36,630 nt of DNA from Desulfuromonadales bacterium (lineage in GTDB: Bacteria; Desulfobacterota; Desulfuromonadia; Desulfuromonadales; BM103), in contig JAQYVY010000035.1 of assembly GCA_030145195.1 (NCBI GenBank), positions 1 to 36,630 on the forward strand, read 5' to 3'. Below the pieces are notes generated by a model, which was not told the origin of the DNA, ran no database searches, and was given only the letters and a program-made list of their open reading frames with translations. Below are positions 1 through 36,630 of this stretch, piece by piece (within the stretch, counting starts at the first letter, position 1; the number at the start of each line of letters is the position of its first letter). The translations under genes were made by a program, and so were the position numbers.

Positions 1-2
1 AA

Positions 3-164
3 CCCTGGGAAACAACCAGACTGGCAGCTTCGTGTTTAAACTCTATTGAAAATGATCGTCTGTCTCTTTTCATCAGTGAACACCTCTCTTTGGATGGTAA
101 TATACCACCTAAGTTGGTGTCCGGTTTCATTGAACCACTACAAAGTTCACCTTCTCCAACATGA
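3..164 (+). CDS. possible 3' end of an unrecognised gene cut by the window edge
   Basis: The third forward frame is open from the window edge to a TGA at 162-164, giving about 53 residues (ending FIEPLQSSPSPT). I do not recognise the protein. An open run of this length is only mild evidence of coding, and no start lies inside the window. A TGACCCC-type repeat motif follows directly (about 174-186), so the sequence may be the end of a gene or a remnant trimmed by repeat insertion. Confidence 0.25.
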   Translation, partial: PWETTRLAASCLNSIENDRLSLFISEHLSLDGNIPPKLVSGFIEPLQSSPSPT

Positions 165-200
165 GCCAAGCGGAGACCTGACCCCTTTTCTTTGAAAAAA

Positions 201-341
201 GACGCACAGGATGGTGGCGCAGTGGCGGGCAGGACGCGCAAGGATATTGAGACTCAAACCGGTAAGTCGGTTATCTCGAGCACGAGCTTCAAGAAGTTAT
301 CCGATGGGAAGTTGAAAAAACAGCTGGGTGGCGACGACTGA
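201..341 (+). pseudogene. remnant of a DinD/BRO-like (antirepressor or DNA-damage-inducible D type) C-terminus
   Basis: Reading from 201 to the TGA at 339-341 gives a 46-residue tail with the pattern GGAVAGRTRKDIETQTGKSV followed by ISS and a lysine-rich end. This resembles, from memory, the C-terminal 'GGxxAGxARxxIExxTGxxVxS' region of DinD/BRO/RhuM-type proteins. There is no start codon, and the upstream side runs into a TGACCCC repeat motif at about 177-186, so this is a truncated relic. The family call is by pattern only. The rest of 342-500 shows no gene, only further repeat fragments (CAAGCCTGACCC near 422 and TTTGCAAGACGGACCCC near 461). Confidence 0.4.
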
Positions 342-500
342 TTGGTCGTCTTTTTGATGACGCGGAGTTGGTTTTCTGCCTCCCCCGTTTCCCGACTTGA
401 ATCGTGACAATGCCTATTAGTCAAGCCTGACCCGGCGATTTTGTGGGGAGGTTTGCAACTTTGCAAGACGGACCCCATTTTATTATCTTGAGGAGCTAGC

Positions 501-905
501 ATGTCCTACGACGCTATAGAAGACGCTTTCAACTACATCAGCGATGGCCAACCCGGCGACCGCAGGGCGGTGGTTCACCGGGTCACCGGCAAGGTCTTGA
601 TGGCCTCCGTGAAAGTCGGCTTCGACCAGATTCCAGCCGAGGCCGCGAACGACCCCGACTATCTGCTCATCCCCCGCAGGCAGGATATCGATCCGGGCAA
701 GGGTTTGATCCTCGCCTTCTTTAATAACCACGCCCAATCGGAGGTGCCGCAGGTCAAGGCGATCTTTACCCGCTCCGGGGCCTTTCGCAATGTGAAAGAT
801 CTGATGCGCCGCCTGCACCTGCTCGATCTCTGGCATCTCTACTACGATGAGAAGATCGAGGAGCTGCTGCGGAAATGGTGTGTGGATAATGGGCTTTCGC
901 TTTGA
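501..905 (+). CDS. UPF0158 family protein
   Basis: This is a 134-residue soluble protein without membrane segments or cysteine clusters (one Cys near the C-terminus). The start is fixed by a good Shine-Dalgarno GAGGAG at 490-495, five bases before ATG 501. The sequence fits, as far as I can recall, the uncharacterised UPF0158 family: an N-terminal 'AIEDAFNYISDG' segment, a middle stretch ending in LIPRRQDIDPGKGLI, and a C-terminal helical part (RRLHLLDLWHLYYDEKIEEL). No biochemical role is established for the family. It stands alone; the following 128 bases to the next gene are filled by two hairpin repeats. Its high GC content matches the helicase and the hydrogenase-like genes rather than the AT-richer pair that follows. 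Confidence 0.7.
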   Translation: MSYDAIEDAFNYISDGQPGDRRAVVHRVTGKVLMASVKVGFDQIPAEAANDPDYLLIPRRQDIDPGKGLILAFFNNHAQSEVPQVKAIFTRSGAFRNVKDLMRRLHLLDLWHLYYDEKIEELLRKWCVDNGLSL

Positions 906-957
906 GGGGCTGAGGTGCGGGAGTTGGTGTTTATCAGTAGGGTTGGGTGAGTGGGAA

Positions 958-1016
958 GTTTGCAAGCCTGACCCCAATTGCAGGGATTGGGGTCACTCAA
1001 TTTTGAGTGTCCCCGA
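958..1016. repeat. double hairpin of the TGACCCC / GGGGACAC repeat family
   Basis: The sequence shows GACCCCAAT at 970-978 pairing perfectly with ATTGGGGTC at 986-994. Directly after comes the palindrome CACTCAA-TT-TTGAGTG at 994-1009, then CCCCGAATCG. The latter tail recurs after the hairpins at 3369-3388 and 6062-6087. The element ends 18 bases before the AAA_13 ATPase start and so lies in that gene's leader. Confidence 0.65.
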
Positions 1017-1033
1017 ATCGATGAGGCAATGTA

Positions 1034-3268
1034 ATGATCGAAAGTATTTCATTGACTAAAGAAGCGAGCTACGGAGACACGCCAGTAGTTCTACCGAAGC
1101 TGTCTAAACACAATTTTTTCTACGGTGCTAACGGCACAGGGAAAACAACTATCTCGCGAGTCATTGCCGATGAAATAAGCTTTCCTACATGCCAAATCAG
1201 TTGGACCGGTGGCACCAGGATGCAAACTCTGGTTTACAACCGGGATTTCGTCGAGAAGAATTTTAATCCATCATCTGAACTCAAAGGCATCTTCACTCTC
1301 GGTGAGGAAGATGATGACATCATTAAGAAGATCGAAGTAGCCAAGGGTGAAGGTGATGCTCTCGATGAAAAAATCAAAGGACTAAAAAAAGTCCTAAACG
1401 GCGAAGATGGAACAAGTGGAAAGCAGGGTGATCTGAAAGCCCTGGAAGAAGATTTCTCTGAAAAGTGTTGGGTCTACAAAACTAAATTCGACAATGACTT
1501 CCAAGATGCCTTTGAGGGTGTACGAGGGAAAAAGTTTGACTTTAAAAACAGACTTATCGTTGAGGCAGCGGAAAACAAGTCTGAGTTGCTTGACCTGGAC
1601 AAATTAAAGAGGAAGGCATGTACAATTTTCGGGACAGCGCCAGAGAGAGCCACTACTCTTCCTACTCTCGATTTTGATGAACTGGCCGCCTTAGAGTTGA
1701 AACCGATACTGTCCAAAAAGGTTATCGGTAGTGCTGATGTCGATATTGCTACACTGATCCAGTATCTCGGTAATAGTGATTGGGTTAAAGAGGGACAGCA
1801 GTATCTTGATCCTGCTGATGGCAAATGTCCGTTTTGTCAACAAAGCTTGCCAGAGGCTTTTTCAGGAAAACTGTCAACATATTTTGATGAAACCTTCGAG
1901 AAAGAAATAGAAGTTATCAAGGAGTTGGCTACTGAATATGAGCGTTTATCTCATTTAGTCTTATCTGACATTCAATCTGCCCTTGACTCAGAAACAGCCT
2001 TCATTGAGCTCGACAAAGTCCAAGCTCAAAAAGACCTCATCGACTCCAAAGTTTCCATTAACAAACGACATATTGAGACCAAACTAAAGGAGTCTAGTAA
2101 GGTTGTTTCTTTAGAACCACTTGGTGCAATTTTGCAAAATCTCGCATCAATGATAACAATGTCGAATGTGGCTATTGCTGCACATAACTTGACAGTTGAT
2201 AACCTCACTGAGGAAAAAAGAACGCTAAAAAAACAGGTATGGAAGTACGTTGTTAACGAAGCCAATGCAGATTATTCGTCATATGTTTCAGCGAAAAGCG
2301 GTCTTGATAAGGCCATTGAAAAACTGACTTTAGCCACCCGCAAAAGTGATGCGGAAAGAGCTGAGAAAAGCCGTGAGATAGCTGCCCTTGAAAAGTCAGT
2401 TACTTCTATCAAGCCAACTGTTGACGCAATTAATGGCACTCTCTCTAGCTTCGGATTCTCTGGGTTCTCTCTCGCAATGTCCGACAAGGAAGGGTACTAC
2501 AAAGTCATTCGTGACGATGGTGGTGACGCTAAAAGCTCTCTGAGTGAGGGCGAAAAAACATTTATTGCGTTCTTGTATTTTTACCATCTACTCAAAGGTA
2601 GTAACTTGGAAAGCGAGATCACTGGAAATCGTATAGTTGTTTTCGATGACCCGGTGTCCAGCCTTGATAGCGAAGTTCTTTTTATTGTGAGTAGCTTGAT
2701 TAAGTATCTGCTTAAAGAAGTCCGGAGTGGCGCGGGAGACATCAAGCAGGTTTTTGTTTTGACCCACAACGTTTACTTCCACAAGGAGGTAACATTCAAC
2801 TCAAAGCGCACTAATGATGCCATGAGGCATGAAACATTTTGGATAGTGCGGAAATCGAACAATCAAACGGAAATAACACAGCACGACGACAATCCGATAA
2901 AGACTTCCTATGAGTTGCTCTGGAATGAGCTTAAGGGTGCTGATAAATCAAGTTTGACGATTCAGAATACGCTCCGCAGGATATTGGAAAACTATTTCAC
3001 GATATTAGGTAACAGAAATAAGGATGCCATTATCTGCAGTTTCGAGGGCAAAGATCGCTTGATTTGCCAGTCCCTCTTTTCCTGGATTAATGCTGGTTCG
3101 CACTTCACCAATGATGATCTTTATATCTCCTGTGATGAAGCGACAATAGAAAAGTTTCTTGAGATTTTTAAGCAGGTTTTTGAAAACGAGGGGCACATAT
3201 CCCATTACAACATGATGATGGGTATCTCTGAAGTGGATATATCTGATGATGCTGACGGTGCCACGTAA
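1034..3268 (+). CDS. RloC/PrrC-like AAA_13 ATPase with zinc hook, candidate anticodon nuclease
   Basis: The 744-residue protein has an ABC/SMC-type ATPase split by a coiled coil. Visible motifs are Walker A GANGTGKTT (31-39), a single CPFC hook (265-268) in the middle of the coiled coil, the ABC signature LSEGEK (503-508), Walker B VVFDDP (535-540), the D-loop SSLDSE (542-547) and the H-loop His578. The C-terminal part carries R648-x3-E652 and an SH motif at H690, matching the Arg-Glu-His triad of PrrC and RloC. Those enzymes cleave tRNA anticodon loops in response to phage or DNA damage. The length also suits RloC. The start has GATGAGG a few bases upstream. Base composition is clearly AT-richer than in the genes further along, as is the neighbouring HIRAN gene, suggesting transfer. 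No type I restriction genes (the usual PrrC partners) are adjacent. The AAA_13 call is firm; nuclease activity is inferred. Confidence 0.8.
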   Translation: MIESISLTKEASYGDTPVVLPKLSKHNFFYGANGTGKTTISRVIADEISFPTCQISWTGGTRMQTLVYNRDFVEKNFNPSSELKGIFTLGEEDDDIIKKIEVAKGEGDALDEKIKGLKKVLNGEDGTSGKQGDLKALEEDFSEKCWVYKTKFDNDFQDAFEGVRGKKFDFKNRLIVEAAENKSELLDLDKLKRKACTIFGTAPERATTLPTLDFDELAALELKPILSKKVIGSADVDIATLIQYLGNSDWVKEGQQYLDPADGKCPFCQQSLPEAFSGKLSTYFDETFEKEIEVIKELATEYERLSHLVLSDIQSALDSETAFIELDKVQAQKDLIDSKVSINKRHIETKLKESSKVVSLEPLGAILQNLASMITMSNVAIAAHNLTVDNLTEEKRTLKKQVWKYVVNEANADYSSYVSAKSGLDKAIEKLTLATRKSDAERAEKSREIAALEKSVTSIKPTVDAINGTLSSFGFSGFSLAMSDKEGYYKVIRDDGGDAKSSLSEGEKTFIAFLYFYHLLKGSNLESEITGNRIVVFDDPVSSLDSEVLFIVSSLIKYLLKEVRSGAGDIKQVFVLTHNVYFHKEVTFNSKRTNDAMRHETFWIVRKSNNQTEITQHDDNPIKTSYELLWNELKGADKSSLTIQNTLRRILENYFTILGNRNKDAIICSFEGKDRLICQSLFSWINAGSHFTNDDLYISCDEATIEKFLEIFKQVFENEGHISHYNMMMGISEVDISDDADGAT

Positions 3269-3368
3269 GAGGGGACGTTGGTAAGTTATGTAACTTATTC
3301 ATAGAATGGGGTTAGGCTTTGTAAGGGCTCGGGGGCAGGCACGCGTGCCTGTCACGGGCTCTAACAGT

Positions 3369-3388
3369 GACACTTGTTTTTAAGTGTC
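3369..3388. repeat. GACACTT hairpin (GGGGACAC family)
   Basis: GACACTT (3369-3375) pairs with AAGTGTC (3382-3388) around a six-base loop GTTTTT and is followed by CCCCGGAAC. It matches the stronger copy at 6062-6087, including the loop. It sits between the ATPase and the HIRAN gene. A T-run in the loop rather than after the stem argues against a simple terminator. Confidence 0.65.
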
Positions 3389-3460
3389 CCCGGAACTTGC
3401 TTGCTAGTCTTCACTGATTGATATTTCACTCGATAATGTTACAGCCAACAGGGGGCCACC

Positions 3461-4288
3461 ATGGGATTTTTCAAAAAGCTTTTTGGGGGTAGCAAAGATG
3501 CATCAGAGAATAATCCGGAAGAAACACGGCAACTTCGCGTAAATAGCACCATTGTTGATCTAACACTTCCTCTGGAAACTTTTTTTAACAAGGATGAACT
3601 GAAACCGAGGGTGGCAGACAGATGTCAAAAAGTCGATATTGAAATTGTGGGGGAAAGTTTCTACAAAGCAAACGTCCTAGGAGTAGCCAAAGCAGCGCAA
3701 GGTGCGGATTTTAAGATTTTCTTACTTCCTGAACCGACAAATAAATATGACAAGCAAGCGGTAAGTGTTCGGGCGGGTGGAGTACACGTTGGATATATTA
3801 AAAGCCCTTTCAACAAGCACTGGTTTAAGTGGGTTAATAAGGCCGCAAACGAGGGAGAGTTCCTTTGGGGAAATGCCGAAGCTATCTCAAAACGAGGGTC
3901 TAACAATATAGGAATCTTTGGTTACATCTATATGTCTAGGCAAACACCTGAATGGGGTGGTCTGGAACCAAAGAAAATGACTGATGCCGCTCTAGCCAAG
4001 ATTGCTGATAAGATTAATAACCTGATTGACTCAGGTGACGATCAAACTATCGGACAGGTTCGGGCTTTATCCAAAAGAGCAGTGAAAGCAGTTACTCCTT
4101 TGGTATGTCATGCCAAATGGGTCATCCAAAATTCAGAGGGGCAAGGCAGTGAAAACTGGGATGAAATTCTAAACCATTGCGAGGGTCTTTTTGACAATGC
4201 AGACGAAGCCGTTTATGCAACAAACCCAGAAGACGTTGACGTTATGGATAACTTGAATGAACTAGCAGAACTTTTTGAAAACATGTGA
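3461..4288 (+). CDS. HIRAN-domain protein
   Basis: This 275-residue protein begins with MGFFKKLFGG. Residues about 57-158 look like a HIRAN domain: VDIEIVGESFY, then LLPEPTNKYDKQAVSV, then GGVHVGYI. HIRAN domains bind DNA, classically 3' single-stranded ends in HLTF, and occur in bacteria beside nucleases, helicases and other defence or repair modules. The C-terminal 110 residues are helical and acidic with no motif I recognise. The start follows an AGGGGG ribosome-binding site at about 3449-3454. It lies 192 bases downstream of the AAA_13 ATPase on the same strand, with a hairpin repeat between, and shares that gene's AT-rich composition. The two may have arrived together, but co-transcription is not shown. 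Confidence 0.7.
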   Translation: MGFFKKLFGGSKDASENNPEETRQLRVNSTIVDLTLPLETFFNKDELKPRVADRCQKVDIEIVGESFYKANVLGVAKAAQGADFKIFLLPEPTNKYDKQAVSVRAGGVHVGYIKSPFNKHWFKWVNKAANEGEFLWGNAEAISKRGSNNIGIFGYIYMSRQTPEWGGLEPKKMTDAALAKIADKINNLIDSGDDQTIGQVRALSKRAVKAVTPLVCHAKWVIQNSEGQGSENWDEILNHCEGLFDNADEAVYATNPEDVDVMDNLNELAELFENM

Positions 4289-4647
4289 CCATTGACGGGT
4301 AAAAAGGGGTCAGCCCTCGACATCGGACAAAATTAGGTGCCGGGGTCGGACCAAGTTAACTAGCTGAAATCACACCAATTCAGTGTCGGAATAGCCCCTA
4401 AAATCATGCTATGGAGCTATTTTTAGGGTCGAAAACAGCCCCATAGCCCTTTAATCCCCACTTTCACCGCCCCCTTCCCGAAAGGGCGCAGGCCGCGAGC
4501 GCCAGATCCTGAGAACAAAATACCCACAGGGTTGAATCTTTGCCATCTTGACCCAACCACACTCATCCATTACCTTGCCAGCATGATTTGATTCGCCCCC
4601 CGAATCCAAGAATAACGACCGATGAACCATTCAGGAGAGCTTTTATA
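4289..4647. other. intergenic region before thiM, no gene seen
   Basis: It contains a GGGGTCA repeat motif near 4307, an imperfect inverted repeat (CCCTAAAAT near 4397 against ATTTTTAGGG near 4420), a GGCGC/GCGCC stem near 4485-4505, and the thiM ribosome-binding site AGGAGA at 4632-4637. A CTGAGA...ATACCC string at about 4510-4526 recalls the 5' half of a TPP riboswitch, but the conserved 3' core is absent (see rejected items). Confidence 0.5.
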
Positions 4648-5457
4648 ATGAACCTTACGCAGTATACCCTCGAGGCCGTTGGCCGAATCAGGCAACGAGC
4701 GCCGTTGATTCATAACATCACCAATTTTGTGGTTATGAACAGCTCCGCAAATATCTTGCTGGCAATCGGCGCCTCTCCTGTTATGGCTCATTGCCAAACA
4801 GAAGTTGAAGAGATGACCTCCCTTGCCAGTGCTCTGGTTCTCAATATAGGGACAATCCAGGAGGATTGGCTTGCGTCTATGATTTGCGCTGCCCAAACGG
4901 CAAATTCCATTGGTATACCCGTAATCCTTGATCCGGTTGGCGCCGGAGCAACCAAATTCCGCACTGCCGCAATCAAGGAAATCTTGGGGAATTGTTCTAT
5001 CTCTGTCCTGCGAGGAAATTGCTCCGAGATCCTTTCTCTTGGGTCTTGCGACGTTAAAACCAGAGGGGTTGATTCCTCTCTGTATTTTTCCGAGGAGTTG
5101 GTTGATGTTGCCAGACAAATGGCCCTCGATGAAAAATGCGTTATTGCCATTTCTGGAGAAGAGGATTGCATCACTGATGGTAACAGGGTCTTTCGCGTCA
5201 AAAATGGCCAGCCTGTCATGACCAGGGTCACGGGAACAGGCTGTGGCCTCTCGGCTGTCACTGCTGCTTTTTGTGCCGTTGCAGAGAAGAATTTTGCTTT
5301 GGCTACGGCGGCTGCCTTTGGGTATTACGGTCTCTGTGGGGATCTGGCGATACAGACAAGTGCCAAGCCCGGGAGCTTTGCGGTCGCTTTCGTGGATCAG
5401 CTGTATGCGACCAGCGACGAAGAAATTATGAGGCATCTCAAGATAAAAGAAGTTTGA
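4648..5457 (+). CDS. thiM: hydroxyethylthiazole kinase
   Basis: ThiM phosphorylates 4-methyl-5-(2-hydroxyethyl)thiazole with ATP, the salvage entry for the thiazole half of thiamine. From ATG 4648 the protein has 269 residues, the usual family length. Recognisable blocks are PLIHNITNFVVMNSSANILL, then GASPVM, ILDPVGAGA, LRGNCSEI, and the catalytic-loop block VTGTGCGLSA with Cys199, the equivalent of the conserved active-site cysteine. The frame is open 60 bases further upstream, but AGGAGA at 4632-4637 supports the start at 4648, and the extra residues would be atypical. It stands alone, without thiE or thiD, so it is probably a salvage gene rather than part of a full thi operon. A hairpin repeat begins about 12 bases after the stop. 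Confidence 0.92.
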   Translation: MNLTQYTLEAVGRIRQRAPLIHNITNFVVMNSSANILLAIGASPVMAHCQTEVEEMTSLASALVLNIGTIQEDWLASMICAAQTANSIGIPVILDPVGAGATKFRTAAIKEILGNCSISVLRGNCSEILSLGSCDVKTRGVDSSLYFSEELVDVARQMALDEKCVIAISGEEDCITDGNRVFRVKNGQPVMTRVTGTGCGLSAVTAAFCAVAEKNFALATAAAFGYYGLCGDLAIQTSAKPGSFAVAFVDQLYATSDEEIMRHLKIKEV

Positions 5458-5469
5458 AAAGAGAAAATC

Positions 5470-5730
5470 AAGACCGGCGGGTCGCGTCCCGCCAAGACGC
5501 CGTACTTTTTTCAACGCTAAAAAAGTAAGCAAAAAAGCTGGCCTCCTCGCGGAGGGCATATCACTAGGTGTCTGTTTGTCACCGACTGATCAAATGATTC
5601 GTGTAGTGCTGCGTGGCATCGGGGTTGGGGCCGATGTATTACGGCCCCTTTGTTTTTGCGGAGAATTACGGTGACATAATAATCCTCTCCATCGTGTCAC
5701 CGTAATTCGGGCAGATCACATCAATTCTTG
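5470..5730. repeat. multi-hairpin repeat unit, copy A
   Basis: About 260 bases containing successive stems: GGCGGG/CCCGCC (5476-5493), ACTTTTTT/AAAAAAGT (5504-5526), CCTCC/GGAGG (5542-5555), GGGGCC/GGCCCC (5627-5648) and a 14-bp perfect stem GAATTACGGTGACA (5663-5676) with TGTCACCGTAATTC (5695-5708). The same order recurs in copies C and D; copies B and E share the first four stems. Confidence 0.85.
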
Positions 5731-5745
5731 CAGGCTCCCATCAAG

Positions 5746-5998
5746 GTCAAAACCGGCGGGTCGCGTCCCGCCAAGACGCCGTACTTTTTTCAACGCCAAA
5801 AAAGTAAGCAAAAAAGCTGGACTCCTCGCGGAGGGCATATCACCAGGTGTCTGTTTGTCACCGGCTGATCAAATGATTGGGGTTGTGCTGCGTGGCACCG
5901 GGGTTGGGGCCTATGTATTGCGGCCCCTGTGTTTTTGCGTGGCTTTGGTGGAGCGTGAGTGAGCGTGCTGACTTTTGCGGTCCTGCTTTGTGGTGTGT
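5746..5998. repeat. multi-hairpin repeat unit, copy B
   Basis: It starts 276 bases after the start of copy A and matches it through the GGGGCC/GGCCCC stem. It then diverges into a second type of tail (containing GCTGACTTTTGCGG) that is shared with copy E instead of the GGTGACA/TGTCACC stem. Short reading frames inside are not supported as genes. Confidence 0.8.
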
Positions 5999-6061
5999 TC
6001 AAACCTGTATTCTCAGTGGAGGGGATCACTGCCGTTGGATTCTCTTGAGTTGGACACTTAA

Positions 6062-6087
6062 AGGGGACACTTGTTTTTAAGTGTCCC
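6062..6087. repeat. GGGGACACTT hairpin
   Basis: GGGGACACTT (6062-6071) and AAGTGTCCCC (6078-6087) form a perfect 10-bp stem with loop GTTTTT, followed by GAATCCG. It is the best copy of the family also seen at 994-1016, 3369-3388, 6605-6630 and 28247-28279. Confidence 0.75.
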
Positions 6088-6290
6088 CGAATCCGTTACA
6101 GGGGGCCTCTCTGAGGGTTGGGTCGGAAGCTCTCCAGGCCTTTCGACATGGTCGGCGACCCACAGGATGTGGAGTTTGTGGGCTTTGGAGCTGGGGACAT
6201 TGCCCAAGAGCGCCCCTTTTAATGTTTGGGGGCAGGTCTTGAAATGCCCGCGCCCAAAAACGATAAGCTTTCTATGAGAGCACGAGGGCG
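6075..6290 (-). pseudogene. open minus-strand frame without a start, probable relic or coding-like repeat
   Basis: On the minus strand a frame stays open for about 70 codons (with segments HFKTCPQTLKGALLGN and KAHKLHILWVADHVERP) and ends inside the GGGGACACTT hairpin, whose sequence supplies its last residues. No ATG with a ribosome-binding site is visible. I do not recognise the product. It could be a trimmed gene end or a repeat that happens to lack stops. Confidence 0.25.
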
Positions 6291-6359
6291 GATAAATACT
6301 TTGATTTTATGGATAAAAGAGATATATTACAAAGAACTAATTTAAGGGAGGTGAGTAAG

Positions 6360-6572
6360 ATGCAAACCTGCGAATTGCTCGAAAAATGCGGATTTTTCCG
6401 AAAGTATCAGGCCTCACTGGATATGGCGTGTCGAGGTTTTGTCAAATCATTCTGTCAGGGTCCTGAAATGGATAACTGCAAAAGAAAAGCCTACCGGAAG
6501 GAGCATGGAGAACCTCCACATGACGATATGTTGCCAAGTGGACACATGCTCCCGCAACAGTACAAGAGGTAG
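6360..6572 (+). CDS. small five-cysteine protein, function unknown
   Basis: From ATG 6360 the protein has 70 residues. The frame extends upstream to 6309, but GGGAGG at about 6346-6351 fixes the start at MQTCELLEKCGFFRKY. Cysteines lie at 4, 10, 24, 32 and 40; the rest is charged, with a basic stretch KRKAYRKEHG and a C-terminal PPHDDMLPSG block. From memory it resembles small conserved 'CELLExCxFF' proteins found widely in anaerobic and delta-type bacteria, which have no known function. The cysteine spacing suggests metal or Fe-S binding, which is inference. It stands alone between hairpin repeats. Confidence 0.7.
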   Translation: MQTCELLEKCGFFRKYQASLDMACRGFVKSFCQGPEMDNCKRKAYRKEHGEPPHDDMLPSGHMLPQQYKR

Positions 6573-6604
6573 TGATTCAATAAATCCGGAGACAACTTAG
6601 ATCT

Positions 6605-6630
6605 GGGGGCACTCAATATAGGGTGTCCCC
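6605..6630. repeat. GGGG(G/A)CAC hairpin downstream of the small cysteine protein
   Basis: GGGGGCACTC (6605-6614) pairs with GGGTGTCCCC (6621-6630) over ten positions, with two G-T wobbles, around the loop AATATA. It lies about 30 bases after the small-protein stop and may serve as its transcript end, though no T-run follows. Confidence 0.6.
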
Positions 6631-6880
6631 GTATCGATGGTAGACCCCGCATTCGATGGCCGATGACAGGTGTACAGAAAGTGTTTGGATGTGCGGCGCT
6701 TGTCTTTGTGCGCCGTCAGGATCAAAGCCTCTGCCTTGAAAACCTCCTAATATCCCACCACGATCGCAGCGGCTCACTGGAGCTTCGCTTCGTCAGCTTA
6801 AATCCACTTGCCGCTCCATCTTTGACTGGTAAAATATTGACAGGCAATATCTAAGATTATTTGGCAGAAAGGAGCCTGTC
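6631..6880. other. non-coding stretch before a small ORF
   Basis: A hairpin CGGCGC/GCGCCG lies at about 6694-6715, and an AT-rich segment with repeated TTGACAGGCAATAT-type motifs at about 6835-6852. I see no convincing gene; the short forward frame starting at 6663 lacks a ribosome-binding site and family features. Confidence 0.4.
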
Positions 6881-6991
6881 ATGGCTTTTAACCCTGTAGT
6901 GGTTGTCGCTAAGGGTGGACGTCCCGAGTTCTTCCATCCCAGCCCTCAAATTTACACTCTGCTGAATAAGGGTGTTGAAGTTCCGATGTAA
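6881..6991 (+). CDS. possible 36-residue small protein
   Basis: ATG 6881 to TAA 6991 encodes 36 residues beginning MAFNPVVVVAKGGRPEFF and ending GVEVPM. A good Shine-Dalgarno AAAGGAG (6868-6874) lies at proper distance. There is no membrane segment or cysteine. I do not recognise it; it could be a true small protein or the trimmed front of a longer gene. A GCGATT-TTT-AATCGC hairpin (7009-7023) follows and could be a weak terminator. Confidence 0.4.
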   Translation: MAFNPVVVVAKGGRPEFFHPSPQIYTLLNKGVEVPM

Positions 6992-7130
6992 AACAGCTAC
7001 TCTCCCAAGCGATTTTTAATCGCCCTGTGCTGCCCCCCCTTGACCCTTAGGTTGATGAGCGCGCGCAACAAGCGCCACGAATCTTGGCGTCGAAGTCAAA
7101 CCACACTTTTAACCTCCCATCGAGAGCAAC

Positions 7131-9065
7131 ATGCCCGACACCCTTGACCCCGCAGCTGCGGCCATTATTGCTGAAGAAGAGCAGCGCCTCGTTGAAATCT
7201 GTGCGGCGGCTGAGCATTACAACCGTGATCGGGTTGAGCAAATCCGCGGTCATGGCCAAAAAATACGGGTCCTGAAAGCTGAACGCCTTCATAGCAACAA
7301 TCCCCGCGAAATCGACAAACTGACCTTCGAGATTGCACGGCTCTCTCAGTACAACCCGGCCAAATATCTGGTTCCCTTTGAGCAGATGGCAACACCGTAC
7401 CTGGCCGGGATCACAATCTGCGATGACGATCCCCGGATCGGCCGTAAACACATTCTGTTCGGCAAGCAGAGTTTGATGGCCGGCTCGAAGGTGATGGTCA
7501 CCGACTGGCGCAAAGCGCAGATCTCGAAACTCTATTACGAGTGGGATGAGGGCGAAGAATACGAAGATGATATCGTCGAGCGCGAACGCAGCGGCACGAT
7601 CGAAAAGAAATTGGCGTACGGCATCTCACAGCGGGTGTTGATTTCGCTACAGAGCGGGACCGGGATCTTGGAAAAACGCGATGGTATTTGGGGAGATCGC
7701 GGGCCGCAAAACTCCAGCGTGGTTAAAAAAGAGGGCAGTGGTGACCACCGCATGGTCGATATCGTCTCCTTGATCTCGAAGGAGCAGTTCGGCTTGATCA
7801 TCCGCAAGAGTGACGGCTGCCTCTACCTGACCGGCGGCGCTGGCTGCGGCAAAACTACGGTGGCCCTGCATCGATTGTCTTACTTGCTCTTCAATCAACC
7901 GGAAACTTTCCGTCCGCAACGTTGCCTGGTGGTGATGTTTAACAAGTCGCTGCGCAACTATGTGAAAAAGACCTCGGTCGAGCTGCTGACCAATCAGTTG
8001 CCGGTGGAGACCTTTCACTCCTGGGCGATGAAGGCGATGCGTTCGCTTGGTGTCACGGCGCGCTTTACCGCCAAGGGGGAGGGCGGGCTCACCGCTTTGA
8101 AGAAAAGTTCCGGGAGCTACGCTGCGCTGCTTGATTATGTGACCACCCCCGGCCGGAACTCGCTGCTCGAAGATCTAGGGGCCTTTTATGCTGACACGGC
8201 GTTGTGGCGCCGGCATCTGGGCGACCGTCCGCAGCTTGAGGCGTTGGCGCGACAGGGGCGCAGACTTGTGGACGGAGGCAGCCAGGAGATTGCTTTCGAC
8301 GATGCAGGGGTGTTGATCTTGTTGGGGCAACTGCGTAATTCGGGGCAGGAGCTGGTCGATGCGCTCGGTTGGTATGATCATGTGTTGGTGGACGAGGCGC
8401 AAGATCTCTCGCTGGTCGAACTCAATGCCTTGATGTTTGCCACCAGCCAGCGTCGGAGTCTGACGGTCTGCGCCGATGAGAAACAGAAAATTCTCGATTT
8501 TGTCGATGCGGCAGGGTTTGCTACGTTTCAGCTTGAATTGCAGAATGCGGGGCTTGCTTCAGGAGAGCTGGATATCAGCTATCGCTCGACGCAACAGATC
8601 ATGGCCTTGGCTTCACGGGTCTCGGGGCGGGCTGTCGGCAAGGTGGTCAACCGGGGCCCAGACCCGCGCTTTCATCAGTTTACTTCGCAGGCCGATGCGC
8701 TCAGCCAATTGCGCCGCGCAGTCGGAGCCCTTTTAGCGCGTGAGAAGAACAGTTTGACCGCGATCATCTGCCGATTCAAGCATGAGGCCGAAACGGTTTA
8801 TGCGGCCTTAAAAGAACTGCCGGGGGTGCGCAAGCAAACCGCAGACCTCTCCTTTGAACCGGGCCTGCTCATCACCAATGCCCACCAGGTCAAAGGTTTG
8901 GAGTTTTCAGGAGTGATTCTGTGGAATCCGACGCAGAAGTCTTATCCCGCCAGTGAGCTTGGCAAAAACCTGCTTTATGTGGCCATCACCCGTGCCAGCG
9001 AACGCTTGGCCATCTATCACCACGAAGCCCTTTCTCCACTCTTCTCTGAAACGGAAAAGCAGTAA
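7131..9065 (+). CDS. HelD-like superfamily 1 (UvrD/helicase IV type) ATPase
   Basis: The 644-residue protein has an N-terminal helical arm (about 1-75), then a HelD-like pre-helicase segment (PYLAGITI, IGRKHILF, VTDWRKAQISKLYYEW) and a split SF1 motor. Visible motifs are Walker A GGAGCGKTT (235-243), Walker B VDEAQD with D421/E422, and motif VI YVAITRASERL with R621. HelD proteins act as 3'-5' translocases; in Gram-positives they release stalled RNA polymerase, and E. coli helicase IV is 684 residues. A role in transcription or repair recycling is therefore possible but not shown. The start has only a weak GAGAG upstream. The gene is isolated and GC-rich, and is flanked by the multi-hairpin repeats (A/B to the left, C/D/E to the right). 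Confidence 0.82.
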   Translation: MPDTLDPAAAAIIAEEEQRLVEICAAAEHYNRDRVEQIRGHGQKIRVLKAERLHSNNPREIDKLTFEIARLSQYNPAKYLVPFEQMATPYLAGITICDDDPRIGRKHILFGKQSLMAGSKVMVTDWRKAQISKLYYEWDEGEEYEDDIVERERSGTIEKKLAYGISQRVLISLQSGTGILEKRDGIWGDRGPQNSSVVKKEGSGDHRMVDIVSLISKEQFGLIIRKSDGCLYLTGGAGCGKTTVALHRLSYLLFNQPETFRPQRCLVVMFNKSLRNYVKKTSVELLTNQLPVETFHSWAMKAMRSLGVTARFTAKGEGGLTALKKSSGSYAALLDYVTTPGRNSLLEDLGAFYADTALWRRHLGDRPQLEALARQGRRLVDGGSQEIAFDDAGVLILLGQLRNSGQELVDALGWYDHVLVDEAQDLSLVELNALMFATSQRRSLTVCADEKQKILDFVDAAGFATFQLELQNAGLASGELDISYRSTQQIMALASRVSGRAVGKVVNRGPDPRFHQFTSQADALSQLRRAVGALLAREKNSLTAIICRFKHEAETVYAALKELPGVRKQTADLSFEPGLLITNAHQVKGLEFSGVILWNPTQKSYPASELGKNLLYVAITRASERLAIYHHEALSPLFSETEKQ

Positions 9066-9089
9066 CTGCCACCGTGTTTCTTTGGGCGT

Positions 9090-9137
9090 GGAGAATTGTG
9101 GTGACATAATAAGCTTCTCCATTGTGTCACCATAATT
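9090..9137. repeat. GGTGACA/TGTCACC hairpin after the helicase gene
   Basis: GAATTGTGGTGACA and TGTCACCATAATTC pair over 14 positions with one G-T wobble around an 18-base loop, about 35 bases after the helicase stop. This module recurs inside copies A, C and D, and between copies at about 9473-9517 and 10014-10060. It is the last stem of copy A used on its own. Confidence 0.7.
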
Positions 9138-9139
9138 CG

Positions 9140-9203
9140 GGAAGACTACAGCAGACCTCTTAGCGCCTCTGCGTCTTTGCGTTAAATAGTTGTTTTTATA
9201 TAA
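9140..9203. repeat. CTCTGCGTCTTTGCGTTAA dispersed repeat, first copy
   Basis: The stretch with CCTCTGCGTCTTTGCGTTAA (around 9166-9185) plus its flank is repeated almost exactly at 9516-9581. Its reverse complement resembles the element at the right end of the window (36494-36589). It immediately precedes repeat copies C and D. Confidence 0.7.
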
Positions 9204-9470
9204 AGTCAAAACCGGCGGGTCGCGTCCCGCCAGGACGCCGTACTTTTTTCAACGCCAAAAAAGTAAGCAAAAAGGCTGGTCTCCTCGCGGAGGGCATATC
9301 ACCAGTTTTCTGTATGTCACCGGCGGATCAAATAATTCGTGTAGTGCTGCGTGGCATCGGGGTTGGGGCCTATGTATTGCGGCCCCTGTGTTTATGCGAA
9401 TAATTACGGTGACATGATAATCCCCTCCATCGTGTCACCTTAATTCGGGCAGATCACATCAATTCTTGGG
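9204..9470. repeat. multi-hairpin repeat unit, copy C
   Basis: Same order of stems as copy A, with the GGTGACA/TGTCACC stem at about 9405-9450 carrying one mismatch. Together with the 9140-9203 flank it forms a 376-bp block that is duplicated as copy D. Confidence 0.85.
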
Positions 9471-9515
9471 AGAATAAAGGGGACATAATAGCTTCCCCAT
9501 TGTGTCTCCTTAATT

Positions 9516-9581
9516 CGGGAAGACTACAGCAGACCTCTTAGCGCCTCTGCGTCTTTGCGTTAAATAGTTGTTTTTATATAA
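9516..9581. repeat. CTCTGCGTCTTTGCGTTAA dispersed repeat, second copy
   Basis: Near-identical to 9140-9203, with the same TTAAATAGTTGTTTTTATAT tail leading into a multi-hairpin unit. The identity indicates a recent segmental duplication. Confidence 0.75.
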
Positions 9582-10010
9582 AGTCAAAACCGGCGGGTCG
9601 CGTCCCGCCATGACGCCGTACTTTTTTCAACGCCAAAAAAGTAAGCAAAAAGGCTGGTCTCCTACCAGCCTGTCGGACTATCAATGACCTGGCTGCAAAT
9701 TCGCCTGTTTGGCCCATATCTCAGCTCCTTTTCGACCAATAGCTACGGCTATTCCTCTCAAATGAGCTAAAATCTGGTCTCAAACATTCAAGTTTTCGCT
9801 TCAGCCCTGATAGTCCGACAGGCTGCTCGCGGAGGGCATATCACCAGCTGTCTGTTTGTCACCGGCGGATCAAATGATGCGTGCTGTGCTGCGTGGCATC
9901 GGGGATGGGGCCTATGTATTGCGGCCCCTTTGTTTTTGCGAAGAATTACGGTGACATGATAATCCCCTCCATCGTGTCACCTTAATTCGGATAGATCACA
10001 TCAATTCTTG
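9582..10010. repeat. multi-hairpin repeat unit, copy D, interrupted
   Basis: It matches copy C on both sides of a 162-bp insertion (9664-9825) that splits the CCTCC/GGAGG stem-loop. The GGTGACA stem lies at about 9946-9991. Confidence 0.85.
9664..9825. mobile_element. MITE-like insertion with 18-bp perfect terminal inverted repeats
   Basis: CAGCCTGTCGGACTATCA (9666-9683) is the exact reverse complement of the sequence at 9808-9825. Inside is a nested palindrome: AGCTC...GAGCT enclosing AATAGC-TACG-GCTATT. It holds no ORF. Comparison with the uninterrupted copy C places the insertion after the CT at 9662-9663; CT recurs at 9826-9827, so a 2-bp duplication is possible. It would have to be moved by a transposase encoded elsewhere. 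Confidence 0.75.
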
Positions 10011-10075
10011 GGAGAATAAAGGGGACATAATAAGCTTCTCCATTGTGTCACCTTAATTCGGGCAGACTCCAATCA

Positions 10076-10335
10076 AGAGCAAAACCGGCGGGTCGCGTCC
10101 CGCCAGGACGCCGTACTTTTTTCAACGCCAAAAAAGTAAGCAAAAAGGCTGAACTCCTAGCGGAGGGCATATCACCAGCTGTCTGTTTGTCACCGGCGGA
10201 TCAAATGATGCGTGCTGTGCTGCGTGGCATCGGGGTTGGGGCCTATGTATTGCGGCCCCTTTGTTTTTGCGAAGTGCTGTGGTGTATGAGTGAAGGCGCT
10301 GACTTTTGCGGTTATTGTTTTGTGGTGAGTTCTCT
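10076..10335. repeat. multi-hairpin repeat unit, copy E
   Basis: It contains the first four stems and ends with the second tail type (GCTGACTTTTGCGG) shared with copy B. The 99-codon forward frame starting at 10043 lies wholly within it and is not supported as a gene. The unit ends about 57 bases beyond the last hydrogenase-like gene. Confidence 0.82.
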
Positions 10336-10392
10336 TGGGTGAAAAACTTTAACCATGGGGAGATAACAGCAGCCCTAATTGTGTCACCCTAT

Positions 10393-10908
10393 TTATTTGG
10401 GCGCGACTTGTAAGAGTTCGAGCAGCCCCTGCAACAGTTGCAACGGGGTCGGTGGACAACCGGGAATCACGGCATCCACCGGTATGACGTTGGCGACCGG
10501 ACCACAGCTGGCATAAGTCTCGCCGAATTCACCACCACAGGCCGCACAGTCGCCCATGGCGACCACCAGCTTGGGTGATGGCATCGCAGCATAGGTTCGC
10601 TTGAGTGCCGCCTGCATATTACGGGAGACGACCCCGGTCACCAGCAGCAGGTCAGCGTGTCGCGGCGAGGCCACGAAGTGGATGCCAAACCGCTCTATGT
10701 CGTAAAAACTGTTGTTGACGGCATGCATCTCTAGTTCGCAGGCGTTGCATGATCCGGCATCGACCATCCGAATAGCGAGACTGCCGCCAAAGCGTGCGGC
10801 AATCGCTTTTTGACAGGTGGCGCCAAGTTCGACCACGGCCTGATCAGGCGATGGAATCGTCTCGGTTAAACGGCCGGTACGACGAATTTTATTGAAGATG
10901 CGAAGCAT
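10393..10908 (-). CDS. hyfI: Ehr/hydrogenase-4-like small subunit (NuoB/HyfI type), cluster I
   Basis: The 171-residue protein is of the complex I NuoB / hydrogenase small subunit family, which holds the cluster next to the active site. The four ligands of that 4Fe-4S centre are present: C54 and C57 in GSCNACE, C121 in GDCAACGG, and C151 in PGCPP. It lacks the N-terminal ferredoxin-like part found in its cluster II homologue. An AGGAAA lies about 10 bases before the ATG, and 27 bases separate it from the large-subunit gene upstream. It is the last gene of cluster I and stops at the edge of the repeat array. By family it should receive or donate electrons at the hydrophilic arm of a membrane complex; its partner large subunit has no NiFe site, so it is an Ehr-type rather than a true hydrogenase subunit. 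Confidence 0.88.
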   Translation of the reverse strand: MLRIFNKIRRTGRLTETIPSPDQAVVELGATCQKAIAARFGGSLAIRMVDAGSCNACELEMHAVNNSFYDIERFGIHFVASPRHADLLLVTGVVSRNMQAALKRTYAAMPSPKLVVAMGDCAACGGEFGETYASCGPVANVIPVDAVIPGCPPTPLQLLQGLLELLQVAPK

Positions 10909-10935
10909 GGTAAGCGTTTCCTAAAAAACAAGAAG

Positions 10936-12540
10936 TTACAGATCTTGTCCGGCATAAGAGCCATTCACAGATTTATTGCACACAGGAAAATCAGGCACGA
11001 TATTGCCGAGAATCAACCGTTCCAGAGCTGGCCAATTGAGCCAGCTTGGATCACGGGGAAAATAGCGCACAACCCGCCCGGCTTCATCAAGATGGAGATA
11101 CGCTACGGTTTCTCCCCGCCAGCCTTCAATCAGGCCAAGCCCCTCGCAACTTTGACCGCAAGGCTCGCAATCGACCTGCAAAGGACCTTCAGGGAGAGTT
11201 TGCAGCAGTTGTTCGAGCAAGTTGAGAGACACCAGAATTTCATCACCACGCACCCGCACCCGCTTGGCGACATCGCCTTCAAGGTAGGCCGGAACATCAA
11301 CAAGCAACTGGTCGTAAGGGGCATAGGGGGCATCACGCCGCAAATCGTCCTGATGATTGCTGGCTCGACCAACGTAACCGAGGGTACCCAACTGTCGCGC
11401 CAGCTCTACCGACAGAATCCCGGTCGTGCGCAACCGTTCCTGCAGGGAGGGATATTCCAGCAGCAGGGGCATCAATTCTTCGACCTCGGCTCGTAGTTCG
11501 ACCAGATCATGGAACAGCTCCGGCAGCCTCTCTGGGGGAATATCGCAGGCAACGCCACCGGGGATCACCCGATCCATCAGCAGGCGATGCCCGAAAATCT
11601 CCAAGCTCCGCCGCTGCCAGAGCTCACGCAGGCGACTGCACTGCACCAGGGCGAAGGTAAAACCGACATCATTGCAGACGGCGCCGATATCGCCCAGATG
11701 ATTGGCAATCCTTTCCCGTTCGCACAAAATGGCCCGCAGCGCCAGCGCCCGTGGCGGAGGGTCAACCCCCAAAGCTCGCTCGGCGGCCTGACAAGCGGCC
11801 CAGCTGTGTGCCACCGTACTGTCACCAGACAACCTTCCGGCCAAACGGGCCAGTCCGGTCAGATCGCGGCCCTCGGCCAACTTCTCGACGCCACGGTGCA
11901 CATAACCAAGATGCGCTTCGAGCCGCAAAACATCCTCACCTTCCGCCTGGAACCGGAAATGCCCCGGTTCAATAATCCCGGCATGCACCGGCCCGACCGG
12001 TATTTCGTAAATCCCCTCGCCGGAAACCGGCACGAAGGGATAATCGCAGTCCGGTGGCGTCTCTGCTAATGGTGAACCGGACAGTGGAAAGTCCTTGCGC
12101 AACGGAAAGTCTTTTTCTGACCAGCCCTGGTGACGGGTCCAGCGGCGCGGATCGGGGTGGCCGATAAACCGGATGCCAAACATATCCTGAACATGGCGCT
12201 CGGGTCGATTGGCCGCAGGATAACTCGACACTTGGGACGGCAGTTCCGGTTGCTCCTCGGGCAGGCTGGTGCGCAGCAGCAAATGGCCATCACCTCCAGC
12301 AAACAGGGCAAACAGCTGAAAGCCGGGCGATAGATGCTCACCCCAGACCGCCGACCAGCGCAAGTCCTGTTCAACGGCAAGTGCCGCAACCCGGCCCCAG
12401 TCCTCTTTCGGAACGGTAAGTCCAACCGTTACGCCGGGCAGAGCAACGCACTGTTCCGCGCGGACACCGCCCTCGGTCAGGACGGAAGCAAACTCGGCGG
12501 TCTTTCCCGGAGTCACCCACATCGGTTGCGTGCTTCTCAT
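10936..12540 (-). CDS. hyfG: Ehr-type large subunit (HyfG-like, NuoC+NuoD fusion), NiFe ligands lost, cluster I
   Basis: The start is ATG 12540, overlapping the previous stop as ATGA, giving 534 residues; a longer frame upstream is only antiporter-gene shadow. Residues about 1-170 are the NuoC-like 30-kDa domain (RPERHVQDMFGIRF), the rest the NuoD/HycE-like domain (GPVHAGIIEPGHF, LGYVHRGVEKLAEG). In true group 4 hydrogenases the block after this has CGxC; here it is S238-G-D-S241. The C-terminal CxxC is S528-Y-A-G531 within NKSVNGSYAGQDL. All four metal cysteines are therefore absent, and no hyp maturation genes are nearby. This matches the 'energy-converting hydrogenase related' (Ehr) proteins reported from Geobacter and others. 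The catalytic partner is unknown; the pocket may bind a quinone-like or other redox molecule, which is inference. Confidence 0.87.
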   Translation of the reverse strand: MRSTQPMWVTPGKTAEFASVLTEGGVRAEQCVALPGVTVGLTVPKEDWGRVAALAVEQDLRWSAVWGEHLSPGFQLFALFAGGDGHLLLRTSLPEEQPELPSQVSSYPAANRPERHVQDMFGIRFIGHPDPRRWTRHQGWSEKDFPLRKDFPLSGSPLAETPPDCDYPFVPVSGEGIYEIPVGPVHAGIIEPGHFRFQAEGEDVLRLEAHLGYVHRGVEKLAEGRDLTGLARLAGRLSGDSTVAHSWAACQAAERALGVDPPPRALALRAILCERERIANHLGDIGAVCNDVGFTFALVQCSRLRELWQRRSLEIFGHRLLMDRVIPGGVACDIPPERLPELFHDLVELRAEVEELMPLLLEYPSLQERLRTTGILSVELARQLGTLGYVGRASNHQDDLRRDAPYAPYDQLLVDVPAYLEGDVAKRVRVRGDEILVSLNLLEQLLQTLPEGPLQVDCEPCGQSCEGLGLIEGWRGETVAYLHLDEAGRVVRYFPRDPSWLNWPALERLILGNIVPDFPVCNKSVNGSYAGQDL

Positions 12541-14003
12541 AACAGCCCCTTGCCAACGACCATCGTCGTCGCCTGGTCGATCCAGCTCGCCAGCACACCC
12601 GGGATGGCAATGCCGAGCCAGAGGACTAGCAACAGGTGCAAAATGACCGGCCACATGTTGGCCTTGACTGCGACTTGCCCCGCAGGCGGCTCGCCAAAAA
12701 CCATCGGTTGAACGTGGCGGAACAGCCCGGCAAAAGCAATGCCCAGACTGCACAGCAACGGTATGACCAACCATGGCCAGCTCTTGATCGTCGCGGTAAA
12801 GAGTAAAAACTCGCTGGTAAAAACCCCGAACGGCGGGAAACCGGCAATCGCCACGGTGCCGAGCAGAAAGCACCAGCCGACCGCAGGCTGAGTGCGGATC
12901 AAACCACGAATTTTGTCAATCGACTGGGTTCCGGCGACATGGGCAGCATGGCCAACAGTGATAAAGATTGCTGATTTGGTCAAGGAGTGGACAATCATGT
13001 GCAGCAGCGCGCCAAAGGTCGCCAAGGGTCCGCCAATGCCAAAAGCGAAGGTCATCAATCCCATATGCTCGATCGATGAGTAGCTGAACATCCGCTTGAC
13101 ATCGCGCTGGCGATGCAGCAAAAGGCTGGCCACGACAAATGAAAGCAGACCGAAACCCATCATCATATTGCCAGCCAGGTTGCTGCCGAGGGCCGGGTCA
13201 ATCAACATCTTGAAGCGCACCACCGCATAAAGCGCAACATTAAGCAGCAAACCGGAGAGGATCGCCGACATCGGCGTCGGCCCTTCAGAATGGGCGTCCG
13301 GTAGCCAGTTATGCAGCGGGACCAAGCCAATTTTGGTGCCGTAACCAACCAGCAGGAAGACAAAGGCCAGGGTCAACACGGCCGGTTCCAGTTCAGTGGC
13401 ATGCTGATGCAAAACACTCCAGAGCAACGATTCCTCGCTGCCAGGAAGAACCCGTTCTGCCGCAAAGTAAATCAGCACCGTGCCAAAGAGCGCCTGGGCG
13501 ATACCGACCCCGCAAATCATAAAATACTTCCAGCCAGCTTCAATCGATTCCGGGGTCCGGTAAAGACTGACCAGCAGCACGGTCGCCAGAGTCGCACCTT
13601 CCACTGCAACCCAAAGCAGGCCGAGGTTGTTGGTCGACAAAGCCACCAGCATGGTCAGCAGGAAGCCCTGATACATCGAATAGTAGAGGCGCATGCGTTG
13701 GTCATCGACGCGACCGATCTCCAATTCGTGAGCCATATAAGGACCGGAAAAAACCGCCGTAGTCATACCGACAAAGGCATTGAGCAGAATCAGATAGACG
13801 TTAAAGGCGTCGACATAAAACATTTTGTCGGGAGAGAGTAGCGGCCCCTGGTTAAAAACATCGATGGCCAGCAACAGTGAAGTCACAAAGGTGGCCGTGC
13901 AGATCGCAAGGTTGATGGCACCGGCCGAACGCCAGTGTCCGATCAGCGAGAGCAGCAGGGTTCCAAAGAGGGGCAGCACCAAGGTCAGGTAGAGGGCACT
14001 CAT
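12537..14003 (-). CDS. hyfF: Ehr/hydrogenase-4 component F-like antiporter subunit, cluster I
   Basis: A 488-residue, highly hydrophobic NuoN/MrpD-type proton or ion channel subunit with about 14 membrane segments. Family residues visible are E135 in WVAVEGAT, K159 in AGWKYF, and K224 in YGTKIGLVPLHNWLPDAH. The lysine usually found in the next helix (as in LIKTGIYG of the HyfB-type subunits) is replaced by Asn255 in LLLNVALY. The start overlaps the preceding stop by one base (TGATG), and the end overlaps the large-subunit ATG (ATGA), so all three are translationally coupled. It should form one of the ion-translocating modules of the cluster I complex. Confidence 0.88.
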   Translation of the reverse strand: MSALYLTLVLPLFGTLLLSLIGHWRSAGAINLAICTATFVTSLLLAIDVFNQGPLLSPDKMFYVDAFNVYLILLNAFVGMTTAVFSGPYMAHELEIGRVDDQRMRLYYSMYQGFLLTMLVALSTNNLGLLWVAVEGATLATVLLVSLYRTPESIEAGWKYFMICGVGIAQALFGTVLIYFAAERVLPGSEESLLWSVLHQHATELEPAVLTLAFVFLLVGYGTKIGLVPLHNWLPDAHSEGPTPMSAILSGLLLNVALYAVVRFKMLIDPALGSNLAGNMMMGFGLLSFVVASLLLHRQRDVKRMFSYSSIEHMGLMTFAFGIGGPLATFGALLHMIVHSLTKSAIFITVGHAAHVAGTQSIDKIRGLIRTQPAVGWCFLLGTVAIAGFPPFGVFTSEFLLFTATIKSWPWLVIPLLCSLGIAFAGLFRHVQPMVFGEPPAGQVAVKANMWPVILHLLLVLWLGIAIPGVLASWIDQATTMVVGKGLL

Positions 14004-14677
14004 CAGTCGACCTCGTTCAGGCGGTTCAGATGGTCGACATTCAAAGAGCCAATCCCGTTACGAATCTGGAAGAAGAAGACACCGAACAGGATCGCCGCCA
14101 CCAGAACATCAAAAGCCACTCCCAGTTCGACGACCATCGGCATGCCGTAAGTTGCCGAGACCGCAGCGAACATCAGACCGTTCTCCATCGACATAAAGCC
14201 GATCACCTGAGCAACAGCCTTGCGCCGGGTGATAATCATGAGCATGCCGATCAGAATAACGGCGAGTGAAATGGCGATGGTATTACGCGTTGAAAGCATC
14301 GATAGTTCGCGAATTGGCAACGCCACATAATAGCTGAACAGCACCAGCGCACCGGCCCCGATCATGATGAGTGAGGAGCTGCCAACCGTTTCAACGTCAC
14401 GTCGGATATCCAGCCGAACCACTAACCTGCGCAGCTGCCAGGGAATGAAGAAAACCTTGAGAGCCAGAGTTAAACCGGCAGAAATCAACAAGTGATGTCG
14501 CCCTGAAACAATCGCGACCAAAACCGTGGCGAAGAAGAGCAGTGCGCCCTGCCAGGCAAAGGTGTGAATAAGCGTGACGATGCGCGTCTGGGCCAGCAAC
14601 AAAAACGAGGTAAAGAGGATCAGGGCCGCCAGGGTCAAAATCATCTGTTCAGAAAGGGGTAAAGCGGCCATCTGCAT
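14003..14677 (-). CDS. hyfE: Ehr/hydrogenase-4 component E-like membrane subunit, cluster I
   Basis: A 224-residue membrane protein with about seven predicted helices. Its C-terminal half (ITRRKAVAQVIGFMSMENGL) is characteristic of HyfE, which contains a NuoK/MrpC-like part with conserved glutamates along the ion path (E191 is not assigned here; the clear one is in SMENGL). It starts one base after the stop of the HyfC-like gene, with GGAGGTGC just upstream, and ends in the TGATG overlap with the F subunit. In complex I-like machines this subunit sits between the NuoH-like subunit and the antiporter subunits. Confidence 0.85.
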   Translation of the reverse strand: MQMAALPLSEQMILTLAALILFTSFLLLAQTRIVTLIHTFAWQGALLFFATVLVAIVSGRHHLLISAGLTLALKVFFIPWQLRRLVVRLDIRRDVETVGSSSLIMIGAGALVLFSYYVALPIRELSMLSTRNTIAISLAVILIGMLMIITRRKAVAQVIGFMSMENGLMFAAVSATYGMPMVVELGVAFDVLVAAILFGVFFFQIRNGIGSLNVDHLNRLNEVD

Positions 14678-14678
14678 C

Positions 14679-15623
14679 TCAGCGCACCTCCAGGATAACG
14701 TGGCTCAGCATACCGAGCAGGCAGAGGATAAAGGCCAGGCCGAGAAATTGTGGAACCCGGAAGAACCGCATCTTGGCCAGGCTGGTTTCCGCAACCGCGA
14801 GGACGACCCCGAGTACAGCCAGTTTGCCGGTGATTGCAACCAGTCCGATGGCCAGGGCCAGCGGGGTCAATTCGAGGGCGATGCCCCAGGGGATGAAGAG
14901 GTTGGCGATTAAAACCCCGTAGATCATTAATTTGAGCATGGCCGCCCATTCCATCAGGGCCAGGTGGCGACCGCTATATTCGAGAATCATCGCCTCGTGG
15001 ATCATGGTTAATTCGAGATGAGTTGCCGGGTTATCGACCGGGATGCGGCCCGTTTCTGCCACCGTGACCAGCAGAAGGCCCATGCCGGCAAAGATGAAGG
15101 ACGGATAAAGCTGAAAGGGTTCGACCAGCAAATGACTGATCATGCTCGCCAGATTGGTACTCGACACCGTCATCGCCAGAGTGAACACCGCCATCAGGAT
15201 TGCTGGCTCGGCCAGCGAGGAGATCGTCATCTCGCGAGAGGAGCCCATGCCGCCGAAGGCCGTACCGACATCCATACCGGCCAGGGCGAGGAAAAAACGG
15301 GCCAGGGCAAAAAAGCCAACCAACACAATGACATCGGCGATCGCCGAGGTCGGCAGGCCAATCGCGACAAAAGGCATCACTGAACCAGCCAGGGCCGTTA
15401 CACTGAAAACCAGGTACGGGGCCATCCTGAACACGGGCGAGGCCTGTTCGGAAATAACAATATCTTTGCGGAACAATTTGGAGAGGTTGCGATAGGGTTG
15501 CCAAGGAGAAGGCCCCTGCCGACATTGCAGTTTGCACTTGACCCATTTGACCCAGCCCGCCAGAAAAGGCGCGCCAAAAGCGAGCAGACCCGCCTGAATA
15601 ACTGCCAACGCCCAACCGTTCAT
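14679..15623 (-). CDS. hyfC: Ehr/hydrogenase-4 component C-like (NuoH type) subunit, cluster I
   Basis: From ATG 15623, which overlaps the HyfB-like stop as ATGA, the protein has 314 residues; the frame opens four codons earlier, but the coupled start fits the operon. It is the NuoH/HycD family subunit that joins the hydrophilic arm to the membrane arm. The conserved loop ETGRIPVDNPATHLELTMIH, followed by EAMILEYSG, is intact; in NuoH this loop and its acidic residues line the quinone cavity and start the proton path. About eight membrane helices are expected. The intact loop suggests the membrane coupling machinery works although the large subunit lost its metal site. Confidence 0.88.
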   Translation of the reverse strand: MNGWALAVIQAGLLAFGAPFLAGWVKWVKCKLQCRQGPSPWQPYRNLSKLFRKDIVISEQASPVFRMAPYLVFSVTALAGSVMPFVAIGLPTSAIADVIVLVGFFALARFFLALAGMDVGTAFGGMGSSREMTISSLAEPAILMAVFTLAMTVSSTNLASMISHLLVEPFQLYPSFIFAGMGLLLVTVAETGRIPVDNPATHLELTMIHEAMILEYSGRHLALMEWAAMLKLMIYGVLIANLFIPWGIALELTPLALAIGLVAITGKLAVLGVVLAVAETSLAKMRFFRVPQFLGLAFILCLLGMLSHVILEVR

Positions 15624-17629
15624 ACGATCACCCACAGCAGAAAGAGCAGAGTCACGAAGGAGTAGGCCAGATAGACCCGAATATTGCCGCCCTGGATCAA
15701 AGCTGCACGCTTGGCACTGGCCAGAAGAACCCGACCGATGACCAAGTAAATTTTCTGCCAGGCCCAGTCGCCAACCTTCAGGTGGCGCCCGCCACCAGGG
15801 TTCTCCGCCGTCTCCGGCTCAATCCGTTCTTCGATCGGCCAGACCGGCTGGAAGATGCGCCGGATCGGCATGGCAAAGGCGGTTGCCGTGTATTGCATGC
15901 GCGCATTCAGGGGGCCGAATCCGCAATCCCAGGTGGCTCCGACCTGCACCGACGTTTTGCGACGCCGGGGGTGCAGTCGGAGATAAACGAAGAGCCAGGC
16001 CAAGCAAATGCCAAGTAGAACCATCGGTGCCCCGTAGGAGGCTGTTTGCGCTCCGACCGGAGTTAACCAGAGCCAGCCCCCCGCTGTGGCTTCAGGCAAG
16101 CCAACGCCGAGCAGCATCAAGGGGATATTGCTGATCACCCCGACTGTCCAGGTTGGAAAAATCCCGAAGACCAGACAGAGCAGTGCCAGGATGCCCTGGC
16201 CAATCAACATGCCGGGAGCCGCCTCTTTGGCTGCCAGTGACTGCTTGCTTCGGGCCTGCCCAAGGAAAGCAACGCCGAACACCTTAACGAAACACGCTGC
16301 GGCCAGGGCCCCGGTCAGCGCCAACACGGCAGCCGCGACCGGAATCAAAGAACCGAGGATGCCACTCTTCAGGGCTGTCCCCTGCAGGGCGGCCTGAAAA
16401 GTCAGCCATTCTGAGACAAAACCGTTAAAAGGGGGCAACGCCGAAATGCTGATACAGCCGATCAGGAAACAGCCGGCGGTCACCGGCATGCCGCGAATCA
16501 GCCCACCCATCTTCCCCAGATCATGTTCATGACTTTGCTGCAGGATAGCGCCGGCACCGAAAAACAACAGGCTTTTGAACAGGGCATGATTTAACGAGTG
16601 GTAAAGAGCCGCCACTAGCCCCAGAGCGGCCAGACCAGGCAAATCGTTGCTGGCAAAAATCATCGACAAACCGAGGCCGATATAGATAATGCCGATATTC
16701 TCGACACTGTGATAAGCCAGCAGGCGTTTCAGGTCATGTTGCATCAGCGCATAAAGGACACCGAGAAGTGCGGAGGCACAGCCGATCAGAAGAACAATCA
16801 GCCCCCAGGACCAGTGCACTTCGCCGAGGAGGTCAAAAGTAAAACGGATGAAACCGTAAACCGCCACCTTGAGCATAACCCCAGACATCATTGCCGAGAT
16901 GTGCGACGGGGCAACGGGGTGTGCTTCCGGTAACCAGACGTGCAGGGGGACAAGACCTGCCTTGATTCCAAAGCCTAGCAGCGCGAGGGCAAAAGCAACG
17001 CTTCCCCAGCCCAGGGACAATTGAGCGGCGGCCATGTGCGTGAAGTCAAAGCCATCGCCGAATCCTGCCAGAACGCCGTAAGCGAGCAGGATCAGCAGGG
17101 CACCAACATGCGACATCAGTAAGTAAATAAAGGCTGCGCTTCGGTTGCGCTCATGCTGATGCTGGTAAACCACCAGCATGTAGCCGCTGATGGACATTAA
17201 TTCCCAGCCGAGCATAAAGGTAAAAGCATCGGCGGCGAGCAGGACCAGGTCCATGCCGAGCACAAACAGCGCGGTAAAGATCGTCAGGGGGAGCAAAAAC
17301 TGCGGTCCCTGCTCATATTCACGCACATATGCTGGGCCGTAGACCGCAGCAACCACGGTTACCAGGCCAACGATCACCATAAAAAAGCCGCTGAGGGGGT
17401 CGAGATGCAGATGGCTGTGCAGCCAGGGGAGGCCAACGGGCAGGGTCAGGTTGTACGAAGCGCCTTGAAGCAGGGCTAGGCCGCCGCCGGCTATCCCGGC
17501 AAGACCGGCAAGGCCGAGCAGGAGGAAAGCAATCGTTTTGATGGCACGATTGCGGTTGCCACAGAGAAGCGGCAGCAGCGCCGAAGCCAGCGCAAAGAGG
17601 AGGGCAATCCAGGCAAGTGTCAACGGCAT
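15620..17629 (-). CDS. hyfB: Ehr/hydrogenase-4 component B-like antiporter subunit, cluster I
   Basis: A 669-residue NuoL/MrpA-like membrane subunit and the first gene of cluster I. Key family residues are E143 in GWELMSISGY, K223 in GIKAGLVPLHVWLPEAH, K254 in VMLKVAVYG, and K352 in NHALFKSLLF. The C-terminal cytoplasmic part has the HyfB-type block TWDCGFGPLNARMQYTA. GAGGAG lies about 12 bases before ATG 17629. It begins after a 397-bp gap that separates it from cluster II, so it probably has its own promoter. It ends with an ATGA overlap to the C subunit. It should conduct protons or sodium in the cluster I complex. Confidence 0.9.
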   Translation of the reverse strand: MPLTLAWIALLFALASALLPLLCGNRNRAIKTIAFLLLGLAGLAGIAGGGLALLQGASYNLTLPVGLPWLHSHLHLDPLSGFFMVIVGLVTVVAAVYGPAYVREYEQGPQFLLPLTIFTALFVLGMDLVLLAADAFTFMLGWELMSISGYMLVVYQHQHERNRSAAFIYLLMSHVGALLILLAYGVLAGFGDGFDFTHMAAAQLSLGWGSVAFALALLGFGIKAGLVPLHVWLPEAHPVAPSHISAMMSGVMLKVAVYGFIRFTFDLLGEVHWSWGLIVLLIGCASALLGVLYALMQHDLKRLLAYHSVENIGIIYIGLGLSMIFASNDLPGLAALGLVAALYHSLNHALFKSLLFFGAGAILQQSHEHDLGKMGGLIRGMPVTAGCFLIGCISISALPPFNGFVSEWLTFQAALQGTALKSGILGSLIPVAAAVLALTGALAAACFVKVFGVAFLGQARSKQSLAAKEAAPGMLIGQGILALLCLVFGIFPTWTVGVISNIPLMLLGVGLPEATAGGWLWLTPVGAQTASYGAPMVLLGICLAWLFVYLRLHPRRRKTSVQVGATWDCGFGPLNARMQYTATAFAMPIRRIFQPVWPIEERIEPETAENPGGGRHLKVGDWAWQKIYLVIGRVLLASAKRAALIQGGNIRVYLAYSFVTLLFLLWVIV

Positions 17630-18026
17630 ATCAGATCAATACTCCTCGTGGCACAAAGAAGACCCCTGAGAAACCAAGAAACATGGATAGCAAGGGGCAA
17701 GACCTGCCGGTAGCGGCTAAGCTCAAATCCCGAATAATTCTATCGGGGGGGGCATGGTTTTAAAATCTGGTCATCCCTGATTACAGCCTCAGGAATGACA
17801 GTTTTCTTACTATTATTGTGCTGAATAGTTACCTTGAGAGTAAGCTTTTGCCGGGGTAAAAACAGGCTGATGGTCATCCTGAACGACAGGTTCCTGGCAA
17901 TTTGTGAAGGAAATCCAATCTGTTAATCCCCCTAGATGTCTAGCGCCTAACAAAATCGTTGTCAAGAGTTCTTTCGCCACACCCTCTCGTCGGCCCGGGA
18001 ATCTTTCCCTCGTGAAATGTCGGCTT
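17630..18026. other. 397-bp gap between the two Ehr clusters, probable cluster I promoter region
   Basis: No supported gene lies here. Near its left part, CCCGA (17729-17733) and TCGGG (17743-17747) form a short inverted repeat whose spacer on the minus strand reads TAGAATTAT, possibly a -10-like site. The matching -35 is poor, so I do not call a promoter. Overlapping short frames on both strands (around 17813-18296) run into the small-subunit gene and are shadows. Confidence 0.4.
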
Positions 18027-18779
18027 TCAACGTTTTCCGAGCAGACGCAAGAGGGCATCGAGAGCGGTAAAGGGATGCGGTGGACAGCCAGGGATGTAAA
18101 GATCAACGGGCAGCAGCTCGCCGATGCCATTGTTGACCTCCGCACAATCCCGGAAGGGACCGCCGCCGATGGCGCAGGCCCCCGAGGCAATTACCAACTT
18201 CGGCTCGGGGATTGCTGCATAGGTGTCAAGCAAGGCACTCTTCATGTTCTCGGTCACCGGGCCAGTGACCAAAATGCCGTCGGCGTGCCGGGGTGAAGCG
18301 ACAAACTGGATACCGAAGCGACCCAGGTCGTAGACCAAGGTGCCAAGCACGTTGAGGTCGGCCTCGCAGGCATTGCAGCCCCCGGCTGAAACCTGGCGAA
18401 GTTTCAATGAACGGCCGAACAGCTTGAGCATCCGTTCATTCAACTTATCGGCCAGGCGATAAATATCGTCCCCGTACCGCAGGTCGTCGCGATGGCTGGC
18501 AGCCAGCCGGTAATCCCGGCTGAAGCTTAAGGCGCCCTCTGCAACGGCGGGACAATCTGCGCAGAAGATGCAGCGACCGAGGTCGATCTGCATTTTTCCG
18601 TTAATCTCGCTGAGAGCGTTGAAGGGACAGCCGTTTACCGCAACATTGATCTGCGGGTGGGTAAGGTTCGCTGCAACTTCCGGCAGGCCGCGGAACCGTT
18701 CCGGCAGGCTTGGTTCCTGCCTGGGGAATTTGCCGGTGCGGTGGCCCTGACGCAGACGTTCCCGAATCATATTCAGCAT
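18027..18779 (-). CDS. hyfI: Ehr-type small subunit with N-terminal half-ferredoxin, cluster II
   Basis: The 250-residue protein carries two iron-sulfur parts. Residues about 125-250 are NuoB/HyfI-like, with ligands C135 and C138 (GGCNACEAD), C202 (SGACAIGGG) and C232 (PGCPP). Residues 40-90 look like a reduced two-cluster ferredoxin: C51 in NGCPFNAL, plus C70, C73 and C76 in CIFCADCP. The fourth cysteine of the second motif and the first three of the first motif are missing. In 2[4Fe-4S] ferredoxins, one cluster uses exactly the last Cys of motif 1 and the first three of motif 2, so one complete cluster could remain. This would replace the separate HyfH/HycF subunit, which is absent. AAGGAG precedes the start; it lies 12 bases after the large-subunit gene and is last in cluster II. 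Confidence 0.88.
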   Translation of the reverse strand: MLNMIRERLRQGHRTGKFPRQEPSLPERFRGLPEVAANLTHPQINVAVNGCPFNALSEINGKMQIDLGRCIFCADCPAVAEGALSFSRDYRLAASHRDDLRYGDDIYRLADKLNERMLKLFGRSLKLRQVSAGGCNACEADLNVLGTLVYDLGRFGIQFVASPRHADGILVTGPVTENMKSALLDTYAAIPEPKLVIASGACAIGGGPFRDCAEVNNGIGELLPVDLYIPGCPPHPFTALDALLRLLGKR

Positions 18780-18791
18780 CTTGATGACTCC

Positions 18792-20306
18792 TTAAAGATC
18801 AAAGCCGCAATAGGAGAGGTTGAAACTCTTGTTGCACAACGGGAAGTCCGATATCTGCTGGCCGCGCAACACCATTGCCAGACCGCTCCAGTTATGGAAC
18901 GAGGGGTCGACAATCTTATAGCGGGCCAGTTTCCCGGCACCGTCAGTAATGCCGACATGAACCACTTCGCCACGCCAGCCTTCACAGACTGAGAGAGCCA
19001 GGGAATCGGCAGCCAGGGGTCCGAGAGAACGTTGATCCTCCCCCTCCGGAAGGCGTTTGATAAGATCCCGGATCAAATCATGCGAGGCATAAATTTCTTG
19101 ACGGCGGACGTTGCCGCGCGCAAAGACGTCGCCATCAGTATCAATCACCGGGGTATCGAACTCTCTTTCTGCGACCGGATGGTGAAGACGGGCATCACGC
19201 ATCAAACCGCAGGCCCGGGCGGCAACTCCGACCAACCCCAGGGTTTCCGCATCATCAGTAGAGAGTCGGCCAGTGCCCTCAAAGCGGGCCAGCACCGAAG
19301 GGCTATCGAAACAGAGTTCAACTGCACCGCGAGTCTCCGGTTCGAGGACCGCGAGCCGCTGCAGCAGTTTCTCCTGCAGGGGCAGATCCAGGTCAAAAGC
19401 GACGCCTCCCGGGCGCACCAGACCGCGACCAAAACGGCTGCCGCAGAGTTCTGCCGTGAGGTTGAGATAGTCACCACGCAACCGACCACAGAAAGAGGCG
19501 GTCGGCAGATAGCCAACATCCCCAGCCATGGCGCCAATGTCGCCAATATGGTTGGCGAGTCTTTCCAGTTCCAGAGCGATGGCGCGTACGCTGTAGGCAC
19601 GGGACGCAACCTCAACTCCAGCCAAACTTTCCAGCACTTGGCTGTAGGCAGTTGTATGCCCGATAGTGGTATCTCCGGCAGCCGCTTCCATCTGGTGGAT
19701 GCTGGCCGGATGGGGGCCACCAATCAACTGCGGTTCAAGGCCGCGGTGCTGGAAGCCAAGGGAGATTTCGAGACTCAGAACCTCCTCGCCGTGGCACTGG
19801 AAACGGAAGTGTCCAGGTTCAATGACCCCGGCGTGCACCGGACCGACCGCCACCTCATGAACGCCAGCCCCTTCGACGCGGTAAAAATCCATGTCGCCGG
19901 GAATCGGGTGCTGCTGTGGATCGCGCCTCCAGATGTCGGCAGCATCGACCCAGCTGTTGTGGAAACGGACCGGCTTCAGCCACGGATGACCTTCTGGAAG
20001 GACGCCGTACTGCTCGGCGATTTCTCGCTCGAAGAGGTGGAGCTGCGGACAATCAGGGGTCAGTGCAGGATAGACATCGCCGACCCGACAGTGCAAAAGA
20101 GCGAATTCCTCCCGCCAGTCATGGGCCAGAATTGCGTACAGATCGAAACCGTCGTCAGCAGGCATAGCAAAAAAACTGGCAACCCGGCCGTCTCCGGCGA
20201 TTTCTTCAAGCAAAGATTCGCGAAACTCCGTGAAATCAAGGCATGGCAACTCCTTGAGTGAAATGCACGCTCCGTGGGTGAAACGGATCAGTTTGGAGCG
20301 GTTCAT
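18792..20306 (-). CDS. hyfG: Ehr-type large subunit (HyfG-like, NuoC+NuoD fusion), NiFe ligands lost, cluster II
   Basis: 504 residues: an N-terminal NuoC-like domain (HLFEREIAEQYGVLPEGHPW) followed by a NuoD/HycE-like domain (VGPVHAGVIEPGHFRFQ, LGFQHRGLEP). The first NiFe motif is changed to A210-G-D-T213 in EAAAGDTTIGH, and the C-terminal one to S498-Y-C-G501 in NKSFNLSYCGFDL; so none of the four metal cysteines is in place, although nearby Cys491 and Cys500 exist. It starts in an ATGA overlap with the F subunit and ends 12 bases before the small subunit. It diverges clearly from its cluster I counterpart, which suggests two distinct complexes, not a recent duplication. The substrate is unknown. 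Confidence 0.87.
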   Translation of the reverse strand: MNRSKLIRFTHGACISLKELPCLDFTEFRESLLEEIAGDGRVASFFAMPADDGFDLYAILAHDWREEFALLHCRVGDVYPALTPDCPQLHLFEREIAEQYGVLPEGHPWLKPVRFHNSWVDAADIWRRDPQQHPIPGDMDFYRVEGAGVHEVAVGPVHAGVIEPGHFRFQCHGEEVLSLEISLGFQHRGLEPQLIGGPHPASIHQMEAAAGDTTIGHTTAYSQVLESLAGVEVASRAYSVRAIALELERLANHIGDIGAMAGDVGYLPTASFCGRLRGDYLNLTAELCGSRFGRGLVRPGGVAFDLDLPLQEKLLQRLAVLEPETRGAVELCFDSPSVLARFEGTGRLSTDDAETLGLVGVAARACGLMRDARLHHPVAEREFDTPVIDTDGDVFARGNVRRQEIYASHDLIRDLIKRLPEGEDQRSLGPLAADSLALSVCEGWRGEVVHVGITDGAGKLARYKIVDPSFHNWSGLAMVLRGQQISDFPLCNKSFNLSYCGFDL

Positions 20307-21727
20307 GGATGCACCTCCAGCAGCGCCGCGGCTTGGCTCAGAGCCTTTTGTAGCGGCTCAGGGATATAGACCCCGAGCAGTAAAATCAGCAACATGAACA
20401 TCAACGGCGGCAAATAGAGCAGAGGACGGTCGCGAAAGTTGTCGTTTTTGGGCCCGCTTTCCCCCTGAGTTGCAGCGAGCACCGTGGCGCCCATGCCAAT
20501 GAAAACCGTTGCCAGAGAAAGCAGCACCAGCACACCGACCACCATCTGATGATTGGCGAAGATGCCGCGCAGAATCGTGAATTCACTCAAAAACGGCCCA
20601 AAGGGAGGTGATCCGGTGATGGCGAGAAAACCGGCCAGAAACAGGGTTCCGGAAATAGGTAGGCCGACAATTGCCCCGCGCACCTCCGACAATCTTTTAC
20701 TGGAATACGCCCGTTGGATGTTGCCGGCGGCGAGAAACAACCCGCCCTTGGTCAGGGCATTGTTGATCAGGTGCAACATGGCACCGAAGGTCGCCAGTCC
20801 ACCGATACCGACTCCGATGGCGAGCAGACCCATATGCTCTACGGAGGAATAGGCCAGTAGTCGCTTGATGTCAGGCTGACGGACCATGAAAACCGCGGCC
20901 AGCAGCAGCGAAAGGATCCCCATCCAGAGCAGTGACTGGCGGGCCATGGCACCATCACCGGCAGCGGTCATCAACTGCACCCCGCGCAGAATGCCGAGAA
21001 AGGCAACGCTGGTCAATCCGCCAGCGAGCAGGGCCCCGACCAATCCAGGAGCTTCACCATAAGCGTCCGGTTTCCACGTGTGCAGGGGCGCGAGTCCCAT
21101 CTTGGTACCAAAGCCGACCAACAGAAAAACGAACCCGGCATGCAGCCAGGGCTTGCTGAGACTGGTTGCCGTAGCGAGCAAAGAGTCAAACTGCAGGCTG
21201 ACTGGAGCGCCCCCTCCGAGCGCCGCATAAGCGATGAACAGCATCCCGAGCATCGCCAGAGCAATCCCTACGGAACAGAGCAGCAGGTATTTCCAGGTCG
21301 CTTCAATTGACAGTCGGTTGCGATTGAAGTAGATCAGCGGTGCGCTACAGATAGTGGTCGCTTCGACTGCCATCCACAAAAGCCCCAGGTGCCGGGCGGC
21401 AATTGCCAACGTCATGAACGAGAGAAAGGCCAGCAGACAGGGGACCATAACCTTGTTGCCGCGATCTCGACGCAGGTCAAGATAGCCCACCGCATAGATG
21501 GCGCAGCCGAAAAAGAGCAGGCTGGTCACCACCAGCACCAGGCGCGAGAGGGCATCGAGCCCGACCCAGGCCCCTCCCGCCGGGAAAGACCCCGATACCA
21601 GCACTATCGACAGCGCCAGGTGGAGACCGCTGCTGAGGGGCAGCAACCAGGAACGCAGTTGGTACCAGGGAAAGACCAGGCTGAGGGCGGCCGCAGCCAG
21701 TGGAGAGAGAATCAGAAGTTCGAGCAT
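20303..21727 (-). CDS. hyfF: Ehr/hydrogenase-4 component F-like antiporter subunit, cluster II
   Basis: A 474-residue NuoN/MrpD-type membrane subunit. Conserved positions are E122 in WMAVEATT, K146 in ATWKYLL and K209 in GFGTKMGLAPLHTWKPDA. The usual next-helix lysine is absent (LLAGGLTSVAFLG), as in the cluster I F subunit. A later lysine occurs in NNALTKGGLFL. AAGGA precedes ATG 21727; the gene follows the E subunit by four bases and overlaps the large subunit by ATGA. It probably forms the ion channel nearest to the E and C subunits. Confidence 0.88.
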   Translation of the reverse strand: MLELLILSPLAAAALSLVFPWYQLRSWLLPLSSGLHLALSIVLVSGSFPAGGAWVGLDALSRLVLVVTSLLFFGCAIYAVGYLDLRRDRGNKVMVPCLLAFLSFMTLAIAARHLGLLWMAVEATTICSAPLIYFNRNRLSIEATWKYLLLCSVGIALAMLGMLFIAYAALGGGAPVSLQFDSLLATATSLSKPWLHAGFVFLLVGFGTKMGLAPLHTWKPDAYGEAPGLVGALLAGGLTSVAFLGILRGVQLMTAAGDGAMARQSLLWMGILSLLLAAVFMVRQPDIKRLLAYSSVEHMGLLAIGVGIGGLATFGAMLHLINNALTKGGLFLAAGNIQRAYSSKRLSEVRGAIVGLPISGTLFLAGFLAITGSPPFGPFLSEFTILRGIFANHQMVVGVLVLLSLATVFIGMGATVLAATQGESGPKNDNFRDRPLLYLPPLMFMLLILLLGVYIPEPLQKALSQAAALLEVHP

Positions 21728-21731
21728 CGTA

Positions 21732-22370
21732 TTATTCCTTCAGATCCGACAGTCTTTGGGTGCCGATACTGGTGAATTCGCGGTTGATCTGGTTCATGAC
21801 AATGCCCATGACAAAGATACCGACCAGAAGGTCGAGCAGCACGCCGGCTTCAACCATCAGTGGCATGGCCTCGCTGAGCAACACGCCGATAATAAAGATC
21901 CCGTTTTCCAGCATCAGATAACCAAGCACTTGGGTGATCGCCTTGCGCCGGGTGATCAACAGCAGAAATCCGGCAAACATGGTCGCCAGGGCCGTTGGTA
22001 CATATAAGCCTCCATGGTGTTCGGCAACCAGCGGCAGAAAATCGGAGAAAAGGAAAGCCCCCGCAGTGGTCAGGGCGCCTAAGATCAACGTCGGCACAAA
22101 ACCGATCAGCGGTTCAACTTCGCGACGGATGCGCACCTCGCGAATAGCCCGGATCAACAGCCAGGGGATTAAGACGCCCTTGAAGCTGAAAGCGCCAATC
22201 GCCAGCAGGACCGCGTGGCCAGTAATTCCATGCGTTGTCAGGGGGAGCATTGCCAGTAAGGCCCCCTGAAAGGCAACGATCCGGATGCAGGCCACCAGAC
22301 GGGCACTCCCCAGGGTAAAAAAGTTGATCAGGATCACCACAAGCAGAAGCGGATTGGTTAAGGGCATCAT
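21732..22370 (-). CDS. hyfE: Ehr/hydrogenase-4 component E-like membrane subunit, cluster II
   Basis: A 212-residue membrane protein with about seven helices; its C-terminal half reads LLITRRKAITQVLGYLMLEN, the HyfE/NuoK-like signature. GGAGG lies eight bases before the ATG at 22370; a second ATG follows directly, so the exact start could be one codon later. A 56-bp gap separates it from the C subunit, the longest gap within cluster II. It is similar in order and length to its cluster I homologue. Confidence 0.85.
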   Translation of the reverse strand: MMPLTNPLLLVVILINFFTLGSARLVACIRIVAFQGALLAMLPLTTHGITGHAVLLAIGAFSFKGVLIPWLLIRAIREVRIRREVEPLIGFVPTLILGALTTAGAFLFSDFLPLVAEHHGGLYVPTALATMFAGFLLLITRRKAITQVLGYLMLENGIFIIGVLLSEAMPLMVEAGVLLDLLVGIFVMGIVMNQINREFTSIGTQRLSDLKE

Positions 22371-22426
22371 GATTTAAGCCTCCGGAGACAATGAACAAAG
22401 GAAAAACAGCCGGGTGGGCAAAGTGT

Positions 22427-23341
22427 TCATCGCAGCACCAGCACCAGGGCAAAAATTGAGAGCAGTGAGGTTCCGATCAGGACCTGTGGTACGCGCGGCA
22501 GACGCAGTCGCGCCATACTTGATTCAATCACCCCGATAAGCACCGCAACGCCGATCTGCCCGGCCAGAAACAGCCCCACGTCACCCAACCACCAGCCCGT
22601 TTGCCAGGGAAGCGCCAATTTGACCAGAAGAGCGCTGAGCACCATCATTTTTAGGGCGGCGCCATAGAGGATCATGGCCAGGGCCGGACCACTGTGATCC
22701 AGCACCATGACTTCGTGAATCATGGTCAACTCAAGATGCGTGTTGGGGTCGTCAAACGGGATACGTGAATTTTCCACCAGCAAGACCACAAACAAACAGA
22801 CCAGGATCAAGCTGAGCGAGGCACCAGCTTCGCTTTGCCATGCCGTGAGCAGATGTGAACCGAGCAGGGTATTGAGCGACAAACCATCAGAGAGCCGTGC
22901 CAGAACCAAGAGTGAAAAGAGCACGGTCGGTTCGGCCAGGCAGGAGAAGGTCACTTCGCGCACCGCTCCCATGCCTTCGAAACTTGAGCCGGTATCGAGC
23001 GCCGCCAAGGCGGTAAAAAAGCGTGACAGGCCGAACAGGTAGACGAACAGGATCAGGTCGCCCTCGAAGGAAACCGGTGCCGGCAAAGCCCCAAAGGGAA
23101 TCAGCAATGCTGCTAACAGCGGAACCACTAGGCCAACCACCGGACCAGCGAGAAAGACCCATGTGGTCGTTCGGCTGAAGACAAACCCTTTGCGCCATAG
23201 TCGGGCCAGATCAAAATACGACTGCAGCAGCGGGGCACCAATTCGACCGCCGAAAAGGGCCTTGGTTTTGGTGATGATCCCCAGCAGTAGCGGGGCAAAC
23301 AACAGTAACAGGGCCAGATGCAGAAACAGTCCGCCAATCAT
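22427..23341 (-). CDS. hyfC: Ehr/hydrogenase-4 component C-like (NuoH type) subunit, cluster II
   Basis: A 304-residue NuoH/HycD-family membrane protein with about eight helices. The coupling loop is intact: ENSRIPFDDPNTHLELTMIH, then EVMVLDHSG. AAAGGA stands before ATG 23341, 13 bases after the second B subunit. By family it connects the Fe-S arm with the antiporter-like subunits. Retention of the acidic loop residues supports an ion-pumping complex. Confidence 0.88.
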   Translation of the reverse strand: MIGGLFLHLALLLLFAPLLLGIITKTKALFGGRIGAPLLQSYFDLARLWRKGFVFSRTTTWVFLAGPVVGLVVPLLAALLIPFGALPAPVSFEGDLILFVYLFGLSRFFTALAALDTGSSFEGMGAVREVTFSCLAEPTVLFSLLVLARLSDGLSLNTLLGSHLLTAWQSEAGASLSLILVCLFVVLLVENSRIPFDDPNTHLELTMIHEVMVLDHSGPALAMILYGAALKMMVLSALLVKLALPWQTGWWLGDVGLFLAGQIGVAVLIGVIESSMARLRLPRVPQVLIGTSLLSIFALVLVLR

Positions 23342-23354
23342 GACAGAATCCTTT

Positions 23355-25322
23355 TTAGAGTAACAACAGGGCCATCAAGGCCAACATGGTTAAGACAACA
23401 TAGAGTAGATAAAGAGCGAGGGAGCCATTCTGCACAGCGGCACGCACCTTCCAGAAAAACCAGGCAAAAGCTTTGAACAGCGGGGTCAGGATTCGATCAA
23501 GCACCGCATCCGGGGTGTGACTCGCAAAGGTGGTTTGCCGCGGGAACAGCCCCTTCACCGCGCCACCATGACGTTCACTCCAGAGTCCAAAATCAAACAG
23601 CCGCACCAGGGTGTCAGCAAAGGAACTTGCGGTGTATTGAATGCGCGGCGACGGAAACTGAAAACCGCAGCCCCAGGTTCCGATCTCACGAGGGGTCATT
23701 CGGCTGCGACTGCGCAACCAGAGAGTCACTAATGTAAGGAGTGTCAGTAGTAGCCAGCCAGACAAACTGACCCAGCTGAGTGGCGCCATAGCAGTATCCG
23801 CGCCGGCTGTTGTAGCACTTGCCGACCAGACGGCAACCGCTCCACGCAGCAGCGGCAGCAGGGTGGTGGGTAGCAGGCCGATCCACGCACAAGCCGCCAG
23901 CAACAGAACCATTGGAGCGACCATTGACTTTGGGGCCTCATGGGCATGTGCGGCAGCTTCGCTGCGGGGTTCACCAAGAAACGTCACGCCGAAGACCTTG
24001 ACGAAGCAGGCCAGCGCCAGACCACCAATCAATGCCAGCGCCGGGACGACAATCACGGCCAGGCGCAGCGCCGGGACGCCCTCTTTCAGGGTCTGGAAAG
24101 CCCCGATGTAGATCAGCCACTCGCTGACAAAGCCATTGAACGGGGGGAGACCGCTGATCGCCACCGCACCACCGAGAAACAGAGCCCCGGTCCATGGTTG
24201 GTGTTTCAGCAAACCGCCGTAATGATCAATCTCCCGCGTACCGACGGCATGAATGACCGAGCCGGCGCCGAGAAAGAGTAAGGATTTGAACAGACCATGG
24301 TTGGCCACATGCAGCAGACAACCTGCCAGACCGAGGGCGACCAGTTCCGGAAGATGGTAAGCGCGGCCCAACAGCGCGAGCCCTAGGCCAAGGGCGATGA
24401 TTCCGATATTCTCCACGCTGTGATAGGCCAGCAGGCGTTTGATGTCGTGCTGGGCCAGAGCCAGGGCGACCCCCATGATGCCGGAGATGATGCCAGCGCT
24501 CAGAATCGTCCATCCCCACCAGGGCGGAATCTCGGCAAAGAGTGAGGTGAGTCGGACCAAGCCGTAAATGCCGGTTTTGATCATCACTCCGGAGAGAAGT
24601 GCCGAAGCATGACTGGGGGCCGCAGCGTGCGCTCCAGGTAGCCAGATATGCAGAGGCATCAGCCCGGCTTTCATGCCGAAACCAAACAGCCCGAGGAGGA
24701 AAATTGCTCCGCTCAGCGTGGCGGGCAGGCTCCCTGCGGCGCTAAAAGCGAGTGAACCGGAAACCTCACCGATTAATGCGAACATGGCGAACAGCGCCAG
24801 CGTCCCGGTGTGGGTGGCAATCAGATAGATGAACCCGGCGCGACGCACCTCTTCTTTGTGATCCTCGGTGGTAATGAGAAAATAGCCGGCCAGGGCCATC
24901 ACTTCCCAACCCATCAGAAAGAGCAGACCGTTGCCAGCGGTGAGAAGAAGCATCATCGCTCCGCTGATCAGGCCGTAAAACAGTCGCAGTTTGCGGCCAT
25001 TTCTGGGGTTCTCCTGTTGTGGCCAGTAACGCAGGCCGTAAACAGAGCCGGTGGCTACGACGAGAAACAGCGGCAACAGAAAGACGGCAGAAAGAGGGTC
25101 GAGGCGCAGCGCAAAAGAACCTCCCGGAACGGACCAGGCCAGACTGAGACCAGGCACCTTTGCCGTCGCCAGAGCCGCAACGACAGCCGTCAGCCCGCTG
25201 GCAACGCCGGCCAGAGTCAACAGGCAGGCAAGGCCTTCTCCGCCAGAACCCTCGCGGCGGCAGAAAAGCCCCGGGACGCCAGCCAGGCTGATGAGGACGA
25301 TAGCGCTGAGAAACAAGCTCAT
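23355..25322 (-). CDS. hyfB: Ehr/hydrogenase-4 component B-like antiporter subunit, second of the cluster II pair
   Basis: The start is ATG 25322, two bases beyond the stop of the preceding gene, with GGGGAGG upstream; the frame is open for another 40 codons, but that part overlaps the preceding gene and is rejected. 655 residues. Family residues: E140 in MGWEVMALAGY, K218 in GMKAGLMPLHIWLPGAH, K249 in VMIKTGIYG, K346 in NHGLFKSLLF. The C-terminal block TWGCGFQFPSPRIQYTA is HyfB-like. It is a full-length, apparently functional second copy beside the first B subunit, not a degraded duplicate. Confidence 0.9.
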   Translation of the reverse strand: MSLFLSAIVLISLAGVPGLFCRREGSGGEGLACLLTLAGVASGLTAVVAALATAKVPGLSLAWSVPGGSFALRLDPLSAVFLLPLFLVVATGSVYGLRYWPQQENPRNGRKLRLFYGLISGAMMLLLTAGNGLLFLMGWEVMALAGYFLITTEDHKEEVRRAGFIYLIATHTGTLALFAMFALIGEVSGSLAFSAAGSLPATLSGAIFLLGLFGFGMKAGLMPLHIWLPGAHAAAPSHASALLSGVMIKTGIYGLVRLTSLFAEIPPWWGWTILSAGIISGIMGVALALAQHDIKRLLAYHSVENIGIIALGLGLALLGRAYHLPELVALGLAGCLLHVANHGLFKSLLFLGAGSVIHAVGTREIDHYGGLLKHQPWTGALFLGGAVAISGLPPFNGFVSEWLIYIGAFQTLKEGVPALRLAVIVVPALALIGGLALACFVKVFGVTFLGEPRSEAAAHAHEAPKSMVAPMVLLLAACAWIGLLPTTLLPLLRGAVAVWSASATTAGADTAMAPLSWVSLSGWLLLTLLTLVTLWLRSRSRMTPREIGTWGCGFQFPSPRIQYTASSFADTLVRLFDFGLWSERHGGAVKGLFPRQTTFASHTPDAVLDRILTPLFKAFAWFFWKVRAAVQNGSLALYLLYVVLTMLALMALLLL

Positions 25323-25324
25323 CT

Positions 25325-27319
25325 TCAGCCTCCCCGGCCGCCGGCCCAGATACTCCAGGCCATCAGTACCGCGCTGGCGATAAAAATATAAAACAAGTAA
25401 ACCGAGAGTTGCCCCTGCTGCAGCCAGCGCAGCCGCTGACAACGCTCAGCGATGCCGGTGAACAAGGGATGCAGCAGGCGAACCAGCACCGGGTCAGTTG
25501 ATTCCTGATGCAGACGGGCAGGAGCCGGGAAAGGCCCGACGATATGGCCCCCGTTGACTGTCGGTCGCATAAAAGCCGGGAGTAAGTGCCAGGCAGCAAA
25601 TTCCCCATACCCCTCACCGGTGTATGACATGCGCGGCGAGGGGAAACGATAGCCGCACCTCCACGTTGTGCCTTGCGCCAGAGGTCGGTGTCGGCGGATC
25701 ACAAACAGCAAGCCCGCTGTCAGCAACAGGATGGCAACCAACAGCAAGGCAGCAAAACCAAGTGGAGCCACCTGTTGCCCGAGACCGGCGATCATCTCCG
25801 GGGACGTTTGAACCACCTGGGAGAGAGGCCGGGCCATCAGTCGCAGGGCACCCTGTGGATAAAGACCGATAGCGAGACAGCCCGTCAGCAGCGTGCCCAT
25901 ACTGAACAGCATGACAGGATCGGCTTCGCGGGCCGTGGCCGCGCCTGGATCGCGCGGTTCGCCGAGCAAACAGATACCAATCAGCCGGGTGAAGGTGACC
26001 AGGGCCAGAGCGCCAACCAGGCCGAGCAAGCCGAACAGCAGCAAAGGCGCAAGGGCACCGAAACCAACGACTCCTGCTCCGGCACGGGCCAGGCTGATGT
26101 AGATCAACCACTCACTGACCAGACCATTGAACGGTGGCAGGGCCCCGATGGCCAGACTACCGCCAATCCAAAGCAACCCGGCCAGCGGCATGCGGCGCAG
26201 AAGCCCACCCATGCGGTTCATGTCGCGTGTACCGGTGGCGTGCATGAGTGTCCCGGCACCGAGGAACATCACCCCCTTGAAGAGGGCATGATTCCAGAGA
26301 TGCAACAATCCGCCGGCAAACGCCAGCAGGGCCAACTGCGGGTGCCCTTCGGCGGTCGCCACAATGCCGAAGCCGAGGCCTAAAAAGATGATTCCGATGT
26401 TTTCAACCGTTGAATAGGCCAGACACCGCTTGATGTCACGCTGCTGCGCGGCCAGAGAGATGCCGTAAAGGGCACCGGCCCCGCCAAGCAGAGCCATCAG
26501 CCACCCCCACCAGGCCGGAGCCGCTGGCAGCAGGCTGACCACGCGCAAGATACCGTAAATGCCCGTCTTGATCAGCACCCCCGACATCAGGGCTGAAACA
26601 TGACTGGGAGCAGCAGGATGGGCGTCAGGCAACCAGATGTGGAGGGGAAAGAGCCCCGCTTTGACACCAAAGCCGAACAGCGCCAGAAGATAGAGAATCG
26701 AAGCACTACCAAGGGGTATCCGGGCGAGCGGCCCGAAGTCGCTGAAGTTGAAGCTATTGCAAATGTCGCCAGCCAGTAAAAAAAGCGCCAGCAACAGCAT
26801 CATGCCGAGATGAGCTGCCAGCAGATAGAGCCAGGCAGCCTTGCGTACTTCGGCCTGGCGATGATCCCAGGCAACCAGGAAGAAGGAGGTCAGCGTCATC
26901 ATCTCCCATGTGGCGAGAAACAGGACCGCATTGGCCGCAGTCACAACCAGCAGCATGGCCGCCACCATCAACAGAAAGAAGAACCAGTGCGAGGAGAGAG
27001 AGCGCTGTTGACCACTATGACGCATGTAGGGGCCTGCGTAGAGAGCACAGAAAAGCGAGAGGAGGGAAATCGGCAGCACAAAAAAAGCCGCCAACGGGTC
27101 GATCAGCAGCGCAAATTCACCACCTGGCACCGACCAGGGCAACGATTGTCTCAGCACCTCACCGGTGAGCAGAACATGCAGTGAAGACGTCAGGGCAAAG
27201 AGGCAAGCCGTTACCGTTGCCGCAGTTCCCACCCATGAGGCCAGAGAGGAACGGCGAATGGCCAGTGCGGCCAGGCTACCCGTCAGAAGAATCAATAATG
27301 CAATGTTAAAAAAATTCAT
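25325..27319 (-). CDS. hyfB: Ehr/hydrogenase-4 component B-like antiporter subunit, first of the cluster II pair
   Basis: A 664-residue NuoL/MrpA-like subunit, the first structural gene of cluster II. Family residues: E139 in ATWEMMTLTSF, K220 in GVKAGLFPLHIWLPDAH, K251 in VLIKTGIYG, K348 in NHALFKGVMF. The C-terminal part has the block TWRCGYRFPSPRMSYTG. No clear ribosome-binding site stands before ATG 27319. It begins 42 bases after the HTH-EIIA regulator gene, so it may be read from the regulator's promoter. With two B and one F subunit, cluster II has three antiporter-like modules, as complex I has, while cluster I has two. Confidence 0.9.
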   Translation of the reverse strand: MNFFNIALLILLTGSLAALAIRRSSLASWVGTAATVTACLFALTSSLHVLLTGEVLRQSLPWSVPGGEFALLIDPLAAFFVLPISLLSLFCALYAGPYMRHSGQQRSLSSHWFFFLLMVAAMLLVVTAANAVLFLATWEMMTLTSFFLVAWDHRQAEVRKAAWLYLLAAHLGMMLLLALFLLAGDICNSFNFSDFGPLARIPLGSASILYLLALFGFGVKAGLFPLHIWLPDAHPAAPSHVSALMSGVLIKTGIYGILRVVSLLPAAPAWWGWLMALLGGAGALYGISLAAQQRDIKRCLAYSTVENIGIIFLGLGFGIVATAEGHPQLALLAFAGGLLHLWNHALFKGVMFLGAGTLMHATGTRDMNRMGGLLRRMPLAGLLWIGGSLAIGALPPFNGLVSEWLIYISLARAGAGVVGFGALAPLLLFGLLGLVGALALVTFTRLIGICLLGEPRDPGAATAREADPVMLFSMGTLLTGCLAIGLYPQGALRLMARPLSQVVQTSPEMIAGLGQQVAPLGFAALLLVAILLLTAGLLFVIRRHRPLAQGTTWRCGYRFPSPRMSYTGEGYGEFAAWHLLPAFMRPTVNGGHIVGPFPAPARLHQESTDPVLVRLLHPLFTGIAERCQRLRWLQQGQLSVYLFYIFIASAVLMAWSIWAGGRGG

Positions 27320-27361
27320 AGATTCAACTTAGTCTTGGAGAAAAACAGCTCTGGTTTTGCC

Positions 27362-28039
27362 TCAGGTCGCAATCCTGCCTTCTGCAGCGACCAGTGCAGC
27401 ATGCAGTTTCTCCCGTGAGGCTTCGGCCTGCAGTACTCGATAAAACTCCGCGTCTTGAAGCACGTAACTGAGGCGGGAGAGAAGGTGGAGATGGGCTCTA
27501 AGGCTGGGGGAAATCACCGGAATCAGGATGGAGACTGGCTTGCCATCAAGCGCGTGGTAGTCAATAGGATGCTCGAGAAAACAAAAGGTCACTGTTGACC
27601 GGCTAATATTCACCAGACCAGGGCTGCGAGGGTGCGGGATGGCGACACCTTTGCCGATTGCCGTGGAGGCAAGACGTTCACGGGTAAGAAGCATCTGCTC
27701 CAGCATTTGGCGGTCTGTTTCTTCTGGCAAGCGCAGATGAACGACAACATCCGCCAAAACTTCTTCGCGAGTTTTCCCTTCAATGCGGTAAAAAATTCCG
27801 CCTGCCTCCAGCGCCTCACTGAGGTTCGGCAAGGGACTGTTACTCAATTCAGGTTCGCTAAAAGCCTCTCCTGACATCCCTCTTCGCCTTGAGGTTGCCC
27901 ACTCAATCAGCTCAGCGCGATTGAAACGATGCTGGCCCCTCACCCGGTACGCAGGGATCAGCTCCAGCTTGATCCAACGGTAGATGGTTTTATCGGAGAC
28001 ACTGAGCAGGCGGGCCGCGTCTTTTACCGTAAGGTTCAT
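27362..28039 (-). CDS. excisionase/MerR-type HTH fused to a PTS EIIA (fructose/Ntr type) domain, probable cluster regulator
   Basis: 225 residues in two parts. Residues 2-50 are a winged HTH of the excisionase type (LTVKDAARLLSVSDKTIYRW, then GQHRFNRAELIEW). Residues about 70-220 are EIIA-like, as in PtsN/FruA, with the phosphorylatable histidine H136 in GKGVAIPHPRSPG. Such EIIA domains receive phosphate from NPr/HPr. Fusion to a DNA-binding domain suggests that phosphorylation, and so the PEP or nitrogen/carbon state, controls binding. The gene lies directly upstream of cluster II in the same direction. Its promoter carries phased GACAT repeats, so self-regulation and control of the downstream Ehr genes are plausible inferences. 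The ribosome-binding site is weak (GTGAGA). Confidence 0.85.
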   Translation of the reverse strand: MNLTVKDAARLLSVSDKTIYRWIKLELIPAYRVRGQHRFNRAELIEWATSRRRGMSGEAFSEPELSNSPLPNLSEALEAGGIFYRIEGKTREEVLADVVVHLRLPEETDRQMLEQMLLTRERLASTAIGKGVAIPHPRSPGLVNISRSTVTFCFLEHPIDYHALDGKPVSILIPVISPSLRAHLHLLSRLSYVLQDAEFYRVLQAEASREKLHAALVAAEGRIAT

Positions 28040-28074
28040 AAAATCTCACATATGGTCAAAAGTGTACTTGATTG

Positions 28075-28099
28075 GACATCTTTGGACATATAAAGACAT
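28075..28099. promoter_or_regulatory. three GACAT direct repeats at exact 10-bp spacing, candidate operator
   Basis: GACAT begins at 28075, 28085 and 28095, so the repeats fall on the same helix face. They overlap the -10 box and spacer of the promoter for the HTH-EIIA gene. Position and phasing suit a repressor or autoregulator binding as an array. Which protein binds is not shown; the HTH-EIIA protein is the obvious candidate. Confidence 0.6.
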
Positions 28100-28116
28100 T
28101 CAGGTTGAAGTGTCAA
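28088..28116 (-). promoter_or_regulatory. sigma-70-type promoter of the HTH-EIIA gene
   Basis: On the minus strand a perfect -35 TTGACA (28116-28111) and a -10 TTATAT (28093-28088) are separated by 17 bases. Transcription would start near 28081 and leave a leader of about 40 bases. It may also feed cluster II. Confidence 0.7.
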
Positions 28117-28246
28117 GCAAGATCTGAGAATTTTGTCCTGTTCAGCGAGAAAAATGTGGGTTTGGTCTCTGGTTTTTTCAGGGAATGGGGGGGCAGGGGG
28201 CATGATTCTTGAGTCAGGGGACAGAATGCCAAGACGAATCAAATGA

Positions 28247-28279
28247 CACCGGGGACACATTGACATCGTGTCCCCGGTG
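28247..28279 (-). terminator. 12-bp perfect hairpin after msrB, GGGGACAC repeat family
   Basis: CACCGGGGACAC (28247-28258) and GTGTCCCCGGTG (28268-28279) enclose a nine-base loop. It begins about 26 bases after the msrB stop. No T-run follows, so termination is likely only from position; the core GGGGACAC/GTGTCCCC matches the dispersed hairpins in the left part. Confidence 0.5.
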
Positions 28280-28304
28280 GAAAAATCTGGCGAGGGTCGC
28301 TCTA

Positions 28305-28889
28305 TTATTTGAACAAGGTCAGATACTCGCCGTAGCCTTCTTTCTCCAGCTCAGCCTGCGGTATAAAGCGCATTGCCGCTGAATTCATGCAATAGCGCAG
28401 CCCGGTTGGCGCGGGGCCATCGTTAAATACATGGCCCAGATGGGCATCGGCATGTTTGCTTCGAATTTCGGTGCGGGTTGCAAAGAAACTGCGATCCTCT
28501 TTTTCGACGATGTTGTTCGACTCCAGTGGCCGGGTAAAACTTGGCCAGCCGGTGCCCGACTTATATTTATCGGTAGAACTGAACAGTGGCTCTCCGGAAA
28601 TAATGTCGACATAGATGCCCGCGGCTTTGTTGTCCCAATAGGTGTTGGCAAAAGGCCGCTCGGTGCCGTTTTTCCGCGTGACACTGTACTGCAACGGAGT
28701 CAATTTCTCGCGTAGCTCGGCATCACTGGGAATCGTGTAGCTGCGTGTGTTCATCGTGGTCTGCTCCGTGCCCATCTTGCTGGATTGGGCTGATGTGTCC
28801 ATGCTCTTGTCTGCGGTTTTGTCCATACTCATACTCAGGCTGAGCATGACTATGGTCAGGGCCAAAACTGTTAGTACCAAAGTTTTCAT
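28305..28889 (-). CDS. msrB: exported peptide-methionine (R)-S-oxide reductase with a single cysteine
   Basis: The start is ATG 28889 because GGAGG lies seven bases upstream; an in-frame ATG four codons earlier lacks this. 194 residues. Residues 1-20 ([20 protein letters not shown]) form a signal peptide or membrane anchor, followed by a Met/Ser/Thr-rich linker, then the MsrB domain with [16 protein letters not shown] and [11 protein letters not shown]. The enzyme reduces methionine-R-sulfoxide in proteins, here outside the cytoplasm. The catalytic Cys167 is the only cysteine in the protein. The structural zinc CxxC pairs are missing, and the usual resolving position in 'GCGWPSF' is Thr, so regeneration must use an external thiol donor. 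It is monocistronic, with its own candidate promoter. Confidence 0.92.
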
Positions 28890-28975
28890 GCTGTCCTCCA
28901 TCCTTTCAGAACCGGCGGCTTGAGGGCCAGGTTGCGATTAATGATGGCTGGATCCTAACGCATCCGTATAAGCTC

Positions 28976-29005
28976 ATTATAAACGTTGTGTAAAGATCAG
29001 GTAAA
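28976..29005 (-). promoter_or_regulatory. candidate msrB promoter
   Basis: On the minus strand, TATAAT (28981-28976) is a perfect -10, and TTTACC (29005-29000) lies 18 bases upstream as a partial -35. The start point would be about 80 bases before the msrB ATG. Confidence 0.45.
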
Positions 29006-29180
29006 GTTTGACGGGAAGTGGAGTGTAATGAGGTGCCGCCGAGGTCGAACCTGACGCACTCTTAAGAAATAAAGACAATGCAGGGCGCTCTGTTCTGCTA
29101 TGGTGAACCCAGAGGTTGCTTTCGTGGTACGACCCCACCTTACCCCTGTCATGGAGTACAAAACTGTGCACGAAGAAATA

Positions 29181-29420
29181 ATGATAGCTTTGGACTGCCC
29201 ATACTGTGGCGAATCGATCTACGAGGCGCTGAGCTGGTTCAAACAAACCTATTCCACCTGCCCGAGTTGTGACAAGGGCTTGGCCGCTGGCCAATTCGCT
29301 GCCGTCGTCGCCGACCTCGAGCAGGCCATGGAAGATCGTGTCGAAGAGCTGGTTAATGGGCAGCCGAACACCGGTTGTTGCTGCAAGAAGTCTTCCTGTG
29401 GCGAAGAGGTTGATCCCTGA
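29181..29420 (+). CDS. small zinc-ribbon (CPxCG) protein
   Basis: Taking ATG 29181 gives 79 residues starting MIALDCPYCGESIYEALSWF. Two pairs, C6-P-Y-C9 and C27-P-S-C30, form a typical zinc ribbon. An acidic helix (AVVADLEQAMEDRVEEL) follows, then a cysteine-rich tail, CCCKKSSCG. The frame is open to 29100 with other ATGs (for example 29151), but none has a better ribosome-binding site than the weak GAAGAA before 29181, and the zinc ribbon normally begins the protein. I recall similar short CPYCGE proteins in gammaproteobacteria and deltas, without a known role. It is oriented away from msrB and towards glgP. Confidence 0.7.
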   Translation: MIALDCPYCGESIYEALSWFKQTYSTCPSCDKGLAAGQFAAVVADLEQAMEDRVEELVNGQPNTGCCCKKSSCGEEVDP

Positions 29421-29486
29421 AGTGTTCTTGCCGTGTCTGAGCTGGGGACATCAAAAGGGACACCCAAAAGAGAGTGCCCTCAAGAA

Positions 29487-31991
29487 TTATTCCTCTTCCG
29501 TTACTGGCGCTAGAGGCTCCAGTTTCCAGATGTCGCGATTGTACTCGGCAATCGTCCGATCCGAGGAAAAATGGCCGCTGGCCGCGGTGTTGAGGATACT
29601 CATGCGGGTCCAGTGCTCTTCGTTCCGGTAGGCCTCGGCGACTTGTTTTTGCCCTTCGACGTAGCTGCGGAAGTCGGCCACCGTCATCCACGGATCGTCG
29701 GGGTTGGTGATCGCCTGCAGAATCGAATCGAAGATGCAGGGTTCGAACTGATTGAAGTGACCACTCTCCAGCAGTTGTATCACCCGGCGTAGATCTTCGT
29801 CGGCCGCGATGATTGCCGCTGGGTCGTAATGGCCGCGCTTTGCCTCCACCTCTTCCGCTGAAAGTCCAAACAAAAAGAAGTTTTCCTCGCCCACTTCCTC
29901 GCGAATTTCAATGTTTGCTCCGTCAAGGGTGCCGATGGTCAGAGCACCGTTCATCATGAACTTCATATTGCCGGTTCCGGAGGCCTCCTTGCCAGCGGTA
30001 GAAATCTGCTCTGAGAGATCGGTTCCCGGGGCGATGACCTCCATGGTGGTGACTCGGTAGTTGGGCAGGAAGGCGAGCCGCAGTCGGTCGGTGGTAACCG
30101 CATCGGAGTTGACCACGGTAGCGACGTTATTGATCAGCTTGATGATGCGCTTAGCCATATAATAGCCGGGGGCAGCCTTGCCGCCGATGAGGACGCAGCG
30201 TGGTGTCCAGTCGGCGTCGTCGCCCCGTTTAAGGCGATCATAGAGGTGGATTACGTGCAGGACGTTGAGCAGTTGACGCTTGTACTCATGGATGCGTTTG
30301 ACCTGCACGTCAAATATTGCATCAAGATTAAAGACAACGCCGCAATCGGCCTCGACCATCTGCGCCAGGCGCTGCTTACTCTTCTGGTTCACTGCTCGCC
30401 ATTGACTACGAAAGGCGGCATCATCGACGTGCTTAGCCAGACCAGCCAGTTGCGAGAGATCAGCGATCCAACCCTCTCCGATCGTTTCGGTAATCAGCTG
30501 GGAGAGATCCGGGTTGCATGCGGCAAGCCAGCGGCGTGGGGTGACGCCGTTGGTCTTGTTGTTGAACTTTTCCGGCCAGAGTGCAAAAAAGTCGTTAAAC
30601 AGCCCTTTGGTGAGCAGTCGCGAGTGGAGAGCGGCGACCCCGTTGACGGAGAAGCTGCCAACGATAGCAAGGTAGGCCATGCGCACCTGCGGAACTTCAC
30701 CCTCCTCAATGATCGACATGCGACGTTGCCGTTCGGCGTCTCCGGGCCAGCGCCGGGCAACCTCAGCCATGAAGTTGGCGTTGATTTCAAAGATGATGTC
30801 GAGCAGGCGAGGCAGCAGCCGGGCAAAGGTCGGCATCGGCCAACGCTCCAGAGCCTCGGGGAGCAGGGTGTGATTGGTGTAGGCCATGGTGGTGCTGGTG
30901 ATCTGCCAGGCTTTATCCCAAGCCAGGCCGTGCTCGTCCATGAGCAGGCGCATCAGCTCGGGGATGGCACAACTCGGATGGGTGTCGTTGAGCTGGAAGC
31001 GGTTCTTTTCGGCAAAATGGGTAAAGTCGCGGCCGTGGGTGCCAACCCAGCGGGCAATGATGTCCTGCAGGCTCGCTGAGGCGAGGAAGTACTGTTGACG
31101 CAGGCGCAGCTCCTTGCCGCTCTCGCTGGAGTCGTTGGGATAAAGCACCAGGGTGATCAGTTCGGCTGAGTTTTTGGCCGCTACTGATTCGGGGTAGAGA
31201 CCCGCGTTGAACTCCTCGAGGTCGAATTCGTCGGTAGAACAGGCCTTCCACAGTCGCAAGGTGTTGACGGTGCCGTTGCGGTACCCCGGCACTGGTACGT
31301 CATAGGGGACTGCCAGCACGTCGTGGGTTTCTACCCAGCGCGGCTGACTGCTGCCGTTGATACGCAGCCACTCGGTGCGTCCCTCAAAGGGCACTCGTTG
31401 GGTATATTCGGGGCGTTCCAACTCCCAGGGATTGCCCTCGCGTAGCCAGTGATCGGGCTCCTCAATCTGCTCACCGCCAGAAATCAGCTGGCGGAACATA
31501 CCGTACTCGTAGCGCATTCCGTAGCCGGTGACCGGTAGCTGCAAGGTGGCGCAGCTGTCGAGAAAGCAGGCGGCAAGCCGCCCGAGGCCGCCATTGCCAA
31601 GCCCGGCGTCTTGCTCGTTTTCGGCCAGCTCCTCCAACTCCATCCCCAGGCAGCGCATGGCCAGCTCCGTCTCCTCCTCGAGACCAAGGTTGAGCGCGGC
31701 ATTCCCCAAGGCACGCCCCATCAAAAACTCTAACGACAGGTAGTAGGCATGGCTGGCGTCGACCGCTTCGTAAGCGTAGCGGGTGCTCTTCCAGCGCTCC
31801 ATCAGTCGATCGCGTAAGCTCAGCACCAGGGACTGGTAAGCGTAGTGGGCCGACCGGCAGTGGCGATCGCGACCGAGGGTGTGAGAATAGTAGCGCCGAA
31901 AATTTTCGACCAGACTGTGTACGTCCATGCCAAGGGCCGGAAGGTCGGTCAGGCTTTCCTCGAGGCTGTTTTTTAAAGTCTTGACGTCCAT
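29487..31991 (-). CDS. glgP: glycogen/starch/alpha-glucan phosphorylase
   Basis: GlgP removes glucose-1-phosphate from the non-reducing ends of glycogen with inorganic phosphate. 834 residues, the normal length for the family. The pyridoxal-phosphate site is intact: EASGTGNMKFMMNG with K677 as the Schiff-base lysine, followed by LTIGTLDGANIEI. Other family blocks are EFLMGRALGNAALNLG, GNGGLGRLAACFLDS and IFDVQVKRIHEYKRQLLN. GGAGAG lies just before ATG 31991. It stands alone on this strand, convergent with the zinc-ribbon gene and divergent from the acyl-CoA dehydrogenase operon. The upstream region has an inverted repeat that may be an operator. Its presence implies that the organism stores glycogen. 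Confidence 0.95.
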   Translation of the reverse strand: MDVKTLKNSLEESLTDLPALGMDVHSLVENFRRYYSHTLGRDRHCRSAHYAYQSLVLSLRDRLMERWKSTRYAYEAVDASHAYYLSLEFLMGRALGNAALNLGLEEETELAMRCLGMELEELAENEQDAGLGNGGLGRLAACFLDSCATLQLPVTGYGMRYEYGMFRQLISGGEQIEEPDHWLREGNPWELERPEYTQRVPFEGRTEWLRINGSSQPRWVETHDVLAVPYDVPVPGYRNGTVNTLRLWKACSTDEFDLEEFNAGLYPESVAAKNSAELITLVLYPNDSSESGKELRLRQQYFLASASLQDIIARWVGTHGRDFTHFAEKNRFQLNDTHPSCAIPELMRLLMDEHGLAWDKAWQITSTTMAYTNHTLLPEALERWPMPTFARLLPRLLDIIFEINANFMAEVARRWPGDAERQRRMSIIEEGEVPQVRMAYLAIVGSFSVNGVAALHSRLLTKGLFNDFFALWPEKFNNKTNGVTPRRWLAACNPDLSQLITETIGEGWIADLSQLAGLAKHVDDAAFRSQWRAVNQKSKQRLAQMVEADCGVVFNLDAIFDVQVKRIHEYKRQLLNVLHVIHLYDRLKRGDDADWTPRCVLIGGKAAPGYYMAKRIIKLINNVATVVNSDAVTTDRLRLAFLPNYRVTTMEVIAPGTDLSEQISTAGKEASGTGNMKFMMNGALTIGTLDGANIEIREEVGEENFFLFGLSAEEVEAKRGHYDPAAIIAADEDLRRVIQLLESGHFNQFEPCIFDSILQAITNPDDPWMTVADFRSYVEGQKQVAEAYRNEEHWTRMSILNTAASGHFSSDRTIAEYNRDIWKLEPLAPVTEEE

Positions 31992-32034
31992 CGTCTCTCC
32001 GTAATTTAAGAGTTTGTGAAATTGGTGACTAAAC

Positions 32035-32058
32035 TTTATCGGTGACTCTGTCGATAAA
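32035..32058. promoter_or_regulatory. inverted repeat TTTATCG-N10-CGATAAA upstream of glgP
   Basis: TTTATCG (32035-32041) and CGATAAA (32052-32058) are perfect inverted halves ten bases apart; the match extends to nine of ten positions. It lies about 45-67 bases before the glgP start and just downstream of a candidate -10, a common place for a repressor site. Confidence 0.4.
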
Positions 32059-32063
32059 TTTAC

Positions 32064-32092
32064 CTCATAGAGTCTGTTCTGTCTCCTATCAA
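32064..32092 (-). promoter_or_regulatory. weak candidate glgP promoter
   Basis: On the minus strand TTGATA (32092-32087) and TATGAG (32069-32064) are spaced by 17 bases. The -35 matches TTGACA in five of six positions; the -10 is poor. Confidence 0.3.
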
Positions 32093-32334
32093 AACAAAAA
32101 AGATGCCGGGGCTACTGAATCGGGGGGCCATCGAGGGACATGATGCTAATACTGATGATTATCGATCAAAGGTTCCTGGCCGAGGTGGTCGCAGGCTCTG
32201 TTTTTACTTGGCGACTCTTCTTCCTTCCGTTAGAATACGTTTTCTAAATTTTCCTCACATAAGCCTGCTGACTCTGTCATGGTCATCAAAATAGATATTA
32301 ACCTGTTGATTTATTCATTAAGGGAGACGTGTAA
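32093..32334. other. rest of the divergent intergenic region before the acyl-CoA dehydrogenase gene
   Basis: AT-rich towards the right, with the AAGGGAGA ribosome-binding site at about 32320-32327. The motif GACTCTGTC occurs at about 32270 and also at 32044. A short forward frame (32103-32294) has no supporting features. Confidence 0.4.
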
Positions 32335-34575
32335 ATGATGAAGAGTGCCACGGACAAAGAAAGTAAACAGTTGATGAGCACTCTGCCGGGAGATGATGTC
32401 CGTCAGATTATGTGGCGCTTCAGCGACCGTTACGATTTACAGATGGTGGTGCAGTCGACCCGTGGAGTGGCTCGCGGTATCGTCGCCAACCTGGTGGCGA
32501 ACGGTGCCCGCAACACTCACGATTGGACTCCGGAGAAGGCTAGCATCCTCACCGCTTTCGATGAAGCCGGGCTGACTCAGGTCTTCATGGACCCGGAAGA
32601 TGGCGGCTTTATCGAGGGTCCCAAAAATCTTGCCCTGGCGTTGGTTGCTTTTGAACTTGCCTGGGTTGATGGCGGTGCCGCAACGTCTTCTCTGGCCAGC
32701 AATCTGGGCCTCTCACCGATCCACGAGAAGGGCACTCCCGAACAACGCAGCAAATACATGCACATGGCAACCCCACCTCAGCCTGGTGAGGATCGCCAGA
32801 TCAAACGTGGTGCTTTCGCCCTGACCGAACCGCTCCCCTTTGTCGGCGTCGATACCGGTGTGGTCTCTGGTAAATTGCGCATCGACTCCTGGGAAGAGGG
32901 TCAGGAGCCGCTGTTGCAGGTTGAAAAACGTGGCCGTTTCATCACCAATATGGGCTTTGCTAACTTTGTGACCGCAGCAGTCGATTCCGATGATGAGCGG
33001 ATCAAGGGCAGTTGCATGGTCATTCTTGAGGAGGATGATCCCGGCCTGTATGATCGCGGCGTCCCGACGCAGAAACTGGTCCACCAGCTCTCCTCAACCC
33101 GGGATCCGGCTTTCAACTTGAAGATCTCTGCTGATCGCATCATCGGTGGTTATACCGTCAAAGACGGCGTCATCATTCCCAACTACAGCCACTCGGAGAT
33201 TATCGAGTCGGTGTTCCGGCGCACTCGTGTACCGGTGGGCCTTATGAGCTCCGCCAAGCTGCTCTCGGCACCTGAGCCGATTATCCGCTACCACCGTCAG
33301 CGTTTCCGTGGCGGCGCATCCATTGTTCCCGGTTCGCCGCGATTTGATCTCGGTCTGCAGCAGAAAGAAGACTGCTTGCAGCGGCTGGTCGATATCTGGG
33401 CTGCTGGAGAAGCTGGCTCGTCACTCGGCTTCTATTCGGCACGGATGTTCGATGGTTTTGATGTGATCGAAAAAGAGAAGGAAAAAATCTTTTCCGAGCA
33501 GGGAATCAAGGGACGTGCTCAGCTGAAGGTGTTCCGCAAGGTACAAACGGATGCACTTGAGTACCTGACGATGAAAACCCGCCCGGCAGAGGAGCAGGAT
33601 GCGGCACGGATGTTGGAACTGGAGAACGACACTCTGACCCAGTTCCTGATTGTGGATTCTTTGGCCAATGTCTTTTGCCCCGCGGGCAAGCTCTGGAACA
33701 CTGGTCACGGTGCCACCATCCTGCGTGAAGCTGTCAGCCTGATGGGTGGTTACGGCATCACCGAAGACTGCCCCGGTTTCCTCGGCCAAAAATGGATGGA
33801 CGCCCAGCTTGAGGCAACTTACGAAGGACCTGAGGCAGTACAGCGCCGCCAGCTCAGTATCACCATGACCAACGAACTGTTCCTGTTCCAGTTCCGCCAG
33901 TGGATAAAAGATCTGCGCCGGATTGCCAGCACCCACCCCAACTCGGGTGCCTGTGCTTTGGCGAGTGCTATGAACCTGTGGCTATGGACCCTGGATTACC
34001 TGCAGAAGACCAACGATGCCGAAGGCAAGCCGCTGTTCCATAGCTCGCGTCACGGCGTGGTCTTTCCTCTCGCTGATGCTCTTTGCTGGCTACTCGCTTC
34101 ACGTTGTCAGATACTCGATATGCTAGAGCTCGAACAGCGTGGGCCGGAGAACCCGATGGTCGCCGAAGGGCTCGAAGGCTATGTGAATTTCTTCAGTGAT
34201 CTTTGTCATGTTCAGGCGGCTCGCGCTGCCGGTGAAGTCGGACGAATCTGCTCCGAACTGGCTTACGGCTATCATGGTCATCCCCGGTGGGATGATGAGG
34301 AGCATGAGACCTGCTTTGAGGCAGAAGACCTCGACGCCCTTGACACCATCATGCCGGGAATCGCCAGTTATGGCCGCGGTTTTGGCGACACCATAGAGAA
34401 AGACGGGACGCATATCGACAAAGCTGGTCCCTGTGCTAAAAGCTGTCGTTCCGGTTTCGTCAAACTGCGTGCCCGGCTCGATGTCTGTTTGACCGGTTCG
34501 CGCCTGTCGAAAGATCGGGCGTCCGCAGCTCTTGCCCAGGTGATGATCCCTGAAGCCCTCGACTATCCGCGCTAA
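32335..34575 (+). CDS. long acyl-CoA dehydrogenase-family flavoprotein
   Basis: 746 residues, about twice the usual 380, and longer than most fused forms. The first ~520 residues show acyl-CoA dehydrogenase features: ALTEP (162-166), where the family has 'LTEPxAGSD'; a beta-domain segment GRFITNMGFANFVTAA; and near the end LMGGYGITEDCPGF with ATYEGPEAVQRRQL, placing the catalytic glutamate at E497 as in the 'YEGT' block of medium-chain enzymes. Residues ~520-746 form a helical C-terminal extension with no motif I recognise. The family oxidises acyl-CoA to enoyl-CoA and passes electrons to an electron-transfer flavoprotein. No etfAB genes are in the window. A second ATG follows the first directly. 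It forms an operon with the next gene (13-bp gap). The substrate is unknown. Confidence 0.85.
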   Translation: MMKSATDKESKQLMSTLPGDDVRQIMWRFSDRYDLQMVVQSTRGVARGIVANLVANGARNTHDWTPEKASILTAFDEAGLTQVFMDPEDGGFIEGPKNLALALVAFELAWVDGGAATSSLASNLGLSPIHEKGTPEQRSKYMHMATPPQPGEDRQIKRGAFALTEPLPFVGVDTGVVSGKLRIDSWEEGQEPLLQVEKRGRFITNMGFANFVTAAVDSDDERIKGSCMVILEEDDPGLYDRGVPTQKLVHQLSSTRDPAFNLKISADRIIGGYTVKDGVIIPNYSHSEIIESVFRRTRVPVGLMSSAKLLSAPEPIIRYHRQRFRGGASIVPGSPRFDLGLQQKEDCLQRLVDIWAAGEAGSSLGFYSARMFDGFDVIEKEKEKIFSEQGIKGRAQLKVFRKVQTDALEYLTMKTRPAEEQDAARMLELENDTLTQFLIVDSLANVFCPAGKLWNTGHGATILREAVSLMGGYGITEDCPGFLGQKWMDAQLEATYEGPEAVQRRQLSITMTNELFLFQFRQWIKDLRRIASTHPNSGACALASAMNLWLWTLDYLQKTNDAEGKPLFHSSRHGVVFPLADALCWLLASRCQILDMLELEQRGPENPMVAEGLEGYVNFFSDLCHVQAARAAGEVGRICSELAYGYHGHPRWDDEEHETCFEAEDLDALDTIMPGIASYGRGFGDTIEKDGTHIDKAGPCAKSCRSGFVKLRARLDVCLTGSRLSKDRASAALAQVMIPEALDYPR

Positions 34576-34588
34576 CGGGGAAGATGCT

Positions 34589-36427
34589 ATGACTATTGAT
34601 CGTCAGTCGATGGAAGTCGATATCGCCTGTGTTGGCTTCGGGCCCGCTACCGCCGGTTTTCTGCACACCTTAAGCCAGGCCATGATTGCCGAGGATGGCT
34701 CGATTCTGCTCGAAAGCAAGGTCATGCCCGGCATGCCGTTGCAGGTGGTCTGCTACGAACGCGCCGATGACATCGGTTTCGGTGTCTCCGGGGTGGTCAC
34801 CCGCGGCAAGGCGTTGCGGGAAAGCCTTCCTGATTTTGATCCGGCACAGCTTCCCATGGCTGCGCCTGTCAGTGATGAGCAGGTTTTGTACCTCAAAGAC
34901 CCTTTGGGCGCGAGCCGCCGCAGCTCGGGCGTGCGTCTGCTCGACCGCCTGTTTGGACTGCTCGGTGTTCGGGACCATGCGGTCAAGCTTCCTTACATCC
35001 CCCCCTTCCTGTGCAAAAAAAACGGACTGGTCCTTTCTGTTGGTCAGTTCTGCCAGTGGATCGGTAATCAGCTAATGGGTTCGGGTCTGGTGCAAGTGTG
35101 GCCGGGTATGCCGGTCGCCGCACCCTTGCTCGATGGTGATCGTGTGGTCGGGGTTCGTCTGGTTGATCAGGGCGTGGAGCTTGACGGCACCCCGGGACCC
35201 GGTTACATGCCGGGGATGGACATCCTCGCGAATCTCACCGTGGTTGGTGACGGCCCGGTCGGTCCGGTTGGGCAGAAGCTTGATGAGCATTTCGGTCTAC
35301 CCGCGGGCAACCACCAGGATGAGTGGGCTGGTGGCATGAAGTTCGTCGTCGAACTGCCTGAAGATTGCACCCTTAAACCCGGCTTTGTACTACACACTCT
35401 CGGTTATCCCGAGCCAGAAATTTTTGGTTTCCTCTACGTCTACCCCGACCGCATCGCGGCGCTCGGTATCTTTGTGCCCTCCTGGCTCGATAGCCCGGTC
35501 CGCTCCAGTTATCTCCTGCTGCAGCACTGGATGCAACACCCGGCAGTCTGGAAACACCTCAAGGGCGGCACCTTGCGTTCCTGGGGAGCCAAGTCTCTGC
35601 AGGAATCGGGACAACGCGGCGAGCCCGTGTTGGCTGGCGAGGGTTTCGCCCGCATCGGCGAAGGCTCGGGCAGCACCAATGTTTTGACCGGCTCTGGACT
35701 CGACGAAGCTTGGGCGACCGGTGTGCAGTTGGCTGAAGGGGTCATCGAACTGGCCAAGGCCGGTGAAGCTTTCGATCGCGCCAACCTGGAACGCACCTAC
35801 CTCCACCGACGGCGTAATAGCTGGGTGGAAAAGGATGCCAAAATTGCCAAGCGATCCCGTGATGGTTTCACGCGCGGCATGATCCCCGGGCTGATCGGCA
35901 TGGCGCTTTCCGGTATGAGCAACGGGCGCTTCAATGTCGGCGCGGCTTTCCAGCGGCCCTGGCAACGCATTCCCGCATTCAACGATTATTTCCGTGGGCA
36001 ACTTTCTGCGCAGGAGATCGACACTATCGTCGAGGACTGTCGTCAACATGGCAAGCCGCCCTTTGAACCGCTGATGGACAAACTCGGTTGGCCGCCGATT
36101 GAATATGATGGCCAGTTGCTGATCTCTCACCAGGATGCACTGCTGATCGGCGGCAAGGTTCAGGCAGCTCACGGCTTTGCCGACCATGTCCGCTTTGTCG
36201 ACCCCAAGACCTGTGAGACCTGCGAAAGTCAGATCTGCGTGGCGATGTGCTCAGGCCAGGCAATCTCCGCTGCTGAAGGGGGCGGTGTGCCGCAATTCGA
36301 CCGTGAGAAATGCATCCACTGCGGCATCTGCATGTGGAACTGCACCACCGGCCGAGCTGACGACCCGCTGCGGAGTAATGTCAGTTTTGACGCTGGCTCG
36401 GGTGGGTTGCATTCGGCGGAAAACTAA
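34589..36427 (+). CDS. ETF:quinone-oxidoreductase-like FAD protein with two C-terminal 4Fe-4S motifs
   Basis: 612 residues. The N-terminus has an FAD-binding Rossmann motif, CVGFGPATAG (G16-x-G18 and G23). The middle resembles ETF-QO/GG-reductase-type flavoproteins (GEGFARIGEGSGSTNVLTGS near residue 360). The C-terminus contains two cysteine sets: C542, C545, C550, C554 and C575, C578, C581, C585. Mitochondrial ETF-QO has a single 4Fe-4S cluster, so eight cysteines, in ferredoxin-like spacing, suggest two. ETF-QO takes electrons from reduced ETF and gives them to quinone at the membrane surface. Here the gene is 13 bases behind the long acyl-CoA dehydrogenase, so the pair may move electrons from that enzyme to the quinone pool, directly or through ETF. 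GGGGAAG precedes the start. Confidence 0.85.
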   Translation: MTIDRQSMEVDIACVGFGPATAGFLHTLSQAMIAEDGSILLESKVMPGMPLQVVCYERADDIGFGVSGVVTRGKALRESLPDFDPAQLPMAAPVSDEQVLYLKDPLGASRRSSGVRLLDRLFGLLGVRDHAVKLPYIPPFLCKKNGLVLSVGQFCQWIGNQLMGSGLVQVWPGMPVAAPLLDGDRVVGVRLVDQGVELDGTPGPGYMPGMDILANLTVVGDGPVGPVGQKLDEHFGLPAGNHQDEWAGGMKFVVELPEDCTLKPGFVLHTLGYPEPEIFGFLYVYPDRIAALGIFVPSWLDSPVRSSYLLLQHWMQHPAVWKHLKGGTLRSWGAKSLQESGQRGEPVLAGEGFARIGEGSGSTNVLTGSGLDEAWATGVQLAEGVIELAKAGEAFDRANLERTYLHRRRNSWVEKDAKIAKRSRDGFTRGMIPGLIGMALSGMSNGRFNVGAAFQRPWQRIPAFNDYFRGQLSAQEIDTIVEDCRQHGKPPFEPLMDKLGWPPIEYDGQLLISHQDALLIGGKVQAAHGFADHVRFVDPKTCETCESQICVAMCSGQAISAAEGGGVPQFDREKCIHCGICMWNCTTGRADDPLRSNVSFDAGSGGLHSAEN

Positions 36428-36493
36428 AAATGTCTTTGCCGCCACTAAGGCACTAGGCCACAAAGTTTACGGCTCAATAACCCCAAAAAAGGT

Positions 36494-36589
36494 TTAACGC
36501 GGAGACGCTAAGAACGCGGAGAAAAAGCTTATACCCTTTTGAAAAATAGCTTAGTTATGACTCTATTGGTCTCTGCACCTCCGCGTTAA
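36494..36589. repeat. TTAACGCGGAG element with 11-bp inverted ends
   Basis: TTAACGCGGAG (36494-36504) and CTCCGCGTTAA (36579-36589) are perfect inverted ends of a 96-bp element; the left end repeats the motif as GACGCTAAGAACGCGGAG. The sequence before it (36430-36475, CTTTGCCGCCACTAAGGC and so on) belongs to the same style of dispersed repeat. Relatives stand at about 9155-9187 and 9531-9563. No gene lies between 36428 and the window end. Confidence 0.6.
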
Positions 36590-36630
36590 TAAATGGTTTG
36601 AATTGTTTTTATTTTGGTTCCAAGCCCGAA

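Follow-up and report, generated by a model that had tools for sequence, protein, structure and literature searches.

Two divergent Ehr complexes with a conserved pocket in place of the NiFe site, predicted from a Desulfuromonadales genome

We describe two neighboring operons for group-4-hydrogenase-like complexes of the "Ehr" type in a window of 36,630 nucleotides, the whole stretch of DNA analysed here (contig JAQYVY010000035.1). Judged from sequence, the two sets, called A and B, belong to two ancient and separately inherited clades beside E. coli HycE/HyfG, and their NiFe site is replaced by a different, conserved pocket. The reading that we favor, at a probability of roughly 0.45, is that both would be Fe-S-fed, complex-I-like ion pumps that use a small carrier in the old NiFe pocket and are linked to ion homeostasis. 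Ehr is an already known type to which the literature assigns no role. New here are the assignment of A and B to two ancient clades, the conserved pocket, the trimmed Fe-S wire, and the HTH-EIIA and SulP neighbors.

Two operons of separate ancestry

Positions 10393-27319 hold 13 genes, all on the minus strand, in two operons of seven (cluster B) and six (cluster A) genes. The initial annotation had seen two runs of hydrogenase-4/complex I type genes, and our gene and domain calls agree. In cluster B, the antiporter-type subunits hyfB2 (25325..27319, 664 aa; Proton_antipo_M) and hyfB (23355..25322, about 655 aa with the start placed directly 3' of the hyfB2 stop; Proton_antipo_M, hydrogenase 4 subunit B-like but under the cut-off) are followed by NuoH-like hyfC (22427..23341, 304 aa; NADHdh, with conserved acidic and His residues), HyfE/NuoK-like hyfE (21732..22370, 212 aa; weak Oxidored_q2), antiporter-type hyfF (20303..21727, 474 aa), the large subunit (18792..20306, 504 aa) and the small subunit (18027..18779, 250 aa).

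Cluster A comprises antiporter-type hyfB (15620..17629, 669 aa; above the hydrogenase 4 subunit B cut-off), NuoH-like hyfC (14679..15635, 318 aa), HyfE/NuoK-like hyfE (14003..14677, 224 aa), antiporter-type hyfF (12537..14003, 488 aa; above the hydrogenase 4 subunit F cut-off), the large subunit (10936..12540) with a 30-kDa-type N-terminal part, and the small subunit (10393..10908, 171 aa). We number the cluster A large subunit from ATG 12540, which overlaps the hyfF stop and gives 534 aa. Both clusters have the Ehr gene set (antiporter, NuoH-like, HyfE-like, large and small subunits), and their large subunits are related to those of group 4 hydrogenases and lack the NiFe-binding cysteines. 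Thus, the earlier identification as Ehr stands. Ehr membrane subunits pass the cut-offs of "hydrogenase 4" models and can therefore mislead predictions of H2 metabolism. A scan for promoters and terminators between clusters A and B gave results near chance level.

Among known systems, Geobacter sulfurreducens Ehr (GSU0739-0745) matches cluster B in its seven-gene make-up (two copies of EhrA plus B, C, D, L and S; PMC7894505 names part of these), and its NiFe site is lost as in the window (PMC13194489). By description rather than sequence, cluster A differs from it in lacking hyfB2 and the ferredoxin-type domain, and window B in lacking the outer cluster's ligands. The nearest solved relative is E. 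coli formate hydrogenlyase/hydrogenase 4 (HycE, HyfG), a sister clade with the same gene set and fold. It possesses the NiFe cysteines that the window's Ehr lacks, and a separate ferredoxin subunit (HycF/HyfH). Complex I (NuoB/C/D/H/K/L-M-N) has its overall architecture in common with Ehr, but also an NADH module that the window operons lack. The Acidithiobacillus hyfBCEFG(I) clusters match the window in gene names, a likeness by name and not by sequence; the A. ferrooxidans hyf cluster is classed as non-hydrogenase in PMC7735108.

Our tree separates clades A and B, and there are genomes with only A or only B. Together these rule out a fresh tandem duplication, as the initial annotation had concluded from the divergence of the two sets. 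The tree, made by a quick method and run without bootstrap, covers 73 of the 156 rows: every A row up to locus L124, one in four of the other A rows, roughly every other B row, and 15 outgroup rows. A warning from the program states that long outgroup branches meet in it. The A of the window's order lies within a mainly gammaproteobacterial clade, which suggests lateral transfer of A into this order. Ehr-type large subunits turned up throughout the window's phylum as well as in Pseudomonadota, Nitrospirota, Myxococcota, and Verrucomicrobiota; the viral contigs scanned held no relatives.

A conserved pocket at the former NiFe site

The initial annotation had proposed that S238-G-D-S241 / S528-Y-A-G531 (A) and A210-G-D-T213 / S498-Y-C-G501 (B) replace the NiFe cysteines, and that an alignment should decide. 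We aligned both large subunits with E. coli HycE and HyfG (CGIC / DPCYSC), five NiFe-type relatives, and eight Nuo/Fpo-like large subunits. The four cysteine positions fall, gap-free, on Ser/Ala/Thr/Gly at these very motifs, and no displaced CxxC was seen in the window large subunits in this alignment. Nor is a complete CxxC present at either site in any of 100 Ehr large subunits that were collected independently of motif searches, so the two CxxC motifs of a [NiFe] group 4 hydrogenase are missing. A hydrogenase whose nickel ligands are shifted or of an unusual kind would agree with the retained formate hydrogenlyase fold and gene set, and the predicted structure of the cluster A large subunit is FHL-like. 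However, the gap-free alignment and the count of 0/100 make it scarcely credible, and displaced NiFe cysteines are ruled out.

Loss of the site from a cell without nickel enzymes is also unlikely, because four other contigs of the genome carry NiFe-hydrogenase-family matches (at family level). The absence of a C-terminal maturation peptide was dropped as a mark of Ehr, since five NiFe-type relatives also stop right after the last motif.

The site that replaces the metal is conserved: Asp240, Asp284, Asp291, Asp497, Asn522, Lys523, Asn526, and Tyr529 are invariant in 100/100 Ehr large subunits, a count restricted to loci found without motif searches. The 80 named loci, the best 80 of at least 574, came from searches with PVHAG[IV]IE and DFP[LV][CN]NKS, so the columns of these patterns are conserved in them by construction. 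PMC13194489 calls Geobacter Ehr nonfunctional because the NiFe site is missing. Decayed remnants under relaxed selection would hardly keep Ehr-only residues invariant in all 100 large subunits, or complete operons in many phyla, and we give this explanation almost no weight. The Ehr-only residues also offer a simple way to tell Ehr from hydrogenases.

Two acidic residues divide the relatives. Asp291, which corresponds to Asp139 of complex I Nqo4, is present in 141/141 Ehr and 8/8 Nuo/Fpo-like rows and in none of the 7 NiFe rows; Glu191 is found in 140/141 Ehr and 7/7 NiFe rows and in none of the 8 Nuo/Fpo-like rows. The initial annotation had suggested that the vacated pocket could host a quinone, which stays a prediction here. 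Of the complex I quinone-site residues, Asp139 has its counterpart, but Ile190 and Gly239 occupy the positions of His38 and Tyr87. Acidic and amide residues abound in the pocket, and a quinone is a poor match for it because the Ehr-only residues are mostly polar. In the favored reading the pocket carrier is probably a quinone; we infer both the carrier and the direction of the reaction.

A shortened Fe-S wire and its possible partners

The proximal-cluster cysteines are present in 51/51 B and 83/83 A small subunits (the latter counted after removal of four NuoBCD rows). Their motif is CxxC in both A and B versus tandem CC in the NuoBCD rows; thus, the tandem cysteines that bind the N2 cluster of complex I are absent from both. 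Further out, A and B differ. In window B, an N-terminal ferredoxin-type domain, which has kept ligands for a single cluster out of two, precedes a NuoB-like domain with the proximal cluster, and 40/50 B relatives have ligands for both ferredoxin-type clusters. In cluster A, the small subunit has no ferredoxin-type domain; its NuoB-like domain carries just the proximal cluster. The earlier statement that small-subunit Fe-S ligands are intact is therefore right for the proximal cluster, but not for the ferredoxin-type domain. The pattern points to a wire trimmed from the outside with the proximal cluster retained throughout. With one cluster remaining in A, its redox role is a prediction from the kept ligands. 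This shortened wire bears on the interconversion of hydrogenases and complex I.

In the membrane part, the charged residues of the NuoH-like subunits and the antiporter Lys/Glu are conserved in both clusters, and B hyfE has Glu155 in 49/49 and Glu174 in 48/49 B rows. The intact NuoH-like coupling loops and the ion-pump architecture first described are both borne out.

On the favored reading, a small soluble putative donor (ferredoxin or flavoprotein) would deliver electrons into the shortened wire, and these would pass two clusters in window B and one in A to reach the former NiFe pocket. The carrier that reacts there would be a small organic molecule, most likely menaquinone, and Glu191 and Asp291 are candidates for relaying protons. 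Ion movement via the NuoH-like and antiporter subunits would drive this reaction or be driven by it. Through the HTH-EIIA protein encoded next to cluster B, expression may respond to a phospho-relay or an ion signal. The purpose of the complex would be ion homeostasis. The initial annotation left the electron partner unassigned, and we leave it so.

Mbx and MBS are also group 4 relatives that have lost the NiFe site, and an enzyme of their kind would use the altered site to reduce sulfur compounds or NAD(P). We regard this as quite unlikely for the window: neither name is among the PDB matches listed, where Mbh chain 6cfw_L is present. Mbx is mentioned in PMC6349859. The same paper proposes a formate dehydrogenase-Ehr complex for sibling lineages of Cyanobacteria, and PMC7894505 hints at one for Geobacter, with more Ehr protein on formate. 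Here such a complex seems very unlikely. No formate dehydrogenase was found among the window genes scanned or the recurring neighbor groups (neighbors partly scanned), and of the outer clusters needed to take up its electrons, A has none and window B half.

Neighboring genes and ion transport

By analogy with NDH-1MS and DAB, Ehr could act as a pump that draws on redox energy to take up anions or inorganic carbon and to balance pH, in partnership with SulP transporters. In a methanotroph order, 26/40 A operons have SulP, 24 directly upstream on the same strand and 2 inside the operon. SulP also lies near 12/146 Ehr stretches elsewhere, a count that is not independent of the first because genomes overlap (e.g., L246/L160 and L221/L158). 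An HTH-EIIA gene stands ahead of SulP in four relatives without Ehr, where the SulP tested is most like BicA. Besides, the A. caldus hyf cluster adjoins a beta-carbonic anhydrase, and its authors propose a pH/CO2 role (PMC3826726).

Several observations make this partnership unlikely. The methanotroph SulP resembles DauA at least as much as BicA, and every SulP match falls short of the BicA cut-off (464.9, 121, and 104.3 bits versus 880), so the anion is not assignable. SulP is missing from 9/40 methanotroph-order A loci, and the same family occurs in 51/81 genomes without A-type Ehr. With one E. coli query, carbonic anhydrase was near only 2/146 stretches, at distances of 628 bp and 2.2 kb, and is not a steady neighbor. 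None of the genes near the window operons is a SulP, and the one SulP of this genome is on another contig. Outside methanotrophs, a steady neighbor is lacking at most A loci.

We offer, as a speculative extension, that Ehr might be the engine of a widespread ion/anion (possibly bicarbonate) transport module. A hydrogenase would have turned into an Fe-S-driven complex-I-like pump, encoded with or exchanged for SulP; one lineage would place it behind a regulator of EIIA type. On this view the electron wire would have been trimmed stepwise to a single cluster, and window B and A would represent two of those steps. Neighbor genes may share regulation without working together, and our Fisher tests ignore phylogeny.

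Finally, we assign the HTH-EIIA gene (27362..28039, minus strand), which encodes an excisionase-type HTH and a PTS EIIA domain, to the Ehr unit. The protein accompanies Ehr operons in the window's order and phylum and is the usual companion in the order, although 5/33 Ehr genomes of relatives lack it. Elsewhere, HTH-EIIA genes are paired with SulP, DUF1275, or ClC genes. In the literature searched, judged by title or abstract, no link of HTH-EIIA or SulP to Ehr is described. These neighbors give a concrete handle on Ehr function and point to an ion-transport role that can be tested. The HTH-EIIA protein is PtsN-like, but its 65.3 bits against TIGR01419 are under the cut-off of 138.7, and it does not qualify as PtsN (EIIA-Ntr). 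Its His136, the phosphorylation site by position, is present in 21/22 aligned relatives.

Two Ehr lineages side by side

Ehr complexes (group-4-hydrogenase-like) that lack the NiFe ligands and whose role is open are already in print, as stated in passages of PMC6349859, PMC10284858, PMC10432482, PMC7894505, and PMC13194489. Over this known type, what is new here is a conserved mixed pocket, a trimmed Fe-S wire, two old lineages adjacent to each other, and transport-type companions.

The initial annotation had assigned 13 genes of the window to two Ehr complexes, correctly so. All of them were present on the minus strand: cluster B at 27319 to 18027 (hyfB2, hyfB, hyfC/NuoH-like, hyfE, hyfF, large and small subunit) and cluster A at 17629 to 10393 (hyfB, hyfC, hyfE, hyfF, large and small subunit). 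In the ~400 bases that separate them, a single promoter-like match lies on the right strand, about as expected by chance.

Among 58 genomes (the window's and 57 relatives), A was found in 8, B in 28, and both in three: the window's, G043, and G056. In G049, a contig end truncates the B operon. Outside this set, genome G434 contains A, B, and the regulator gene HTH-EIIA (described below) in a different order. In locus L059, hyfB2 of B shows up only in short pieces (8757-9186), and the rest of the B operon is complete.

In a quick large-subunit tree without bootstrap, where long outgroup branches meet, Ehr formed a single clade (100) beside HycE/HyfG (95). Each cluster had its own clade (B, 100; A, 99, save two lower-branching verrucomicrobial rows), and the tandem is two old lineages side by side. 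Cluster A of Desulfuromonadales, together with one Desulfobacterales MAG, grouped with Chromatiales, Methylococcales, and Burkholderiales rows (99), whereas A from the same class but outside the order (L118, L122) grouped with Nitrospirota and Myxococcota. This placement suggests a lateral origin of A in the order and a secondary origin of the A-B tandem.

The former NiFe pocket

E. coli formate hydrogenlyase (FHL) subunit 5 (7z0s_E) was the top solved-structure match for both large subunits. The AlphaFold model of the A subunit (31 sequences; pLDDT 87.4, pTM 0.91) predicts the FHL fold, with a TM-score of 0.91 against 7z0s_E.

The reported loss of the NiFe ligands was borne out in an alignment with HycE, HyfG, five NiFe-type relatives, and eight Nuo/Fpo-like rows, which places S-G-D-S / S-Y-A-G (A) and A-G-D-T / S-Y-C-G (B) at the four ligand positions. 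We also gathered 100 Ehr large subunits with no motif search (the window and the loci through L124 gave 60, a methanotroph order the other 40), and none of these 100 had a complete CxxC at either NiFe site. In A numbering, position 238 was S in 51, A in 46, C in 2, and T in 1; position 241 was T in 79, S in 19, and A in 2; position 528 was S in 99 and A in 1; and position 531 was G in 99 and A in 1. All 100 end at the equivalent of Leu534; we dropped this end as an Ehr hallmark, since the extension is also absent in some NiFe-type relatives.

With a 97% cut-off, 12 residues hardly varied across 141 Ehr rows and occurred in none of the seven NiFe and eight Nuo/Fpo-like rows: Ile190, Phe197, Glu208, Asp240, Asp284, Asp497, Phe518, Asn522, Lys523, Asn526, Ser528, and Gly531; 81 of the 141 rows were motif-seeded, and their pattern columns are conserved by construction. 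Asp240, Asp284, Asp291, Asp497, Asn522, Lys523, Asn526, and Tyr529 were invariant in all 100 unbiased subunits. Asp291, which aligns with Nqo4 Asp139, is common to Ehr and complex I but not NiFe rows, and Glu191 is common to Ehr and NiFe rows but not complex I. From homologues we infer that all of these pocket residues lie in one cavity.

A quinone in the former NiFe pocket is a candidate carrier: Asp291 speaks in favour of this idea, although the His/Tyr pair is missing (Nqo4 His38 and Tyr87 correspond to Ile190 and Gly239) and the pocket is polar. Judged from the alignments, the pocket is conserved and mixes hydrogenase and complex I features, a new detail on the known Ehr type. A passage of PMC13194489 calls Ehr nonfunctional, and the residue conservation argues against this. 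In a passage of PMC7735108, a hyf cluster is classed as non-hydrogenase.

The Fe-S wire and the membrane subunits

The small-subunit Fe-S ligands had been described as intact. This stands for the proximal cluster, whose four cysteines were kept in 51/51 B and 83/83 A small subunits (four NuoBCD rows removed), but not for the ferredoxin-type domain: B of the window retains ligands for one of the two clusters there, and A has no such domain. C51, C70, C73, and C76, which we take to bind the inner, N6b-like cluster (usual 2[4Fe-4S] pattern), were kept in 51/51 B small subunits. By script count, 40 of 50 B rows also held the outer-cluster ligands, and some or all were missing in ten (the window, L044, L045, L048, L051, L059, L062, and L091; separately L060 and L064). 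The ferredoxin-type domain was absent from all A small-subunit rows. Because outer ligands are lost in some B and the whole domain in A, the wire is trimmed from the outside, with three predicted clusters in most B, two in B of the window, and one in A. The coupling residues were correctly read as intact: the charged residues of the NuoH-like and antiporter subunits remain.

Transport-type companions

The companions of Ehr are part of the advance. Directly upstream of cluster B, the HTH-EIIA gene (27362-28039) encodes a fusion of an excisionase-type HTH with a PTS EIIA domain. A methionine sulfoxide reductase (SelR) gene adjoins it (28305-28901, minus strand), and an MsrB gene is likewise close to HTH-EIIA in L095. 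Ehr and HTH-EIIA occurred together in 28 of the 58 genomes, Ehr only in 5, HTH-EIIA only in 5, and neither in 20 (p 8e-7, phylogeny ignored; a weak match in G010 not scored as present).

In a wider draw of the phylum, 53/394 genomes had HTH-EIIA at E <= 1e-35. We examined 40 of 47 new places (leaving out G247, G363, G058, G174, G090, G395, and G122), and Ehr-type genes adjoined or were near HTH-EIIA in 34, of which 27 had the large subunit in the stretch and 7 membrane subunits only. The other six (L125-L130), all among the most divergent, carry a gene for a CBS-domain ClC channel after HTH-EIIA. In the five Ehr-less genomes with HTH-EIIA, the next gene was SulP in four (one Pfam-scanned, three called via BLAST grouping) and DUF1275 in one. 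The partner was a membrane protein in every case seen, of ion-transport type except DUF1275, and regulators of this type seem generally linked to ion-transport genes. The presumed phospho-histidine of HTH-EIIA was kept in 21/22, and HTH-EIIA (35% identity) precedes A in two Nitrospirota loci. A hyfB-type antiporter gene lies beside HTH-EIIA, separated from the other Ehr operon genes or oriented opposite to them, in L108, L113, L114, L116, L117, L119, L121, L122, and L123.

SulP was within ~700 bp, not always on the same strand, in 12/146 Ehr stretches (L098, L134, L136, L137, L138, L147, L148, L153, L158, L160, L162, and L206), nine of them named methanotroph records; in L160 (Methylocaldum) it sits between hyfF and the large subunit. 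A-type Ehr was present in 70/151 genomes of the methanotroph order to which this genome belongs. Among 40 of its A loci, taken down the match list with loci near a contig start passed over and overlapping in part with the 146 stretches, SulP shared the strand and lay immediately upstream, 44-714 bp away, in 24; in the remaining 16, it was inside the operon (2), divergent (1), or in fragments only (2), or the locus ended at a contig edge (2) or had no SulP (9). The fragments, in L241 (~3296-3744) and L242 (~9110-9331), occupy the usual site of a whole SulP, ahead of the Ehr operon or within it, and look like remnants.

SulP of this family occurred in 67/70 Ehr genomes vs. 51/81 others of the order, so it is common also without A-type Ehr. 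The striking part is the adjacency: with 1-3 copies in a genome of thousands of genes, we estimate that chance would seldom put one there. Since all 40 loci come from one order, it may be one old event retained by many descendants. The SulP tested from an Ehr-less relative matched BicA best (6ki1, E 7e-99) but scored 464.9 bits with the BicA model against a cut-off of 880, and the methanotroph SulP did not resemble BicA best. A loci outside these groups had no steady neighbour. A passage of PMC3826726 reports a hyf cluster adjoining a beta-carbonic anhydrase gene, for which a role in balancing pH and CO2 is proposed.

Elsewhere in the window, an acyl-CoA dehydrogenase-like gene and, after it, one for an ETF-QO-like protein that has an Fe-S domain (32335-36427, plus strand) are a possible electron-transfer pair. 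An AAA_13-type ATPase (1034-3268, plus strand) strongly matched PDC-S06 (E 8e-285), a candidate anti-phage defence family, and weakly PrrC. A UvrD-type helicase (7131-9065, plus strand) weakly matched defence helicases, GajB among them, and the two genes may constitute a defence island.
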